Positions 1 to 64,000 of a stretch of DNA of 64,000 nt are shown here, one piece after another. The stretch spans positions 186,001 to 250,000 of the forward strand of contig NZ_JAHTBK010000001.1 in NCBI RefSeq assembly GCF_020177575.1, given 5' to 3'. The position numbers and the translations under genes are program-made. Source of the stretch: Hasllibacter sp. MH4015 (GTDB lineage Bacteria > Pseudomonadota > Alphaproteobacteria > Rhodobacterales > Rhodobacteraceae). The notes beneath the pieces are model-generated. The model was not told the DNA's origin and searched no databases. It saw only the letters and a list, made by a program, of their open reading frames with translations. How positions within the stretch are numbered: position 1 is the first letter of the stretch; every line of letters begins with the position of its first letter.

Positions 1-1038
1 GAAGGTGCAGTTGAATCCGGTGGTGCCCGCACAAATCACGACCATGCCGCCTTTCTTGCAGACGAGGGTGGAGACGGGGAAGGTCGCCTCGCCCGGATGC
101 TCGAAGACCATGTCGACGTTCACGCCCTTGCCCGTGATGTCCCAGATCGCCTTGCCGAACTTCCGGGCTTCCTTGAACCATTCCGCGTATTCCGGCGTGT
201 TCACGGTGGGGAGTTGGCCCCAGCAGTTGAAGTCCTTGCGGTTGATGACGCCCTTGGCGCCGAGGGACAGGACGAAGTCGCGTTTGGATTCGTCCGAGAT
301 GACTGCGATGGCGTTGGCGCCCGCGGTGTTGGCCAGCTGGATCGCGTAGGAGCCGAGGCCGCCCGACGCGCCCCAGATCAGGACGTTCTGGCCGGGCTTG
401 AGGTCGTGGGGTTCGTGGCCGAACAGCATCCGGTAAGCGGTGGCGAGTGTGAGGGTGTAGCAGGCGGCCTCTTCCCAGGTCAGATGCTTGGGTCGGGGCA
501 TGAGCTGCTGGGCCTGCACGTTGGTGAACTGGGCGAAGGAGCCGTCGGGCGTCTCGTAGCCCCAGATCCGCTGGGAGGTGGAGAACATCGGGTCGCCGCC
601 GTTGCAATGCTCATCGTCGCCGTCGTCCTGGTTGCAATGGACCACGACCTCATCGCCAACCTTCCAGCGCTTCACCTTGTCGCCCACGGCCCAGACGATG
701 CCCGACGCGTCGGAGCCCGCGATGTGGTAGGGCGCGCCGTGGCCGTCGAAGGGAGAGATCGGCTGGCCGAGGCCCGCCCAGACGCCGTTGTAATTCACGC
801 CCGCGGCCATGACGAGGACAAGCACTTCGTGGCTGTCGAGCACAGGCGTGTCGACGACTTCGACCTCGAACGCCTTGTCCGGCTCCCCATGACGTTCGCG
901 ACGGATGGTCCAGGCGTACATCTTGGGCGGGACGTAGCCCATCGGGGGCATTTCGCCCATCTCGTAGAGGTCTTTCATGGGCGCATCGTAGGGGGCGGTC
1001 TGCGTAGGGGCGTCCAGGGCCATCGTGCTCTCCGTCAT
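1..1038 (-). CDS. ccrA: Crotonyl-CoA carboxylase/reductase, C-terminus cut off by the window edge
   Basis: Catalyses NADPH-dependent reductive carboxylation of crotonyl-CoA to ethylmalonyl-CoA, the key step of the ethylmalonyl-CoA pathway for acetyl-CoA assimilation. The 346 codons present form a zinc-independent medium-chain dehydrogenase/reductase with an N-terminal GroES-like part and a Rossmann motif (GASGGLGSYA) around residue 210; family members are about 430 residues, so roughly 80 residues lie outside the window. The start is fixed by GGAGGAAACC six bases upstream of ATGACG; a second in-frame ATG lies five codons in. The frame is open to base 1. The next plus-strand gene but one is ecm, which acts two steps later. 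The AT-richer upstream stretch 1080-1170 carries ATTGC direct repeats and is probably the promoter. Alternative: another MDR enzyme, but the sequence is typically Ccr. Confidence 0.95.
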   Translation of the reverse strand, partial: MTESTMALDAPTQTAPYDAPMKDLYEMGEMPPMGYVPPKMYAWTIRRERHGEPDKAFEVEVVDTPVLDSHEVLVLVMAAGVNYNGVWAGLGQPISPFDGHGAPYHIAGSDASGIVWAVGDKVKRWKVGDEVVVHCNQDDGDDEHCNGGDPMFSTSQRIWGYETPDGSFAQFTNVQAQQLMPRPKHLTWEEAACYTLTLATAYRMLFGHEPHDLKPGQNVLIWGASGGLGSYAIQLANTAGANAIAVISDESKRDFVLSLGAKGVINRKDFNCWGQLPTVNTPEYAEWFKEARKFGKAIWDITGKGVNVDMVFEHPGEATFPVSTLVCKKGGMVVICAGTTGFNCTF

Positions 1039-1220
1039 CTGGTTTCCTCCGGCGGTCATGCCGCGCTGCGGAATCAATTGCTGCTGATGCGAGAGATATT
1101 TGTGGGTGAGCAATAATGCAATCAAGAAATACGCGTTTGGGTAATTTTATGTCGTGACGAGGCATTGAATTTCCAAATGCGGGTCAGTAGCGGGCAGCGC
1201 CTGTTGCGCGGATCAAGCGG

Positions 1221-2615
1221 CTATTCCGCCGCATCCTCCAGCCGCTCCTCATCCAACAGATGCGCGACGCTGGCCGCGTAGTAGTCGACCACGGGCTTGC
1301 CGCGCTCGGTCACTGTGATGGCGTTCGGGTCTTTATCCCTGTCGATGAAGCCGCGCTCCTCCAACGCGCGTAGCCCTGCCTCGATGGTGTAGCGCAGATC
1401 ATCGCGGGCGAGGTGGACGCCGACGCCCTTGGCCTCAGCCCGCGCGATGCGGGTTTGGATCGCCGCGTCGAGGCCATCCGCCGTGACAGCTCCGTCGCGG
1501 AGCGCGTGGGCGACGAGGGGGACGGGGACGATGGGGGTCACAGCGGCAATGCGGTCCATCAGGGCGGTACCGAGGGCGGCGGGTTGGTCGGGGCGGTCGG
1601 TGTTCAGGAAATCGGTCAGCGACAGCGGGTCGCCGAAGCTGACCGCGGCATAGCCATAGCGGTGGAACTTTCCGGTGATGCGGTGCCAGATCTGGCGGCG
1701 GAGGTAGCGGAAGATCGGCAGGAGAGAAAAGCGGAAGCCCGCCGTGCCGCCCTTCTGCGCCTCGATCAGGTTCCGATCCTCCATCACCCGATCGTAGTTG
1801 AGTGCGACCGGCACGAAGACCACGTCGCGGGAGGTGCCGGGGGTGAAGCCATCGAGGATGTAGGAGATCAGGCCGAGTTTCGGTTTGCCCAAGCCCCCGG
1901 TGCGTGACAGGCCGCCCTCGGGGAAGACGGCTTGGGTCACGCCATTCTCCGTCGCCATCTGGACGTAACGGGCCAGCACCTTGCGATAGAGCGGATTGTT
2001 GTGGCGGCGGCGGATGAAATAGCCGCCCATGGCCCGCACCAGGGAGCGAAGCGGCCAGACCCGCGCCCATTCCCCCACCGCATAGGCCAGCGCCGAGCGT
2101 TCGGCGACCAGCCACGTGACCAGCACGTAATCCATGTTGGAGCGGTGGTTCATCACGAAGATGACGGTGCTGTCGTCCGGCACGGCCTCCAACGCATCGT
2201 CGTTGGGATTGGTGAGGCGCACGCGGTAAAGCGATTGGCTGAGCCAGCGGGCGGCGCGGGTGCCGAAGGAGAAATAGGTGAAGGCGGAAAAGCCGGGCAC
2301 GATTTCCCGCGCGTAGCGTTCGGCCTTTTCCGCGGCGACATCTTCGCGGATGCCGGTGGCCTGCGCGTGGTCCGCGATGGCCTGGGCGACGTCGGGGTCG
2401 TAGACGAGGCGGCGGACGGTATCCATGCGCCGCGCGAGCTTGAAGGGCTGGATCGGGCGCTTGAGGCGCTTGTTCAGCTCACTGACCGCGTTTTCGAGGC
2501 GCCGGCGCAGGAACCATCGGACCGAGGGAAAGAGGAAATGCGAGGCGAAGGTGACGGCCGCAAAGAGCAGGATCAGCAAGAACAGCCAAAGGGGGAGCGT
2601 CACCGGACTCGTCAT
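1221..2615 (-). CDS. PlsB-like glycerol-3-phosphate acyltransferase family protein
   Basis: Likely transfers an acyl chain to glycerol-3-phosphate or a related lipid acceptor at the inner membrane. The 464-residue protein starts with a membrane helix (residues 8-30), followed by a basic segment and an LPLAT core. The catalytic motif NHRSNMD (156-162) matches NHxxxxD, and FPEGG (231-235) is the substrate-binding block. The C-terminal third is a helical extension ending in an acidic tail (DEERLEDAAE). It is much shorter than E. coli PlsB (about 800 residues), so it belongs to the short bacterial GPAT-like group. It is read opposite to ecm; the two starts are separated by a 209-base divergent region. 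Substrate specificity cannot be read from the sequence. Confidence 0.85.
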   Translation of the reverse strand: MTSPVTLPLWLFLLILLFAAVTFASHFLFPSVRWFLRRRLENAVSELNKRLKRPIQPFKLARRMDTVRRLVYDPDVAQAIADHAQATGIREDVAAEKAERYAREIVPGFSAFTYFSFGTRAARWLSQSLYRVRLTNPNDDALEAVPDDSTVIFVMNHRSNMDYVLVTWLVAERSALAYAVGEWARVWPLRSLVRAMGGYFIRRRHNNPLYRKVLARYVQMATENGVTQAVFPEGGLSRTGGLGKPKLGLISYILDGFTPGTSRDVVFVPVALNYDRVMEDRNLIEAQKGGTAGFRFSLLPIFRYLRRQIWHRITGKFHRYGYAAVSFGDPLSLTDFLNTDRPDQPAALGTALMDRIAAVTPIVPVPLVAHALRDGAVTADGLDAAIQTRIARAEAKGVGVHLARDDLRYTIEAGLRALEERGFIDRDKDPNAITVTERGKPVVDYYAASVAHLLDEERLEDAAE

Positions 2616-2824
2616 TGCGCGAAGGTGTCAGGATTTTCCAGGTGGCGCAATCGGGGCGGGGGAGATGCCGTTGTAGTGAAGCCGCATCGCGGCCCGCCCG
2701 CCGTGCCGAGGGACGCCCGTGCTGCAACGCGGCTTTGCAGGTGCAGCGAATTGACAGGGTCATTTTATTCCGTCTAGATGCGACCTGACGAAACGATGTT
2801 GCTGAAACTGAGTCGAGGTTCCCG

Positions 2825-4789
2825 ATGGCGGATGCGAAGAAAGACAGGCCGTGGCTGATCCGGACCTATGCGGGGCATTCCACGGCGAAGGCGTCCAACG
2901 CGCTTTATCGCGGGAACCTCGCGAAGGGGCAGACGGGCCTTTCGGTGGCCTTCGATCTGCCGACCCAGACGGGATATGACAGCGATCACGTGCTGGCGCG
3001 GGGCGAGGTGGGGAAGGTCGGCGTCCCGATCAGCCATCTGGGCGACATGCGCGCGCTGTTCGATGAGATCCCGCTGGAGCAGATGAACACGTCGATGACG
3101 ATCAACGCGACCGCGCCGTGGTTGCTGGCGCTCTATATCGCCGTGGCGGAGGAGCAGGGCGCGGATGTGGCGGCCCTTCAGGGCACGGTTCAGAATGACC
3201 TGATGAAGGAATACCTGTCGCGCGGGACCTATATCTGCCCGCCAAAGCCGAGCCTGGCGATGATCGCGGATGTGGCGGAGTATTGTTATACCAACGTTCC
3301 GAAATGGAACCCGATGAACGTGTGCTCCTACCACTTGCAGGAAGCAGGGGCGACGCCGGAGCAGGAACTGGCCTTCGCGCTTGCTACCGCCATTTCGGTT
3401 CTGGATGAATTGCGGCCCCGCGTACCGGAAGAGGATTTCCCGGTTCTGGTCGGACGCATTTCGTTTTTCGTGAATGCGGGCATCCGGTTCGTGACCGAGA
3501 TGTGCAAGATGCGCGCCTTCGTCGATCTGTGGGACGAGATTTGCGAAAACCGCTATGGCGTGAGCGATCCGAAAATGCGGCGGTTCCGCTATGGCGTGCA
3601 GGTCAATTCGCTGGGCCTGACCGAACAGCAGCCGGAGAATAACGTTTATCGCATTCTGATAGAGATGCTGGCGGTGACGCTGTCGAAAAAGGCGCGGGCG
3701 CGGGCCGTGCAATTGCCCGCCTGGAACGAGGCGCTGGGATTGCCGCGGCCATGGGATCAGCAATGGTCGATGCGGATGCAGCAGATCATGGCATTCGAGA
3801 CGGATTTGCTGGAATACGGCGACCTGTTCGACGGAAATCCGGTTGTCGATGCCAAGGTCGAGGCGCTGAAAGAGGGCGCGCGGGCTGAATTGGCCAATCT
3901 CGAATCAATGGGCGGGGCGATTGCCGCGATTGATTACATGAAGGGTCGATTGGTGGAATCGAATGCCGATCGCGTAAATGCGATCGAGCGTGGCGAAACC
4001 GTTGTTGTGGGTGTCAACAAATACACGGCGTCCGAGCCGTCGCCCCTGATGGGGGAAGATGGCGGGATCATGGTCGTGGACGAGGGGGTGGAGCAGGACC
4101 AGATCGCGCGGCTGGAGGATTGGCGCGGCGCGCGCGATGGCGCGGCGGTCGCGCAGGCGCTGGCGGATTTGCGGGCGGCGGCACAGGACGGGCGCAACGT
4201 CATGCCAGCCTCCATCAACGCGGCAAAGGTCGGCGTAACAACCGGCGAATGGGCCGGTGTGATGCGTGCGGTCCATGGCGAATATCGCGGGCCGACCGGC
4301 GTGTCGGGCGCGGTGTCGAACAAGACCGAAGGGCTGGACGATATTCGGGAGGCGGTGGATGCAGTCTCCGACAAATTGGGGCGGCGGCTGAAATTCCTTG
4401 TCGGGAAGCCGGGCCTGGACGGCCATTCCAACGGCGCGGAGCAGATCGCGTTCCGGGCGCGGGATTGCGGAATGGATATCTCCTACGAAGGTATTCGCCT
4501 GACGCCGGAGGAAATCGTTGCCGCCGCGATTGCCGATCAGGCCCATGTAATCGGGCTGTCGATCCTGTCAGGCTCCCACGTGCCATTGATAAAGGATGTC
4601 ATGGACCGATTGCGGGCGGAGGGCGTGGATATTCCCGTGATGGTGGGCGGCATCATTCCCGACGAGGACCGCGTGACACTGCTGGGATACGGCGTTGACC
4701 GGGTCTATACGCCCAAGGATTTCGAATTGAACCGGATCATGATGGATATCGTCGAATTGGTTGACCCTACGGCAATTGCCGCGGAATAG
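2825..4789 (+). CDS. ecm: Ethylmalonyl-CoA mutase (B12-dependent)
   Basis: Rearranges (2R)-ethylmalonyl-CoA to (2S)-methylsuccinyl-CoA using adenosylcobalamin. The 654-residue protein has an N-terminal mutase TIM barrel (about 1-510) and a C-terminal cobalamin domain (about 515-645). The base-off/His-on signature DGHSNG sits at 532-537, followed by the SxL and GG elements (SILSGS, VGGIIP). Length and the close link with ccrA favour Ecm over methylmalonyl-CoA mutase, which is usually longer and has a different N-terminal extension. The start ATG is preceded by a CGAGG-type ribosome site. No cobalamin riboswitch was recognised in the 209 bases upstream. A meaB-like chaperone gene is not next to it. 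Confidence 0.93.
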   Translation: MADAKKDRPWLIRTYAGHSTAKASNALYRGNLAKGQTGLSVAFDLPTQTGYDSDHVLARGEVGKVGVPISHLGDMRALFDEIPLEQMNTSMTINATAPWLLALYIAVAEEQGADVAALQGTVQNDLMKEYLSRGTYICPPKPSLAMIADVAEYCYTNVPKWNPMNVCSYHLQEAGATPEQELAFALATAISVLDELRPRVPEEDFPVLVGRISFFVNAGIRFVTEMCKMRAFVDLWDEICENRYGVSDPKMRRFRYGVQVNSLGLTEQQPENNVYRILIEMLAVTLSKKARARAVQLPAWNEALGLPRPWDQQWSMRMQQIMAFETDLLEYGDLFDGNPVVDAKVEALKEGARAELANLESMGGAIAAIDYMKGRLVESNADRVNAIERGETVVVGVNKYTASEPSPLMGEDGGIMVVDEGVEQDQIARLEDWRGARDGAAVAQALADLRAAAQDGRNVMPASINAAKVGVTTGEWAGVMRAVHGEYRGPTGVSGAVSNKTEGLDDIREAVDAVSDKLGRRLKFLVGKPGLDGHSNGAEQIAFRARDCGMDISYEGIRLTPEEIVAAAIADQAHVIGLSILSGSHVPLIKDVMDRLRAEGVDIPVMVGGIIPDEDRVTLLGYGVDRVYTPKDFELNRIMMDIVELVDPTAIAAE

Positions 4790-4899
4790 CGCGTAAGTCG
4801 CTAATTGCCCAAAATAGACATATCTAAAAGTCTGCTTGCTATGGGTAGGTCTTTTCTGCAATGGCCCAAGGGCAATCTGCCGAAAAGAGGAAACCCGAG

Positions 4900-5217
4900 A
4901 TGGCGAAAGCATTGGACAAGATGAGCTTCGAAGAATTGCAGGCCCACCAGAAAGAAGTGGCGGCCACGATCAAAAGCTATGACAAGAAGCGCCGGGCGGA
5001 ATGCCTGAAGGAATTGAAAGCGGTCGCGAAAAAACACGGCTTTGCGCTGGAAGAATTCACCGGGGGCAAGGCGGCGAAATCCTCCGGCCCCAAAGGCGTC
5101 GCGAAATACGCCAATCCCGCCGACGCATCCCAGACCTGGACCGGGCGGGGACGTCAGCCGAATTGGGTCAAGGACGCGCTGGCCAAGGGCAAGAAGCTGG
5201 ACGATATGGCGATCTAG
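4900..5217 (+). CDS. H-NS family nucleoid protein, HvrA-like
   Basis: A small DNA-binding protein of 105 residues. An N-terminal coiled coil (residues 1-45, rich in Lys, Glu and Leu) should mediate oligomerisation. The C-terminus holds the H-NS DNA-binding core TWTGRGRQPNWV, whose GRGRQP loop inserts in the minor groove of AT-rich DNA. Rhodobacter HvrA, which tunes photosynthesis and nitrogen-fixation genes, has this size and layout. The start at 4900 is preferred over an in-frame ATG at 4861 because AGAGGA lies 9 bases before it and the protein then begins at the usual MAKALDKMSF-type sequence. A strong terminator follows at 5240, so it is probably a single transcription unit. Which genes it controls cannot be told from here. 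Confidence 0.9.
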   Translation: MAKALDKMSFEELQAHQKEVAATIKSYDKKRRAECLKELKAVAKKHGFALEEFTGGKAAKSSGPKGVAKYANPADASQTWTGRGRQPNWVKDALAKGKKLDDMAI

Positions 5218-5239
5218 GTCGGTATCGCTTGACGTATGA

Positions 5240-5269
5240 GGGGCCGGTCCGCGAGGGGCCGGCCTTTTT
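5240..5269 (+). terminator. Rho-independent terminator of the H-NS gene
   Basis: A stem of GGCCGG (5242-5247) with CCGGCC (5259-5264), extended by two G-T pairs, is followed at once by five T. It sits 23 bases after the H-NS stop and before deoD. Confidence 0.8.
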
Positions 5270-5347
5270 CGTGGATGCGGCGCGAATTGCTCTTCCGCGC
5301 GCGGTCGCCTATGCCATGGGAAACCCCTGGAACAGGAGCCATGGCCG

Positions 5348-6052
5348 ATGACGGTTCATATCGGAGCAAATCCCGGAGATATCGCGGAAACGGTCCTGAT
5401 GCCGGGCGATCCGCTGCGCGCGAAATGGGCGGCGGAGCGGTTTCTGGACGATCCCGTCTGCGTGAACGAGGTGCGCGGGATGCTGGGGTTCACGGGTACG
5501 TGGCGCGGCAATCGGGTCACGATCCACGGATCAGGCATGGGCATGCCGAGCCTGTCGATCTACGCCAATGAACTAATCCGCGACTATGGTGCGAAGACGC
5601 TGATCCGTATCGGGTCGTGCGGGGCGATGCAGGAGAAGGTCAAGTTGCGCGACGTGATCCTCGCCATGACCGCGTCGACCTTGTCCACGCCGTCGTCGGG
5701 CATATTCCGGGACCTGAATTACGCGCCATGCGCCGATTACGGATTGTTGCAGGCGGCCTACAAGGCGGCCGACGGCAAGGGATCGGCGATTCACGTGGGC
5801 GGCATCTATTCGTCTGACGTCTTCTACGACGAGCGGCCCGACCTGAACGAGCAGATGGTGCGTCACGGGGTATTGGCGGTGGAGATGGAAGCGGCGGAGC
5901 TTTACACGTTGGCCGCGCGCTACGGTTGCCGCGCCTTGGCGGTTCTGACCGTGTCCGATCATCTGCTGACCGAAGAGGCGCTGCCGTCCGAGGATAGGCA
6001 ATCGAGCTTCTCCGACATGGTGGAGATCGCGCTGGAGGCCGCGTTCGCGTGA
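5348..6052 (+). CDS. deoD: Purine-nucleoside phosphorylase, DeoD type
   Basis: Cleaves purine ribo- and deoxyribonucleosides with phosphate to base and pentose-1-phosphate in the cytoplasm. The 234 residues match the hexameric low-molecular-mass family: phosphate-site GDPLRAK near residue 20, IRIGSCGAM near 87, and the nucleoside-binding VEMEAAELY near 179 followed by VSDHLLT with the catalytic Asp. ATG at 5348 follows CAGGAG with suitable spacing; an ATG seven bases earlier is out of frame. Its stop overlaps the next start by four bases (GTGA), so it is translationally coupled to the aldo/keto reductase downstream. Confidence 0.95.
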
Positions 6053-7020
6053 GGCAGCTGGCAGGCCGGGATGTCGGCCCGATCGGGCTTGGCTGCATGA
6101 GCTTCGGCGGTATCTACGGCGCCACGGACGAGGCGGAGAGTATCGCCTGCATGCAGGCCGCGTTGGACCTTGGCGCGACCCATTGGGACGTGGCGGAAAT
6201 TTACGGCGACGGCGTCAGCGAGGCCGTGATCGGACGGTTCCTGCGTGACACGGGCGCCCAGGTAACGCTGGCCACCAAAGCCGGCATCTATGCAGGGCCT
6301 GAGCGGTATTTCAGCAATGAGCCGGGGCATTTGCGGCGATCCCTGGAGGGCTCGCTGGAGCGGCTGGGCCGGGACCGGGTGGAGCTGTTCTATATCCATC
6401 GGCGGGAGCAGGCGCGCCCGGTGGAAGAGGTGATGGAGACGCTTGCGGGCTTCATCGAGGAGGGGATGATCGGCGCCATCGGCTTCTCCGAGATCGCGCC
6501 GTCCACACTCCGCCGAGCCCATGCCGTACATCCCGTGGCGGCGGTGCAATCGGAATATTCCCTTTGGACGCGCTTGCCAGATTTGGGAATGATCCAGGCC
6601 TGCGCGGATTTGGGCGTGACGTTCGTCGCGTTTTCCCCGTTGGCGCGCGGGATGTTGAGCGACGATTTCCAAGGGCGGGAAAATTTTCCGCCCGGTGATT
6701 TCCGCACATCCAATCCCCGTTTCATCGACCCGAATTACCGAGCGAACCTTGGGATCATCGCGGGCTTCAAGGCATTTTGCGCAGAGCACGGCTGGCCCAC
6801 ATCGGCCACGGCGCTGGCCTGGGTCCTGGCGCAGGGCGCGCATATCATCCCGATCTCGGGCACCCGCTCCGCCGCGCATTTGGCGGAATTGGCGCAGGGG
6901 GCGGAGATCGTGTTGACGGATGCGGATCTGGCGGAAATTGACCGGCTTCTGCCGCCCGGCTTCGCCCACGGGAACCGCTACAGTGAGGCGCAGCAGCAGG
7001 GGAACGAGGCGTATTGCTGA
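6049..7020 (+). CDS. Aldo/keto reductase
   Basis: A predicted NAD(P)H-dependent oxidoreductase of 323 residues with a TIM-barrel fold. The catalytic tetrad is visible as Asp and Tyr in the WDVAEIYG block near residue 47-54, Lys in LATKAG near 75, and His in FYIHRRE near 113. The C-terminal block with ISGTRS fits the cofactor phosphate-binding site of the YajO/YghZ-like group. It begins with GTG inside the deoD stop (GTGA), suggesting an operon in which it might act on an aldehyde or sugar released by nucleoside breakdown. That link is inference; the substrate is unknown. Confidence 0.88.
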
Positions 7021-7194
7021 AGGGGTGGTGTGGACCGACATCGCGCTCTGTATCGCCCGACCGGGGGCGACAGCGCGCAATTCGCGCCTCCTGAAAATCA
7101 CCATGACGGCCTCACGCGCCGGAACCGGCCTCCCCACCGGTCCCGACGCGGGCGTCTCTGATCCCGGCACCTTCGTCGGGTCGAGACAGACGCG

Positions 7195-7219
7195 CGGCCC
7201 GGGATCGTTCTCCGGGCCG
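7195..7219 (-). terminator. Stem-loop after the decarboxylase gene, possible terminator
   Basis: Perfect 8-base arms CGGCCCGG (7195-7202) and CCGGGCCG (7212-7219) with a 9-base loop lie 17 bases past the minus-strand decarboxylase stop. There is no clear T-run, so termination activity is uncertain. Confidence 0.5.
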
Positions 7220-7236
7220 TCGCGGGTCTTGCCGCC

Positions 7237-8406
7237 TTACAGGATCACGACATCCAGCGGCGGGAAGCCGTTGAAGCCGATGGAGGCGTAAGTCGTGGTG
7301 TAGGCGCCGCAATTGCGGATCCAGATCCGGTCGCCTGCCTTCAGTCCGAGGGGCAGGGCCACCGGGCGCTTCTCATAGAGCACGTCGGCGCTGTCGCAGG
7401 ACGGACCGGCGAGGATGCAGGGGCCGTGGCCCTCATGGTCGCGGTCGGTGGCGAATTGGTAGCGGATCGCCTCGTCCATCGTCTCGGCCAGGCCGGAGAA
7501 TTTGCCGATGTCCAGATAGACCCAGCGGTGCAGGTCATCGGGTGATTTGCGGGAGACGAGCAGAACCTCGGCGGCGATCATCCCGGCCTCTGCCACCAGC
7601 CCGCGGCCCGGCTCCGCCATGATGCGGGGAACGTTGCCGAAACGGGCGTGAACCAGCTCCATCACGCGGGCGGCGTAGGGCGTGGGGTGCGGGATGTCGT
7701 CCCCGTAGAATGCCGGGAACCCGCCACCGATGTTCAGCAGGTCGAGCGCAAAACCCTGGGCATGGGCAGCGTGCCACACGGCGGCGATCCCGTCGAGAAC
7801 AGGCGCCCACATGGCCGGGTCGCGGGTTTGGGAGCCGACATGGAAGGACAGGCCCACCGGGCGCAGACCGAGTGTGCGCGCCTCACCCATCAGGGCGATG
7901 GCGTTGTCGCGCGTGGTGCCGAACTTGCGGGTCAGCGGCCAATCTGCGCCCGAGGCGTCAACCAGCAGGCGGATATAAACCTGTGCGCCGGGGGCGTGCT
8001 CGGCGATTTTCTCCAGTTCTTCGGAGGCATCTGCCGCGAAGACATCGACGCCGACGGAATGGGCGAAGGCGATGTCGGCGGGTTTTTTGACCGTGTTGCC
8101 GAAGGAGATATGGGCAGGGGCGGCCCCGGCATCGAGGCAGATCTGGATTTCGTGACGGGAGGCGGCGTCGAAGCCCGAGCCGAGCGCGACGAGACGCTCA
8201 AGGATCGCAGGTTCGGGGTTCGCCTTCACGGCATAGTGGATATGGGCGCGGCCCAGACCGTTGGAGAGCGCGGTATATTGCTGCGCCACGCGGTCGACAT
8301 CCAGGACCAGCGTCGGACGCTCGAATGAATGGGCGCGGGCATAGGCCTCCGCGCGGGATACAGATACGGGAGCGGCGGCCGAAAGGCCGGGAAACGTAGC
8401 GGTCAT
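7237..8406 (-). CDS. PLP-dependent ornithine/lysine decarboxylase (fold type III)
   Basis: Decarboxylates ornithine (or a related diamino acid) to putrescine. The 389-residue protein is of the eukaryotic-ODC/alanine-racemase fold: PLP lysine K61 in YAVKANPEP, the glycine-rich phosphate loop NIGGGFP, the AEPGRG block, and the active-site Cys-Asp in GPSCDSAD near the C-terminus. The start at 8406 is chosen because TTGGAGAACG gives a ribosome site seven bases upstream; an in-frame ATG ten codons earlier lacks one. The upstream strand can fold into several hairpins, as expected for alphaproteobacterial ODC leaders. It faces a guanidine exporter and may supply putrescine for the spermidine-synthase-like protein at 59.3 kb, but that link is inference. 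Lysine or carboxynorspermidine as substrate cannot be excluded. Confidence 0.9.
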   Translation of the reverse strand: MTATFPGLSAAAPVSVSRAEAYARAHSFERPTLVLDVDRVAQQYTALSNGLGRAHIHYAVKANPEPAILERLVALGSGFDAASRHEIQICLDAGAAPAHISFGNTVKKPADIAFAHSVGVDVFAADASEELEKIAEHAPGAQVYIRLLVDASGADWPLTRKFGTTRDNAIALMGEARTLGLRPVGLSFHVGSQTRDPAMWAPVLDGIAAVWHAAHAQGFALDLLNIGGGFPAFYGDDIPHPTPYAARVMELVHARFGNVPRIMAEPGRGLVAEAGMIAAEVLLVSRKSPDDLHRWVYLDIGKFSGLAETMDEAIRYQFATDRDHEGHGPCILAGPSCDSADVLYEKRPVALPLGLKAGDRIWIRNCGAYTTTYASIGFNGFPPLDVVIL

Positions 8407-8490
8407 CACGTTCTCCAAGTGGACGAAACGCCCCATTCAAGGGGACGCGTTGCATTCAAAGGGAGACGTTACCGTCGCTACGTAACTGCG
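8407..8490 (-). promoter_or_regulatory. Structured 5' leader of the ODC gene, speF-element candidate
   Basis: Read on the minus strand, the leader can form a GTTAC/GTAAC hairpin (8468-8486) and, close to the ribosome site, a C4/G4 hairpin with a six-base TTGAAT loop (8429-8447) whose outer arms AACG/CGTT extend it with bulges. A conserved RNA called the speF motif is known upstream of ornithine-decarboxylase-like genes in alphaproteobacteria. Position and gene fit; I could not check the covariance model. Confidence 0.4.
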
Positions 8491-8701
8491 ATGGTTATCC
8501 CGGCCCAAGCGTACTGATCGTGCGCGAGGCCGACTTACCATCCGTGACAGAGGCGCGTGCGTTGGCGTCTATGGGCGGCATGTGGGCCAAAGGGTGAGTC
8601 GGATCAAGCGGTTTTTTCCGACACGGGCAAGTTTCTTCCGACGTGTCCGCGTGACCACATTCTTGACAGGGTCATGGGGCGTGCGGCATGCCGGACCGGT
8701 C

Positions 8702-8745
8702 GGCCGGGACGACCCGGGCAGAACCGACCATCCGGGACCGCCCGT
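8702..8745 (+). promoter_or_regulatory. Candidate guanidine-II (mini-ykkC) riboswitch before the SMR exporter
   Basis: The first hairpin is CCGGG (8704-8708), loop ACGA, CCCGG (8713-8717), an exact match to the ACGR-loop hairpin of guanidine-II RNAs. Fifteen bases later a second hairpin, CGGG (8733-8736), loop ACCG, CCCG (8741-8744), ends seven bases before the ribosome site GGAGG (8752-8756). Two short hairpins just before a sugE/gdx gene is the typical arrangement. The second loop reads ACCG rather than ACGR, so guanidine binding by that half is doubtful. Confidence 0.6.
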
Positions 8746-8764
8746 ATCCGTGGAGGGAGCGCGT

Positions 8765-9082
8765 ATGGGTTGGCTATTTCTGATTATCGCAGGGCTGCTG
8801 GAGACGGCGTGGGCCGGTCTTCTGAAGTCGATGGCGGGTGAGTGGAGCCTGGGACGCGGCGCGGGGTTTGCCGCGGCGCTTGTCGGCAGCATGTGGTGCC
8901 TGGGCCTTGCGCTGAAACACCTGCCGATCTCCATCGCGTATCCGATCTGGACGGGCATCGGATCGGTGGGCGCGGTCGTTCTGGGCGCGACCCTGTTCGG
9001 AGAGACGGCAAGCTGGCGCGTTCTGGCGGGCGTGAGTCTGCTGATTGCGGGCATGGCGCTGCTGGCCTCCGACAGCGTGTGA
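8765..9082 (+). CDS. SMR-family guanidinium exporter (Gdx/SugE type)
   Basis: A small multidrug-resistance-family antiporter that exports guanidinium ions in exchange for protons. The 105 residues form four membrane helices with the essential Glu13 in helix 1 (GLLETAWA). The block from SMWCLG through WTGIGSVGAVVLG resembles the Gdx/SugE subgroup rather than EmrE. ATG 8765 follows GGAGGG with an 8-base spacer; an upstream in-frame GTG at 8582 would add a non-membrane extension and is rejected. The gene follows the guanidine-II-like element at 8702, which supports the substrate. It stands alone; the usual partner in heterodimeric SMR pairs is absent, so a homodimer is expected. Confidence 0.85.
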   Translation: MGWLFLIIAGLLETAWAGLLKSMAGEWSLGRGAGFAAALVGSMWCLGLALKHLPISIAYPIWTGIGSVGAVVLGATLFGETASWRVLAGVSLLIAGMALLASDSV

Positions 9083-9180
9083 AAGTCTTTTTGCAGGGGG
9101 CGCTGCCCCCGTCGCCCGAGGGCGACTCCCCCGGGATATTTGGGGCACATGGAAGACGGGCGCGCGCGTTAACCTTAACG
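9083..9180. repeat. Intergenic GC-rich repeat, copy 1
   Basis: Lies between two convergent genes. In order: a GGGGGC/GCCCCC hairpin (9096-9110), a perfect GTCGCCC/GGGCGAC hairpin (9111-9126), the sequence TCCCCCGGGATATTT (9127-9141), a variable spacer, and the palindrome CGTTAACCTTAACG (9167-9180). The same order of elements recurs at 49238-49341. The double hairpin could terminate transcription from both sides. Confidence 0.8.
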
Positions 9181-9185
9181 GGGGG

Positions 9186-10040
9186 TTAGCGTCCGTGGGA
9201 CCGGTCGTAGGGGTTTGCCGCGGGCGGGTGATGGCGCGGCGTATGGGCGGTGTCGAAAACCTCGACCTTCAGCGGGTAACAGGGCGTCGTATCGGATGAA
9301 TGCTCCGCCCCGCAATCGCCGCCGGGGCAGGCGGACAATGCGCCGAGCAGGTCGATCTCGGCCCGGAATTCCAGCGTGTCACCGGGGCGGACGGGGCTGG
9401 CCTTCATGAAATATTGGCCCGTGTCGCGGGTGAAGCCGGTGCACATGAAGACATTCAGGACATCGTGGACGTGAAGTTCGGCCTCGTGGAGCGGCAGGCC
9501 GGTTTCATCCGACAGGGCACGTGTGAGGTTCGAGTGACAGCAATAATGGTATTGGTCGCCGCCGTTGAGCAGCGCGTTGGTGTAGGGATCGCAGCGGGTG
9601 CCGATCACGTCATGGACCGCGCCGCCGTATTCGTCGATGCCGTACCAGTCGAGGCTGTCGTGGGTGATCGTCGCCATCGCGCGCAGATGCGGCAGGTTGG
9701 ACCAGAGCACATCGCCGGTGGTGACATGTGTGCCGTGAAGCGCGCGGGTCTTGCCGGAGAAGAAGCGTTCCGAAAGGTCGTGGGCGTTCCAGAGGTTGAG
9801 GTCGCCGACCTGGGGGCCATCGACGGAGGTGATGCGGATGGTCTGGCCCGCCCGCGCGCGGAAGGTGGCGGCGTCACGGGGCTGGGCGAGGACGGTGGCG
9901 ATGGGGCCGGTCGGCGTGGCGGGGCCGAGATGGACCGGCTCGGGCAGGGTTTCGGGCGGGTAGCAGACGACCGGCGCGATGGCGCGGCGCTGGGCGGCGT
10001 CGGGTGGTGCGGAGCTGAGCTTGGGGCGGCGGTTGGGCAT
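9186..10040 (-). CDS. DUF1989 (urea carboxylase-associated family) protein
   Basis: A 284-residue soluble protein of the DUF1989 family, often encoded with urea carboxylase or amino-acid catabolism genes; the biochemical role is not settled. It has a conserved Cys/His-rich middle (GTRCDPYTN, HYCCHSNL), ELHVHDVLNVFMCTGF, and a C-terminal segment with CPGGDCG, all suggesting a metal site. No urea or guanidine carboxylase lies beside it, but the adjacent guanidine exporter makes a nitrogen-compound role conceivable (inference). The start MPNRRP at 10040 is preferred; an in-frame ATG 22 codons earlier would run through a GTGGGT/ACCCAC hairpin. No strong ribosome site is visible at either start. 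Confidence 0.75.
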   Translation of the reverse strand: MPNRRPKLSSAPPDAAQRRAIAPVVCYPPETLPEPVHLGPATPTGPIATVLAQPRDAATFRARAGQTIRITSVDGPQVGDLNLWNAHDLSERFFSGKTRALHGTHVTTGDVLWSNLPHLRAMATITHDSLDWYGIDEYGGAVHDVIGTRCDPYTNALLNGGDQYHYCCHSNLTRALSDETGLPLHEAELHVHDVLNVFMCTGFTRDTGQYFMKASPVRPGDTLEFRAEIDLLGALSACPGGDCGAEHSSDTTPCYPLKVEVFDTAHTPRHHPPAANPYDRSHGR

Positions 10041-10058
10041 CGGGAGCGATCCGGGGAT

Positions 10059-10075
10059 GGTGGGTTTCACCCACC
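10059..10075. repeat. Short perfect inverted repeat (GGTGGGT/ACCCACC)
   Basis: Seven-base arms GGTGGGT (10059-10065) and ACCCACC (10069-10075) around TTC, just upstream of the DUF1989 start. Similar GTGGGT-type hairpins are dispersed in many proteobacterial genomes. Only one copy was noticed here. Confidence 0.6.
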
Positions 10076-10104
10076 CTACGGTGCTGATGGGAGGATGCGA
10101 GGGC

Positions 10105-10140
10105 AAAAAAAGCCCCGAGGTTCGGACAGAAACCTCGGGG
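10105..10140 (-). terminator. Rho-independent terminator of creD
   Basis: Ten-base perfect arms CCCCGAGGTT (10113-10122) and AACCTCGGGG (10131-10140) with an 8-base loop; on the minus strand the stem is followed by seven T (10105-10111). It lies 36 bases after the creD stop. Confidence 0.9.
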
Positions 10141-10175
10141 TCAGGGGGCAGAAGCGGGCGGCACGGGCCTGCCGG

Positions 10176-11618
10176 TCAAGAGGTTCCCGGAGAGGGGGGA
10201 AGCTCGGGCGGCGCCTGTGGGGCCTCCTGTGCCTGGGTCTTCTGCGGTGTTTGGGGCACGCCGTGGCGCGGGGTGCCGAAGATCGTTTTCGTGGGGTCCC
10301 GCGGCGCGCCATACCAATCCTCGTTCCGGGTCATGTACATCGTGAGGGCAAGCGCGAAGAACGCGAGGGTGGATCCGGCCAGAAGCGCGTAATCGGCGGA
10401 GCGCAGGATGAGGTAGAGGACGCCGTAGGTGACCGCCAACATCAGCCCGAGGATCGCGGCCCGTTTGCCGAGCTTCAGGCCGAGCCAGCCGAAGAGCGTC
10501 AGCAGGATCGTCGTGGCGCCTGCCGACAGAAGATAGGCGGGCCCGAAGCCGACCTGTTCGGCGTAGGAGACCATGAGGAGGACGAAAGTGGATTGGGCCA
10601 GGCCGATCAGGATGTATTGCACCGGATGGGTGGGCCGCTTCGTGGCGCCTTCGATCAAGAGGACGGTCAGGAAGGTGAGCGCAATGAACAAGATGCCGTA
10701 GCGCGCGGCGCGGTAGGCCTTCTGGTAGAAATCGTTGGGCTGGAAGAAGCGCACACCGAAGGCGGCCTGGCTGCGCGCGGTCGTGTCGTAATCCTCTCTC
10801 GCGGCCTGGGGCAGCGGGCGGGCGAGGTGCGGGATTTCCCACGTGGCGGTGAAGCCGTCCTCCGTGATCTCCCGCGTGTTGGGGAGGAAGGCCCCGTAGA
10901 AGCTGGGATGGGGCCAGTCGGAGGTGAACGAGATCGTGGAGGTGCGGCCCATGGGGGTGGCGCGCAGATCGGCCGCGCCGTTGAAGCCGAGGGTCAGGGC
11001 ATAGCCGTCGTGATCACGCGGATCGCCGAGTTCAGCCATGACACCGGCAATGTCACCGGCCCGGGGTTCGAGCGGGATCTGCGTTTCCCCGGTGGACAGC
11101 TGCGCGGCGCCGCGCAGGGCGCGGTTGGCCGATACCGTAAGGCGCAGCGTCGCCTCCTCCCAAAGAATTTCCTCGTCCCCGACCAGTTGATCCTCCGCCG
11201 CAGCGAGATCGTAGGTCAGATCCATCGCCGCAATGGCCTGGAAGACCGGTACATCGAACAGACCACGGGAACGGATTTCCGTCTCCGTCGTGATGTCGAG
11301 GGCGAACTCCTCCGGCAGGAGGTAGACGGAGGCGGTGCGGCGGATGCGCGTGACCTGGCGTTGCTCCTGCGTGACCTCGCCCGTGTCGGGGTCGGTCACG
11401 TTGATCCGCTCCGAGGTTGTGACAGGCCCCTGGACCGGCAGGATCATCACCGGACCGGACAGCAGCTGCGCCCCGCCCCATTCCTGCCCGACCTCCGCCA
11501 GGGTGCGATCGGCAAGGCGGGAGCGATCCTCCACCACCAGCGAGACGAAGAAGATCGGGATATACATCAAGACGGCCAACAGGCCGACGATCAGGAAACG
11601 GGTGCCGAGGGAGCGCAT
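10176..11618 (-). CDS. creD: CreD-family inner membrane protein
   Basis: A 480-residue inner membrane protein of the CreD family, linked in enterobacteria to envelope integrity and colicin E2 tolerance under the CreBC system. It has one N-terminal membrane helix (about 8-28), a large periplasmic domain of about 270 residues, then a bundle of membrane helices (about 310-430) beginning at YGILFIALTFL, and a proline-rich cytoplasmic tail ending PPSPGTS. No creB or creC gene is nearby, so regulation differs from E. coli. ATG 11618 opens a typical signal-anchor. A strong terminator follows. Confidence 0.85.
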   Translation of the reverse strand: MRSLGTRFLIVGLLAVLMYIPIFFVSLVVEDRSRLADRTLAEVGQEWGGAQLLSGPVMILPVQGPVTTSERINVTDPDTGEVTQEQRQVTRIRRTASVYLLPEEFALDITTETEIRSRGLFDVPVFQAIAAMDLTYDLAAAEDQLVGDEEILWEEATLRLTVSANRALRGAAQLSTGETQIPLEPRAGDIAGVMAELGDPRDHDGYALTLGFNGAADLRATPMGRTSTISFTSDWPHPSFYGAFLPNTREITEDGFTATWEIPHLARPLPQAAREDYDTTARSQAAFGVRFFQPNDFYQKAYRAARYGILFIALTFLTVLLIEGATKRPTHPVQYILIGLAQSTFVLLMVSYAEQVGFGPAYLLSAGATTILLTLFGWLGLKLGKRAAILGLMLAVTYGVLYLILRSADYALLAGSTLAFFALALTMYMTRNEDWYGAPRDPTKTIFGTPRHGVPQTPQKTQAQEAPQAPPELPPSPGTS

Positions 11619-11707
11619 GGACGGGTCCTTGATTGGGGCAGTAATGGGCTGACCCTAGGGACAATGGCGCGCAGGTGTGTGCAGGTCTTGTGCAGGTTTT
11701 CGGGTCT

Positions 11708-12049
11708 TTACACGGTCGAATCCGTAGGGTTTTCGGTGCGCATCATGCCCTTAGCGCGACGTATTTCGCCGCGGAAATCGGCGCAAAGCCTTGGCGGAAG
11801 GTGATCCGGGCTTGCACCAAGCCCCTCGCAATCAGAGCAAACATACATCCAGGTTTTGCCGTTCGGGTGTCGCCCAACCGGGTGCCATTTGCAGTCGGTT
11901 GGCGGAAGGGTTGCGACACCGGGATCCATGCCGAGGTCTGCCTCTGCCTTGATGCGGCGTTGCGAGCGGATCACGAGGATGACGGCTGCGATGGCCACAA
12001 TGGGAAAGATCGCATCAAGAAGTGCGTCGATATTGGCAAAGGGTCCCAT
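11708..12049 (-). CDS. Small membrane-anchored protein with a CxxC pair
   Basis: A 113-residue protein with one N-terminal membrane helix (about 12-26, IFPIVAIAAVILVI) and a soluble C-terminal part. That part carries a Cys-His (DCKWHPVG) and a CSDC pair, followed by a cysteine-containing PRLCADF segment, which suggests a small metal-binding or disulfide domain. No family was recognised. It stands alone between creD and the FAD dehydrogenase with about 90-100 bases on each side. The ribosome site is weak, but ATG 12049 gives a sensible membrane start. Confidence 0.55.
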   Translation of the reverse strand: MGPFANIDALLDAIFPIVAIAAVILVIRSQRRIKAEADLGMDPGVATLPPTDCKWHPVGRHPNGKTWMYVCSDCEGLGASPDHLPPRLCADFRGEIRRAKGMMRTENPTDSTV

Positions 12050-12148
12050 TGGTCGGGGATTGGCAGGTCTTCATGACGATTCTATGGTCGGCATGGCGGT
12101 CGGGCTTGCGAACCTTCGGAGTTTTGCGGCCAGGGTGAAGGCGCGCGG

Positions 12149-13780
12149 TCAGAGCGTTTCGCCAAGCGTTTTGCCCGAGAAGATGCAGCCGCCCAGAAAC
12201 GTGCCTTCGAGCGCGTTGTGGCCGTGGTAGCCGCCGCCGCCAAAGCCCGCGACTTCGCCTGCCGCGTAGAGGCCGTTGAAAGCGGTGCCGTCGGGGCGGA
12301 GGCATTGGCCGGCCAGATCAGTATGCAGGCCACCGAGTGATTTGCGGGTGATGATATTGAGGCGCACGGCGATGAGGGGGCCGTGGGCGGGGTCAAGGAT
12401 GCGGTGGGGCTTGGCCGCGCGGATCAACTTGTCGCCGATATATTTGCGGGTCGCGCGGATGGCGTTGATCTGTGCGTCCTTGGAGACCTTGTTGGTGAGC
12501 TGCGCATCGCGCGCCTCGATCTGGGCGCGGATATGCGTGGGATCGAGCGGGGCTTGGGGCGTGATGCGGTTCATGCCCGCGAGGAGGGTATCGAGGTCAT
12601 TCGCGACCACGAAATCCTCGCCCTTTTCCTTGAACGCTTCGACGGCCTGGGTCGCGCCTTTGCCCAGACGTTCGCGCAGGACGGCGCGCCATCTGGCGGA
12701 GGTGAGATCGGGGTTCTGTTCGGAGCCCGAAAGCGCGAATTCCTTCTCGATGATGCTTTGGGTCAGGATGAACCAGCTGTGGTCGTGGCCGGTTTGCAGG
12801 ATGCGTTTGAGGGTGGAGGTCGTGTCATGGCCGGGGAAGCAGGGGGCCTCCAGCCGCGTGCCGGTTGCGTCGAACCACATCGACGACGGGCCGGGCAGGA
12901 TACGGATGCCGTGGTTTGGCCAGATCGGATCGTGGTTCCTGAGCCCTTCGGTGTAATGCCACATGCGGTCTTCGTTGATGGCCGCTGCGCCTTGCGCCTT
13001 GGCCCGGGCGGCCATCTGGCCGTCGACGTAATCGGGCACGCCGGAGATCATGTGGATCGGCGGCGGGCCGAGGCGGTCGGTGGGCCAATGTTCGCGGACC
13101 AGGTCGTGTTTGCCGCCGATGCCGCCCGTGGTTACGGCGGTGGTTTCGGATCGCAGGGAGAATTGGCCGGTGACGGTGCGGTTGGTGGATTGGCCGCGAT
13201 TGGCCGCGTCGTCGGCAAGGGTGTCGCCTTCGACGCCTTTGACCACGCCGCCTTCGATGAGGAGCGAGGTGACGCGGTGGCGGAAATGGAGCGTGATGTT
13301 GGGATGCGTGCGGACGCGGTCGGCATAGGGGCGCACGACGCCGGTGCCGGTGCCCCAGGTGATGTGGAAGCGGGGGATGGAATTGCCGTGGGCATCGGCG
13401 TGGGCTCCGCCGCGTTCAGCCCATCCGACAACCGGGAACCAGCGCATCCCGAGATCATGGAGGTAGGCGCGCATCGGGCCGGCGGCGAAGTCGAGATAGG
13501 CTTCCGCCCAGGCGCGGGGCATGACGTCTTCGGGTCGGTCGAACTGGGCGGAGCCGAACCAGTCGGAGGCGGCAAGGTCGCGACTGTCGCGCAGGCCGAG
13601 GCGGCGCTGCTCGGGCGTGTCGACCATGAAAAGGCCGCCAAGGCTCCACCACGCTTGGCCACCGAGCGATTGCGGACCTTCCATATCGAGAAGCGCGACC
13701 TTCCGGCCCCGTTCGGCGGCATGGTAGGCGGCGACAAGGCCAGAGAGGCCGGCACCGATGATGATCGTGTCGTAATCCAT
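12149..13780 (-). CDS. FAD-binding dehydrogenase (fumarate reductase/ketosteroid dehydrogenase-like)
   Basis: A 543-residue flavoprotein of the succinate dehydrogenase/3-ketosteroid-1-dehydrogenase fold, annotated in relatives as FAD-binding dehydrogenase of unknown substrate. The dinucleotide motif IIIGAGLSGLVAA lies at about 6-18, ATSGG-like VTTGGIGG near 230, and the C-terminal FAD block GLYAAGEVAGFGGGGYHG near 505 with HNALEGTFLGG after it. MDYDTIII at 13780 is chosen as start because it places the Rossmann motif at the very N-terminus, as in the family; an upstream in-frame start adds 16 residues without a clear function. It stands alone, with a divergent 2H-phosphoesterase-like gene upstream. 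Confidence 0.85.
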   Translation of the reverse strand: MDYDTIIIGAGLSGLVAAYHAAERGRKVALLDMEGPQSLGGQAWWSLGGLFMVDTPEQRRLGLRDSRDLAASDWFGSAQFDRPEDVMPRAWAEAYLDFAAGPMRAYLHDLGMRWFPVVGWAERGGAHADAHGNSIPRFHITWGTGTGVVRPYADRVRTHPNITLHFRHRVTSLLIEGGVVKGVEGDTLADDAANRGQSTNRTVTGQFSLRSETTAVTTGGIGGKHDLVREHWPTDRLGPPPIHMISGVPDYVDGQMAARAKAQGAAAINEDRMWHYTEGLRNHDPIWPNHGIRILPGPSSMWFDATGTRLEAPCFPGHDTTSTLKRILQTGHDHSWFILTQSIIEKEFALSGSEQNPDLTSARWRAVLRERLGKGATQAVEAFKEKGEDFVVANDLDTLLAGMNRITPQAPLDPTHIRAQIEARDAQLTNKVSKDAQINAIRATRKYIGDKLIRAAKPHRILDPAHGPLIAVRLNIITRKSLGGLHTDLAGQCLRPDGTAFNGLYAAGEVAGFGGGGYHGHNALEGTFLGGCIFSGKTLGETL

Positions 13781-13888
13781 GATCCATGCTAGGTCAGGCG
13801 TGGCAGGGCTGTCGATACGCACCGTCACGTCAGGGCAGTGTTACCGTGCCATGCCATTGTCGCCCCGTTCGAGCAGATGGAGATCGCG

Positions 13889-14578
13889 ATGCAGGTGGAC
13901 GATTTTGCGCAAAGCGCCCACAACGCGCCGCCGATGCGGTTGGGCCAACGTTATGACGCGACCGGGTTCCTGCCCGATCCCGGAAACACGGTGGTTTGCC
14001 ATCTGGACCGGGACGCGCCGGGCGGCAAGGCGGTGCTGGCGGCCCGCGCGGCAATGCAGGCGTTGCCGGGCGCGGATCGACTGCTCTTCACGCCGGAGGA
14101 CAGCCTGCACATGACCGTTTTCGAGGGGGTACTGGACAATCGCCGGGTGCCAGATGCGTGGCCGGACTGGATGCCCGCTGACGCGCCGGTGGACGCAGTG
14201 ACGGACGCGATGTGCGAGCGGTTGGGCGGCTTCGCGGGACCGGGGGCCTTTGCGGTCAGCGTGGCGGCCCTGCGACCCACCGGGCTGGCACTGCGCGGCG
14301 CGGCGGCGGGAGATGCGGCTGTCCTGCGGGCGTGGCGCGATGCGCTGGCCGAGACGTTCGGTTACCGTCAGGCGGTCCATGACCGGTACGAATTTCATAT
14401 GACCTTCGCCTATCCCCTTGCGTGGTTGCCGGACGATCATGTCCCCCTGTGGCGGGAGGAATTGGCCCGGATCGGCGCGGAACTTGCGGCGGCGACGGCG
14501 GTGATCCCGCTGGGCGCGCCCGCGTTTTGCCGGTTTGCCGACATGACCCGGTTCGAGGAGTTGGTCGTGCTTGGATGA
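13889..14578 (+). CDS. DUF1868-type 2H phosphoesterase-like protein
   Basis: A 229-residue protein with two HxT motifs about 90 residues apart, LHMTVFEG and FHMTFAYP, the hallmark of 2H phosphoesterases (2'-5' RNA ligase/cyclic phosphodiesterase fold). The N-terminal segment (RYDATGFLPDPGNTVVCHL) matches what I recall of DUF1868 proteins. The start at 13889 is chosen because GGAG lies seven bases before it; an ATG four codons upstream has no ribosome site. A role in RNA end or cyclic phosphate processing is inferred from the fold only. It converges on trkH with an 17-base gap. Confidence 0.7.
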   Translation: MQVDDFAQSAHNAPPMRLGQRYDATGFLPDPGNTVVCHLDRDAPGGKAVLAARAAMQALPGADRLLFTPEDSLHMTVFEGVLDNRRVPDAWPDWMPADAPVDAVTDAMCERLGGFAGPGAFAVSVAALRPTGLALRGAAAGDAAVLRAWRDALAETFGYRQAVHDRYEFHMTFAYPLAWLPDDHVPLWREELARIGAELAAATAVIPLGAPAFCRFADMTRFEELVVLG

Positions 14579-14595
14579 TCCGCCTGCGGGACGCG

Positions 14596-15969
14596 TCAAA
14601 GCACCAGCTCGTTATCCTCTTCCTCCAGTCGGCTTTCGTCTTGCGAGGCAAGAGCGATGCCGAAGGTCAGGATGCCGATGCGACCGGCTGTCATCAAGAT
14701 GATGACGAGAAGCTTGCCCAATTCGCTCAACTCTCCGGTGAGGCCCATGCTGAGCCCGACGGTGCCCATGGCCGAGAAGACCTCGAACAGCACAACTTCG
14801 AACGCGGCGTCCGGTTCGGTGAGAAACAGCAAGAAGGCCGCCATCGCGGCGAGGCAGAAGTAATAGGCGAAGGACGCGGTGGCGTTCTGCAATTGGCCAA
14901 GCGGGATCTGGCGCTTGAAGAACCGGATGCGGTCCCGGCCCTTCAAGGTGGAGCGGACAAGACCGACGAGCGCCGCGAAAGACGTGGTTTTCAACCCGCC
15001 GCCGGTGCCCGCGGGCGACGCGCCGATAATCATCAGGAAAAAAAGCAAAAGCAGGATCGACGCGGACAGGCCCGATATTGGCAGCGTGTTGAACCCCACC
15101 GTCGTCGACGCCGTCATGACCTGGAAGAAGGAGGCGAGAAGGCGGTCGGTCGGATCAAGCGGTTGCACGCTGGGCTCGATCACGAAAAACAGCGCCGTTC
15201 CGATCAGAAGGAACAGCAGTGTCATGCGCACGATGATCTTGGTGGTGAAGCCCAGATGGCTGGCCTTGCCGGTCAGGGTGCGGGAGACGTCGAGTACGAT
15301 GAGAAAGCCCATCGCGCCGAGAATGCTGAGGGCGGAGATGACGAGGTTCACGCCCACATCGCCGCTGAAGGCCTCGAAACTCGTGGAATTTAGGCTGAAC
15401 CCCGCCGTGCAGAAGGCCGAGATGGAGTGAAAGATTGCACTCCAGACCGGGTTTTCGACACCGGCGGACACGAACATCGGGTAGAGCGCCACGGCCCCGA
15501 CCGTCTCGCAGATCAGGGTGAAGAGCACGACCGATTTCACGAATTGGCCGGGCTTGATCGAATCCGGCAGGTTGAACGCCCGCTGTGTCGCCTTCTTGCG
15601 CAATCGGCCAAGCTCATTGGAGACCGACAGGACGAGAAAGGAGCCAAGGGTCATGTATCCAAGACCGCCGATCTGGATCAGCAACAGGATCACCAATTGC
15701 CCGAAAAACGTGTAGCTGCTGCCCGGATCGACGGTCACGAGGCCGGTCGTGGACACGGCGGAGGTCGCGATGAACAGGTTATCTATCGCCGAGATGTCGA
15801 TCGCCTGCGCGAACGGAAAGCTCAGCAGAATCCATCCGATGATGATGTAGCTGCCATAGCCCAGAAGCAGGAGTTTCGCGGGGCTGAGCCGCAGGATCGC
15901 GAAGCGCGCGCTGGCCTGGGTGCGCCGCATGTCGCGGGACCAGCCGCTGAATCCGTCTTCATCGGGCAT
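14596..15969 (-). CDS. TrkH/KtrB-type potassium uptake channel subunit
   Basis: An inner membrane K+ channel-like subunit of 457 residues built of four helix-pore-helix repeats. The four filter loops are visible as STTGL, CTAGF, TTVGF and GTVGL, each with the central Gly that lines the K+ path. The N-terminus (about 1-30) is cytoplasmic and polar, and the C-terminus is acidic (SRLEEEDNELVL). Length is close to KtrB (about 450) rather than E. coli TrkH (483). The cytoplasmic regulatory subunit TrkA/KtrA is not encoded nearby and would have to come from elsewhere. Confidence 0.9.
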   Translation of the reverse strand: MPDEDGFSGWSRDMRRTQASARFAILRLSPAKLLLLGYGSYIIIGWILLSFPFAQAIDISAIDNLFIATSAVSTTGLVTVDPGSSYTFFGQLVILLLIQIGGLGYMTLGSFLVLSVSNELGRLRKKATQRAFNLPDSIKPGQFVKSVVLFTLICETVGAVALYPMFVSAGVENPVWSAIFHSISAFCTAGFSLNSTSFEAFSGDVGVNLVISALSILGAMGFLIVLDVSRTLTGKASHLGFTTKIIVRMTLLFLLIGTALFFVIEPSVQPLDPTDRLLASFFQVMTASTTVGFNTLPISGLSASILLLLFFLMIIGASPAGTGGGLKTTSFAALVGLVRSTLKGRDRIRFFKRQIPLGQLQNATASFAYYFCLAAMAAFLLFLTEPDAAFEVVLFEVFSAMGTVGLSMGLTGELSELGKLLVIILMTAGRIGILTFGIALASQDESRLEEEDNELVL

Positions 15970-16237
15970 GGATCTTGCACCCTATCACTACAGAAACCGA
16001 ACGCACCGGATGCACGCAAGGTTCCTGAACGGCGATATGGGGCGGCGCGGCGGGGTGGCAAGCATCGCCCACGCTCAAATCTGCGCCATGGCCGATGCGA
16101 CACCGTCGCCCCCGCGGCGATGGAGACGGACTCCCCACGGATCGCAAAGCACGCCCCGATGCCCGAAGTGGAACAACGCGGTGACGTGCCACGGACGCGC
16201 AGGCACATGGGCCCCGGCAGCCGCGGATGTGACCGCG
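15970..16237. other. 268-base intergenic region upstream of trkH and downstream of sdhB
   Basis: Holds the trkH promoter on the minus strand. I saw no RNA, repeat or convincing open frame, and no clear terminator after sdhB. Confidence 0.5.
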
Positions 16238-17032
16238 TCAGAGCTGCCGTTCGACCATCATCTTCTTGATCTGCGCGATCGCCTCTGCCGGGTTCAGCCC
16301 CTTGGGGCAGGTCTTGGTGCAATTCATGATCGTGTGGCAGCGGTAGAGCTTGAACGGGTCTTCAAGATCGTCCAGCCGCTCCCCCGTCGCCTCGTCCCGG
16401 CTGTCGATGATCCAGCGATAGGCATGGAGCAGCGCGGCGGGCCCGAGGTAGCGGTCGCCGTTCCACCAATAGGAGGGGCACGAGGTCGAACACGACGCGC
16501 ACATCACGCATTCATAGAGACCGTCGAGTTTTTTGCGATCCTCGATGGATTGGCGCCATTCCTTTTCGGGGCGGCGCGTCTTCGTCTCCAGCCATGGCAT
16601 GATGGAGGCATGCTGGGCGTAGAAATGCGTCAGGTCGGGGATCAGGTCCTTCACGACCGGCATGTGGGGCAGGGGATAGATGGCGATGTCGCCGTCGATT
16701 TCATCCATGCCGTAGATGCAGGCGAGCGTGTTGATGCCCTTGCTCTTCACGCCACCGATATTCATCGCGCAGGACCCGCAGATGCCTTCGCGGCAAGACC
16801 GGCGGAAGGTCAGCGTCGGGTCGATCTCGTTCTTGATCTTGATGAGTGCGTCCAGGATCATCGGACCGCAGGTGTCGAGGTCCACCCAATAGGTGTCCAC
16901 GCGCGGGTTTTCACCGTCATCGGGGTTCCAGCGATAGATCTGGAACTTGCGCAGGTTGGTGGCGCCTTCGGGCTTCGGCCATGTCTTGCCCACGCGGATG
17001 CGTGAATTCTTGGGCAGGGTGAGCTCAACCAT
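16238..17032 (-). CDS. sdhB: Succinate dehydrogenase iron-sulfur subunit
   Basis: Carries electrons from the SdhA flavin to the quinone site of complex II. The 264 residues hold a ferredoxin domain with the 2Fe-2S ligands (CREGICGSC and a downstream Cys) and a C-terminal domain with the 4Fe-4S block [12 protein letters not shown] and the 3Fe-4S block [14 protein letters not shown]. The start at 17032 has GGAG nine bases upstream. It is the last gene of the sdh unit but is separated from sdhA by three small lipoprotein genes, an unusual interruption of the classic order. Confidence 0.97.
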
Positions 17033-17083
17033 CGTGTCGTTCTCCTGAAGTCGTTCCTGTGCGGCACGGGGCCGGGGATCTTG

Positions 17084-17404
17084 TCATGTGCGGCCACCCA
17101 GATTGATGCCGACGGTCAAGCCGCCGCCGCTGGGATTGGGTTGGCCGCTGAGCCTGCGTTCGACACAGGTGGCGAAAGCCTCCTGCTCGTCGCGGGGATT
17201 GAAAATGTCAGACGTAATGCGCACGCCGGCCCCTGCGGACGGCCCGGCGGACCCGCCACTGATGCCGACCCGGCCGGAAATGCCGTCGGCCTGCCGTGCC
17301 TCGTCCACGCAAAGGCGCTCCGCCGTGGCGCGGGTGGGGATCTGTCCCGGTCCGCAGGCGGCGAGTATCAGCAGGGGTGCAACCATGAGCGTTAGGCGCA
17401 TCAT
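17084..17404 (-). CDS. Small predicted lipoprotein in the sdh operon (third)
   Basis: A 106-residue exported protein. MMRLTLMVAPLLILAACG is a lipoprotein signal with lipobox LAAC, placing the mature N-terminus at about Cys17. The mature part has two further cysteines (ERLCVDEA, ATCVERRL) that could pair, a glycine/serine-rich middle and a C-terminal GGLTVGINLGG strand. The start overlaps the previous gene by four bases (ATGA), implying translational coupling. No family was recognised; position suggests a cell-envelope role co-expressed with complex II. Confidence 0.7.
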   Translation of the reverse strand: MMRLTLMVAPLLILAACGPGQIPTRATAERLCVDEARQADGISGRVGISGGSAGPSAGAGVRITSDIFNPRDEQEAFATCVERRLSGQPNPSGGGLTVGINLGGRT

Positions 17405-17748
17405 CCGAACCCCCTGAGCAAGCCGTCGAAATAATTGCCCGCCGTACATTGCAGGGTCGCGGGGCGTTGCAGAACCTCGGACACCGTGCCGGATGCAGCC
17501 TCCGTATTGCCAAGCGCGATGCCGCCCGCGATCGTAATGATCTCCTGCGCGGAGGCGTTGTCGATCACGCAATTGGTGATCGGCGTTGCATCGACACCGG
17601 GAAAGCGTTGCTGAACTTCTGCATCGACGTATTGCCGCGCCTGTTCGCGCGCCAGTTGGTCGGCCACATCCTGAAACCCCACGCAGCCCGACAGGAGCAG
17701 CGGTGCGGCGACCAGAAGGGCCGCGGGGAGGGACGGGGCGCTGCGCAT
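17401..17748 (-). CDS. Small predicted lipoprotein in the sdh operon (second)
   Basis: A 115-residue exported protein with a lipoprotein signal ending LLLSGC (lipobox Cys around residue 22). The mature part begins with a helical stretch (FQDVADQLAREQARQYVDAE) and has two cysteines (NCVIDNAS, LQCTAGNY). It ends GLLRGFG. Start and stop are tightly packed: one base after the upstream stop, and four bases of overlap with the downstream start. Not recognised as a named family. Extending upstream of 17748 would overlap the neighbour and lose the signal peptide. Confidence 0.7.
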   Translation of the reverse strand: MRSAPSLPAALLVAAPLLLSGCVGFQDVADQLAREQARQYVDAEVQQRFPGVDATPITNCVIDNASAQEIITIAGGIALGNTEAASGTVSEVLQRPATLQCTAGNYFDGLLRGFG

Positions 17749-17749
17749 C

Positions 17750-17941
17750 CTAGTAGCCGACGCAGATCCGCGTGCCGGCCTGAAGGGCGCCGAACCCCTC
17801 CTGGCAACCGGGGGTGATGTGGGCCTCCGCGTTGTAGGCCCCGTTGGCATAACCCGTGCGAACAGTGTCACGGGACGTGAAGCTGTTGCAGCCCGCAAGG
17901 ACCATGAGGGCCGCAAGCCCCGTCAATGTTGCAATCCGCAT
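17750..17941 (-). CDS. Small predicted lipoprotein in the sdh operon (first)
   Basis: A 63-residue protein with lipobox LAGC at residues 15-18 and a short mature part containing two cysteines (PGCQEGFG, RICVGY). Its ATG overlaps the sdhA stop by one base (TGATG), so it is very probably translated from the sdh transcript. It shares the small, two-cysteine, lipid-anchored plan with the next two genes, although the three sequences are not obviously alike. Function unknown. Confidence 0.7.
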   Translation of the reverse strand: MRIATLTGLAALMVLAGCNSFTSRDTVRTGYANGAYNAEAHITPGCQEGFGALQAGTRICVGY

Positions 17942-19761
17942 CAGTAAACCCTCGCTTTCGGCTTGATCTTGTCCATGTCGATCCCGCCTTCATTGTGACC
18001 GATCAGCGGGCTGAGGCCCACGGCGCGGTAATCCAGATCCACCTTGTTACCATCGACATAGGCCAGAGAATGCTTGCGCCAGTTTTCGTCGTCGCGGTCG
18101 GGGTGATCTTCGTGTGCGTGGGCGCCGCGGCTTTCCTTGCGCGCCTCCGCCCCTGCGATCGTCGCGAGTGCGTTGGGCATCAGGTTTGCCAGTTCCAGCG
18201 TCTCCATCAGGTCGGAGTTCCAGACCATGGAGCGGTCGGTGACGGCCACGTCGTCCATCTTGCCTGCAACGCCGATCATCTTCTCCAACCCTTCGGCCAG
18301 TGTCTTGTCGGTGCGGAAGACGGCGGCGTCGGCCTGCATCGTTTTCTGCATCTCCAGTCGCAGCTCCGCCGTGGGCGTGCCGCCATCGGCGTGCCGGATG
18401 TCGTCAAAGCGCGCCAGGGCCTTGTCGATCTGGTTTTGCGGGACGTCGGGGTTTTTCTCGTTCGGGTCCACGATCTCGCCCGCCTTGATCGCTGCGGCGC
18501 GCCCGAAGACCACGAGGTCGATGAGCGAGTTGGAGCCGAGGCGGTTGGCCCCGTGGACGGAGGCGCAGCCGGCTTCACCCACGGCCATCAGGCCCGGCAC
18601 GATGCGGTTGGGGTCATCCTCCGTGGGGTTCAGAACCTCGCCCAGGTAGTTCGTGGGGATGCCGCCCATATTGTAATGCACGGTGGGCAGCACCGGGATT
18701 GGTTCCTTGGTCAGGTCCACACCGGCGAAGATGCGCGCGCTCTCGGAAATGCCGGGCAGGCGCAAGTCCAGCGTTTCCTTGGGCAGGTGGTTGAGGTGGA
18801 GGTGAATGTGGTCCCCGTTCTCGCCCACGCCGCGGCCTTCGCGGATCTCCATCGTCATGCAGCGGGAGACGACATCGCGCGAGGCGAGGTCCTTGTAGGT
18901 CGGCGCGTAGCGTTCCATGAACCGCTCGCCCTCGGAATTGGTCAGGTAGCCGCCCTCGCCCCGCGCGCCTTCGGTGATCAGGCAGCCTGCGCCGTAGATG
19001 CCGGTGGGGTGGAACTGCACGAACTCCATGTCTTGCAGCGGCAGGCCCGCACGGGCCACCATCCCACCGCCGTCCCCGGTGCAGGTATGGGCGGAGGTGG
19101 CCGAGAAATAGGCGCGGCCATAGCCGCCGGTGGCCAGCACACACATCTTGGAATGGAAAACGTGCATCGTGCCATCATCCAGCTTCCACGCGACGACGCC
19201 GACACATTGTCCTTCGTCATTCATGAGAAGGTCGGTGGCGAAGTATTCGATGAAGAACTCCGCATCGTTCTTGAGCGACTGGCCATAAAGCGTGTGCAGG
19301 ATCGCGTGACCTGTCCGGTCGGCGGCAGCACAGGTGCGCTGCACGGGGGGGCCTTCGCCGAATTCCGTCGTGTGGCCACCGAACGGACGCTGATAGATCT
19401 TGCCGTCTTCGGTGCGGGAGAAGGGGACACCGTAATGCTCAAGCTCATAAACCGCCTTGGGGGCTTCGCGCGCGAGGTACTCCATTGCGTCGGTGTCCCC
19501 CAGCCAGTCGGAGCCCTTCACGGTGTCGTACATGTGCCAGTGCCAGTGATCCGGCCCCATGTTGCCGAGGCTCGCCGCGATGCCGCCTTGTGCGGCCACG
19601 GTGTGTGACCGGGTCGGGAACACCTTGGAGATGCAGGCCGTCTTCAGGCCCTGTTCGGCCATGCCAAGCGTCGCGCGCAGGCCAGAGCCTCCCGCACCCA
19701 CGACGACGACGTCATAGGTGTGGTGGGTCAGCTCATAGGCCGGGGAAACGGTATCTTTCAT
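17941..19761 (-). CDS. sdhA: Succinate dehydrogenase flavoprotein subunit
   Basis: Oxidises succinate to fumarate with covalently bound FAD, facing the cytoplasm. The 606 residues carry the Rossmann motif [11 protein letters not shown] (20-30), the flavinylation site His53 in [10 protein letters not shown], the substrate-binding [21 protein letters not shown] block in the middle, and the C-terminal [23 protein letters not shown] block. Length is standard (E. coli 588). It lies 12 bases after sdhD in the order C-D-A and is followed without a gap by three lipoprotein genes and then sdhB. Confidence 0.97.
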
Positions 19762-19773
19762 CTCAACTGCCTC

Positions 19774-20145
19774 TCAAAGGGCGATCTGCATCAGGGCGAT
19801 CAAGCCGCCCGCTGCGACGCCGTAGCAAAGAATGGTGGTGGCGATGATCGCGATCTTGCGCGTCAGGCCTCTTGTGTAATCCTCGATCAGCACCTGAACG
19901 CCGTAGCGCATGTGGTGCATCCCCACGACAAGATAGGCCGCGACGATCAGCGCGGGGATCGGGCGACCGAGTGTCGCGATCACTTCGCCGTGCTCGGACC
20001 CCAGAAGCGGGCCGATCACACCCAGGAAGAAGGGTGTGAGGATCAGAAGCGCCACGGATGTGACGGTCATCGTCCAATGCTGGGCGGTGCCATTGCGCGC
20101 AGAACCCAGGCCGGTGACGCGTTTGCGGTCGGTGATGAATGCCAT
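19774..20145 (-). CDS. sdhD: Succinate dehydrogenase membrane anchor subunit D
   Basis: The 123-residue anchor has three membrane helices (about 28-48, 62-80, 98-118). GMHHMRYGVQVLIEDY contains the His expected to ligate haem b, followed by the Asp-Tyr pair near the quinone site. It anchors SdhAB together with SdhC and is encoded 13 bases after sdhC. The basic N-terminus (TDRKRVTGLGSARNGTAQHW) is typical of alphaproteobacterial SdhD. Confidence 0.93.
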   Translation of the reverse strand: MAFITDRKRVTGLGSARNGTAQHWTMTVTSVALLILTPFFLGVIGPLLGSEHGEVIATLGRPIPALIVAAYLVVGMHHMRYGVQVLIEDYTRGLTRKIAIIATTILCYGVAAGGLIALMQIAL

Positions 20146-20158
20146 GTTCCTGCTCCCC

Positions 20159-20542
20159 TCAGACCGCGATGATGGTCAGGAACGTGAGGGCGACCGATCC
20201 GATGATCATGCCCCACCCCATACGGTCCGCCGTTTCGACATCAAGGCCGCGCCCGGTGTCCCAGATCAGGTGCCGCAGACCACCAAGAGCGTGGTACCAG
20301 AGGCCCAGAACGCTGAGCGTCATGACCAGGTCGCCGATGAAGGACGTGATCAGCCCGTCGATCGTCGCGAAGTAATCCGGTCCCGAGGCCGCGGCCATCA
20401 TCCACCAGACCACAAGGATGGCGGAAACCAGCATCGCGTTGCCGGTGATGCGCACAAGGATCGAGGTGATGGAGTTCAGCTGCGGTTTGTAGATCGTCAG
20501 ATGAGGCGAAAGCGGACGGTTGCCGCGGTTGACGTCGGCCAT
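20159..20542 (-). CDS. sdhC: Succinate dehydrogenase cytochrome b subunit
   Basis: A 127-residue membrane subunit of complex II. The N-terminal signature RPLSPHLTIY and the haem-ligand block HALGGLRHLIWD identify it. Three membrane helices follow the usual pattern. It is the first gene of the sdh unit; an AG-rich GATAGGGGGACT ribosome site precedes ATG 20542. Two TGTGATCACA palindromes lie 148 and 169 bases upstream and probably form its control region. Confidence 0.95.
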   Translation of the reverse strand: MADVNRGNRPLSPHLTIYKPQLNSITSILVRITGNAMLVSAILVVWWMMAAASGPDYFATIDGLITSFIGDLVMTLSVLGLWYHALGGLRHLIWDTGRGLDVETADRMGWGMIIGSVALTFLTIIAV

Positions 20543-20689
20543 GGCTGGAGTCCCCCTATCAAAAGTGCCGTCAGGATTGGCTGGGTGCCGGTCGTTGCCT
20601 TTATCAATAGCAACAATTGCGCTGTAGTCACGCGCTCCGGTTGCATTTTACCGGGTTGTTGTGGGGCTTAACGCCGCAGAATGGCCAAG

Positions 20690-20720
20690 TGTGATCACAA
20701 GATTTGCGAGTGTGATCACA
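20690..20720. promoter_or_regulatory. Paired TGTGATCACA palindromes upstream of sdhC
   Basis: Two perfect 10-base palindromes, TGTGATCACA at 20690-20699 and 20711-20720, have centres exactly 21 bases apart, two turns of the helix. The same pair with the same spacing precedes sucC, and a single copy precedes lpdA. They lie in the 206-base gap between mch and sdhC. Likely an operator for a dimer-of-dimers regulator of TCA-cycle genes. Confidence 0.8.
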
Positions 20721-20748
20721 GTTCTGGGCGCGCGGCCAAAACCGGCGA

Positions 20749-21786
20749 TCACCGCGGAATCAGGACCCAGTAGTCGAGGTCGAGCAAGACGTCGGACAGA
20801 TATTTTCCATCCGCGCCGCGCAGTCGCCCCGCAGCGCCCTTCGTGGCCACAAGCCGCAGTCGAAGTGCACCGACATGGGGATCGGTCGTCTCCGCCCGAT
20901 CAAGCACTTCGGACCAGGCATAGACGGTGTCGCCCGCCATTGCGGGGTTGGCGTGGGCGCCCGCGTTGATCGCCGCGATCAGCTGCGCGTTGGCCAGTCC
21001 GTTGAAGCTGAGCGCGCGGGCCATGGAGATGATGTGACCCCCATAGATCAGACGCTTGCCATCGGGTCGGGCGGTGACGTCGAAATGCACCTTGGCCGTG
21101 TTCTGCCACAGGCGGGTGGCCATCATGTGTTCGGGGTCGGTCAGGGTGACGCCATCGACGTGGTCGATGATTTCGCCAATTTCGTAATCGCCCCAGCGGT
21201 GCGCCTCTCCCGCAGCGGCGAAATCGTAGCGGGACCAATCCAGGGTCTCGGGGATATGGAGGGCGTCGGCGGGCACAGACTGGGCAAGGTCTGGAACGGT
21301 TGGCTCCGGCGCGGGGGCGGATGCGTCCCGTTTGCGGACCATGACCCAGCGCACATACTCCAGGACGGGCGTGTCGAAATTCTTGAACCCGCGCGTGCGG
21401 ACCCAGACGATGCCGGTCTTGCCGTTGGAATTCTCTTTCAAGCCGATGATTTCAGAGGTCGACCGGATGGTGTCGCCGGATTCCACACGCTCCAGGAACC
21501 GGCCCTCGGCATAGCCGAGATTGGCGACGGCGTTGAGCGAGATGTCGGGGACCGTCTTGCCGAAGACCGTGTGGAAGGTGATCAGGTCATCCATGATTGG
21601 ATTGCGCAGGGCGCTGCCGCGGGCGGCGAAATCCCACGAGCTTTGCAGGGCGAAACGCGGGCCGTAGAGCGACTGGTACATCGCCACATCCCCGTCGTGC
21701 AGCGTGCGCGGCGTTGCATGGTCGATGACCTGCCCGACGCTGTAATCCTCGAAGAAATAGCCCTGATTTGTCTTTGTGCTGCTCAT
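20749..21786 (-). CDS. mch: Mesaconyl-CoA hydratase (double MaoC domain)
   Basis: Hydrates mesaconyl-C1-CoA to beta-methylmalyl-CoA in the ethylmalonyl-CoA pathway. The 345 residues contain two MaoC-like hot-dog domains (about 5-160 and 190-345); the second has the hydratase block DPEHMMATRLWQNTAKVHFD and IYGGHIISMARAL with a His. It resembles the Rhodobacter Mch subfamily rather than short (about 150-residue) MaoC hydratases. Its ATG overlaps the DUF1737 gene stop by four bases, and it is the last gene of a four-gene set starting with the CitE-like mcl2. Confidence 0.92.
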   Translation of the reverse strand: MSSTKTNQGYFFEDYSVGQVIDHATPRTLHDGDVAMYQSLYGPRFALQSSWDFAARGSALRNPIMDDLITFHTVFGKTVPDISLNAVANLGYAEGRFLERVESGDTIRSTSEIIGLKENSNGKTGIVWVRTRGFKNFDTPVLEYVRWVMVRKRDASAPAPEPTVPDLAQSVPADALHIPETLDWSRYDFAAAGEAHRWGDYEIGEIIDHVDGVTLTDPEHMMATRLWQNTAKVHFDVTARPDGKRLIYGGHIISMARALSFNGLANAQLIAAINAGAHANPAMAGDTVYAWSEVLDRAETTDPHVGALRLRLVATKGAAGRLRGADGKYLSDVLLDLDYWVLIPR

Positions 21787-21986
21787 TGCTGACCCAGTTT
21801 CATATCGGGCGCATAGGGCGCGTCGATGTCCTTGGTGACGGCCTGACCGCAGCGAACGACCCCGCGCGCCGCGTCGAAGGTCATGGTCGGATCGCCATGC
21901 AGCTCCCAGCCGTTCGACAAGGCCTCAGACACCTTATGGCAAAAGGCCGAAGTGTCATCCTCGGTCAGCAAGCGGTAGATTTTCAT
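21783..21986 (-). CDS. DUF1737 small protein
   Basis: A 67-residue soluble protein. The block MKIYRLLTEDD, FCHKVSEALSNGWELHGDP and VRCGQAVTKD matches the DUF1737 pattern as I remember it. Function unknown; the cysteine pair (FCHK, RCGQ) could bind metal. It is coupled to mch by an ATGA overlap and follows the NnrU-like gene by three bases, so it is co-expressed with ethylmalonyl-CoA pathway enzymes. Confidence 0.8.
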   Translation of the reverse strand: MKIYRLLTEDDTSAFCHKVSEALSNGWELHGDPTMTFDAARGVVRCGQAVTKDIDAPYAPDMKLGQQ

Positions 21987-21989
21987 GCT

Positions 21990-22559
21990 CTATCCCCAGG
22001 GGGTTACGCCAAGCCAGTGGTGAATGCCCATGGCCACGAGGAGAACGACAAGGGCGATCACCGCGATGCGGATTTCCGAGGCACGTCCACCCCATTCGGG
22101 CGGGGTCCAGGCCGGTTCCGCCCGGTTGATGATCGCGATTTCCATCAGCGCCCAGATCAACAGCCCGCCGAACAGCACGAACGATGCGAGGTCCCCGTTG
22201 GGGATCAGATGCGCAAAGGCCCAAAGCGAGAAGCCGATCAATTGCGGATGGCGCAGCTTGGTTCCAACCCGGTTGCGCGGGCGGCCCGGTGGCGTCGCAC
22301 CGCTGGCATAGATGTAGAACGCGAGGATCATCAGCAGGTTGTTGATCCCCACCAGCGCGCCAGAGCGGCCCCACCAGACCGGGCCAAACGCGTCGCGGTA
22401 GCCGAAAACCATCAAGACCACGGACAGGACAACCAGGCCCGCGACGATGCCTTTGCCCGGATCGCCGAACCGCGCGCGAGAGGATGGGGCCAGCCGTTTC
22501 CATCCATGGGCGACATACCAAAGCGCAAGGCCCGCGATCAGTAGAATCCAGCCCATCAT
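21990..22559 (-). CDS. NnrU-family membrane protein
   Basis: A 189-residue inner membrane protein with five to six helices. The segment RHPQLIGFSLWAFAHL is the NnrU/isoprenylcysteine methyltransferase-like block, and HHWLGVTP near the end adds another His pair. NnrU was named in Rhodobacter for nitric oxide metabolism, but homologues such as this occur far from denitrification genes and their role is open. The start at 22559 overlaps the mcl2 stop by four bases. It sits inside a carbon-assimilation operon, so the nitrogen-oxide name should not be read as a function. Confidence 0.8.
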   Translation of the reverse strand: MMGWILLIAGLALWYVAHGWKRLAPSSRARFGDPGKGIVAGLVVLSVVLMVFGYRDAFGPVWWGRSGALVGINNLLMILAFYIYASGATPPGRPRNRVGTKLRHPQLIGFSLWAFAHLIPNGDLASFVLFGGLLIWALMEIAIINRAEPAWTPPEWGGRASEIRIAVIALVVLLVAMGIHHWLGVTPWG

Positions 22560-23422
22560 GCGGCCTCCAGCTCGGCGATGGCGCGGGCCTTGGCCAGCGT
22601 GGCGCGCGCGGTGACGATGTGCAGGTTCTCGACGATCTTTCCGTCCACGACCGCGACGCCTTCGCCACGCGCCTCCGCCTCCTCGAAGGCGGCAATCTGG
22701 CGTTGGGCGAGTTCCAACTCGTCGGGGGACGGGGCGAAGATGTCGTTCGCCGTGGCGATCTGGCCGGGATGGATCAGGGTCTTGCCGTCGAACCCGAAAT
22801 CGCGGCCCTGAATGCATTCCGCCGCCAGCCCGTCCACATCGCGAAACGCGTTGTAGACACCGTCGACGCAGATGAGGCCATGGGCGCGGGCCGCCAGAAG
22901 GCTGTGTTGCAGCGCATGGATCATCGCGTCACGGGTCCGCGCACCCAGATCCTTGGCCAGATCGTTGGTACCAAGCACAAAGCCCACCATGCGCGGGGCG
23001 GTCGCGATGGTGGCGGCGTTCAGAATGCCAAGTGGCGTTTCCATCATGGCCCAGATGCGCGTATCGGCCAGCGCCTCATGGGCGTCGAGCATGGCGGCAA
23101 GGCGTTCCACGTCAGCGGCTGAGTTGACCTTCGGCACCAGGATCGCCTGCGGACGGGCGGGCGCGATTGCGGTGATGTCATCGGCGCCCCATTCGGTATC
23201 GAGCGCGTTGATCCGCACGATCTGCCGCCGCGCCCCGAAGCCCCCCTCGGCTAGCGTCGCCACAAGGGTGGCGCGCGCGTCCTCCTTCTCGTTGGGCGCA
23301 ACCGCATCTTCCAGATCGAAGATGATCGCGTCGACCGGCAACGTGCGCGCCTTGTCCATGGCCCGCGTGCGGGATGCCGGAACATAGAGGACGGAACGGT
23401 AGGGAGAGATCGTGTCAGACAT
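22556..23422 (-). CDS. mcl2: CitE-like malyl-CoA thioesterase/lyase, Mcl2 type
   Basis: A 288-residue CitE-superfamily TIM-barrel enzyme. FDLEDAV (35-41) supplies a Mg2+ site, RINALDTEWGADD the CoA pocket, and AMMETPLGILNA the second metal Glu. In Rhodobacter sphaeroides two paralogues exist: Mcl1, a malyl-CoA/beta-methylmalyl-CoA lyase of about 318 residues beginning FGPGSRP-like, and Mcl2, a (3S)-malyl-CoA thioesterase encoded close to mch. The shorter length, the N-terminus SVLYVPASRTRAM and the operon with mch favour Mcl2; this is inference from context. Mcl1 would then lie elsewhere in the genome. First gene of a four-gene operon. Confidence 0.78.
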   Translation of the reverse strand: MSDTISPYRSVLYVPASRTRAMDKARTLPVDAIIFDLEDAVAPNEKEDARATLVATLAEGGFGARRQIVRINALDTEWGADDITAIAPARPQAILVPKVNSAADVERLAAMLDAHEALADTRIWAMMETPLGILNAATIATAPRMVGFVLGTNDLAKDLGARTRDAMIHALQHSLLAARAHGLICVDGVYNAFRDVDGLAAECIQGRDFGFDGKTLIHPGQIATANDIFAPSPDELELAQRQIAAFEEAEARGEGVAVVDGKIVENLHIVTARATLAKARAIAELEAA

Positions 23423-23471
23423 CCGGGGAGCCGATCGTTGAGGACGAATTTCCCCTATGTCGGACCACAAC

Positions 23472-23503
23472 TTCGCTGCAAGCGCAAGTCCGTTGCTGCA
23501 ACG
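23472..23503. promoter_or_regulatory. Palindromes upstream of mcl2, candidate operator
   Basis: A perfect palindrome CGTTGCTGCAACG (23491-23503) is preceded by an imperfect one, TTCGCTGCAAGCGCAA (23472-23487). They lie 50-80 bases before the mcl2 start in the 276-base gap shared with the divergent exported protein. TTGC/GCAA-type sites are plausible targets for short-chain acyl-CoA-responsive regulators such as RamB/PccR, but I cannot assign the protein. Confidence 0.4.
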
Positions 23504-23698
23504 CAGCGCGCCGCGCAAGAAAATTGCGCCGGAAAATTGGGCTCGTTCACGGGCGGTTAACCAGACCATGCCAGTGTGGGGACAGATGCCAGAACGGCAC
23601 TCATCGGCAAGGAGGAAGGTTTTGCAACCCCGGCGCCTCCGCTGATCCGAATGACATCGCTTGAGTGGCCAGCGCCCCAGAAAAAGGGACATGACCTT

Positions 23699-24010
23699 AT
23701 GACGATGTTCAAATCCGCCCTGATGGCCGCGGCGTTCGCGTTGCTTTCGCTGCCGCAGGCCGCGTCGGCTCAATCCGGAATGCTGTGCGCCCAACGCGAT
23801 CTCGTGCTTGCGCAACTAACCGACCGCTATGGCGAGCAACGCCATGGCATGGGCCTTGCTCCGAATAACCGCATCGTGGAGATCTACGTGTCCGAGGAAA
23901 CCGGAAGCTGGACGATCATCCTGACCAACGCAGACGGCACCACATGCCTCATGGCCGCGGGCCAGCATTTCGAGGCGGTGGCCCCTGTCCCGGCGGGGGA
24001 CGACCTGTAG
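23699..24010 (+). CDS. Small exported protein of unknown function
   Basis: A 103-residue protein with a clear Sec signal peptide (residues 1-24, MTMFKSALMAAAFALLSLP ending ASAQS). The mature part has two cysteines (MLCAQRD, TTCLMAAG) likely to form a disulfide, and the segment YGEQRHGMGLAPNNRIVEIY. The order C - VLAQLTDRYGE - NNRIVEIYVSEETGSWTI - C - MAAGQ looks like a small, widely shared alphaproteobacterial periplasmic protein, but I cannot name its function. ATG 23699 is chosen for the signal peptide; mdh follows after 120 bases. Confidence 0.7.
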   Translation: MTMFKSALMAAAFALLSLPQAASAQSGMLCAQRDLVLAQLTDRYGEQRHGMGLAPNNRIVEIYVSEETGSWTIILTNADGTTCLMAAGQHFEAVAPVPAGDDL

Positions 24011-24127
24011 GACACGCCAACGCGCAACCCTTGGTTGATACGATCCGCCGCGCTTGCGAAGGCTTGCACCACGCGCGGCCTGCCGCTACCCCTCCGCCCG
24101 ACCGTAACACCGGACCGAGGACCTTGA

Positions 24128-25093
<966 letters not shown>

Positions 25094-25117
25094 GCCCACG
25101 GCACGACGCACAGATCA

Positions 25118-25144
25118 GGGCCGGGCCGAAATGCCCGGCCCTTT
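25118..25144 (+). terminator. Rho-independent terminator of mdh
   Basis: Nine-base perfect arms GGGCCGGGC (25118-25126) and GCCCGGCCC (25133-25141) with loop CGAAAT, followed by TTT. It also stands just past the end of the convergent glycosyltransferase. Confidence 0.85.
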
Positions 25145-25148
25145 GTCG

Positions 25149-26162
25149 TCAGAGCACGCCGTTCTGCCGCGCCACATCCACCCACGCGTCGATGTTCTTC
25201 CGCAAGGCCGCGTCGAACGCTCCGGGGCCGAGGTCGACGGATCGGCCGGGAAACGCGGTCTCGACAATTGGGCCGAGGTCAAATTGATCGCGCTGAATAT
25301 ATCCGTCGTCTTCCAGAACGGCGATCTCGGCCTCGGAATACCCGTTCACCCGGTCGAATAGCGCGCGAAGGGCCGCGGGATCGTGAAGGCAGCCCGCGAT
25401 TTCACGCCATTGGGCGATGCGGAAGGGGGGCAATTGCTCCAACCGTTCGGGCGTATTGGCGGCCTGTCGGATGAACTTCCCGGCCCAGTGCAGGGGCGTC
25501 ATCCCGTCAAAATGCACCAGCTCGATCTGGTCGGCGGGGTAGTGGGGCGGCACGACACGGTCCTTGATATGGCCATGCCGCGGCACGTGGATACCGATAT
25601 TCATCCCGATCCGCGTGCGCACAAAGGGTTTGCCCGCGGCATGGCCCGTGAAGCCGAACGGGGCGAGGGCGGATGTCCGTAACGGAGTATCATCGCGGCC
25701 CTGGTAATGGACCTTGAAGACCCCGTCGAAGATCGTGCGCTGCGGCTGACCCCGGACCAATGCGCGTTCAAGGTTGAAGACCTTCGTCCACGTCGCCCAT
25801 TCCGGCACATCGGCCAGGGCGGCCTGCACATCCGATCCGGGACGCAAGTATTCATCCGCGTCGCAATGGAGCAGGAAATCGAGCTTGCTGACCGATTGCG
25901 CATGGGTCGCGTTGATGGTCTGGCGGTTGTTGTGGCGGCGTGGGCGGCGCGGGGCGACGGCGCGCCAATAATGCCGGTCACAGCGGGTCACGTGGACGGG
26001 CGGCAACCAATCCAGAAGCTCCCCCACCGGGTCGCGGGGATTGTCGAGGTAGATGTGGATTTCATCCGCGCCAAGGCTCAGGTGGTGGGCGACAAAGGCC
26101 ATGACCAATTGCGGGGGCTCCGCCACGGTGGCGACGATCCCCCATCGAAATGGCTTGGACAT
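25149..26162 (-). CDS. Glycosyltransferase family 2-like protein (DUF-type)
   Basis: A 337-residue predicted glycosyltransferase of the Glyco_tranf_2_4/GT92-like group. An N-terminal sugar-nucleotide fold (VATVAEPPQLVMAFVAHHLSLG) is followed by the metal-binding acidic motif HCDADEYLRPG near residue 98-108, the family's DxD-like site, and HFDGMTPLHWAGKF in the second half. There is no signal or membrane helix, so it should act on the cytoplasmic side. It lies between mdh and sucC on the opposite strand. The sugar and the acceptor cannot be inferred; an exopolysaccharide role is one possibility. Confidence 0.75.
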   Translation of the reverse strand: MSKPFRWGIVATVAEPPQLVMAFVAHHLSLGADEIHIYLDNPRDPVGELLDWLPPVHVTRCDRHYWRAVAPRRPRRHNNRQTINATHAQSVSKLDFLLHCDADEYLRPGSDVQAALADVPEWATWTKVFNLERALVRGQPQRTIFDGVFKVHYQGRDDTPLRTSALAPFGFTGHAAGKPFVRTRIGMNIGIHVPRHGHIKDRVVPPHYPADQIELVHFDGMTPLHWAGKFIRQAANTPERLEQLPPFRIAQWREIAGCLHDPAALRALFDRVNGYSEAEIAVLEDDGYIQRDQFDLGPIVETAFPGRSVDLGPGAFDAALRKNIDAWVDVARQNGVL

Positions 26163-26281
26163 GTCCGATGGCTCCGGGGTTGGGACGCGTGCCGACCACG
26201 CTGCGCCGGATCGCGGATCGGGGCAAGTCAGATCACATGCGGCGCGGTGAGTCGCGGCGGCGCGGCAGAGGGCGATATTTT

Positions 26282-26312
26282 TGTGATCACACGTTGGAAA
26301 AGTGTGATCACA
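26282..26312. promoter_or_regulatory. Paired TGTGATCACA palindromes upstream of sucC
   Basis: Perfect copies at 26282-26291 and 26303-26312, centres 21 bases apart exactly as at sdhC, 111-141 bases before the sucC start. The region is AT-rich against its neighbours. A weaker copy (TCAGATCACA, 8 of 10) lies at 26228-26237. The pair also lies 120 bases from the divergent glycosyltransferase start and could act on both. Confidence 0.8.
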
Positions 26313-26422
26313 AATGTCGGTTTTTCGCCCAAAACCCTGTGCCTGCGGCAGAATGCCGTTTCAATGCAAGCGGCGGTTGTGTCACGTCCAAGTGAACGTG
26401 ACCTAAAGAACGGACCAGTTCC

Positions 26423-27616
26423 ATGAACATTCATGAGTATCAGGCGAAAGCTCTCCTCCGGCAATATGGCGCACCGGTTTCCGACGGACGGGTGGTGCTG
26501 AAGGCGGAAGACGCCAAGACCGCCGCGGGCGAAATGGACGGGCCGCTTTGGGTCGTGAAGGCGCAGATCCACGCAGGGGGCCGCGGCAAGGGCAAGTTCA
26601 AGGAAGCCGATGCCGGGGACGCGGGCGGCGTGCGCCTGGCGAAATCGGTTGAGGAAGCGGCGGAAGAGGCCAAGAAGATGCTTGGCCGCACGTTGGTGAC
26701 GCACCAGACGGGTCCGGCCGGCAAGCAGGTCAACCGTATCTATATCGAGGATGGCTCGGGCATTGAGACGGAGATGTACCTGGCGCTTCTGGTGGATCGA
26801 CAGACCAGCCGCATTTCCTTCGTCTGCTCTACCGAGGGCGGCATGGATATCGAGGAAGTGGCGGCGGAGACGCCCGAAAAGATCCTGTCGTTCAGCGTCG
26901 ATCCGGCGACGGGGTATCAGCCCTACCACGGGCGGCGCGTGGCCTTCTCGCTCGGCCTTGAGGGCCAGCAGGTCAAGCAATGCGTCAAGCTGATGGGCCA
27001 GTTGTTCGATGCCTTCGTGGAGAAGGACATGGAGATGCTGGAGATCAATCCGCTGATCGTGACCGATGGCGGTGATCTGAAAGTGCTGGACGCGAAGGTC
27101 GGGTTCGACGGAAACGCCGTCTATCGCCACGCCGACATCGCCGCGCTGCGCGATGAGACGGAAGAGGACCCCAAGGAACTGGCCGCGTCCAAGTTCGACC
27201 TCAACTACATCGCGCTCGACGGGGAAATCGGCTGCATGGTCAACGGCGCGGGCCTCGCCATGGCAACGATGGATATCATCAAGCTTTACGGCGCGGAGCC
27301 TGCCAACTTCCTTGATGTGGGCGGCGGCGCCACGAAGGAAAAGGTGACGGAGGCGTTCAAGATCATCACCTCCGATCCGCAGGTCAAAGGCATCCTCGTG
27401 AACATCTTCGGCGGTATCATGCGCTGCGATATCATCGCCGAGGGCGTGGTGGCCGCGGTCAAGGAAGTGGGTCTTGAGGTTCCGCTGGTCGTGCGGCTTG
27501 AAGGCACGAATGTCGAAAAGGGCAAGGAAATCATCAACTCCTCCGGCCTGAACGTCATCGCCGCAGATGACCTGAAAGACGGGGCGGAGAAGATCGTAAA
27601 GGCCGTTAAAGGGTAG
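26423..27616 (+). CDS. sucC: Succinyl-CoA synthetase beta subunit
   Basis: The 397-residue beta subunit grasps the nucleotide and catalyses ADP/GDP phosphorylation coupled to succinyl-CoA hydrolysis. The N-terminal ATP-grasp fold begins [16 protein letters not shown], the nucleotide lysine block [14 protein letters not shown] lies near 48-61, LEINPLIVT near 205, and the C-terminal succinate-CoA domain has [16 protein letters not shown] and [15 protein letters not shown] near 330. Length is like E. coli SucC (388). It is separated from sucD by five accessory genes, which is not the usual direct pairing. A double palindrome upstream probably controls it. Confidence 0.97.
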
Positions 27617-27620
27617 GCCG

Positions 27621-28082
27621 ATGCGCCCCGCCGAATTCCCCGAACGCAATACGGCACGCCGCCGGGCCATGCATATGGTCCGGGGTGCGCTATGCGCCGT
27701 GGCGATGGGCGGCACCGCGCTGGCCCAGGCTCCGTCCGTCGGATCAGCGGAGGCGAACCCGGCAATCCTTGCCCACCTGTTCGTCAATGTCTGCTTCACC
27801 AGCCAATCCCTGACCGAGGCGCAGGATCGTCTTCTGGCAAATAGGATGGTTCCGAACCCTGAGACGGGAACGTATTTCCATCCGGTCTTCGACATGTCCA
27901 TGAACCCGGCGGGCGACATCTGCTCCATCGTGTTTTCGGGCACGGACGTGGAGGAGGACATCGCGACCTTCCGGGAAACGCTGACGTCGATCGTCGGCAT
28001 CCGCACCGGAGATGTGGAACTGGTTCCGGTTCCCCAAACCGCCGAGGTGCTGCTGCGCGGTGGCGTGGAGGTGCAGTGGTGA
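27621..28082 (+). CDS. Exported protein of unknown function between sucC and sucD
   Basis: A 153-residue protein starting four bases after sucC. Its N-terminus has twin basic residues ([13 protein letters not shown]) and a hydrophobic stretch ending TALAQA, a signal peptide of Sec or possibly Tat type. The mature part has cysteines in NVCFTSQS and GDICSIVF, probably a disulfide. It resembles in plan the exported protein at 29547 (a signal, a Cys near AxxxFVNVCF or AHCF, a second Cys, about 130-150 mature residues), so the two may be distant relatives. It overlaps the next gene by four bases. Confidence 0.6.
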
Positions 28083-28891
28083 ACGCCCCCGACCTCCGGA
28101 TCGACACGACCCGTCCCTGCCCGAGCTGCGGATCGGAGGCGCGCGCGGAGATGCCGCTTTTCCACCGTGACGAATGGCGAATGGTGAAATGTAGGGATTG
28201 CGACCTGGTCTATCTCCTCAACCCGCCGGGATACGAGGCGTTGGTGGAGGATTTCGCGTGGGAAAAGACCTCTGCCGATGAGCACCTGGCCCGACTTGAA
28301 GCCCGCCCAATCCTGCAACGGGCGGACCTTGCGACGCGCTGGCGCCACAAGATCGGACGCAAGCCCGATGCGGTGCGGTACGCGGAATGGTTCGGCGGCG
28401 GCAACCTTCTGAACGTCGGCTGCGCCGAGGCAAGCGTGCAATATCCCGGCTTCACGCAGTACGGGATCGAGATTTCGGCGGAGCTGGCCGAGGCGGCGAA
28501 CCGCAACCTGGCCGAGCAGGGCGGCTATTGCGTCCACGGCCCGGGTGCGGAGGCGATCCGCGAATTCCCCGATGCGATGTTCGACGGTGTGATCCTGCGC
28601 TCCTACCTGGAGCATGAGGAGCATCCCAGACCGGTTCTGGAGCATGTCGCGCGTGTCCTGAAACCCGGAGGGCGCGCTTACGTCCGGGTGCCGAATTTCA
28701 ACGCGCTGGGGCGGAAGATCTTCAAGACCAACTGGGTCGGCCTGCGCTATCCCGATCACGTGCAGTATTTCACGCTGGACACGCTCACCGATTTGGCACG
28801 ACGCACCGGGTTCACGGTGAAGGTGCTGAACCCGGTCCGCCTGCCGTTGGATGACAATATCAACGTGCTGTTCGAGAGGGCCGCGGCATGA
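28079..28891 (+). CDS. SAM-dependent methyltransferase with N-terminal zinc ribbon
   Basis: A 270-residue protein beginning with a zinc ribbon (CPSCG near 15-19, CRDCD near 42-46), followed by a class I methyltransferase domain: SAM-binding LLNVGCAEA near 108-116, acidic residues in YGIEISAE, and RSYLEHEEHPRP as motif IV region. It fits the group annotated as class I SAM-dependent methyltransferases linked to polysaccharide or O-antigen clusters. GTG 28079 overlaps the previous stop (GTGA). It pairs with the next methyltransferase-like gene. Substrate unknown. Confidence 0.75.
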   Translation: MNAPDLRIDTTRPCPSCGSEARAEMPLFHRDEWRMVKCRDCDLVYLLNPPGYEALVEDFAWEKTSADEHLARLEARPILQRADLATRWRHKIGRKPDAVRYAEWFGGGNLLNVGCAEASVQYPGFTQYGIEISAELAEAANRNLAEQGGYCVHGPGAEAIREFPDAMFDGVILRSYLEHEEHPRPVLEHVARVLKPGGRAYVRVPNFNALGRKIFKTNWVGLRYPDHVQYFTLDTLTDLARRTGFTVKVLNPVRLPLDDNINVLFERAAA

Positions 28892-29544
28892 GGCGGAAAC
28901 TGCAAGATGTATTCGAGACGAAGGTTTGGCCTTCCAGCGCGAAGGGCACACGTTCCGGGCCGGGATCAACGCTCAAGGCCACGGAGCGGGTGCGTGCGGC
29001 GCTGCCGGATGTCCTGAAACGCTACAAGGTGAAGACGTTCTTCGACGCGCCCTGCGGCGACTTCTACTGGATGCGCGAGGTCGATCTCGGCAAGCGGACC
29101 TATATCGGCGGCGACATCTCGTCTGAGATCATCGCCGACGTGACCGAGCAATATGCCAGCGACAAGGTCAGCTTCGTGCATATCGACATCACCAGCGATC
29201 CGCTGCCCAAGGCCGACATGATGATGTGCCGTGATTGCCTGTTCCACCTGAAGGACCGCTTCAAGTGGGGCTTCTTGCGTAATTTCGCGGAGGGGCCGAT
29301 CCCGTATCTGATGATGACGATGCACCATTTCGATCAAAACAATCACCTGAGCGACACGGGGAACTTCCAGCCCTTCTCGCCCATGGCGGCGCCGTTCAAC
29401 TTCCCCGCGCCGATCGAGATGGTCCACGAGACGGTCGATGAATTGCCCGACGATGTCGCCAATGCGCCCGATGCGCGGCAGATCAAGTCACTGGGCATCT
29501 GGAAGCGCAAGGATGTGAAAGCGGTTGTGGAGGCGCAGGGCTGA
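28888..29544 (+). CDS. Class I SAM-dependent methyltransferase-like protein
   Basis: A 218-residue predicted methyltransferase. The SAM-site is FFDAPCGDFYWM (51-62; in class I enzymes the loop is usually GxGxG, here APCGD), followed by YIGGDIS with an acidic residue, and MCRDCLFHLKD, the region that would hold the substrate side. The PCGDFYWM-type block is that of a family of 200-230-residue proteins annotated as methyltransferases in lipopolysaccharide or surface polysaccharide loci. It overlaps the preceding methyltransferase by four bases. Biochemical role unknown. Confidence 0.7.
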   Translation: MRRKLQDVFETKVWPSSAKGTRSGPGSTLKATERVRAALPDVLKRYKVKTFFDAPCGDFYWMREVDLGKRTYIGGDISSEIIADVTEQYASDKVSFVHIDITSDPLPKADMMMCRDCLFHLKDRFKWGFLRNFAEGPIPYLMMTMHHFDQNNHLSDTGNFQPFSPMAAPFNFPAPIEMVHETVDELPDDVANAPDARQIKSLGIWKRKDVKAVVEAQG

Positions 29545-29546
29545 CG

Positions 29547-30086
29547 ATGCGAAGCGTCCGGCGGATCTGGCGAAGGGGAGAGCGTGCAGCATGGCTGTGC
29601 GCCGCCATGTTGGTCATGTCCGTCGCGGTCCAAGCCGACGAGGATGCCCTGCCGACCCGCGCGGCGGAGGCGTTTGCCGCCCATTGCTTCAGCCCGTTCA
29701 TGACCGCCGAGCGCGCGGAAGAGGTGCTTGCCTCCACCGGCGCGCGGGTGGATTTCTACGATCTCGACCCGTTCTCCAACGCGGAGCCGTCGCCGGTGAC
29801 GGGGCGTCCCGCCACGACGGGTACGGACCGCCGTTGCGAAGTGGCTTTTGACGGCGATCATGCGGAACTCGCCGCTAGCGCCGCCATCGCGGGGCTGGAG
29901 ATGGAGGGGATCGACACAGAAGCGCCGATCCCCGACCGGTATCAACCCACCGAAGGCACGGCACTCCTGGGCGCACGGCAATTGAACCCGCGCCGCATCG
30001 CCGTGGTCCATGTGGGCACGCGCCCCGGCCCGAACGGGGTTGAGACATTCATGTTCGTGGAGCGGCTGATGCCGATCGCGCCATGA
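29547..30086 (+). CDS. Exported protein of unknown function
   Basis: A 179-residue protein with an Arg-rich N-terminus (RSVRRIWRRGERAAW) and a hydrophobic segment ending VQADEDA, likely a signal peptide. The mature part has one Cys near the start (AAHCFSPF) and another in DRRCEVAF. It begins two bases after the methyltransferase and overlaps the next gene by four. No family recognised. Its plan is like the protein at 27621, as noted there. Confidence 0.55.
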   Translation: MRSVRRIWRRGERAAWLCAAMLVMSVAVQADEDALPTRAAEAFAAHCFSPFMTAERAEEVLASTGARVDFYDLDPFSNAEPSPVTGRPATTGTDRRCEVAFDGDHAELAASAAIAGLEMEGIDTEAPIPDRYQPTEGTALLGARQLNPRRIAVVHVGTRPGPNGVETFMFVERLMPIAP

Positions 30087-30628
30087 GAGATGTGAATCCG
30101 AATGAAGCCATGACGTTCAACCGCCGTGCCCTGCCATGGTATTATGTTCTGGTCGCGCTGTTTGTCGCCGCATTGGGCATCACGATCTTATTGATCGGGC
30201 CCGAAGAGGGTGAAATCGGGATTATCCTTGTCGCCCTTTTCTGCATCGCGCTGGGCGTTTTTGGCCTCTACGCCGTCGTCAAGACGCGCCGCCACGCGGG
30301 TGAGCCGATGGTGACGCTGTCGCCCGACGGCCTGGTGTTCGAGGCGCAGGGCGGCGGCCCCGTGGCGTGGTCCGAATTGACCGGGCTGGCTTGGGTGAAC
30401 GTCAAGGGGCAGACCGGGCTGGTCGTGCAGATGACCGACGCCGCCCACAGCCGTGTTTCCCCGTCGCGCGCGATGCAAACCGCGGCAAAACTCGACCAAG
30501 CGCTTTTGGGCTCCAAGGGTCTGACCGTCTGGCACAACCAGATCGAAGGCTCCCTAGAAGAATTGGCCGGTCTGATCGCCGTTTATTCCAACGCCCATGG
30601 CGGCCCCGATCTGAGCGTGGCCCCATGA
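30083..30628 (+). CDS. Small two-helix membrane protein with a PH-like domain
   Basis: A 181-residue protein with two N-terminal membrane helices (about 19-39 and 46-64) and a soluble C-terminal part of about 110 residues. The segment EPMVTLSPDGLVFEAQGGGPVAW followed by ELTGLAWVNVKGQTGLVVQM resembles the STM3941-like/PH-type domain of small inner membrane proteins; I hold this at low confidence. It overlaps the previous gene by four bases and ends 36 bases before sucD. Function unknown. Confidence 0.6.
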   Translation: MRDVNPNEAMTFNRRALPWYYVLVALFVAALGITILLIGPEEGEIGIILVALFCIALGVFGLYAVVKTRRHAGEPMVTLSPDGLVFEAQGGGPVAWSELTGLAWVNVKGQTGLVVQMTDAAHSRVSPSRAMQTAAKLDQALLGSKGLTVWHNQIEGSLEELAGLIAVYSNAHGGPDLSVAP

Positions 30629-30664
30629 CGAACCCACTTGTCCCAATGACCGAAGGAGGCCCCT

Positions 30665-31546
30665 ATGGCCGTACTCGTTGACGAAAACACCAAGGTGATC
30701 TGCCAAGGCTTCACCGGCTCCCAGGGCACGTTCCATTCGGAGCAGGCGATCGAGTACGGCACCAAGATGGTGGGCGGCGTGACGCCGGGCAAAGGCGGGA
30801 TGACCCATCTGGACCTGCCGGTCTTCAACTCCGTGCATGAGGCCAAGGCCGTGACGGAGGCCAATGCCTCAGTCATCTACGTGCCGCCGCCCTTCGCCGC
30901 GGATTCGATCCTGGAGGCGATTGATGCGGAGATGGAGCTGATCTGCTGCATCACCGAAGGCATCCCTGTGCTGGACATGATGAAGGTGAAGCGGGCTTTG
31001 GAGGGCTCCAAGTCGATCCTGATCGGGCCGAACTGCCCTGGTATCATCACGCCCGACGCCTGCAAGATCGGCATCATGCCGGGCCATATCCACCGGCGCG
31101 GATCGGTGGGCGTTGTCTCGCGCTCCGGCACCCTGACCTATGAGGCGGTCAAGCAGACCTCCGATGTGGGTCTGGGGCAATCCACCTGCGTAGGCATCGG
31201 CGGCGACCCGATCAAGGGAACCGAACATATCGACGTGCTGGAATGGTTCCTGGCCGATGACGAGACGCATTCGATCATCATGATCGGTGAGATTGGCGGC
31301 TCCGCCGAGGAGGAAGCCGCGCAATTCCTGATCGACGAGGCCAAAAAGGGCCGGAAAAAGCCGGTCGCCGGGTTCATCGCGGGGCGCACTGCACCGCCGG
31401 GCCGTCGCATGGGCCATGCCGGTGCCATTGTGGCGGGCGGCAAAGGCGGTGCCGATGACAAGATCGAGGCAATGCGCGCCGCCGGTATCGTGGTGGCCGA
31501 CAGCCCCGCGACGCTGGGTGAGGCGGTTCTGGAAGCCATCGGGTGA
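30665..31546 (+). CDS. sucD: Succinyl-CoA synthetase alpha subunit
   Basis: The 293-residue alpha subunit binds CoA and carries the phospho-histidine. The N-terminal CoA fold includes [20 protein letters not shown], and the C-terminal flavodoxin-like domain carries GPNCPGI and the active His251 in [11 protein letters not shown] follows AAGGAGG at a good distance. Five genes lie between it and sucC, so the two subunits must be matched across about 3 kb of transcript. Confidence 0.97.
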
Positions 31547-31562
31547 GCCGGTCGGGGATGTG

Positions 31563-31781
31563 ATGCAAACTCACGTGTCAAATGTGCCGTTGGACCTGCG
31601 CCGCCCTTTGCGGCTGCGCGGGCCGATGTCACGCCGGGCCTTTACGAGTCCGGCTAGTTTGACAGGCTTGCGCGCACGGCTCCCACTTCACATCGCTGCG
31701 GTTCTCACGGGTATGGTGGCCGTGGCGTCGCTGTTCAATCGCCCATTCGCGTCGCCCCCTGGCAAGGACGCGGTGGCATGA
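31563..31781 (+). CDS. Doubtful small ORF between sucD and the DUF805 pair
   Basis: A 72-residue open frame whose stop overlaps the DUF805 start by four bases (ATGA), which is what coupled genes look like here. It has a basic middle and a hydrophobic stretch (LHIAAVLTGMVAVASLF). No ribosome site or family signature was seen, so chance is at least as likely. The rest of the 231-base gap after sucD shows no RNA or repeat. Confidence 0.25.
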   Translation: MQTHVSNVPLDLRRPLRLRGPMSRRAFTSPASLTGLRARLPLHIAAVLTGMVAVASLFNRPFASPPGKDAVA

Positions 31782-32431
31782 CGTTCGGGGAGGCCATATC
31801 CCACAATATCCGGAACATGTTCCGGTTCGCCGGGCGTGACCCGCGCTCGTCCTTCTGGTGGTTCGTGCTGTTCGTGTTCCTGGGCTCCATCGTGGCCAAC
31901 ATGATCGACGGCATCTTCTGGCTGTTCCGGGCGGAGTCCGTGCTGGCACGGCTGGAGCAGCCAGAGGAATTCTTCGCGATGTTCGTGGGCAACCCGTGGA
32001 TTTATTTCCTGTTCGCGCCAGTTTCGTTGATCTGGATGCTCGTGACGCTGGTGCCGCTTTTTTCCTGCGGCATCAGGCGCAGGCACGATTGCGACAAATC
32101 CGGAACGGGGTTCGTTCTGGCGTGCCTCGTCGCTCTGGCCGCGAGTGTGGTGGCGCTCGTCTACATGTTCCAGTTCTTCTCGATCTTCGCCGACTATATC
32201 CTCGCCTCCGCCCAGAACCCGGGCGCTTCCGGCTCTCCGTTCGATGACCCGGAGACGTTCGCGATGGTCACGCGGTTCATGGGGATTGTGTCCATCCTGT
32301 CGCTGCTGCAATTCGCAGCCGGTATCGTGATCCTGATCATGATGGCCACCAAGGGCACGGCTGGCCCGAACCGGTATGGGGACGACCCGCTGGCCGCTTT
32401 ACCCCCCGATATTCCAGTGCAGAGTATTTGA
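31778..32431 (+). CDS. DUF805 inner membrane protein (first of a pair)
   Basis: A 217-residue membrane protein. The N-terminus (FRFAGRDPRSSFWWFVLF) and the middle block SCGIRRRHDCDKSG match the DUF805 pattern, with the Arg-His-Asp block between helices. About four membrane helices are seen. DUF805 function is unknown. It lies directly before a second DUF805 gene, with only a base between stop and start; the two share the DPRS-xxWW-VLF core and are an old tandem duplication. Possibly part of the sucD-sucA transcript. Confidence 0.85.
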   Translation: MTFGEAISHNIRNMFRFAGRDPRSSFWWFVLFVFLGSIVANMIDGIFWLFRAESVLARLEQPEEFFAMFVGNPWIYFLFAPVSLIWMLVTLVPLFSCGIRRRHDCDKSGTGFVLACLVALAASVVALVYMFQFFSIFADYILASAQNPGASGSPFDDPETFAMVTRFMGIVSILSLLQFAAGIVILIMMATKGTAGPNRYGDDPLAALPPDIPVQSI

Positions 32432-32432
32432 G

Positions 32433-33023
32433 ATGACATTCACAGAATCCATTCGACACAACATCGTCCATTGCACCAATTTCAGCGACCGCGATCCGCG
32501 CTCCGCCTATTGGTGGTACGTGCTGTTTGTCTCTCTCGGCGCGCTCGTGGCCATGGTCCTCGATTTCATCATTTTCTGGCCCGCCGCCGGCGAAGGGCGG
32601 ATCGCCGCGTTCCTGTCGGAAAACTTCCAGTCGATCACCGATTTCTACATCAACGTCATGCCGATCACGACGTTCTGGTATCTCCTGAACTACCTGCCGG
32701 TCCTTGCCTGTGGCGTTCGACGGATGCGGGACCAGAACAAGCCCGCCTGGTGGTTCATCGTGACAATCATCTTCGTCACGATCATGTCCGTGGTCGTATT
32801 CAACGTCACCGGCCCGCAATCGGCGGAGCTGATGATGGTGGCCTTCAACCCCAATGCGACCATGTCCGAGCTGAACCGCGTTCTGGCCGATGCGGAGCAG
32901 TTGAACCGCACCTCCACGATCCTGTCGGGCATCCAGACCTTGCCGAGCCTGCTCATCATCATCTGGATGGCCACCCGCGGCACCGTCGGACCCAACCCCC
33001 ATGGGGAGGATCCGTTGGGATGA
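32433..33023 (+). CDS. DUF805 inner membrane protein (second of a pair)
   Basis: A 196-residue paralogue of the preceding protein, with FSDRDPRSAYWWYVLF, ACGVRRMRDQNKPAWW and C-terminal WMATRGTVGPNPHGEDPLG, the last shared in form with WxATxGTxGPNxxGxDPL of the first copy. ATG 32433 is chosen as it restores the shared MTFxESIxHNI start. Sequence identity between the copies is modest, so each may bind a different partner. About 100 bases separate it from sucA. Confidence 0.85.
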   Translation: MTFTESIRHNIVHCTNFSDRDPRSAYWWYVLFVSLGALVAMVLDFIIFWPAAGEGRIAAFLSENFQSITDFYINVMPITTFWYLLNYLPVLACGVRRMRDQNKPAWWFIVTIIFVTIMSVVVFNVTGPQSAELMMVAFNPNATMSELNRVLADAEQLNRTSTILSGIQTLPSLLIIIWMATRGTVGPNPHGEDPLG

Positions 33024-33125
33024 CATTCGACGAACCCACCCCCATCTGTTGCGACACCCACGCGCAACGTCCGGGCGGCGCGGCGCAGGCCCCCATTCTC
33101 CAGGTAAAATTCAGGAGCGATCTGA

Positions 33126-36086
33126 ATGACTGACCAATCCCCCAACGACCAGTTCCACGCCTCCAGCTTCATGCAGGGGCACAATGCGGAATATCTGGAG
33201 CAGCTTTACGCGCAATATGCCCGCGATCCGTCGGCGGTCGACGCGGCTTGGGCGGAGTTCTTCAACGCTCTCGGTGATGCCGAAGCCGCCGAGCAGGAGG
33301 CCGAGGGGCCGTCCTGGGCGCGCAACGACTGGCCGCCCGTGCCGGGTGACGACCTGACCGCCGCGCTGACCGGCGAATGGCCCGCCGTGCCGGAGGAGGG
33401 GAAGGCCGCCGGTAAGAAGATCAAGGCCAAGGCGGAAGAAAAGGGCGTCGAGCTGACCGACGACCAGGTGCAGCGCGCCGTGCTGGATTCGATCCGGGCG
33501 CTGATGCTGATCCGCGCCTACCGTATCCGGGGCCATCTCGTGGCGGACCTCGACCCGCTGGGGATGCGCGACCAGACCCCGCATCCGGAACTGGACCCGG
33601 CATCCTATGGCTTTGAAGAGGCGGACATGGACCGCCCGATCTTCATCGACAATGTGCTGGGGCTCGAAATGGCCTCCATGCGGCAGATCGTGGAAATCGT
33701 GCGCCGCACCTACTGCGGCACGTTCGCGCTGCAATACATGCACATCTCCAATCCGGTCGAAGCCTCCTGGCTGAAGGAGCGGATCGAGGGCTACGGCAAG
33801 GAGATTGCCTTCACCAAGAACGGGCGCAAGGCGATCCTCAACAAGATGGTCGAGGCGGAGGGGTTCGAGAAATTCCTCCACGTCAAATACATGGGCACGA
33901 AACGCTTCGGCCTGGACGGTGGCGAGAGCCTGATCCCCGCGATGGAGCAGATCATCAAGCGCGGTGGCCAGCTGGGCCTGGAAGAGATCATCATCGGCAT
34001 GCCGCACCGGGGCCGGTTGAGCGTCCTGGCCAACGTGATGCAAAAACCCTACCGCGCGATCTTCAACGAATTCCAAGGCGGCTCCTTCAAGCCGGAGGAC
34101 GTGGATGGCTCGGGCGATGTGAAATACCACCTCGGTGCGTCCAGCGACCGGGAATTTGACGGCAATACCGTCCACCTTTCGCTTACTGCCAACCCTTCCC
34201 ACCTCGAGGCGGTGAACCCCGTCGTGTTGGGCAAGGTTCGCGCCAAGCAGGATCAGAAGAACGACGACGATCGTACCAAGGTCATGGGCATCCTGCTGCA
34301 CGGTGATGCGGCCTTCGCCGGGCAAGGGGTCGTGGCCGAGGGGTTCGGCCTGTCCGGTCTGCGCGGCCACAAGACCGGCGGCACGATCCACATCGTCGTC
34401 AACAACCAGATCGGCTTCACGACCGCGCCGCATTTCAGCCGCTCCAGCCCCTATCCCACGGATATTGCCCTGATGGTGGAGGCCCCGATTTTCCATGTGA
34501 ACGGTGACGACCCGGAGGCGGTCGTCCACGCCGCGAAGGTCGCCACGGAGTTCCGGCAGATGTTCCACAAGGACGTGGTCATCGACATCTTCTGCTATCG
34601 CAGGTTCGGCCATAACGAGGGCGATGAGCCCATGTTCACCAACCCGATCATGTATAAGAAGATCAAGACCCAGAAAACGACCCTCGCGCTCTATACCGAG
34701 CGTCTGGTCGCGGACGGCCTGATCCCCGAGGGCGAGATCGAGGACATGAAGGCGTCCTTCCAATCCTACCTCAACGACGAATTCGAGGCGGGCAAGGATT
34801 ACAAGCCCAACAAGGCCGACTGGCTTGACGGTCGCTGGTCGCACTTGGATCGCGATGACGGGGATGATTACCAGCGCGGCCAGACCGCGATCAAGCCCGA
34901 GACGTTCGAGGAGGTGGGCAAGGCCCTGACCACCGCGCCCGAGGGGTTCGCCCTGCACAAGACGGTCGGGCGCCTGCTCGACGCCAAGGCGGAGATGTTC
35001 AAAAACGGCAAGGGCATCGACTGGGCTACGGGAGAGGCGCTCGCCTTCGGTTCGCTGATGACGGAAGGTTATCCGGTGCGGCTCTCCGGCCAGGATTCGA
35101 CGCGCGGCACCTTCTCCCAACGTCATTCCGGCCTGATCGACCAGACCAACGAGGAGCGCTACTACCCGCTCAACCACATCCGCAAGGGTCAGGCCCACTA
35201 TGAGGTCATCGACTCGATGCTGTCTGAATACGCGGTGCTCGGGTTCGAATACGGCTATTCCCTGGCCGAACCCAATGCCCTGGTCTTGTGGGAGGCGCAG
35301 TTCGGTGATTTCGCCAACGGTGCGCAGATCATGTTCGACCAGTTCATCTCGTCCGGTGAGCGCAAGTGGCTGCGGATGAGCGGCCTTGTCATGTTGCTGC
35401 CCCATGGCTTCGAAGGGCAGGGGCCGGAACATTCCTCCGCCCGCCTGGAACGGTTCTTGCAAATGTCGGCGGAGGATAACTGGATCGTCGCCAATTGCAC
35501 GACGCCGGCCAATTACTTCCATATCCTGCGCCGTCAGATCCACCGCGATTTCCGCAAGCCGTTGGTCCTGATGACGCCCAAGTCCCTGCTGCGCCACAAG
35601 ATGGCCGTCAGCGAGGCGGAGGATTTCACCACCGGGTCCAGCTTCCACCGCTGCCTGTGGGACGATGCGCAAAAGGGCAATTCGGACACGGAATTGGTGG
35701 CTGATGACAAGATCAAGCAGGTCGTGATCTGCTCCGGCAAGGTCTATTACGATCTGCTGGAAGAACGCGACGCGCGCGGGATCGACGACATTTATTTGCT
35801 GCGGATCGAGCAGTTTTATCCGTTCCCCGCGCTGGCCCTCGTGAAGGAGCTGGAACGCTTCAAGCAAGCCAAGATCGTCTGGTGCCAGGAAGAGCCGAAG
35901 AACCAAGGCGCGTGGTCGTTCATCGAGCCGAACCTCGAATGGGTCCTGACCCGTATCGGCGCCGACACGACCCGGCCACGCTATGCCGGGCGTAACGCCT
36001 CGGCCTCGCCCGCGACGGGCCTGGCCTCTGCCCATAAATCCCAACAAGCAGCACTCGTCGACAGTGCGCTGACCATCGAAGGGTAA
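33126..36086 (+). CDS. sucA: 2-oxoglutarate dehydrogenase E1 component
   Basis: Thiamine-diphosphate-dependent decarboxylase of the 2-oxoglutarate dehydrogenase complex. The 986 residues begin with an E2-binding helix (QFHASSFMQGHNAEYLEQLY) typical of OdhA, followed by a variable linker. The TPP domain has IIGMPHRGRL near 290 and HGDAAFAGQGVV near 395 with NNQIGFTT after it; the transketolase-like domain carries RDSTRG-like QDSTRGTFSQRH near 655. Length is slightly above E. coli SucA (933). ATG follows AGGAGCGATCTGA. It lies seven bases before odhB. Confidence 0.97.
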   Translation: MTDQSPNDQFHASSFMQGHNAEYLEQLYAQYARDPSAVDAAWAEFFNALGDAEAAEQEAEGPSWARNDWPPVPGDDLTAALTGEWPAVPEEGKAAGKKIKAKAEEKGVELTDDQVQRAVLDSIRALMLIRAYRIRGHLVADLDPLGMRDQTPHPELDPASYGFEEADMDRPIFIDNVLGLEMASMRQIVEIVRRTYCGTFALQYMHISNPVEASWLKERIEGYGKEIAFTKNGRKAILNKMVEAEGFEKFLHVKYMGTKRFGLDGGESLIPAMEQIIKRGGQLGLEEIIIGMPHRGRLSVLANVMQKPYRAIFNEFQGGSFKPEDVDGSGDVKYHLGASSDREFDGNTVHLSLTANPSHLEAVNPVVLGKVRAKQDQKNDDDRTKVMGILLHGDAAFAGQGVVAEGFGLSGLRGHKTGGTIHIVVNNQIGFTTAPHFSRSSPYPTDIALMVEAPIFHVNGDDPEAVVHAAKVATEFRQMFHKDVVIDIFCYRRFGHNEGDEPMFTNPIMYKKIKTQKTTLALYTERLVADGLIPEGEIEDMKASFQSYLNDEFEAGKDYKPNKADWLDGRWSHLDRDDGDDYQRGQTAIKPETFEEVGKALTTAPEGFALHKTVGRLLDAKAEMFKNGKGIDWATGEALAFGSLMTEGYPVRLSGQDSTRGTFSQRHSGLIDQTNEERYYPLNHIRKGQAHYEVIDSMLSEYAVLGFEYGYSLAEPNALVLWEAQFGDFANGAQIMFDQFISSGERKWLRMSGLVMLLPHGFEGQGPEHSSARLERFLQMSAEDNWIVANCTTPANYFHILRRQIHRDFRKPLVLMTPKSLLRHKMAVSEAEDFTTGSSFHRCLWDDAQKGNSDTELVADDKIKQVVICSGKVYYDLLEERDARGIDDIYLLRIEQFYPFPALALVKELERFKQAKIVWCQEEPKNQGAWSFIEPNLEWVLTRIGADTTRPRYAGRNASASPATGLASAHKSQQAALVDSALTIEG

Positions 36087-36092
36087 TTGAAG

Positions 36093-37646
36093 ATGTCTGT
36101 AGAAATTCGTGTGCCCACCCTGGGCGAATCCGTGACCGAGGCGACCGTCGCGACCTGGTTCAAGAAGCCGGGCGACACCGTCGCGGTCGACGAGATGTTG
36201 TGCGAGTTGGAGACCGACAAGGTCACGGTGGAAGTGCCTTCCCCCGCCGCAGGCACGTTGGGAGAGATCGTGGCCGCCGAGGGTGAAACCGTCGGTGTCG
36301 ATGCCCTGCTGGCGACGTTGAGCGAGGGGGATGCAGGATCGACCGCGGCCCCCAAGGGCAAGGAAACTGCCGAAGATGACGGTGCCGCCTCCGCCGCCGC
36401 GCGCACCGCGTCCAAGGATGACGGCGGGGACGCGGTTGACGTGATGGTGCCGACCCTTGGCGAGTCCGTGACGGAAGCCACCGTATCCACATGGTTCAAG
36501 AAGGTGGGCGACAGCGTCGCGCAGGACGAGATGCTGTGTGAGCTGGAAACGGACAAGGTCTCGGTCGAGGTGCCATCGCCTGCCGCGGGTGTCCTGTCGG
36601 AGATCCTGGCTGAGGAAGGCACCACCGTGGAGGCCAGCGCGAAACTTGCCGTGATCGGCGGAGCATCGGGTGCGCCCGCAGTCGCGCCGTCCTCCACCGG
36701 CGATGGGGTCACTGGGGGCGATCAGTACACGGCCCCTCCCGCCGGCAGGGACGCGGCCGATGTCGAAAACGCGCCATCCGCCCAGAAGATGATGGCAGAC
36801 AAAGGGATCAGTGCCGATCAGGTCCAGGGCACGGGCCGCGATGGCCGCATCATGAAGGAAGACGTGATGAAGGCCGCGTCCCAGCCCGCATCTGCGCCCG
36901 CCCCCGCCGCACAGGCACCCCGCGCGCCGGTGGCCGCCGATGACGAAGCGCGGGAGGAGCGGGTGAAGATGACCCGCCTGCGCCAAACCATCGCGCGCCG
37001 CCTGAAGGACGCCCAGAACACCGCCGCGATCCTGACCACGTATAACGAGGTCGACATGGGCGCGGTGATGGAATTGCGCAACGAATACAAGGATCTGTTC
37101 CTGAAGAAGCACGGCGTGAAGCTTGGCTTCATGTCGTTCTTCACCAAGGCCTGTGTCCACGCGCTGCGCGAGGTGCCCGAGGTGAACGCGGAAATCGACG
37201 GCACGGATATCGTCTATAAGAACTTCGTCCATATGGGCATCGCCGCAGGCACGCCCCAAGGCCTTGTGGTGCCCGTGATCCGCGACGCCGACGCGATGAG
37301 CTTTGCCGATATCGAGAAAGCGATCGCCGAGAAGGGCTCCAAGGCGCGCGATGGCAAGCTGTCCATGGCGGAGATGCAGGGCGGCACCTTCACGATCTCC
37401 AACGGCGGGGTCTATGGCTCGCTCATGTCCTCGCCCATCCTCAACCCGCCGCAATCCGGTATCTTGGGGATGCACAAGATCCAGGACCGCCCGATGGTGG
37501 TGAACGGAGAGATCGTGATCCGCCCGATGATGTATCTGGCTCTGTCCTATGACCACCGGATCGTGGACGGCAAAGGGGCGGTGACGTTCCTTGTCCGCGT
37601 GAAAGAGGCGTTGGAGGATCCGCGCCGGTTGCTGATGGACCTGTGA
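36093..37646 (+). CDS. odhB: Dihydrolipoyl succinyltransferase (E2) with two lipoyl domains
   Basis: The E2 core of the 2-oxoglutarate dehydrogenase complex, transferring the succinyl group to CoA. The 517 residues carry two tandem lipoyl domains, with lipoyl lysines K43 and K155 in ELETDKV, joined by an Ala-rich linker; most characterised E2o proteins, including E. coli SucB, have one. A peripheral subunit-binding domain follows (about 226-260, [11 protein letters not shown]), then the acyltransferase core ending with the catalytic SYDHRIVDG (His488, Asp492). Start 36093 (MSVEIRV) is preferred to a TTG two codons earlier. Translation couples to the next gene through GTGA. Confidence 0.96.
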
Positions 37647-38209
37647 GCCGGAATTCGGCGCGCGATGCAGCCCTTGCGGCCAACATCGCGCGCCGGCGCG
37701 CCTTCGCTTTGCCCGGATATGCCACATTGGCGGAATGCGGGTTCGACGGGGCGTATGTCAGTCCGATCCAGATGAGTTCCGGGTCAGCCGATGGCCCGCT
37801 TCTCATGAGCAAGGATTGGCTGGATGCGCCCACGGCCCGCGCGGCCCCTGCGCCGCTTCGCGACATCGGCTATCTGCCGTCCATGCCGTTCAACAAGGTT
37901 CTGGATGCGGCCTTGAATATGGCGGGGCTTCGACGGGGTGACATCTATATCGCGCCGGTCTTCTGCCTATTGCCGCCTGTCCGCTCCCACGCGCTGCCCC
38001 TGGGCGATGCTCTCGCGTCCTTCGATGCCGTGACACGCCATGAAATCCTCGGGCGTCGGCCCATTGCGCTGGGTCGCGATGCCGCCGCCGTCCTGTCGCG
38101 GCGCGGGGTCGATCATATCGCAATCCCGCATCCGTCGGCGCGCGGCAGGGCCTTCGCGGACCGTGCGGCCCTCATCGCCGATGCGCTGCGCCGTGTCGCT
38201 AGGTCCTGA
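37643..38209 (+). CDS. Uncharacterised protein, possibly uracil-DNA-glycosylase-like
   Basis: A 188-residue protein starting with GTG inside the odhB stop. The order [13 protein letters not shown] - [15 protein letters not shown] - [14 protein letters not shown] - IPHPSARG recalls the family-4/5 uracil-DNA glycosylase fold (a central sheet with helix, the HPSARG block, and the LG-Ala helix). The N-terminal motif expected for iron-sulfur UDGs (GEAPG) is not seen, so it may be a degenerate, non-catalytic relative. I am unsure. It is coupled to odhB, which is an odd partner for a repair enzyme. Confidence 0.5.
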
Positions 38210-38305
38210 CACACACGCTCACATCCCCGGCACCTCCCGCGCTCGTGTTTTCCCAGTGATCGCCGCCGCGTGCCACCTTGCTCGCAGGACAAGGAGTAAC
38301 GGGAC

Positions 38306-38836
38306 ATGACACATCACCCCAACCGCCGGGCGTTCCTCGGCACCGCTGCGGCGACCGCGCTCGCCGCTCCCATGGCGCAAGCACAGACGCTCGCATCGGG
38401 CAATGACGCTTTCACCTACGAAGTCACGCGCACCGACGCGGAATGGCGCGCGATGCTCAGCGAGGATGAATACCGCATCATGCGGGAGTTCGGGACGGAG
38501 CCGCGCTTTTCCTCCGACTTCTGGGATACGGAAGACGCGGGCCATTACCATTGCAAGGGCTGCGATCTGACGATCTACGACAGCGACCAGAAGACCCTGC
38601 GCCTGATCGGGTGGGTCTTCTACTACCACGCGCGGCCCGACAGCGTGCTTCTGGGTATCGACGAATGGCCCGCCCAGATGTCGGAGGCCGAGGAGATGGG
38701 CGAACCCCGGCAGGTCACGGAGGTACATTGCCGCCGCTGCGGAAGCCATCTGGGCCATCTTTTGCAGGTCCAGGGCGACATGCTGCATTGCATCAACGGC
38801 GCCAGCCTGACCTTCGCGGCGGACGAGGCCGGTTGA
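38306..38836 (+). CDS. Exported methionine-R-sulfoxide reductase (MsrB) with Tat signal
   Basis: Reduces free or protein methionine-R-sulfoxide. The 176 residues begin NRRAFLGTAAATALAAPMAQA, a twin-arginine signal, so the enzyme should work folded in the periplasm. The SelR domain has zinc pairs CKGC (near 87-90) and CRRC (near 140-143), HLGHLLQ, and the catalytic Cys in LHCINGASL. The N-terminal half has a longer insert than standard MsrB (about 140 residues). AAGGAG precedes the start. Its neighbour is a MAPEG protein. Confidence 0.8.
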   Translation: MTHHPNRRAFLGTAAATALAAPMAQAQTLASGNDAFTYEVTRTDAEWRAMLSEDEYRIMREFGTEPRFSSDFWDTEDAGHYHCKGCDLTIYDSDQKTLRLIGWVFYYHARPDSVLLGIDEWPAQMSEAEEMGEPRQVTEVHCRRCGSHLGHLLQVQGDMLHCINGASLTFAADEAG

Positions 38837-38893
38837 CCGGTTGAGGCCCGCCCTTCGCCCGGCCATAGTCGCCGTAGCAAAGGGAGCCCTGCG

Positions 38894-39310
38894 ATGACGC
38901 CTGAACTGACCGCCCTGGCCCTGGCCGGATTGCTGCAAGTCGGGCAATTCGTTTTGATGGCCGTGCCCGCCAACCTCGAGATCGGGACGGGCAAGACGCT
39001 GTCGCCCCGGGACCGGGACCGGTTGGGTGGCGACATGCAAGACCTGCTCAGCCCCCGCACCGCGCGGCTCTACCGGGCGATGAACAACCATTTCGAAGGG
39101 TTGATCCTGTTCACCATCGCGGTGGTTGTGGTCACGCTTGGCGATGGCTCAACACCGGTGACGGCGGCCTGTGCCTGGCTCTACCTGGCCGCGCGCGTGC
39201 TCTACGTCCCGGCCTACGCCTTTGGCTGGACACCTTGGCGCAGTTATATCTGGTTTGTCGGATTTGCTGCCACGACCGTGATGCTGGTCGCCGCCCTGAT
39301 CCCCGCCTGA
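38894..39310 (+). CDS. MAPEG-family membrane protein
   Basis: A 138-residue membrane protein with four helices. The MAPEG pattern is visible as RxxxNxxEGLxxF (YRAMNNHFEGLILFTIAV near 64-80) and the following AWLYLAARVLYVPAYAFGW. Eukaryotic members conjugate glutathione or act in eicosanoid metabolism; bacterial ones are mostly uncharacterised. The ribosome site AAGGGAGCCCTGCG fits ATG 38894. It lies between msrB and lpdA; any oxidative-stress link with msrB is inference. Confidence 0.85.
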   Translation: MTPELTALALAGLLQVGQFVLMAVPANLEIGTGKTLSPRDRDRLGGDMQDLLSPRTARLYRAMNNHFEGLILFTIAVVVVTLGDGSTPVTAACAWLYLAARVLYVPAYAFGWTPWRSYIWFVGFAATTVMLVAALIPA

Positions 39311-39327
39311 CCGCGCCGCACCCGCTT

Positions 39328-39337
39328 TGTGATCACA
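39328..39337. promoter_or_regulatory. Single TGTGATCACA palindrome upstream of lpdA
   Basis: A third promoter with the palindrome, here as one copy 132 bases before the lpdA start. No partner at 21 bases was found. Its position just before the E3 gene of the same enzyme complex supports a shared regulon. Confidence 0.7.
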
Positions 39338-39468
39338 CTGCCCGCCTGCGACCTTGCGCGCGGTGAAATATCCGCTGAAATCCGTGCTAAAGACCCGCAA
39401 GCTTGGGTTGTGCGCCCGTCCTGGCACACATACCTTCGCCCCTGAGAAGCAGCGCCGACGGAGGCCCC

Positions 39469-40857
39469 ATGTCCAGCTATGACGTTATCGTAATCGGCTC
39501 CGGCCCCGGCGGCTATGTCTGCGCCATCCGCTGCGCGCAACTGGGGCTGAAGACGGCCTGTGTGGAGGGGCGCGAAACGCTCGGCGGCACTTGCCTGAAC
39601 ATCGGCTGCATCCCGTCCAAGGCACTGCTCCACTCCTCGCACATGTTGCACGAGGCGGAGCATAACTTCGCCAAGATGGGCTTGAAGGGCAAATCACCCT
39701 CCGTCGATTGGAAGCAGATGCTGGCCTACAAGGACGACGTGATCGGCCAGAACACCAAGGGCATCGAATTTCTTTTCAAGAAGAACAAGATCGACTGGCT
39801 GAAGGGCTGGGGCTCCATCCCCGAAGCGGGCAAGGTCAAGGTGGGTGAAGAGGTTCACGAGGCCAAGCACATCATCATCGCGTCGGGCTCCGAGCCGTCG
39901 AGCCTGCCGGGGGTGGAAATCGACGAGAAGGTTGTCGTGACCTCCGAAGGCGCGCTGAGCCTGCCGAAGATCCCCAAGAAGATGGTGGTGATCGGCGCGG
40001 GCGTGATCGGGTTGGAGCTTGGGTCGGTCTACGCGCGCCTCGGTGCGGAGGTTCAGGTGATCGAATTCCTCGACCACATCACTCCGGGCATGGATGCGGA
40101 GATTTCCAAGGTCTTCCAGCGCACCCTCAAGAAGCAGGGGCTGGACTTCACCATGGGCGCCGCGGTGCAGAAGGTGGACGCCACGAAGACCAAGGCCAAA
40201 GTCACATACAAGCTGCGCAAAGACGACAGCGAACACGTGATCGACGCCGATGTCGTGTTGGTCGCCACGGGCCGCAAACCCTATACCGACGGGCTGGGGC
40301 TCGACGCACTTGGCGTAAAGATGTCCGACCGCGGCCAGATCGAGGTCGACACCCAATACAAGACCAACGTGCCCGGCATCCTTGCCATCGGCGATGCCAT
40401 TGACGGCCCGATGCTGGCCCACAAGGCCGAGGATGAGGGCATGGCAGCGGCCGAAGTCGTGGCGGGCAAACATGGCCACGTCAATTACGGCGTCATCCCC
40501 GGCGTGATCTACACCCATCCCGAGGTCTCCAATGTCGGCGCGACGGAGGAGCAGTTGAAGGAAGCGGGCCGCGCCTACAAGGTCGGCAAGTTCTCCTTCA
40601 TGGGCAACGGACGGGCCAAGGCCAACTTCGCGGGCGACGGGTTCGTGAAAATCCTTGCCGACGCCGAAACCGACCGCATCTTGGGCGCCCATATGATCGG
40701 CCCGATGGTGGGCGATCTGATCCATGAGGTCTGCGTGGCGATGGAATTCGGTGCGTCGGCCCAGGACCTCGCCATGACCTGCCACGCCCACCCCACCTAT
40801 TCCGAAGCCGTGCGCGAAGCGGCGCTGGCCTGCGGCGACGGGGCGATCCACGCCTGA
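39469..40857 (+). CDS. lpdA: Dihydrolipoyl dehydrogenase (E3)
   Basis: The flavoprotein reoxidises the lipoyl groups of 2-oxo acid dehydrogenase complexes with NAD+. The 462 residues have the FAD motif [13 protein letters not shown] (9-21), the redox pair Cys42/Cys47 in [16 protein letters not shown], the NAD motif [13 protein letters not shown] near 178, and the C-terminal dimer-interface [10 protein letters not shown]. Start 39469 is chosen because GGAGG lies four bases before ATG; an in-frame upstream ATG lacks one. As E3 of the odh complex it belongs with sucA-odhB, 1.8 kb upstream. A strong bidirectional stem-loop follows. Confidence 0.97.
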
Positions 40858-40885
40858 CACGCACATTGCATTCTGACAAGCGAAA

Positions 40886-40917
40886 CGGCCGCGGGATCAC
40901 GCCAGATCCCGCGGCCG
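40886..40917. terminator. Strong bidirectional terminator between lpdA and the desaturase
   Basis: Perfect 13-base arms CGGCCGCGGGATC (40886-40898) and GATCCCGCGGCCG (40905-40917) around ACGCCA, followed by a T-rich CTTGTTT on one side and TTTCGCTT on the other. It serves both convergent genes. Confidence 0.85.
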
Positions 40918-40937
40918 CTTGTTTCAGGTAAGGGCGC

Positions 40938-42050
40938 TCATTCGGCGGGGATCTGCGCGACCTCCTCGCCCCGATCTTCCGGTACGGGCTGCGCATCCGC
41001 ATTATCCTTTTTCGGCACGAACAGGCGGAAGGCATCGCGGAACGGTATGAGGTAGAGGTTCAACACGCTGTCGAGGTTGCGGCCCTCCTCCTCCGGGACA
41101 CCGAACTTCACGTCGCGGTTGTCGTCGGGCATCGTGTAGGTGCCGAAGATCACGTCCCAGACCGGGAACATGAACGCGAAATTCTTGTCGATGTGATCGG
41201 GATGGCAGGAATGGTGCACGTGGTGATGGGCGGGCGAGGGGAAGATCGCCGACCAGATGCCCGGCCAGCGCAGCCAGACATGGCTGTGGCGCAAATTGTA
41301 GCCCACGATATTGAACACGAACATCGCAAGGGGCACGCCGAACAGCGTCGGCATCGACGGCGTGAAGCCGAAGAATTGCACCGCCAGGCCATAGGTCGCG
41401 CCGAAGCCAAGGCTGATGAAGAAGGCATAGACAAGGTTGTCGACCGGATGCTCCCGGAAATTGGAGATCGGGTGCATCACCTCCGCCGAATGGTGGACCT
41501 TGTGGAATTGCCACAGGAGCGGCACCTTGTGTTGCAGGTAATGTAGGCCCCAGGCGATGAAATCGCCCACCAGCATCAGCAGCATCATGAAGCCGAATGC
41601 GATCGCGAAATCGCCGTAGGTCCAGATCGTCTCCTGCCCGGCGACATCGGTGATCGACAGGCCATCACTGGCCAGGCGGAAGCTGAACGTCAGGGCAAAT
41701 GCGCCAAGGGCCACCACCGCCGCGTTGGAGACGACCTTGTGAAACAGCGCGTAGCGCAGATCGAGCCAGGCGGACGGGTGGCTCCACACCGATTTGGGGA
41801 ACAGGAAGCGCAGAAAGCTGCCCTTCGCGGCTTCCGCATCCTTTTCGGTGGCGTGATCGCCCTTTCGACGGATCGCCAGATAGACGAAATAGGCCGCCAC
41901 GACAGAGGTGATCAGGTACAGCCAGAAAATCCGGTTTCGGGGGTCGGTCGGGAAAAGGAAAACCTCGATGATGCGATCGAGGACGGCGCCTACACCTGTG
42001 AAAATCTGGTCCATCTGCTCTGTCCGTTCTGGCGTGTTTTCAACGGACAT
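40938..42050 (-). CDS. Sterol desaturase/fatty acid hydroxylase family protein
   Basis: A 370-residue membrane protein of the di-iron fatty acid hydroxylase superfamily. Four histidine boxes are seen: HYLQH, HKVHHS, HHHVHH and CHPDH, placed on the cytosolic side between membrane helices. The N-terminal about 110 residues add two more helices. The substrate may be a lipid or sterol-like molecule; bacterial members also act on ornithine lipids, but nothing here distinguishes them. ATG 42050 is preferred because AAGG precedes it, over an upstream TTG. Confidence 0.82.
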   Translation of the reverse strand: MSVENTPERTEQMDQIFTGVGAVLDRIIEVFLFPTDPRNRIFWLYLITSVVAAYFVYLAIRRKGDHATEKDAEAAKGSFLRFLFPKSVWSHPSAWLDLRYALFHKVVSNAAVVALGAFALTFSFRLASDGLSITDVAGQETIWTYGDFAIAFGFMMLLMLVGDFIAWGLHYLQHKVPLLWQFHKVHHSAEVMHPISNFREHPVDNLVYAFFISLGFGATYGLAVQFFGFTPSMPTLFGVPLAMFVFNIVGYNLRHSHVWLRWPGIWSAIFPSPAHHHVHHSCHPDHIDKNFAFMFPVWDVIFGTYTMPDDNRDVKFGVPEEEGRNLDSVLNLYLIPFRDAFRLFVPKKDNADAQPVPEDRGEEVAQIPAE

Positions 42051-42142
42051 GACCTTGAAACGAGGCAAGACTATGGCGGATTGATGCTGTTTCAGTACGC
42101 AAAGGGTGATTTTGCGCGCAATTGTAGCGGATAGGCCGGGGC

Positions 42143-42796
42143 TCAGTTCGCCAGAAGCCGCAGCCCCTGGGTCACATCGGCACGCAGGGCCAGCCGCAGG
42201 CCGGGTTCGTCGCCTGCATTGAGTGCCGCAAGGATTAGGCGGTGGTGCGGCGGCGATTCCGTGCGCCCCAACCGCCCGTAAAGCGCGCGCATCGTCGGGC
42301 CCAATTGCAGCCAGACCGTTTCCGCGAGCGCCAGCATCGCGGGGGCCTGCGCGCGAAGGTAAAGGGTGCGGTGGAATTCAAGGTTGGCGCGGATGTAACC
42401 CACCGCATCGCGGCGCGCGATCACCTGGGCGATCTGGCCGTTGATCGCCTCCATCCGTTCGATCAGGGCGGGGTGGGCGCGGGGCAGGGCGCGGGATGCA
42501 AGTTCCGGCTCCAACAACGCCCGGATCGCGGCCAGTTCCTCGATCCGCTCGTTCGACAATTCGGGGGTGGAGACGCGGCCGCTGGCCGACAGGAAGAGCG
42601 CACCTTCGCTGACCAACCGCCGCACCGCTTCTCGTGCCGGGGTCATGGAGACGCCGAATTCCTTGCCCAGACCGCGCAGCGTCATCGCCTCACCGGGGTT
42701 CACCTCGCCATACATGATGCGTGAGCGCAGGGCGCGGTAGACCCGGTCATGGGCGACGGCGGCGCCGGTTTCGGTGGGGCGGGGGTTCATCAACAT
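42143..42796 (-). CDS. GntR-family transcriptional regulator (FadR/FCD type)
   Basis: A 217-residue regulator with a winged helix-turn-helix (about 18-82; GLGKEFGVSMTPAREAVRRL is the recognition part) and a C-terminal FCD domain (about 85-217) with the metal-ligand pattern Asp/Glu and His (EFHRTLY, HHRLILAAL) for binding a carboxylic-acid-like effector. It is encoded about 2.8 kb from the single TGTGATCACA site before lpdA, making it a candidate regulator of the TCA genes; R. sphaeroides has a described TCA activator called AkgR. Whether this is the same protein is unproven. Confidence 0.9.
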   Translation of the reverse strand: MLMNPRPTETGAAVAHDRVYRALRSRIMYGEVNPGEAMTLRGLGKEFGVSMTPAREAVRRLVSEGALFLSASGRVSTPELSNERIEELAAIRALLEPELASRALPRAHPALIERMEAINGQIAQVIARRDAVGYIRANLEFHRTLYLRAQAPAMLALAETVWLQLGPTMRALYGRLGRTESPPHHRLILAALNAGDEPGLRLALRADVTQGLRLLAN

Positions 42797-42799
42797 GAT

Positions 42800-43525
42800 C
42801 TATCCCTCTGGCTCGAAACGCCAAGCCAGAAGCTCCGCGCCATGACGGCGCATCCAGGCGCGGTGGGTGTCGGTGTCGGGGCACAATCGCCGGCAGAGGT
42901 CCCAGAACCTGTCGGAGTGGTTCATCTCCACCAGATGTGCGACCTCGTGGGCCACCACGTAGTCCAGCACGGCCGGTGGGGCCATGATCAGGCGCCAGGA
43001 AAACATGAGGTCCCCCTTCGAGGAACAACTGCCCCATCGGGACCTTGGATCGCGCAGGGTCATGCGCCCCGGCACTTTACCGATGCGTTCCGCATGAAGC
43101 GCCACCGATTGTGACAGGCTGTCACGCGCCATCGCGGTCAGAAGCGCCTTGAGCCGCGGGCCCTGGCGCGGGCCGGGCGGCACTTGCAGGGCGCCGCCGA
43201 CGAAACGGGCCGCGCGCCCCGTGCCCTCGATCACCGGTCGGGCGATGCCGCAGACCGGAATCTCCGCCCCGATCCGGGCCTGCTGAACCTCTGCCGCGCG
43301 GTCGAGATGTCCACGCACCCAATCCTCCCGTTCGCGCAGGAACGCCACCGCCTCCGATGTCCGCGCCCATGTCGGCAAGCTCAACGTGACACGCCCGTCG
43401 GCCCGGCTCACCCGGAGCGAGAATCGCTTGGCCCGGGCGTTGCGGCGCAAGAACACCTCCACCGGCGGCTCCCCCGGCAGGACATGGCGATCCGAGGGGG
43501 TTGAACTGAACAGACGAGGAGCCAA
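42800..43525 (-). CDS. YgjP-like zinc metallopeptidase (M48-type, DUF45)
   Basis: A 241-residue predicted cytoplasmic metallopeptidase of the YgjP/DUF45 (WLM-like) family. The C-terminal domain has RWGSCSSKGDLMFSWRLIM and the zinc motif HEVAHLVEMNHSDRFW, with Glu as base. Starts with TTG at 43525, supported by GGAGG seven bases upstream; no better ATG lies near. It abuts the GntR gene with a three-base gap. The substrate is unknown. Confidence 0.88.
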   Translation of the reverse strand: MAPRLFSSTPSDRHVLPGEPPVEVFLRRNARAKRFSLRVSRADGRVTLSLPTWARTSEAVAFLREREDWVRGHLDRAAEVQQARIGAEIPVCGIARPVIEGTGRAARFVGGALQVPPGPRQGPRLKALLTAMARDSLSQSVALHAERIGKVPGRMTLRDPRSRWGSCSSKGDLMFSWRLIMAPPAVLDYVVAHEVAHLVEMNHSDRFWDLCRRLCPDTDTHRAWMRRHGAELLAWRFEPEG

Positions 43526-43636
43526 GTATGGGCCTCCGATATGCGGTCCGGGGCAAGCGCCCGGAAAGGCTTTACAGTCCTACGACTGTATGGCAGACGA
43601 CCGCATCTCGCCATACCGATGATTGAAGGGGGTGTT

Positions 43637-43981
43637 ATGCCCAAAGAGGAATGGGGCGTTAAGCGCGTCTGTCCGACGACTGGAAAGCGGTTCTACGATA
43701 TGGGGCGGACCCCGATCGTCAGCCCGTATACTGGCGAAACCGTCGTGCTTGAAACCGGCAAGGGCGGGGCGCAGAGCCTTGTCGCCGACAAATCCGCCGC
43801 CCGCGCCAAGGAAGCGGAGACGGAGGAAGAGGATCTGGTCCTCGACGACGATATCGACATCGAAGACGATGACGATGCCGACCTGCCCGATGACGACGTG
43901 CTGGACGACGATGATGACGAGGATACCGTCGCATTGGACGATCTGGCCGATGTTGCCGCCGAAGGCAGCGACGACGATTGA
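43637..43981 (+). CDS. FYDLN-acid domain protein (TIGR02300 type)
   Basis: A 114-residue protein. The first 45 residues (PTTGKRFYDMGRTPIVSPYTG) match the FYDLN-acid domain of alphaproteobacteria, with a Cys in VKRVCPTTG. From about residue 65 on, the chain is almost entirely Asp/Glu (DDDIDIEDDDDADLPDDD), a strongly acidic, probably disordered tail of unknown role. Function unknown. AAGGGGG precedes the ATG. A tRNA gene follows. Confidence 0.85.
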   Translation: MPKEEWGVKRVCPTTGKRFYDMGRTPIVSPYTGETVVLETGKGGAQSLVADKSAARAKEAETEEEDLVLDDDIDIEDDDDADLPDDDVLDDDDDEDTVALDDLADVAAEGSDDD

Positions 43982-44073
43982 TCCGGCGGATGGCCGGGGG
44001 AAATGCGCCGCTCGCGGGTGATGGATTTTTCACTTGCACGGCGCGCGACCCGGCCTTACACCGCCACCTCGAT

Positions 44074-44149
44074 GGGGCCTTAGCTCAGCTGGGAGAGCGC
44101 CTGCATGGCATGCAGGAGGTCAGCGGTTCGATCCCGCTAGGCTCCACCA
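44074..44149 (+). tRNA. tRNA-Ala (GGC)
   Basis: The 76-base cloverleaf folds fully: acceptor GGGGCCT pairs with AGGCTCC (one G-T), D-arm TAGCTCAGCTGGGAGAGC, anticodon stem CCTGC/GCAGG with loop ATGGCAT giving anticodon GGC, and T-loop GGTTCGATCCC. CCA is encoded at 44147-44149. Alanine, codon GCC. Confidence 0.95.
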
Positions 44150-44150
44150 A

Positions 44151-44176
44151 GCGCCTTTTCACAGGGTGAAAAGCGC
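44151..44176 (+). terminator. Hairpin after tRNA-Ala
   Basis: GCGCcTTTTCAC (44151-44162) pairs with GTGAAAAGCGC (44166-44176) with a bulged C and a three-base loop. It begins one base after the tRNA's CCA. No T-run follows, so it may rather be a processing signal than a terminator. Confidence 0.45.
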
Positions 44177-44353
44177 GGGACCCGTAAGGGTATTTTCGAC
44201 TGAAACGTGTCTCGAACCGCCAGCAGTCGAAACAAGACAGCTTTCAGGTCATGCAACGATGTGGAGATAGGTCTACGCCGGACCGTCTCGTTCGACCGCA
44301 ATCCCGCCGCTTGAGCGCCCCGGCGACCGCAAGCGGATCGCCGGGCGCGCATG

Positions 44354-46384
44354 TCATTCGCCGGACAGGCTTTGCGCCAGGCGCATCAACTGCACCGCTT
44401 CCTGCCGGTAGCCGAATTCATCCGCGCCGCGATTGGCATTGGCCAGAGCGATCGCCTCCGCATATCCCCAATCGCCCAGGAAGTCGCTGCCGCGCAGAAG
44501 CTGGCCGAAGCCCGCGATGGCGGCGGCGAATTGGGCCTCCGTTCCCGGCTCCGACGCGGTGGCGGGGATGGCGAAATCGACCAATTGGCTCTCCTCCGCG
44601 CCCGGCTCTTTCCAGCGGAGCGATATGAAGCCCAATTCGTCGCCAAACTCCGTCTCCGCCCCGTCATCAGCGGCATAGCGCAGCGGCGCGACCAATGTGG
44701 CGGGGGAGCCTACGGGCGTGACCTCGTAGATCGCCGTCACCGAATGGCCCGCGCCCAATTCGCCCGCATCCACGGCATCATTGGCGAAATCCTCGCGCGC
44801 CAGGGCGCGGGTCTCGTACCCGATCAGGCGGTATTCGGCGATCACCTCGGGATTGAATTCCACCTGCACCTTCAGATCGTCGGTGATGGGGAAAAGCGCC
44901 CCGGCCAGTTGATCGACCAGCACCCGCTGCGCCTCGTGCAACGTGTCGATGTAGGAGGCCGTTCCGTTGCCGTTCTGGGCCAATGCCTGCATCGTGTCGT
45001 CTTGCAGATTGCCGCGCCCGAAGCCCAGAACCGACAGGTAGATCCCGGTCTCGCGCTGGTCGCTGATGTAATCCTCCAAGGCCGTCGGATCGCTGATCCC
45101 GACGTTGAAATCCCCATCGGTGGCCAGCAGAACGCGGGACACTTCGCCGTCTTCCGTCATCTCGGCGGCCAGATCATAGGCCGCCTGCAAGCCACCCACG
45201 CCATTGGTCGACCCGCCCGCCTGCAACGCCGTCAGCGCGGCAGAGATCGTGGCCGTGTCACTGGCCGATGTCGGCTCCAACGCCACACCGGCGGACCCGG
45301 CATAGGTCACGATGGCGACCTGATCCTCGGGGTTCAGCCGGTCCAGCATCAGCCGGAAGGACTGGATCAGCAGCGGCAGCTTGGCGGGGTCATTCATCGA
45401 CCCGGACGTGTCGATCAGGAAGACCAGGTTGAGGGCCGGGCGATCCTCGATCACGGGCAATTCCCCCTGGATGCCGATATGGACAAGCTGCGTGTCGGGG
45501 TTCCACGGGGTTGCGAACACCTCCACCGTTGGCCGGAACGGGCTGACGTCGCCGTCGTCGGGCGTCGGGTAATCATAGGGGAAGTAATTCACCATCTCCT
45601 CGATCCGCACGGCGTCCGGCGCGGGCAATTGCCCGCGGTTCAAGCTGGAGCGCAGCAGCGCATACGATGCCGTGTCCACATCGATCGAAAAGGTGGAGAC
45701 TGGGTTTTCCGCCACTACGCGCAGGGGGTTGTCATCGGCGTTGGCGAATTCCTCGGTCACCGGGGGCGGCGGGGCAAGCACGTCCCGCGGCTGCTGGATC
45801 ACCGCAAGCGGAGCGGACGACGGCGCAATGACGCCGCCGAAATTTCTGGCCCCGTCCTGAATGATTGCGGCACTATTGCCGGGGTTGATGATGGGGCTGT
45901 TCTCCGCCCCGAATTGCTCTGGCGTGGGTGCCGCCGGCACGACCTCCTGATCCGCCGCGACGACGCCGCGCAACTCTGGCGCCTCTCCGCTCTGGGGTTC
46001 GACCACTTCATCAAGGTCTGCCAAGGGCGCTTCGGCTCGATCCTCCAACACGACGGGCTCGATGGTGGGGGCCATGACACCCTGCGGGCCGCGCAAGATC
46101 TCCTGCCCCTGGGGGCTGAGGAAAAGGAAACCCACGGCGACGAGGGCGGTGGTGGCGGTCAATGCGCCGGTGGTCTTGGTCATGATCATGTCAAATACTC
46201 CTGCGAAAAATCCCCGTTTGTCCGGGGTCACAGAGCTTTGACGGGCGCGCATCCGCGTTTCTTGGGTCGCATCGAAATTTGCCTGTGCGCGAGCCAGAAC
46301 CTCGGCACGCCGCGCCGCGTCCGGGGCGGGCGTGGCCGCCTGCATCGCGGCCTTCAGATCGTGCAATTCATCGCGGGAGGTCAT
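44354..46384 (-). CDS. YfbK-like von Willebrand factor A membrane protein
   Basis: A 676-residue protein. The N-terminal about 65 residues are cytoplasmic and polar (Ala/Arg/Glu-rich, like anti-sigma regions), then a membrane helix (about 69-90), then a periplasmic part with a proline/alanine linker, the YfbK N-terminal motif STFSIDVDTASYALLR, and a VWA domain with complete MIDAS (DTSGS at 325-329, TNG, and ATDGD). A C-terminal YfbK domain follows. ATG overlaps the sigma-factor stop by four bases (ATGA), so the two are co-translated. An anti-sigma or stress-sensing role is inferred from that pairing. Confidence 0.85.
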   Translation of the reverse strand: MTSRDELHDLKAAMQAATPAPDAARRAEVLARAQANFDATQETRMRARQSSVTPDKRGFFAGVFDMIMTKTTGALTATTALVAVGFLFLSPQGQEILRGPQGVMAPTIEPVVLEDRAEAPLADLDEVVEPQSGEAPELRGVVAADQEVVPAAPTPEQFGAENSPIINPGNSAAIIQDGARNFGGVIAPSSAPLAVIQQPRDVLAPPPPVTEEFANADDNPLRVVAENPVSTFSIDVDTASYALLRSSLNRGQLPAPDAVRIEEMVNYFPYDYPTPDDGDVSPFRPTVEVFATPWNPDTQLVHIGIQGELPVIEDRPALNLVFLIDTSGSMNDPAKLPLLIQSFRLMLDRLNPEDQVAIVTYAGSAGVALEPTSASDTATISAALTALQAGGSTNGVGGLQAAYDLAAEMTEDGEVSRVLLATDGDFNVGISDPTALEDYISDQRETGIYLSVLGFGRGNLQDDTMQALAQNGNGTASYIDTLHEAQRVLVDQLAGALFPITDDLKVQVEFNPEVIAEYRLIGYETRALAREDFANDAVDAGELGAGHSVTAIYEVTPVGSPATLVAPLRYAADDGAETEFGDELGFISLRWKEPGAEESQLVDFAIPATASEPGTEAQFAAAIAGFGQLLRGSDFLGDWGYAEAIALANANRGADEFGYRQEAVQLMRLAQSLSGE

Positions 46385-46923
46385 TGTGCCTCCTCCTTCT
46401 CTCTCATTTCGCGCAGCTTCTTCCTGGCTTCGGCCACCCGCCACGAAATCGTGCCTTCGCTCACATCCATGATCTGCGCGACCTCCGCATGGGTCAGGTC
46501 GTCCAGCACCAGCGCCAGGGTGTCGCGCAAGCTGGGCGACAAATCGGCCATGGCGCGGGTCAGCCAATCAAGCCCTTCGCGCGCCTCGATGGCGCTGGCC
46601 TGCCGGTCGACTTCCCAATCGCCCCAACCCTCCGTCGCGCGCCCGTAGCTGGCGGCGCGGCGGCGCCTGTCATGGGCCGCATTGACCGCCACGCGAAAGA
46701 GCCACGTCGTGACCTTGGCGCGGCGCTGGTAACCGGCCAGCTTTCCCGGCAGGGCGAGGCAGATGTCCTGGGTCAGATCCTCCGCCTCCGCGCGGCTGCC
46801 GGTCAGGCGAAAGCACAGCGCGAAAAGGCGGTCATAGCACCGCTCCAGCAACAGCCCGAAGGCCGTGCCATCCCCGCCCGCGGCGGCCTCGGCCAGATCC
46901 TCATCACTCACGTTCATGCGCAT
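46381..46923 (-). CDS. ECF-type RNA polymerase sigma factor
   Basis: A 180-residue sigma-70-family factor with region 2 (RLTGSRAEAEDLTQDICLAL) and region 4 (LTHAEVAQIMDVSEGTISWRVAEARKKL), and no region 3, as in ECF sigma factors. No classical anti-sigma gene (zinc-binding or FecR-like) follows; instead the VWA protein overlaps its stop. The start is uncertain between 46923 and 46917; neither has a good ribosome site, and a TTG at 46932 would add three residues. It should control a small stress regulon. Confidence 0.88.
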   Translation of the reverse strand: MRMNVSDEDLAEAAAGGDGTAFGLLLERCYDRLFALCFRLTGSRAEAEDLTQDICLALPGKLAGYQRRAKVTTWLFRVAVNAAHDRRRRAASYGRATEGWGDWEVDRQASAIEAREGLDWLTRAMADLSPSLRDTLALVLDDLTHAEVAQIMDVSEGTISWRVAEARKKLREMREKEEAQ

Positions 46924-47011
46924 CTCATACAATAGGACGGCCCTGCGTGGGCGATCCTTGGGTCCGACAATGAAACTTTTTTCGACAGGACGGTCTTGAG
47001 GGCTCCAAGCG

Positions 47012-47036
47012 TAAATGAGACCAGAATTCTCATTTA
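47012..47036. promoter_or_regulatory. AT-rich perfect inverted repeat between sigma and TauE genes
   Basis: Nine-base arms TAAATGAGA (47012-47020) and TCTCATTTA (47028-47036) with a seven-base spacer, unusually AT-rich for this genome. It lies 134 bases before the TauE start and 89 bases after the sigma start, in the 246-base divergent gap. A transcription factor operator is likely, regulator unknown. Confidence 0.5.
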
Positions 47037-47169
47037 TCTGCGGAAGATTTCACCGTGTCCGCGCCGGATCGCGGCGTTCCAACGGCCCGTGGCCGCGAAC
47101 GTGACGCAATTGCCAAAGGGCAAACCGCGCGCTAAAGCGAGCGCAATCCAGCACAAGGCCGCTTCCGAC

Positions 47170-48093
47170 ATGCAAATCTACCTGCCCATTGCCGAGGTGA
47201 GCGTGAACGCGTTCCTTCTGTTGGGTCTGGGCGGTCTGGTCGGCGTCCTGTCGGGCATGTTCGGGGTCGGCGGCGGTTTCCTGATGACGCCGCTTCTGTT
47301 CTTCATCGGCATCCCCCCCGCCGTGGCCGTCGCGACGGAGGCGAACCAGATCGTTGCCTCCTCTTTCTCCGGCGTCCTGGCCCATTTCAAACGAAAGACC
47401 GTCGATCTCAGGATGGGCCTGGTCTTGCTTGTGGGTGGCCTGATCGGGGCTGCCATAGGGGTGCAGGTCTTCGCGGCGCTCACCGCCATCGGGCAGGTCG
47501 ATCTGCTGGTGCGGCTTTGCTATGTGGTGTTCCTCGGGATCATCGGCGGGCTGATGTTCTTCGAGAGCCTCAACGCGATCCGCAAGGCGCGCAGCGCGGG
47601 CGGCGTGGTGCCGCCCAAGCGGCGGCAGCGGGGCTGGATCGACGCGCTGCCCTTCAAGATGCGGTTCCGGACCTCGGGGCTCTACATCTCCGTCATTCCC
47701 CCGCTCGTCGTGGGCCTGTTCGTCGGCGTCCTTGCGGCAATCATGGGCGTGGGCGGCGGCTTCATCATGGTGCCCGCGATGATCTATCTTCTGGGGATGC
47801 CCACGAAGGTCGTGGTCGGCACGTCGCTGTTCCAGATCATCTTCGTGACCGGCTTTGCCACGCTGATGCACGCCACCACGAACTATACCGTCGACATGGT
47901 GCTGGCGGTCCTGTTGCTGGTCGGCGGGGTGATCGGGGCGCAGATCGGGGCGCGGATCGGCACCCGGCTGAAGGCGGAGCAGTTGCGCATCCTTCTGGCG
48001 ATCATGGTCCTTGCGGTCTGCGGCAAGCTGGCCTTCGATCTGCTGGTCATGCCGTCGGAACTCTACTCCCTCGGCGACGGGGCAGGGCATTGA
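47170..48093 (+). CDS. TauE/SafE (TSUP) family anion permease
   Basis: A 307-residue membrane protein of the sulfite exporter TauE/SafE family. Two symmetric halves carry the pattern GMFGVGGGFLMTPLL near 33 and IMGVGGGFIMVPAMI near 194, the doubled GVGGGF block that marks the family. Eight helices are expected. The first gene of a three-gene coupled unit with TIGR02186 and an NTF2-like protein. The exported anion (sulfite, sulfolactate or other organosulfur acid) is not known. Start 47170 is chosen because it begins just before the first membrane helix. Confidence 0.88.
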   Translation: MQIYLPIAEVSVNAFLLLGLGGLVGVLSGMFGVGGGFLMTPLLFFIGIPPAVAVATEANQIVASSFSGVLAHFKRKTVDLRMGLVLLVGGLIGAAIGVQVFAALTAIGQVDLLVRLCYVVFLGIIGGLMFFESLNAIRKARSAGGVVPPKRRQRGWIDALPFKMRFRTSGLYISVIPPLVVGLFVGVLAAIMGVGGGFIMVPAMIYLLGMPTKVVVGTSLFQIIFVTGFATLMHATTNYTVDMVLAVLLLVGGVIGAQIGARIGTRLKAEQLRILLAIMVLAVCGKLAFDLLVMPSELYSLGDGAGH

Positions 48094-48851
48094 AGCGCGC
48101 CGCGCTCCTTCTGCTGGCGGGGATTCTCGCGCTGGTGACGCCCGCATCGTCGGAAACCGTCGTGGCGGGGTTGAGCCGGAACGCCATCAACATCACCGCC
48201 AATTTTGAGGGTTCCGAGATCCTGATCTTCGGCGCGGTCAGCCGCAACGCCCCCGCCCCCCAGGGCGCGCCGTTGGAGGTGATCGTGACGGTGGAAGGCC
48301 CGTCGTTGCCCGTCGCCGTGCGCCGCAAGGACCGCCGCTTCGGCATCTGGGTCAATACCGACGCGATCGAGGTGGACGCCGCGCCGTCCTTTTACGCGGT
48401 GAACACGACCTCCCCGTTCGGGAACGTCATCACGCAGACCGAGGATCTGCGCCACCAGGTGTCCATCCCCCGCGCGATCCGTGCCGTCGGGATCGGCGTG
48501 GAGGACGGGGAATCCTTCACCGACGCGCTGATCCGCATCCGCGAGGCCGCCGACCTCTACCAGCTGAACGAAGGCGGCGTGACCCTGCGCGACGAGACAT
48601 TGTTCGACACATCCGTTCAACTCCCCGCGAACCTGGTTGAAGGCGACTACCGCACGCGCATATTCTTGACCCGTGGCGGCGTCGTGATCGACGTCTACGA
48701 GCAGGATATCGCAGTGCGGAAAGTCGGATTGGAACGGTTCATCTACAATCTCGCCCATGATCGGCCCCTGGTCTACGGCATCATGTCGTTGGCCATTGCC
48801 ATCCTGGCGGGGTGGCTGGCCTCTGCCGTTTTCCGCTACATCCGCACGTGA
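48090..48851 (+). CDS. TIGR02186-family periplasmic/membrane protein
   Basis: A 253-residue protein with a signal peptide (RAALLLLAGILALVTPASS), a beta-rich periplasmic part of about 200 residues, and a C-terminal membrane helix (about 226-246). Such proteins are found as the partner of TauE-like permeases in alphaproteobacteria, which fits the TTGA overlap with the previous gene. It starts with TTG. Function unknown; possibly a periplasmic domain that works with the permease. Confidence 0.82.
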   Translation: MKRAALLLLAGILALVTPASSETVVAGLSRNAINITANFEGSEILIFGAVSRNAPAPQGAPLEVIVTVEGPSLPVAVRRKDRRFGIWVNTDAIEVDAAPSFYAVNTTSPFGNVITQTEDLRHQVSIPRAIRAVGIGVEDGESFTDALIRIREAADLYQLNEGGVTLRDETLFDTSVQLPANLVEGDYRTRIFLTRGGVVIDVYEQDIAVRKVGLERFIYNLAHDRPLVYGIMSLAIAILAGWLASAVFRYIRT

Positions 48852-49234
48852 GCGCCCAGGCCCAGAAAGTCGTGCGCGCATTCTGGAAAGCGATGGCCAC
48901 CAATGATTTCCACGCCGCAAGCCTCTACCTGACCGAGGATTTTCGCCTGCAATGGCCCCAATCGGGCGAGATGATCGAAGGGCGGGAGAATTTCGCGACG
49001 CTGAATACCGAATACCCCTCCAGCGGGCCCTGGACCTTCGATCTGCGCCGCATCGTCGGAGAGGGCGACCAGATCGTAACCGAGGTTGGGGTCGGCAACG
49101 GGGAAGTCCGGGCCACCGCGCTGACCTTCCACACCGTGCGCGGCGACCTGATCGCGCTCCAGCGGGAATTCTGGCCCGACCCGTTCGAGGCGCCGGAATG
49201 GCGCGCGCAATGGGTGCGGATGCCCGACGCGTGA
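48848..49234 (+). CDS. SnoaL/NTF2-like protein
   Basis: A 128-residue protein with an NTF2-like fold: an N-terminal helix (VVRAFWKAMATNDFHAASLYLTE), then strands around DFRLQWPQSGEMIEGRENF. Such small folds bind or transform small hydrophobic ligands; no catalytic residues can be assigned. It starts with GTG inside the previous stop (GTGA) and ends the TauE operon. An intergenic repeat follows. Confidence 0.75.
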   Translation: MSAQAQKVVRAFWKAMATNDFHAASLYLTEDFRLQWPQSGEMIEGRENFATLNTEYPSSGPWTFDLRRIVGEGDQIVTEVGVGNGEVRATALTFHTVRGDLIALQREFWPDPFEAPEWRAQWVRMPDA

Positions 49235-49237
49235 GTC

Positions 49238-49341
49238 CTTTCGAAGATCGGGGGGCGCTGCCCCCGCCTGCGGCCCGTAAGGCCACAGCCTCCCCCGAGG
49301 TATTTTCGAAGCAAAGAGGGGCGGGCGCGTTAACCTTAACG
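49238..49341. repeat. Intergenic GC-rich repeat, copy 2
   Basis: Shares the layout of copy 1 (9083): GGGGGC/GCCCCC (49251-49265), a second hairpin with GGCC/GGCC arms, TCCCCCGAGGTATTTT, and the same CGTTAACCTTAACG palindrome (49328-49341). The second hairpin differs in sequence between copies but keeps its position. Again it sits between two convergent genes. Confidence 0.8.
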
Positions 49342-49346
49342 ATGGT

Positions 49347-50075
49347 TCAGCCGCGGCCCACATAGGGCATGTTCGTCGCCAGAACGGTCTGGAACAGGAC
49401 ATTGGCGCTCAGCGGCATATCGGCCATGTGCAGGACGGATCGCGCGGCCTCGGCCACATCCATCATCGGCATCAGCGGCTTGCCCTCCGCGACCAGCTTG
49501 TCGTTCAGGCGATCCACAAGCTCCGTCCGGGCGTTGCCGATGTCGATCTGTCCGGCGGCGATGTTGAACGTGCGACCGTCGAGGCTGAGCGTCTTGGTCA
49601 GGCCGGTCACGCCATGTTTCGTGGTGGTGTAACAGACCGAACCTTCACGCGGAGTATGGGCCGAGAGCGAGCCGTTGTTGATGATCCGCCCGCCTTGGGG
49701 GTCCTGGGCGCGCATCTGGGCAAACGCGGCGCGCGCGGTGTTGAACATGCCGGTCAGGTTCACGGCAAGGCTGTTGTGCCAATCGGCGGGATCAATCTCG
49801 TCGATCGTGCCCTGCGGCGTGAAGATGCCCGCATTGTTGAACACGGCATCCAGCCGCCCCCAAGCCCGCGCGACCTGCGCCACCGCGCCCTCGACCTGCG
49901 CCAGATCGGTGACGTCGCCCGCGATGGGCAAGGCATCGGGCCGGTTCCGGGCCACGTCCTCCAGCATCTCCGCCCGACGTGCAAACAACGCCACGCGCCA
50001 GCCGCTGTCCAGGAACATCTCCGCCGTGGCACGGCCAATGCCGGAACTGGCCCCGGTGATGAGAATGGTTTTCAT
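49347..50075 (-). CDS. Short-chain dehydrogenase/reductase
   Basis: A 242-residue classical SDR. GASSGIGRA (8-16) is the NAD(P) loop, followed by NNAG, Ser in NGSLSAHTP, and YTTTKHG carrying the catalytic Tyr-x3-Lys. The substrate is unknown. GGAGGATCGCCC precedes the start at 50075. It stands between the repeat copy 2 and a helicase gene on the same strand. Confidence 0.9.
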   Translation of the reverse strand: MKTILITGASSGIGRATAEMFLDSGWRVALFARRAEMLEDVARNRPDALPIAGDVTDLAQVEGAVAQVARAWGRLDAVFNNAGIFTPQGTIDEIDPADWHNSLAVNLTGMFNTARAAFAQMRAQDPQGGRIINNGSLSAHTPREGSVCYTTTKHGVTGLTKTLSLDGRTFNIAAGQIDIGNARTELVDRLNDKLVAEGKPLMPMMDVAEAARSVLHMADMPLSANVLFQTVLATNMPYVGRG

Positions 50076-50103
50076 GGGCGATCCTCCCTCGGACAACGTG
50101 ATC

Positions 50104-51642
50104 TCATGGCGCGGTGCTATCGGGCTCGGGGGCAAGCTCCAGCGGCGCTGTCTTGACCTCCAGCTCGTCGATCCCAAGCGACGCTTCGGGGCGGGAGAGC
50201 ATGTAGCGCGTGACCCAGATCAGCCGCTCCTCGGCGCGCGTGATGGCGACATAGGCCAGCCGCTTCCACAACGCCTGACCGGCCTCCATCCGTCCGGCAC
50301 GCGACGCGGCGTAGAGATCGGGTGCAAACACCTGCACCTGCGGCCATTGGGAGCCTTGCGCCTTGTGGATCGTGACCGCAGCGCCGTGCAGGAACGCGGC
50401 CCCCATGCGCGCGGCGAAGGGCAGGAACGGCTCCTCCTCGCCGGGCTTTTCGATCTTGACGATGGACGCGGCGGAAAAGCGGGGCGTATCGGCCCCGATC
50501 ACGTGCAGGCGCGAGAAGCCGGGCCGGTTGCCGGGGCCCAGATAGATCACCGGCGCCCCCTTTATCAGCCCCCGCGCCTCAAGGTCGATGCGCTTCTTGC
50601 GGTGCTTCATGGGCAACTCGATCCCGTCGCAGATCAAGGGCTCGCCGGGCAGCATTTCGTCATCGCTGGCCCCGAAAGCGCCGCGAAAGGCCTGGATCAG
50701 GCGGATGCGCGTGGCATTGCGCCAGACCAGCACGGGGGAGCGTGCCATCATGTCGGAATTGGCCCGCGGGCTGAGTTGCACGCGGTCATCGCGCGCCGCC
50801 GCGTCTTCGATCATCCGCTCGAAATCTGAAAATTCCAACTGCGGATCGCCGAGCGCATGAGCCAGGTCGAGGATCGGATTGTCCGCATCCTGGCGGTGGA
50901 CACGGCCCAGATGCATCAGGTTGTCGCCCTTGAAGCGGTCGAACACCATCTCTCCCGACTGACCCACCGGGGCGAGCTGCGCCGGATCGCCGAAGAGGAC
51001 GAGAACCGGAAAGATCTCCTTGAGGTCCTGGAATTGCTTATCATCGAGCATGGAGGATTCGTCGATCAACCCGATGTCGAGCGCATCTTCCCGGCGTTTC
51101 CAGCCGGTGATGAAATCCGATCCGCGCAGGCCCGCAGATGCCAAGGCGGCTGGCACGGATTTGTGCGCGTCATAGACCTGCTTGGCGCGGTCCAGAGCCA
51201 CATCGGTCAGCGCCTCGATCGTCGGGCGCTCGCCCTGACCGGCCAGCCATTCCGCGACCTTCTCGAATTCCGGGTCATAGACGGGGGTATAGAGGATGCG
51301 GTGGATCGTGGTGGCCGGCACACCGCGATTGCGCAGGACCGATGCGGCCTTGTTGGTGGGCGCAAGCACCGCCACCGTGCGCCGATCCTTGCGCCGCTTA
51401 CCCTCCCAATCGCCGGAGATGATGTCGACACCGGATTTCTCCAGCGCTTTCACCAGTTCCGCCAGCAGCAGCGTCTTGCCCGACCCGGCCTTGCCCGTCA
51501 CGGCCAGAACCGCGCCCTTGCCCTCGGCGGCGGGGGTGATCGTTTCCGCGTCGATGTCCACGCCCATGTCGCGCAAGACTTCCGCGATGCGGTCATGGGC
51601 CTGCGCCTGATCGTCGGAGAAGGTGGGGGTGAGGGTGGCCAT
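50104..51642 (-). CDS. RecD/Dda-like superfamily 1 ATP-dependent helicase
   Basis: A 512-residue SF1 DNA helicase. Motif I GKAGSGKT (50-57), motif II DESS (IDESSML), motif III GDPAQLAPV, the later TIHKAQGSQW (motif V/TxxGx) and YVAITRA (motif VI). A UvrD-C-like region closes the chain. It lacks partner RecB/RecC genes nearby, so it is the stand-alone 5'-3' type. It starts with MATLTPTF at 51642. The insert of about 120 residues between motifs Ia and II is longer than in phage T4 Dda. Confidence 0.85.
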   Translation of the reverse strand: MATLTPTFSDDQAQAHDRIAEVLRDMGVDIDAETITPAAEGKGAVLAVTGKAGSGKTLLLAELVKALEKSGVDIISGDWEGKRRKDRRTVAVLAPTNKAASVLRNRGVPATTIHRILYTPVYDPEFEKVAEWLAGQGERPTIEALTDVALDRAKQVYDAHKSVPAALASAGLRGSDFITGWKRREDALDIGLIDESSMLDDKQFQDLKEIFPVLVLFGDPAQLAPVGQSGEMVFDRFKGDNLMHLGRVHRQDADNPILDLAHALGDPQLEFSDFERMIEDAAARDDRVQLSPRANSDMMARSPVLVWRNATRIRLIQAFRGAFGASDDEMLPGEPLICDGIELPMKHRKKRIDLEARGLIKGAPVIYLGPGNRPGFSRLHVIGADTPRFSAASIVKIEKPGEEEPFLPFAARMGAAFLHGAAVTIHKAQGSQWPQVQVFAPDLYAASRAGRMEAGQALWKRLAYVAITRAEERLIWVTRYMLSRPEASLGIDELEVKTAPLELAPEPDSTAP

Positions 51643-51692
51643 GGGCCGACCCTAAGGGAGAATTGGGGGGAGGTGAATCGAAAGCGGACAGG

Positions 51693-51998
51693 TCAGAGTG
51701 CCAAATCACGCAAGGTGACGGGGCGGGTCGGGTTTTCGCGCGCCTCATGGGCCTCCGCCACCTCCGCGAGGGTCAGGGCGAAGCCGCTTGCAAGCGCTGC
51801 ATCGGCGCGTGCGGGGGCATTGCCGTTGAACGTGTCCCGGATGACCCGATCGGCGCTCAGCAGGGCGTGGATCAGTGCGATCACCCGCGCCTCTGGTACT
51901 GCGCTGCGCAGATGCATCGCAAGGGTCAGCGCGTCACTGTCGGGTTGCATGACGGCGTGCAGCACGTGTTCGAGAAGCTGTTCGGTCTCGGGTCGCAT
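51693..51998 (-). CDS. Small uncharacterised protein
   Basis: A 101-residue mostly helical protein without membrane helix or signal (MRPETEQLLEHVLHAV, AVPEARVIALIHALL). No family was recognised. ATG 51998 gives a compact start; upstream ATG-free sequence has no better site. It lies just upstream of the helicase on the same strand, with a 50-base gap. Low confidence that the call is complete. Confidence 0.45.
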   Translation of the reverse strand: MRPETEQLLEHVLHAVMQPDSDALTLAMHLRSAVPEARVIALIHALLSADRVIRDTFNGNAPARADAALASGFALTLAEVAEAHEARENPTRPVTLRDLAL

Positions 51999-52182
51999 GA
52001 TTATCCGGGCGGCAAGGTCGCGGGTTGATCGAGAGAAGGGGGAGACCGGATTTCTTCCGCCATGGCCGCGTTCAACGGCGTCTGCGCAATGCGCGCCCGA
52101 GCGATAGCGTGCGCCGCCGGGGCCGCGCAAGTGCCGCTCCGGAAACAGACAATTCGAAACAAAGGGTTAACGGTATACAGGC

Positions 52183-53178
52183 TCAGGTGAAATCGAGTGG
52201 CCCGCCATCGGTGCCGATCACGAACGCGCAATCGCCCGGCTTGATCAGGCCCGGAACATGGCGGGCCGCGATAAGGCCGGGGCGCTGGGCATGGATGGCT
52301 TTGCGGACAGTCTGCATGTCGTTGATGTCGTAGATATGGGCCAGCGGCTGGTGGTGTTCGACCGTATCCCCCAACGCCACCTTGGGATGAAGCAGCCCGC
52401 CATGGGTGGCGAAGTGGAATCCGTCCGGGTCCGACAGGTCCAGTGCGCGCGATGGTCGTGGCGCATAGGGCCAATCGTAAATGCCGTGGAAGGCGAGCGC
52501 GCGCCGCAGACCTGAAATCGCGATCTCAGCGCTTTGGAATGTGGCCGTTCCCCCGCCCCCCAGCTCCGTCGTCACGAAGGTCTTGCCGGCCCGTTCCGCC
52601 GCGCCATCCAGCATACCGGTATCGTCGATCTCCCTCAGGCGGGCGGTGTAGGGTGCGGAAAAGGCGCGTGCGGCACTGGCGCAACGATGATCCTGCTCGG
52701 CATCGTCGAGGATGTGGCTCACCGCCATCGGCAGGAAATCCAGCGTCTTGCCGCCGGAATGGATGTCGATGATCAGATCGGATTGCGGGATCAGGTGATC
52801 GTTCACGAAGGCGGCGATCTTGCGCGTGATCGTACCCGACGCCTCTCCCGGAAAGGCGCGGTTGAGGTTCACGCCGTCGATGGGCGAGGTGCGCGTGGCG
52901 GCCATGAAAGCGGGCGTGTTGAGATAGGGGATCGCGATCAGGCGACCCAGGATCGTCTCCGGTTCGGCCGCGTCGATCAGGTGGCGAATGGCAATCGGCC
53001 CCTCATATTCGTCGCCGTGATTGCCCCCGATCACCAGTGCCGTGTCGCCGGACCGCGTGCCGTTTACCACCACGATCGGCACCATCACGTGGCCCCACGC
53101 GCTGTCATCGGCGGAATGGGGCAGGCGGATATGGCCGTAATGCTTGCCCGGCGCGTCGATATCGAAGGTGAGGGTCAT
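52183..53178 (-). CDS. doeB: N-alpha-acetyl-L-2,4-diaminobutyrate deacetylase
   Basis: Removes the acetyl group from N-acetyl-diaminobutyrate in ectoine breakdown. A 331-residue AstE/AspA-family zinc deacylase: zinc ligands His and Glu in GGNHGDEYEG, and His in DIHSGG; NLNRAFPG carries the substrate Arg. Its ATG overlaps the doeA stop by four bases, so the two are co-translated, matching the doeA-doeB (eutD-eutE) unit of Halomonas and Ruegeria. Related succinylglutamate desuccinylase is the main alternative, but the M24 partner decides. Confidence 0.88.
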   Translation of the reverse strand: MTLTFDIDAPGKHYGHIRLPHSADDSAWGHVMVPIVVVNGTRSGDTALVIGGNHGDEYEGPIAIRHLIDAAEPETILGRLIAIPYLNTPAFMAATRTSPIDGVNLNRAFPGEASGTITRKIAAFVNDHLIPQSDLIIDIHSGGKTLDFLPMAVSHILDDAEQDHRCASAARAFSAPYTARLREIDDTGMLDGAAERAGKTFVTTELGGGGTATFQSAEIAISGLRRALAFHGIYDWPYAPRPSRALDLSDPDGFHFATHGGLLHPKVALGDTVEHHQPLAHIYDINDMQTVRKAIHAQRPGLIAARHVPGLIKPGDCAFVIGTDGGPLDFT

Positions 53179-54353
53179 TTCACGAAGACCTCGCGCGGCA
53201 GGTTGGACAGGCACTCATGCCCCGTTTCGGTGATCAGGATCGGCTCGGTAATCTCGATCCCGCCATCCTCTAGCCAAAGCGCGGGCATGAAATGGAAGGT
53301 CATGCCTGGTTGCAGAACGGTCGTATCCCCGCGCCGGAAGGACATGGTTCGCTCCCCCCAATCGGGCGGGTAGCTGAGGCCGATGGCATATCCGGTGCGG
53401 CTGTCCTTCTCGAACCCCAGCGCGTTGAGCGTGCCGTTGAACGCATTGGCGACATCCTCGCAGGTCTGGCCCGGCTTGGCCTGTTCCAGCGCCTTGTGTG
53501 TCGCCTCCAAAACCGCCTTCTCCGCCTCCGCGAAATGGGCGGGCTTGTGGCCAAGAAACAGGGTACGGGATTGCGGGCAATGGTAGCGGCGGAAAACGCC
53601 CGCGATCTCGAAGAACGTGGCCTCCCCCTCCTGCATCGGCTTGTCGTCCCAGGTCAGGTGCGGGGCGGTGGCGTCCATGCCGGAGGGGGTCAAGGGAACG
53701 ATGGCGGGGTAATCGCCCCAAGCCTCGTCCACGCCAAGCACGGAGCTGCGCAGGATTTCGGCCACCAGATGATGTTTCGGCAAGCCCGGTTCCGCGACCT
53801 CAAGGATGCGTTTGTGCATCGCCTCCACGATCTTCGCGGCCTTTCGCATCCGGTCGATCTCGGCCTCCGACTTCACGGCGCGTTGCCAATTCACGAGGCC
53901 GGTCGCGTCCACGAATTGCGTGTCGGGCAGGTGCTGGAGCATCGTCTGGTGGGCGGCGGCGGAGTAATAGTAATTGTCCAGCTCCACGCCCACGCGCGTG
54001 CCGGACCCGCCACGCCGCCGGATCAGGTCGGCAAGCGTCTCGTGCGGGTGCTTGGCGGGGTTCTGCACGAAGGTATCGTCGTAACCGATGACGTGATCGT
54101 CGGGCATGTAGACGGTCCTGAGCGCGCCGAGCCCGTCCATCGCGCGCCCCCACCACAAAGGCAGGCCCGTGGGCGGGACGATGACCGCCTGGTGCACGTA
54201 GAACGACCATCCGTCATATCCGGTCAGCCACGCCATGTTCGACGGATCGGTGACGATCAGCCATTCGGCATCGGCGGCCGCCATCGCTTCTCGCGTCTTG
54301 GTGAGGCGGGCGGCGTATTCCTGGGACGAGAAATTCGGGATGCGGTCGGGCAT
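53175..54353 (-). CDS. doeA: Ectoine hydrolase (M24 peptidase family)
   Basis: Opens the ectoine ring to N-acetyl-diaminobutyrate. A 392-residue pita-bread M24 fold with N-terminal creatinase-like domain. LIVTDPSNMAWLTGYDGWSFY and FVDATGLVNWQRAVKS agree well with what I know of DoeA (EutD). The metal residues expected in M24 peptidases are partly kept (HLTWDD, TFFEIAG, FHFMPALWLED). AGGAGAGCCCC precedes ATG 54353. It is followed by doeB; transport genes uehABC and the regulator are not seen in the window. Confidence 0.88.
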   Translation of the reverse strand: MPDRIPNFSSQEYAARLTKTREAMAAADAEWLIVTDPSNMAWLTGYDGWSFYVHQAVIVPPTGLPLWWGRAMDGLGALRTVYMPDDHVIGYDDTFVQNPAKHPHETLADLIRRRGGSGTRVGVELDNYYYSAAAHQTMLQHLPDTQFVDATGLVNWQRAVKSEAEIDRMRKAAKIVEAMHKRILEVAEPGLPKHHLVAEILRSSVLGVDEAWGDYPAIVPLTPSGMDATAPHLTWDDKPMQEGEATFFEIAGVFRRYHCPQSRTLFLGHKPAHFAEAEKAVLEATHKALEQAKPGQTCEDVANAFNGTLNALGFEKDSRTGYAIGLSYPPDWGERTMSFRRGDTTVLQPGMTFHFMPALWLEDGGIEITEPILITETGHECLSNLPREVFVK

Positions 54354-54709
54354 GGGGCTCTCCTGTCGGGGAGCAACGTTGCCGAGGGGGGCGGCTGCGT
54401 CCAGTCCCTTTGCGAGGTTGGCCCCCGGACCGGAATCAAGGCCGCAGGCCGCCGGTCCATCGCCGACACGCCCCCCGGGGCGGCGATTTTTCTGGTCGGG
54501 TACGCCGCTCATTCATGCAGGAAGGACTTGGCGACCATAAATCGCCATTAATCGACGCGCACCCGCCACCCCGCGTGTCGGCGATCGACCGGCTCGACGT
54601 CCGAACCCGCACCTCGGTCCGGGGAGGCTTGAAGGCGGACCGACCTTGCGCCGCGATAATCGGCTGTTAGCCTGCCGCCACCACGCCCCGAACCCGGAAG
54701 GCTCCTGCC
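54354..54709. other. Divergent intergenic region of 356 bases
   Basis: Shared upstream region of doeA and the aminotransferase. It holds a GGTCCG/CGGACC inverted repeat (54616-54641) with a 14-base loop, but no RNA or gene I can support. The promoters for both genes should lie here. Confidence 0.5.
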
Positions 54710-56080
54710 ATGCTGACGAACGACCAACTCGACAAATGGGACCGCGACCATTTCTTCCACCCCTCCACCCACCTGGGCCAGCATTCAAGGGGTGAGGCGC
54801 CGGGCCGTATCATCCAGACGGCGGAGGGATGCTGGATCACCGACCGTGACGGCAACCGGATGCTCGATGCCTTCGCGGGCCTGTATTGCGTCAATATCGG
54901 CTACGGGCGGCAGGAAGTGGCCGAGGCCATTGCCGATCAGGCGCGCGAACTGGCCTATTACCATTCCTATGTCGGCCACGGGACGGAGGCGTCCGTCACC
55001 CTGTCGCGGATGATCGCGGAACGCGCGCCCGAGGGCTTGAACCGGGTTTATTTCGGGCAGGGCGGCTCGGACGCGAACGAGACGAACATCAAGCTTGTCT
55101 GGTACTACAATAACATCCTCGGGCGGCCCGAGAAGAAGAAGATCATCTCGCGCTGGCGCGGCTATCACGGCTCGGGCCTGATGAGCGGCTCGCTCACCGG
55201 GCTCAGCCTGTTCCACAAGAAATTCGACCTGCCCCTCGACACCGTGCGCCACACCACCGCGCCCTATTACTTCCAGCGCGCGGATGAAAGCCAGGGCGAG
55301 GCGGACTTCGTCGCCCAATGTGCCGCTGATTTGGAGGATTTGATCGCTGCCGAAGGGGCCGACACCATCGCCGCCTTCATCGCGGAGCCGGTGATCGGGA
55401 CCGGCGGCATCGTCCCGCCGCCCGAGGGCTATTGGGAGGCGATCCAGCCGATCCTGAAGGCGCACGACATTTTGCTGATCGTGGACGAGGTCATCACCGG
55501 CTTCGGGCGTCTGGGCGCGATGTTCGGGTCCCCGCTTTTCGGGCTGGAGCCGGACATCATGACCATCGCCAAGGGCCTGACCAGCGCCTATGCCCCGCTC
55601 TCGGGCTCCGTCGTACATGACCGCGTGTTCGAGGTTCTGGCGCGCGGCACGGACGAAAACGGCCCGCTTGGCCATGGCTGGACCTATTCCGCCCACCCCA
55701 TCGGCGCGGCGGCCGGGGTCGCCAACCTGAAGCTGCTCGACAGCCTGGGACTGGTAGACAACGCCGCATCGGTCGGCCCCTACCTGACGCAATCCATGGC
55801 CGAGGCGATGGCGGATCATCCCCACTTGGGCGAGGTGCGCGGGATCGGCATGTTGACGGCATTGGAACTGGTCAAGACGCACGGCACGCGGGACGGCTTC
55901 GATCCTGCCGACAAGATCGTGCCGCAGATCGTGGCCGCCATGGCAAGGCGCGGGGTGATCGCGCGCGCGATGCCCCAGGCCGATATCGTCGGCTTCGCCC
56001 CGCCGCTGTGCCTTACGCGGGCCGAGGCCGATACCATCGTCTCGGCAACCCGCGACAGCGTGGCAGAGATCCTGGGCTAG
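54710..56080 (+). CDS. Class III aminotransferase, DoeD-like
   Basis: A 456-residue PLP-dependent aminotransferase (AGAT II/omega type). Landmarks: NRMLDAFAGLYCVNIGYG, the phosphate-loop GQGGSDANETNIK, the Asp that contacts PLP in LLIVDEVITGFGRLG, and the PLP lysine in TIAKGLTSAYAPL. In ectoine degradation, DoeD transaminates diaminobutyrate after DoeB; the head-to-head position next to doeA suggests this gene has that role, but beta-alanine or putrescine transaminases look alike. ATG follows GGAAGG. Its stop TAG overlaps the convergent Lin0512 stop in CTAG. Confidence 0.8.
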   Translation: MLTNDQLDKWDRDHFFHPSTHLGQHSRGEAPGRIIQTAEGCWITDRDGNRMLDAFAGLYCVNIGYGRQEVAEAIADQARELAYYHSYVGHGTEASVTLSRMIAERAPEGLNRVYFGQGGSDANETNIKLVWYYNNILGRPEKKKIISRWRGYHGSGLMSGSLTGLSLFHKKFDLPLDTVRHTTAPYYFQRADESQGEADFVAQCAADLEDLIAAEGADTIAAFIAEPVIGTGGIVPPPEGYWEAIQPILKAHDILLIVDEVITGFGRLGAMFGSPLFGLEPDIMTIAKGLTSAYAPLSGSVVHDRVFEVLARGTDENGPLGHGWTYSAHPIGAAAGVANLKLLDSLGLVDNAASVGPYLTQSMAEAMADHPHLGEVRGIGMLTALELVKTHGTRDGFDPADKIVPQIVAAMARRGVIARAMPQADIVGFAPPLCLTRAEADTIVSATRDSVAEILG

Positions 56081-56427
56081 CCCGCGCCCTGATAGGGCAG
56101 GAACGCCTCCACCGCCGCCGACGCGATGACCAGCACCTTGCCGGTGTCGGGGTTGGTGACGTCCAGCCCGCCGAAGACCGCCGCGACGCTGGCATTGCCC
56201 CTTGGTAACCGGTCCGCCAACGCCTCGCAATCCACCCGCTCGGGTGCCTGCACGCCGATCGTGACCTGCACGCGCATCTCCGAATGGGGCAGACCCGTCG
56301 CCTCGAAAAGCGGGATCGCGGAATGGCGGATCGCGTCCTCGATCGCGCGGGCGGCGGCCTTGGTGTAATCCTGCCCGTATTGGTCGTTGCCCATTCCCAT
56401 CTCGATGATGAACCGCTGGTCACTCAT
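56077..56427 (-). CDS. Lin0512-family protein (second of a pair)
   Basis: A 116-residue protein of the Lin0512 family, known as a small ring-shaped fold without assigned function. FIIEMGMGNDQYGQDYTKAA at the start and MRVQVTIGVQ - VDCEALADRLP follow the family pattern, shared with the upstream gene. Its ATG overlaps that gene's stop by four bases. Its stop lies within the convergent aminotransferase stop (CTAG), so the two genes share bases. Confidence 0.85.
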   Translation of the reverse strand: MSDQRFIIEMGMGNDQYGQDYTKAAARAIEDAIRHSAIPLFEATGLPHSEMRVQVTIGVQAPERVDCEALADRLPRGNASVAAVFGGLDVTNPDTGKVLVIASAAVEAFLPYQGAG

Positions 56428-56777
56428 GTCGCCGCCTCCTTCAGGTCCAGCGCCACTGAAATCGCGACATTGGCGATGACCGTGGGATTTCCGCCATCCG
56501 TCCTCGGCACGTCCAGCCCGCCGCGCACCGGTCTCACCTCGATCTGGCCGTAGGGAAAGATCGCGGCCAGCGCGTCGCAATCCACGGCATCGGGGTCCTG
56601 AACGCCCACCTCTACCGTGATCCGCATCTCCGCCTTGTCCATCCCGTAAAGCTCGGCCAGGTTGATCGAATTGTGCCACAGCGCATCCTTCACCGCTCGG
56701 GTCGCCGCCCCGGTGTAATCCTGCCGCCTGAGCGAGGCGCCCATACCAAACTCCGTCAGCAATCGTTTCACGGCCAT
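56424..56777 (-). CDS. Lin0512-family protein (first of a pair)
   Basis: A 117-residue paralogue. EFGMGASLRRQDYTGAATRAVKDAL, MRITVEVGVQDPDAVDCDALAAIFPYG and RGGLDVPRT match the second copy position by position, so a heteromeric ring is plausible. GGAGGATGCC precedes ATG 56777. The pair lies convergent to the DoeD-like aminotransferase; a shared catabolic role would be inference. Confidence 0.85.
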   Translation of the reverse strand: MAVKRLLTEFGMGASLRRQDYTGAATRAVKDALWHNSINLAELYGMDKAEMRITVEVGVQDPDAVDCDALAAIFPYGQIEVRPVRGGLDVPRTDGGNPTVIANVAISVALDLKEAAT

Positions 56778-56959
56778 GGCATCCTCCCTCCGTCCGCAAT
56801 TTGCGCCAACCTAAGGCGCGCGCCCGCCCCTTGGCCAGAGCGCACCGGGGGAACCCCCGTCGCGGCTTCCCCCTTTACGGCCCCGTCCCGCGGCGGCTAG
56901 GGTCAGGCCATTGAATTTCGCATGACTTTTCGCGCACTGACCGCAGACCACAGGCCCCG

Positions 56960-57595
56960 ATGAACGACACCCATGTCACCTGCCCGAATTGCGGATACGG
57001 ATTTGAAAACCTCCGCAAATCAACGCGGATGTTCGACTGCCCGTCCTGCGACACAACCCTGTTCCGGGAGGCCGACGCCATCGCACAGATCGGCCGGAAC
57101 GGGGAAATGCACGATTATCCCATGCTCCTCTCCCTCAACGACACTGTCACATCGGAAGGCTCCAAATACACGGTCGTGGGCCACGCGCGTTACGATTACG
57201 GGCGTGGTACCTGGGATGAGATGTATGCCGAGAATGCGCAAGGGCAGGGCGTGTGGATCTCCATCGACGAGGGCGACGTCGTCGTACAGCACCCCTATGA
57301 CGGCAATGCCGGACCCAGGCGCAGCGATCCCGCCGCCATCGGCGAACGGATCAGCTACCAGGGCCGCGACTACATCGTGACGGAGGCCGATACCGCCACC
57401 TGCATCGCCGTGCGAGGGCAATTCCCGGAACTGGTGCAGGTTGGCGACGGGCATTACTTCCTCAACGCCTCCGGTCCGTCCGGGCAACTCCTGTCGGGCG
57501 AATTCTGGGAAGGTGGCCACAAATGGTACGAAGGTGTGTGGAAGGACCCCTTCTCCCTGAAGGTTGACCGCGCCCATGGGGGAAGTGGACGATGA
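56960..57595 (+). CDS. DUF4178 protein with zinc ribbon
   Basis: A 211-residue cytoplasmic protein. Residues 8-30 form a zinc ribbon (CPNC at 8-11, CPSC at 27-30); the rest shows two beta-rich DUF4178-like segments (TSEGSKYTVVGHARYDYGRGTWDEMYAE and the repeat-like SYQGRDYIVTEADTATC). It overlaps the second DUF4178 gene by four bases and opens a five-gene module with DUF350 and a membrane spermidine synthase. Function unknown. Shine-Dalgarno at the start is weak. Confidence 0.85.
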   Translation: MNDTHVTCPNCGYGFENLRKSTRMFDCPSCDTTLFREADAIAQIGRNGEMHDYPMLLSLNDTVTSEGSKYTVVGHARYDYGRGTWDEMYAENAQGQGVWISIDEGDVVVQHPYDGNAGPRRSDPAAIGERISYQGRDYIVTEADTATCIAVRGQFPELVQVGDGHYFLNASGPSGQLLSGEFWEGGHKWYEGVWKDPFSLKVDRAHGGSGR

Positions 57596-58869
57596 CCGCA
57601 TCCCATGGCCTGTCCTCCATCAATTGTACGTCCTGCGGTGCGGGCCTGTCTGTTCTGGGCGGCGGGCGCGTGCTCAGCCATGTCTGCGGCTATTGCGGCG
57701 CGGTGCTTGACACCCAGGACAATTACAAGGTCCTCGACAGTATCGGAAAGCGGAACCACCCCGCCAGCCCCGTGCAAATCGGCCAGACCCTCAATGTGGA
57801 CGGCGTGGACTTCACCGTGATCGGGACGCTGGGCATCGTGGAACGCTATGGCGGGCGGGTCTGGAAATGGGTGGAGCATCAGATTTTCTCTCCCACCCAC
57901 GGCTACCTCTGGCTGAACGTGGAAGACGGCAACCTGACCTTCACGCGCAAGGTCCGTGATTTCAACATGCAGCATTGGCTGAGTTCCTCGACGGTGGAGC
58001 GCTCGGAAACCCCGCCGCGGCGCAGCTACAAGGGCGAGACCTACAAATACTACGACAGCGCCGTGACCGAAATCGACTTCATGGAAGGCGAATTCAACTG
58101 GGTCCCGAAACTGGGTGAGAAGAAAGAGGTCGTGAACCTGCTTGGCCCCGACGGAATGCTCGGCCTCGTGAAATCGCAGACGGAGCGGGAGGTGGAGCTC
58201 ACGCGTCTTCTGCCCCGCGCGGAAACGGCGCGCGATCTGGGCTTCGACGAAAGCGCGTTGGGCACGGCCAGCCCGCATCCGCTGGCGCCCTATCTCGCCT
58301 GGCCGGAGGAAGGGTTCCTGCGCCGGGCGCTTGCCGTCACGGCGCTTGTGGCGTTGGTCCTGGGGCTGGCCTTCATGTTCAACTCTGGCCGCAACATCCT
58401 GACGACGCAGGCGGTTGATGTCGCCTCCCTCCCCGCGAGTTTCGAGTTCGACGTGACCAACACCGCGCAACTGGCCCGGCTGGAATTCCGCACCAATTTC
58501 AACAACCAATGGGCGTCCTTCGCGGCCGAAGTGCTCGGGCCCGACGGGGAACCTGTGGTCGCGGGCGCGCGGGCGATCTCCTACTATTCCGGGCGCTCTG
58601 GCGGTGAAAGCTGGTCCGAAGGCAGCCGCAGCGGCAATTTCCGCTTCCGCCCCGGCACCGAAGGCACCCACCGGGTGCGCCTGGAATTGATGGAAAGCTC
58701 CGCCACCCCGCCCACCGGCACCGTGCAATTACGCGTGGCCCAGGGCAAGCCGACCGCGTTCTGGCTCTTCGTATTGGCGGGGCTTTCGGCCATCGGATAC
58801 GTCATCGTGCGCGGGCGAAAGTCCGTCCACGAATCCCGCCGTTTCGCGGGTTCGGATTGGAGTGATTGA
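57592..58869 (+). CDS. DUF4178 protein with zinc ribbon and two membrane helices
   Basis: A 425-residue protein with a zinc ribbon at the N-terminus (C12, C15, C32, C35), DUF4178 segments (GQTLNVDGVDFTVIGTLGIVERYGGRVWKWVEHQIF, and SYKGETYKYYDSAVTEIDFMEGEF), a membrane helix (about 243-262), a beta-rich domain of about 120 residues, and a second helix near the end (about 390-408). It combines a nucleic-acid- or metal-binding head with a membrane anchor. It overlaps the previous gene by four bases and precedes the small membrane peptide by six bases. Confidence 0.82.
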   Translation: MTASHGLSSINCTSCGAGLSVLGGGRVLSHVCGYCGAVLDTQDNYKVLDSIGKRNHPASPVQIGQTLNVDGVDFTVIGTLGIVERYGGRVWKWVEHQIFSPTHGYLWLNVEDGNLTFTRKVRDFNMQHWLSSSTVERSETPPRRSYKGETYKYYDSAVTEIDFMEGEFNWVPKLGEKKEVVNLLGPDGMLGLVKSQTEREVELTRLLPRAETARDLGFDESALGTASPHPLAPYLAWPEEGFLRRALAVTALVALVLGLAFMFNSGRNILTTQAVDVASLPASFEFDVTNTAQLARLEFRTNFNNQWASFAAEVLGPDGEPVVAGARAISYYSGRSGGESWSEGSRSGNFRFRPGTEGTHRVRLELMESSATPPTGTVQLRVAQGKPTAFWLFVLAGLSAIGYVIVRGRKSVHESRRFAGSDWSD

Positions 58870-58875
58870 GACGCC

Positions 58876-59055
58876 ATGACGCCCATTAGACTGATCATCA
58901 TCGGCGGTTCCGTCGTGGCCCTTCTGGGCGCGGGATACCTGTCCTATTACGGCGTCGGTCGCGAAAGCCGCGACCTGGCCGCTTCCACCCAATCGATCCG
59001 CACCGGATCATCCGGCACCGGGGGCGGCTTTGCCGCATTCGGTCGGATCAAGTAA
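58876..59055 (+). CDS. 59-residue membrane peptide of the DUF4178 module
   Basis: A small protein: an N-terminal membrane helix (residues 4-24, IRLIIIGGSVVALLGAGYL), then a polar tail rich in Gly and Ser (TGSSGTGGGFAAFGRIK). It starts six bases after the DUF4178 stop and ends 29 bases before DUF350, in the right strand and spacing, so it is likely a real member of the module. No homologue family was recognised. Confidence 0.6.
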   Translation: MTPIRLIIIGGSVVALLGAGYLSYYGVGRESRDLAASTQSIRTGSSGTGGGFAAFGRIK

Positions 59056-59084
59056 CGCCCCTCGGCAAAAGGAGCCCTTGCCCC

Positions 59085-59303
59085 ATGTTTGACGCCATTG
59101 TCCTGTCTGAACTGGTTTCCATGCTGTTTTACAGCGTCATCGGCATGGTGCTGATGTATATCGCCTACAAGATCATCGAGATCCTGTCGCCGTTCCCCAT
59201 CGTCAAGGAAATCGAGGAGGATCAGAACACCTCGCTCGCCATCCTGATCGGGTCGGTCTTCGTGTCGATGGCGATCATCATCGCGGCCGTTATCCTGTCG
59301 TGA
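59085..59303 (+). CDS. DUF350 small membrane protein (YjfL-like)
   Basis: A 72-residue protein with two membrane helices (about 12-32 and 51-71) around a charged middle EILSPFPIVKEIEEDQNTS. This is the single DUF350 unit; E. coli YjfL has two. DUF350 proteins are repeatedly found next to PspA-like, ATP-grasp or polyamine-synthase genes, and have no known activity. Its stop TGA overlaps the GTG start of the spermidine-synthase-like gene (GTGA). Confidence 0.82.
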   Translation: MFDAIVLSELVSMLFYSVIGMVLMYIAYKIIEILSPFPIVKEIEEDQNTSLAILIGSVFVSMAIIIAAVILS

Positions 59304-60874
59304 CAGGGCCAGGCGGGGCGGCGGATGCCCGCCCTGAGCTGACACCCAAGGTCGCGTGGCTTCTGGCGGCCACGTTCGTTGTGGCCGTTGCGGGCCTGAT
59401 CTACGAACTGATCGCGGCCACCATCTCCAGCTACCTGCTCGGCGACAGCATCCGGCAGTTTTCCTTCGTCATCGGTGTGTTTCTCAGCGCCATGGGCATC
59501 GGCGCGTGGGCGTCGCGCTTCGTGGGCGACGCGCTCAGCGGCTTCGTGCGCGCGCAGATTGCGCTGGGGGCCATCGGCGGCGCGCTCGGCCCGCTTCTGT
59601 TCTTCGCCTACGCCATCTACGGCACGGTCGGCCTGCCGCTTTATGGCGGGCTCATCGCAATCGGCATCCTGTCGGGCATGGAAATCCCGTTGATTACCCG
59701 CGTGCTGAAGGAAATCGGCGCGGCGGAGTTCCGGTTCGAAAACGTGCTGACGGCCGATTACATCGGCGCGCTTGCGGCCTCGCTTGCCTTCCCGCTCCTG
59801 ATCGTGCCGAACCTGCCGCTGATGTCGGCGTCGCTGGCCTTCGGTATCCTGAACCTGCTGGTCGCGGGCTTCTCCCTCTATCTCTTTCGGGACCGGTTGA
59901 GCCGCGGCCTTTGGCTGCCTTGGGGCGCGCTCCTCCTCGCTTCGCTCCTCGCATTTGCCATGAGTGAGCGCCTGGTCTCCGCGGTCGATGCGCGGCTTTT
60001 TCAGGACGAGGTGATCTTTTCCGAAACGACCGCCTATCAAAGCATCGTCATCACCCGCTTCGACGACCGCTATCGCCTGTTTCTCGACCATGCCATCCAA
60101 TTCGACAGCCTCGATGAGCACCGCTATCACGAGGCGCTGGTCCACCCCGCCATGGGCCTCGTCGCGAATGCGCGCAGTGTTCTGGTTCTGGGCGGCGGCG
60201 ACGGCATGGCGGTGCGCGAAGTGTTGCGCCATGACGGGGTGGAGCGCGTCGTTCTCGTCGATCTCGACCCCCGCGTGACGGAATTGTTCCGGACCAACCC
60301 CGACCTCGTGGCGCTCAACAACGGCGCGCTCAACGATCCACGGGTGGAGATCGTGAACGAAGATGCCTGGGTCTGGGCGGCGGAGGGTCACGGCGATGAA
60401 ATCTTCGATGTCATCATCGCCGATCTGCCCGACCCGAAAAGCATCGCGCTGTCGAAGCTCTATACCGTCGAGTTTTACGCGCTTCTGATCGAACGGCTGG
60501 CAAGCCACGGCCTTCTGGTCACGCAAGCGGGCTCCCCCACCTTCGCGACGGAGGCGTTCTGGATCATCGACGAGACACTGGCCCAAACCCGCAATCCGCT
60601 CGCGCCGGGGCAGGGGCTGTCGACGATCCCCTACCACACCTATCTTCCGAGCTTCGGGAATTGGGGCTTCGTTCTGGCAGGACCTGCCATGCCCGACACC
60701 GCCCGTGCGCCCGACCTGCCCCTTGGCCTGCGCTACTTCACCCCCGAACTCTGGCGATCGGCGCAGGCCTTCGGCGTCGATCAGGCCCGCCCCGCGGACC
60801 TGCCTGCCAACACGATCCAGGGTCACCCGCTTGCCGCCGCCTACCAGCGCGGCTGGGATTTCTGGTTCCGCTGA
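59300..60874 (+). CDS. Membrane-fused spermidine synthase-like protein
   Basis: A 524-residue protein: about 220 N-terminal residues with seven to eight membrane helices, then a SpeE-type aminopropyltransferase domain (about 245-520). The SAM/dcSAM site GGGDGM lies at 298-303, the acidic residue for the nucleoside in VLVDLDP, and the two active aspartates in DLPDP (375 and 378), followed by LSKLY. The catalytic set is intact, so it may aminopropylate a lipid- or membrane-linked amine. Coupled to DUF350 by GTGA. No AdoMet decarboxylase is nearby. Confidence 0.88.
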   Translation: MTGPGGAADARPELTPKVAWLLAATFVVAVAGLIYELIAATISSYLLGDSIRQFSFVIGVFLSAMGIGAWASRFVGDALSGFVRAQIALGAIGGALGPLLFFAYAIYGTVGLPLYGGLIAIGILSGMEIPLITRVLKEIGAAEFRFENVLTADYIGALAASLAFPLLIVPNLPLMSASLAFGILNLLVAGFSLYLFRDRLSRGLWLPWGALLLASLLAFAMSERLVSAVDARLFQDEVIFSETTAYQSIVITRFDDRYRLFLDHAIQFDSLDEHRYHEALVHPAMGLVANARSVLVLGGGDGMAVREVLRHDGVERVVLVDLDPRVTELFRTNPDLVALNNGALNDPRVEIVNEDAWVWAAEGHGDEIFDVIIADLPDPKSIALSKLYTVEFYALLIERLASHGLLVTQAGSPTFATEAFWIIDETLAQTRNPLAPGQGLSTIPYHTYLPSFGNWGFVLAGPAMPDTARAPDLPLGLRYFTPELWRSAQAFGVDQARPADLPANTIQGHPLAAAYQRGWDFWFR

Positions 60875-60965
60875 CCGGCCCTGCCACTGCGGGAATAGCG
60901 TAGCTTGCCGGATCGCCAATTTGGGATAGGCTCTGCGCACCCCTTCTCAAACGGACCGCAATTTC

Positions 60966-61325
60966 ATGATACGTCTTTTCGCCCTCGCCCCGCTCCTCCT
61001 TGTCGCCGCCCCCGCCGTCGCCCAACAGGCGATCGAGGCCGGCCCGATCTGGAACCAGAACCACGCCAACCAGGTCTGCCCCGCCGTCGCCGCCTCCCAC
61101 GGGGGCAGCTGGACCGGGCAATGGTGGACAACGATCCCGAACCAGATGTCGGTTTGCCAAGTTACCGTCGCCGCACCCACCCGCGCGGTGGAGGCCGGCC
61201 CGATCTGGAACCAGGGCCACGCCGATCAGGTCTGTCCCGCTGTGGCCGCCTCCCATGGCGGCACATGGACGGGTCACTGGTGGACCACGATCCCGAGCGA
61301 AATGTCCGTCTGCCAAATCCGCTAA
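60966..61325 (+). CDS. Secreted MVL-type lectin with two repeats
   Basis: A 119-residue exported protein: signal peptide 1-19 (ending AVAQQ), then two tandem repeats of 52 residues. Each has EAGPIWN (24 and 76), a Cys (38, 90), VAASHGG, WTGxWWTTIP (49-58, 101-110) and MSVCQ with a second Cys (64, 116). The pattern AGPxW - QVxP - AAxxG - WTGxW - MSVxQ is that of the mannan-binding lectin MVL of Microcystis viridis, here with a disulfide-capable Cys pair per repeat. It should bind oligomannose-like glycans outside the cell. The first 80% of each repeat is nearly identical. Confidence 0.75.
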   Translation: MIRLFALAPLLLVAAPAVAQQAIEAGPIWNQNHANQVCPAVAASHGGSWTGQWWTTIPNQMSVCQVTVAAPTRAVEAGPIWNQGHADQVCPAVAASHGGTWTGHWWTTIPSEMSVCQIR

Positions 61326-61364
61326 GGCTCTGGTGCAGAAACGCCGACCGTGCCACGGATAGGC

Positions 61365-62762
61365 ATGGCAGAGAACCACGCCCAGGCCGTCTTCCTTGAA
61401 GGATCGCTCTTCCGCCACATCACCGTGATGTCGCTGACCTCCTCTGTGGGTCTGATGGCGGTGTTCCTCGTCGATCTGGTGGACATGCTCTTCATCTCGA
61501 TGCTCGGAAACGAGGAGCTGGCCGCCGCCGTCGGCTATGCGGGCGCGATCTTGTTCTTCACCACGTCCTTCGGCATCGGCATGGCGATTGCGGGCGGTGC
61601 GCTGGTCGCCCGGGCGCTCGGCCAGGGGGATGAGGCCCTAGCGCGTCGCCGGTCCAGCACGGTCCTGACCTACGGCGTGATGTTCGGCGCGATATTCGCC
61701 GCCGTGGTCTGGTATTACGTACCCGATCTCGTGGCGCTCCTGGGGGCTAGCGACGCGACCCAGGACCTCGCCACCGGCTATCTCAGGATCATCGTGCCGA
61801 CCTTGCCGTTGCTGCTGGTGGGTATGGTCGGCGGTGCGATCCTGCGGGCCCACGGCGATGCGCGGCGCGCGATGATGGCCACGATCGCGGGCGGCGTGGT
61901 CAATGCCGTGCTGGACCCGATCCTGATCTTCGGCTTCGGGTTGGAGCTGACGGGCGCGGCACTTGCCTCGGCCGCCGCGCGGGTGGCCATCGCGGCGGTG
62001 GCGCTCATCCCGATCTTCCGCCATCACGGCGGCCTGGCGCGGCCCGCCTTGCCCGACATGGCGCTGGACCTGCGCCCGATTCTGGGCCTGGCCGCGCCCG
62101 CGATCCTCACGCAACTGGCCACGCCCATCGGGCAGGCCTACGTCACACGCTCCATGTCGGAATTCGGCGAAGACGCCGTGGCGGGCATGGCCATCGTCGC
62201 GCGCCTGACGCCCGTAGCCTTCGGCGTGCTCTTCGCGCTCAGCGGCGCGGTCGGCCCGATCGTGGGGCAGAATTTCGGCGCGGGCCTGCAAGATCGCGTG
62301 CGCCGCACCTATACCGAGGCGCTGCTGTTCACCGCCATCGTGGTTGTCGTCATGGCTGCCCTGCTCTTCGCGCTGCGTGCCCCCATTGCCAACATGTTTG
62401 GCGCCGAGGGGGAGGCGCGCGACCTGGTCTTCCTCTTCTGTGGCCCCCTGGCGCTTGCGTTCTTCTTCAACGGAATGCTGTTCGTCTCCAACGCCAGCTT
62501 CAACAATCTGGGCCACCCCTTCACCTCCACCTGGGTGAATTGGGGGCGGCACACGATCGGCACGATCATCCCGGTGATCCTCTTCTCCGCGTGGCTGGGG
62601 GCGGAGGGGGTGCTGATCGGCCAGGCGGTCGGCGGCGTGGTCTTCGGGCTCCTGTCCGCCGTGCTGGTGCGCCGGATCATGGACCGCGCGCCCGACGCCC
62701 CGCCGCGTGATCCCTTCGCCCGCCAGATCCGCCAGATCACGCTCTTCCACCACCGGCGCTAG
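61365..62762 (+). CDS. MATE-family efflux transporter
   Basis: A 465-residue membrane exporter with twelve helices in two six-helix halves. LEGSLFRHITVMSLTSSVGL opens the first half, with DMLFISMLGNEELAAAVG; the second has GPIVGQNFGAG and GSPTFST-like YFNGMLFVSNASFNNLG. It uses Na+ or H+ to export cationic compounds; the substrate is not known. ATG 61365 is chosen; a GTG five codons upstream gives no better ribosome site. It follows the lectin gene by 39 bases on the same strand. Confidence 0.88.
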   Translation: MAENHAQAVFLEGSLFRHITVMSLTSSVGLMAVFLVDLVDMLFISMLGNEELAAAVGYAGAILFFTTSFGIGMAIAGGALVARALGQGDEALARRRSSTVLTYGVMFGAIFAAVVWYYVPDLVALLGASDATQDLATGYLRIIVPTLPLLLVGMVGGAILRAHGDARRAMMATIAGGVVNAVLDPILIFGFGLELTGAALASAAARVAIAAVALIPIFRHHGGLARPALPDMALDLRPILGLAAPAILTQLATPIGQAYVTRSMSEFGEDAVAGMAIVARLTPVAFGVLFALSGAVGPIVGQNFGAGLQDRVRRTYTEALLFTAIVVVVMAALLFALRAPIANMFGAEGEARDLVFLFCGPLALAFFFNGMLFVSNASFNNLGHPFTSTWVNWGRHTIGTIIPVILFSAWLGAEGVLIGQAVGGVVFGLLSAVLVRRIMDRAPDAPPRDPFARQIRQITLFHHRR

Positions 62763-62844
62763 AACGGGGTTAACAAATTAATTGGAACCTTTTGTGTCAC
62801 CGGGCGGTTGACCCAACAGACATGACACACAGGAGCTAAATCCA

Positions 62845-63033
62845 ATGGAATATGGTATCTTCGGCTTGATCGTCCTGATCGCCAACATCTACGCGATCTT
62901 CAAGACCTGGACCTCTGCCGCCTCCACGCTGGCCAAGGTCATCTGGACCGTCGTTATCCTGGTCCTGCCGATCCTGGGCTTCATCGCCTGGCTGATCGCC
63001 GGTCCCAAAGGCGGCGACTCGATCAACGTGTAA
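62845..63033 (+). CDS. Small two-helix membrane protein (PLD-nuclease N-terminal-like)
   Basis: A 62-residue protein with two membrane helices (about 5-19 and 31-52) and a short C-terminal tail (AGPKGGDSINV). The pattern IVLIANIYAIFKTWTS - KVIWTVVILVLPILGFIAWLIAGPK is the PLDc_N domain, found alone or at the start of phospholipase-D-like proteins. AGGAGCTAAATCC precedes ATG, so it is real despite its size. A strong terminator follows. The 80-base AT-rich gap upstream has the promoter. Confidence 0.8.
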   Translation: MEYGIFGLIVLIANIYAIFKTWTSAASTLAKVIWTVVILVLPILGFIAWLIAGPKGGDSINV

Positions 63034-63054
63034 ACGCCTGACACGCAAATCAAA

Positions 63055-63091
63055 GGCCATCCGCGGCGGAAAAGCTGCGGGTGGCCCTTTT
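63055..63091 (+). terminator. Rho-independent terminator after the PLDc_N gene
   Basis: Arms GGCCATCCGC (63055-63064) and GCGGGTGGCC (63077-63086), ten pairs with one G-T, then CTTTT. It stands 22 bases after the small gene. Confidence 0.85.
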
Positions 63092-63143
63092 GCGTGGGCG
63101 GTCCGGCTCGGGCGTCGATGCCATTCCTCCAAGCCCGCTTTCG

Positions 63144-63659
63144 CTATGAACCGGGCGTCTGCACGCCCATCGGCAGGACACGGCCCCACCGGGTTTCCAT
63201 CTCAGGGCCGATCGCACGGAACCCGGCCTTCTCGTAGGCACGGATCGCGCGCGTGTTGTCGGGATGCGGATCGGTGGCGACCATCGGCACGCCCTCGCGG
63301 AACAGCATCTCGGTGAACGCGCGAAGGAAACCGGGACCGTGCCCTTGCCCAAGGTGATCCGGCGGCCCGATGAACTGGTCCACCCCGCGCGATCCCTCCG
63401 GCAGATGGTGGAAGTGATGGTCGAAATCCCATCCCCGGACCGTGTAGGCTTGCAGGTAGGCGAACGGTGCGCCGTCGGTTGAGACGACCCACAATGCAAG
63501 GCGCGGATCGTCCAGATCGTCCTGGTCGAACAGCACGTCCTTGTCCCACCATTGCGCGACATGGGGCAGGGCCTTCCACCCCTCCAGCATCGGCAAGTCT
63601 TCGAGTTTCGCGGCAGTGAACGTATAGGCGGGCGGCACGATCGGGGCGTCCGCGCTCAC
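63144..63659 (-). CDS. GNAT acetyltransferase, AAC(6')-like
   Basis: A 171-residue GNAT-fold enzyme. The acetyl-CoA loop is LGQGHGPGFLRAF (GQGHGPG), preceded by RGVDQFIGPPDHLG; the first strand-helix has LPMLEGWKALPHVAQWW, and DPHPDNTRAIRAYEKAGFR is the typical C-terminal block. The VDQFIG-type block and the WW motif resemble the AAC(6')-Ib/siderophore acetyltransferase group, so aminoglycosides or amino compounds may be acetylated; this cannot be confirmed. GTG at 63659 overlaps the upstream gene's stop (GTGA). Confidence 0.8.
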   Translation of the reverse strand: MSADAPIVPPAYTFTAAKLEDLPMLEGWKALPHVAQWWDKDVLFDQDDLDDPRLALWVVSTDGAPFAYLQAYTVRGWDFDHHFHHLPEGSRGVDQFIGPPDHLGQGHGPGFLRAFTEMLFREGVPMVATDPHPDNTRAIRAYEKAGFRAIGPEMETRWGRVLPMGVQTPGS

Positions 63660-64000
63660 GCGAAAACCACGCCCCACCGCTCGATCAGCGCCTGTTGCAG
63701 GCGTTTAGCGGCGCGGTTGTAGGTGCGGGTGCCTTGGGGCCGTTCCCTGTCGCCTTCGGGGATCGCATCGCGCCGGTCCATATCCGCACAGAAGATCGTG
63801 AAGGCCAGGTCGCGGCCCGATGGCGCGCGGGCATATCCGGCCAGCGTGGAGACGAAATTGAGCGTGCCGGTCTTGGCCACGACCTCGATCGGGTGATTTT
63901 CGATCACGTTGCCGCCCTCGTCCCGCATGGGGATGTCTTTCATCAGGTTGCGCAAGCGGCTGGACGGCCCGGCATTGATAAGTGCATGGGTCATGTCCTG
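63656..64000 (-). CDS. dacB: D-alanyl-D-alanine carboxypeptidase/endopeptidase (PBP4-type), N-terminus beyond the window
   Basis: Only the last 114 codons are present. VVAKTGTLNFVSTLAGYAR carries the third active-site motif KTG of the S13 (DacB/PBP4) family, and the end AAKRLQQALIERWGVVFA is the family's tail. The rest of the gene, with SxxK and SxN motifs, lies right of the window. It is co-transcribed with the GNAT gene through a four-base overlap. Confidence 0.85.
   Translation of the reverse strand, partial: QDMTHALINAGPSSRLRNLMKDIPMRDEGGNVIENHPIEVVAKTGTLNFVSTLAGYARAPSGRDLAFTIFCADMDRRDAIPEGDRERPQGTRTYNRAAKRLQQALIERWGVVFA

Follow-up and report, generated by a model that had tools for sequence, protein, structure and literature searches.

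The 64,000-nucleotide stretch of DNA analysed here, referred to below as the window, carries an orthologous copy of the AkgR regulon, which is already known from Rhodobacter sphaeroides. The five exact copies of the palindrome TGTGATCACA in the window are very probably the operators of an AkgR-type activator encoded at 42143-42796, where paired dimers would activate sdhCDAB and sucC, and where a single self-site would repress the regulator gene in most of the relatives examined. The preliminary description of this DNA had read the palindromes as a regulon with a dimer-pair operator and had pointed to GntR-type proteins as candidate regulators. This reading is supported by the strict spacing of the pairs, by their conserved place before sucC and sdhC, by their co-occurrence with one GntR gene, and by a self-site at that gene in most of the relatives examined.

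As listed in Table 1, all five exact copies named in the preliminary description were confirmed at their positions. The start-to-start distance is 21 bp in both pairs, as had been claimed, and only 4.6e-7 pairs at one fixed spacing are expected per genome from the base composition. The near form CGTGATCACG at 11009, described earlier as lying within coding sequence, falls in an 834-aa open frame (9300-11804).

Table 1. Positions in the window of the palindromes, the target genes, and the regulator gene with its neighbour.
Feature	Position	Strand	Basis
Palindrome TGTGATCACA, sdhC pair, copy nearer sdhC (147 bp before the gene)	20690..20699		exact match
Palindrome TGTGATCACA, sdhC pair, second copy, centre 21 bp away	20711..20720		exact match
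Palindrome TGTGATCACA, sucC pair, first copy	26282..26291		exact match
Palindrome TGTGATCACA, sucC pair, second copy, 110 bp before sucC	26303..26312		exact match
Palindrome TGTGATCACA, single copy, 131 bp before lpdA	39328..39337		exact match
sdhC, first gene of sdhCDAB, target	20159..20542	-	Pfam Sdh_cyt
sucC, target	26423..27616	+	Pfam ATP-grasp_2 and Ligase_CoA
lpdA (E3), local target	39469..40857	+	Pfam Pyr_redox_2, Pyr_redox_dim
GntR/FCD regulator, 217 aa, proposed binder of all five sites	42143..42796	-	Pfam GntR and FCD
YgjP-like metallopeptidase gene directly upstream of the regulator	42800..43525	-	

The number of exact copies expected from the base composition of the window (GC 0.64) is 0.0225 per window and 1.3 per genome. 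When up to two mismatches were allowed, 13 matches were found in the window against a shuffle mean of 18.85; since this is no enrichment, the signal lies in the exact sites. Across the 3.71 Mb of the genome there are 11 exact copies of TGTGATCACA, whereas the reversed control has no match. The eight-base core GTGATCAC is found 62 times in the genome against these 11 full palindromes, which indicates that the outer T and A matter. The six copies outside the window are located in five open frames, all of them long (439 to 797 aa). At 1e-15, Pfam identified a poly-A-polymerase head domain in one of these frames and a TPP enzyme in another; the remaining three gave no match at this cut-off, and they are taken as coding from their length. 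The earlier idea that the motif marks a regulon and does not simply recur at random loci is thus weakened slightly by six more single copies, all in long frames, and is upheld by the exact pairs, of which the genome has only two, both in the window.

The exact pair with an 11-base spacer was searched for in 61 genomes, 37 from the same family and 24 from outside it, and was found in 29 of the 61, corresponding to 29 of the 37 family members and none of the 24 others. A wider search covered 120 genomes of the family, each from a different genus, and accepted spacer lengths from 0 to 30 bases; a close pair was present in 74, and the reversed control gave none in all 120. From the matches listed in both searches, 96 pair places were examined, of which 88 have a spacing of 21 bp, six of 20 bp, one of 22 bp and one of 24 bp. 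Conservation upstream of the same genes in relatives held, as 94 of these 96 places among the matches listed precede sucC or sdhC; the other two are those spaced 22 and 24 bp, and they look like chance. Two pair places in genome G008 share at least 108 identical bases around the pair and then diverge; they were counted once, on the assumption that one place was seen on two contigs. One further pair, in genome G087 (before sdhC, 21 bp), stands outside the 96.

Among the matches listed, exact pairs are present at 72 sucC loci and 21 sdhC loci, counting relatives and the own genome together. The distance from the pair to the gene start is 95 to 165 bp at sucC, with 56 of the 72 pairs within 104 to 112 bp, and 115 to 163 bp at sdhC. 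The spacer letters vary across genera while the spacing and the promoter stay fixed. At the sucC pairs, a T stands outside the first copy in 60/72 and an A outside the second in 66/72, C or G occupies the inner edges in 65/72 and 64/72, and the GC content of the spacer core is 0.21. At the sdhC pairs the outer preference is weak (T 10/21, A 12/21), C or G occupies either inner edge in 17/21, and the spacer core has a GC content of 0.33. Because the outward and inward flanks differ, the flanking bases suggest that the two copies of a pair form one composite operator. A consensus scan found no E. coli-type promoter adjoining either pair. Separately, conserved columns were observed downstream of the pairs, at about +46/+47 for sucC and at about +57 to +59 and +71 to +74 for sdhC, which give no firm promoter call.

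The assignment of the downstream genes to the TCA cycle and 2-oxoglutarate dehydrogenase was borne out by the Pfam domains of sdhC, sucC and lpdA. Downstream of sucC, the genes sucD, sucA and sucB follow on the same strand as a candidate operon. The proposed third regulon target, lpdA, has an exact site, and as a target it is a local feature among relatives. In 6 of the 30 relatives with a usable lpdA, drawn from the best 80 of 499 confirmed stretches, the 400 bp preceding lpdA contain an exact copy, namely in L096 and L107 (Roseicyclus), L108 (Alterinioella), L109 (Nioella), and L104 and L110 (Rhodobacterales/Rhodobacteraceae). Several other loci labelled Roseicyclus have no exact copy within 400 bp of lpdA. 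In L107, lpdA has a near-pair, formed with a second, one-mismatch copy at a distance of 21 bp. This locus carries both an exact self-site and an exact lpdA site, and L108 carries an lpdA site and a one-mismatch self-site, which indicates that the two kinds of site are not mutually exclusive.

A relative of the window regulator at E ≤ 1e-30 was found in 107 of the 120 family genomes, and none was found in the other 13. The pair is present in 74 of the 107 genomes with such a relative and in 0 of the 13 without one (Fisher p 1.2e-6), and at a stricter ortholog cut-off (best E ≤ 1e-80) in 72 of 103 against 2 of 17 (p 7.7e-6), where both Fisher values overstate independence because the genera are related. 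The two exceptions at the strict cut-off, G031 and G069, hold a pair with a relative that is only 38% or 49% identical. The remaining 31 of the 103 ortholog-bearing genomes have no exact pair, so that either the pairs are degenerate there or the regulon varies.

Orthologs of the regulator were also sought in named genomes, and the best 80 of 499 confirmed stretches were used. These best 80 orthologs come from Roseicyclus, Ruegeria, Leisingera, Tritonibacter and other Rhodobacteraceae, and the nearest among them, at 94-95%, are labelled Roseicyclus, which places the window probably in or close to that genus. In 68 of the best 80 a YgjP-like gene lies within 200 bp upstream of the regulator, and in 10 it lies elsewhere in the fetched stretch. 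An exact palindrome stands before the regulator start in 54 of the best 80, in 52 of these at 11 to 29 bp, and a one-mismatch site at 12 to 21 bp is found in 9 more, which gives 63/80; all these self-sites are within 61 bp of the start. The other 17 of the 80, among them the loci closest to the window (the Roseicyclus-like L096-L102), have no self-site within 100 bp, and at the regulator gene of the window a search allowing two mismatches found no self-site within 1000 bp. A site at a regulator's own start is the usual mark of autoregulation, and its recurrence at this gene suggests that the regulator is autoregulated in most of the relatives read. The self-site ties the regulator to the motif independently of the co-occurrence.

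The best surviving alternative, which we consider improbable, is that a different GntR-family protein of this genome binds the palindromes. Members of this family bind similar short palindromes, the genome contains 14 GntR-HTH matches above the Pfam cut-off, and a second subfamily of roughly 40% identity is present in many relatives. However, this genome is without that subfamily, having one match at E ≤ 1e-30, yet it holds two pairs. A control paralog, one of the 14 matches, was found at E ≤ 1e-60 in 1 of 120 genomes, its own, and a paralog so confined excludes little beyond itself. The self-sites described above, in 63 of the best 80 of 499, stand at the orthologs of the window GntR gene and likewise argue against another binder.

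The identity of the window regulator as an AkgR-type protein was considered through R. sphaeroides, whose GntR protein RSP_0981 is presumably the protein named AkgR. AkgR is reportedly a direct activator of TCA genes, as Imam et al. 2015 (mBio) are said to have described. According to the available passages of PMC4344238, sucCD, sdh and sucAB are predicted targets of RSP_0981, and the available part of PMC6365646 states that GTGATCAC is among the sites of AkgR in R. sphaeroides. Genome G087 was taken as R. sphaeroides 2.4.1, because it contains three motif strings given for RSP_0489 targets in the accessible text of PMC4344238, each within the peak coordinates printed there. This genome has a GntR gene at 2740107, just past sdhB, that is 75% identical to the window regulator and has the YgjP-like neighbour in common with it. 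No other GntR gene lies in the chromosome segment from about 2.23 to 2.79 Mb. The gene at 2740107 fits RSP_0981 because it is placed past the sdh genes RSP_0974-6, the tag being assigned by gene order and not by annotation. The same genome has pairs before sdhC and sucC, one sucC copy carrying one mismatch. By sequence comparison, the window regulator is the ortholog of this R. sphaeroides gene taken as AkgR (RSP_0981).

The AkgR regulon of R. sphaeroides, as far as the available passages describe it, resembles the window system in its regulator family, in the core GTGATCAC, which is contained in the target promoters of the window, and in its targets sucCD, sdh and sucAB; the window has sites before sucC and sdhC, and sucCD, sdhCDAB and sucAB would be its targets also. 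In contrast, lpdA has its own site in the window, and the window regulator lies beyond lpdA and not past sdhB. PS417_07240 of Pseudomonas simiae, the proposed GntR regulator of a deoxyribonate cluster, is 32% identical to AkgR and has the same palindrome GTGATCAC according to the excerpts of PMC6365646; however, it serves a different pathway, and one site per promoter is named in those excerpts. The paired two-turn spacing, the self-site and the lpdA site are not described in the literature passages on AkgR that were available, and in the accessible parts of PMC11323563, PMC5507952, PMC4419725 and PMC7471390 AkgR appears in the reference list only. A literature search with TGTGATCACA as the string gave no paper title on a bacterial regulator.

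TGTGA and TCACA are the arms of CRP sites, and the palindromes might on this account be CRP/FNR-type sites with this half-site in common, which is very unlikely. CRP and FNR sites have a spacer between their inverted arms. In addition, R. sphaeroides is not predicted to have CRP-analogous proteins in the passages available from PMC4344238. The CRP/FNR reading was rejected, as the arms are fused with no spacer in all five window palindromes.

Just as unlikely is control by CceR, another central-carbon regulator, of the LacI family, which we take to be RSP_1663. The predicted targets of RSP_1663 include sdh in the available text of PMC4344238, but the motif predicted there, [AGT]GTT-N6-8-AAC[ACT], is absent from the palindrome; CceR was rejected, as inspection found no GTT-N6-8-AAC inverted repeat in it. 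A chance repeat without function, to which we assign a negligible probability, would draw on the six copies in long frames, from which single exact copies can be seen to arise by chance, but it was rejected because it is refuted by the conservation of fixed-spacing pairs, which recur at the same promoters in different genera although the spacer sequence varies.

The sites, their spacing and conservation, the targets, the co-occurrence and the orthology, as read from the DNA, fit the following mechanism for the AkgR-type activator. AkgR is a FadR-type activator with a GntR HTH and an FCD ligand domain, and one dimer would bind each TGTGATCACA. At sdhCDAB and sucC, two dimers would be placed two helical turns apart on the same face of the DNA, where they most likely cooperate, and the TCA-cycle promoters would be activated as a result. 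The single copy before the start codon of the regulator would probably lead to self-repression in most of the relatives read. In the window, the regulator gene is without a self-site and lpdA has one site.

A broader proposal, which we regard as possible rather than probable, is that the sign of control depends on how many identical palindromes are present and where they stand. Two dimers two turns apart, with A/T at the outer flanks, C/G at the inner edges and a variable A/T-rich spacer, would then make one activating operator at sdhC and sucC, and a single copy over the regulator start would repress. The wiring would drift under this proposal, as some lineages may have lost the self-site, some may have gained the lpdA site or the near-pair, and some have both.

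The results point to the regulator that reads the motif in this bacterium. They also indicate that the AkgR operator is an element of two rigidly spaced sites, which much of the family has retained. This may provide a handle on how a FadR-type activator acts as a pair of dimers, and on the wiring of central carbon metabolism in these bacteria.

The AkgR-type palindrome TGTGATCACA lies, in its exact form, immediately upstream of the start of the regulator gene (the GntR/FCD ortholog of the R. sphaeroides gene taken as AkgR) in 54 of the 80 relatives (L096-L175), and this number reaches 63 of 80 when one mismatch is allowed. The window's own regulator gene is without TGTGATCACA upstream, as scanned within 1000 bp with up to 2 mismatches.

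Genes around the sucC palindrome pair and along the suc run (window positions)
Gene	Position	Remark
Glycosyltransferase-like	25149-26162	oriented away from sucC; Pfam Glyco_tranf_2_4
sucC	26423-27616	
sucD	30665-31546	
sucA	33126	

The start of the glycosyltransferase-like gene is separated from the sucC pair by 119 bp, and the operator formed by this pair could be common to that gene as well. Between the sdhC pair and sdhC, a block at 20661-20679, which reads CTGCGGCGTTAAGCCCCA on the sdhC strand, is found again in same-genus relatives; it is possibly the site of a further regulator, or a leader element.

Open frames separate sucC from sucD (27621-30628) and sucD from sucA (31778-33023). Relatives of the same genus have matches to some of these intervening frames directly behind sucC, so that in this genus additional genes seem to break up the run of suc genes.
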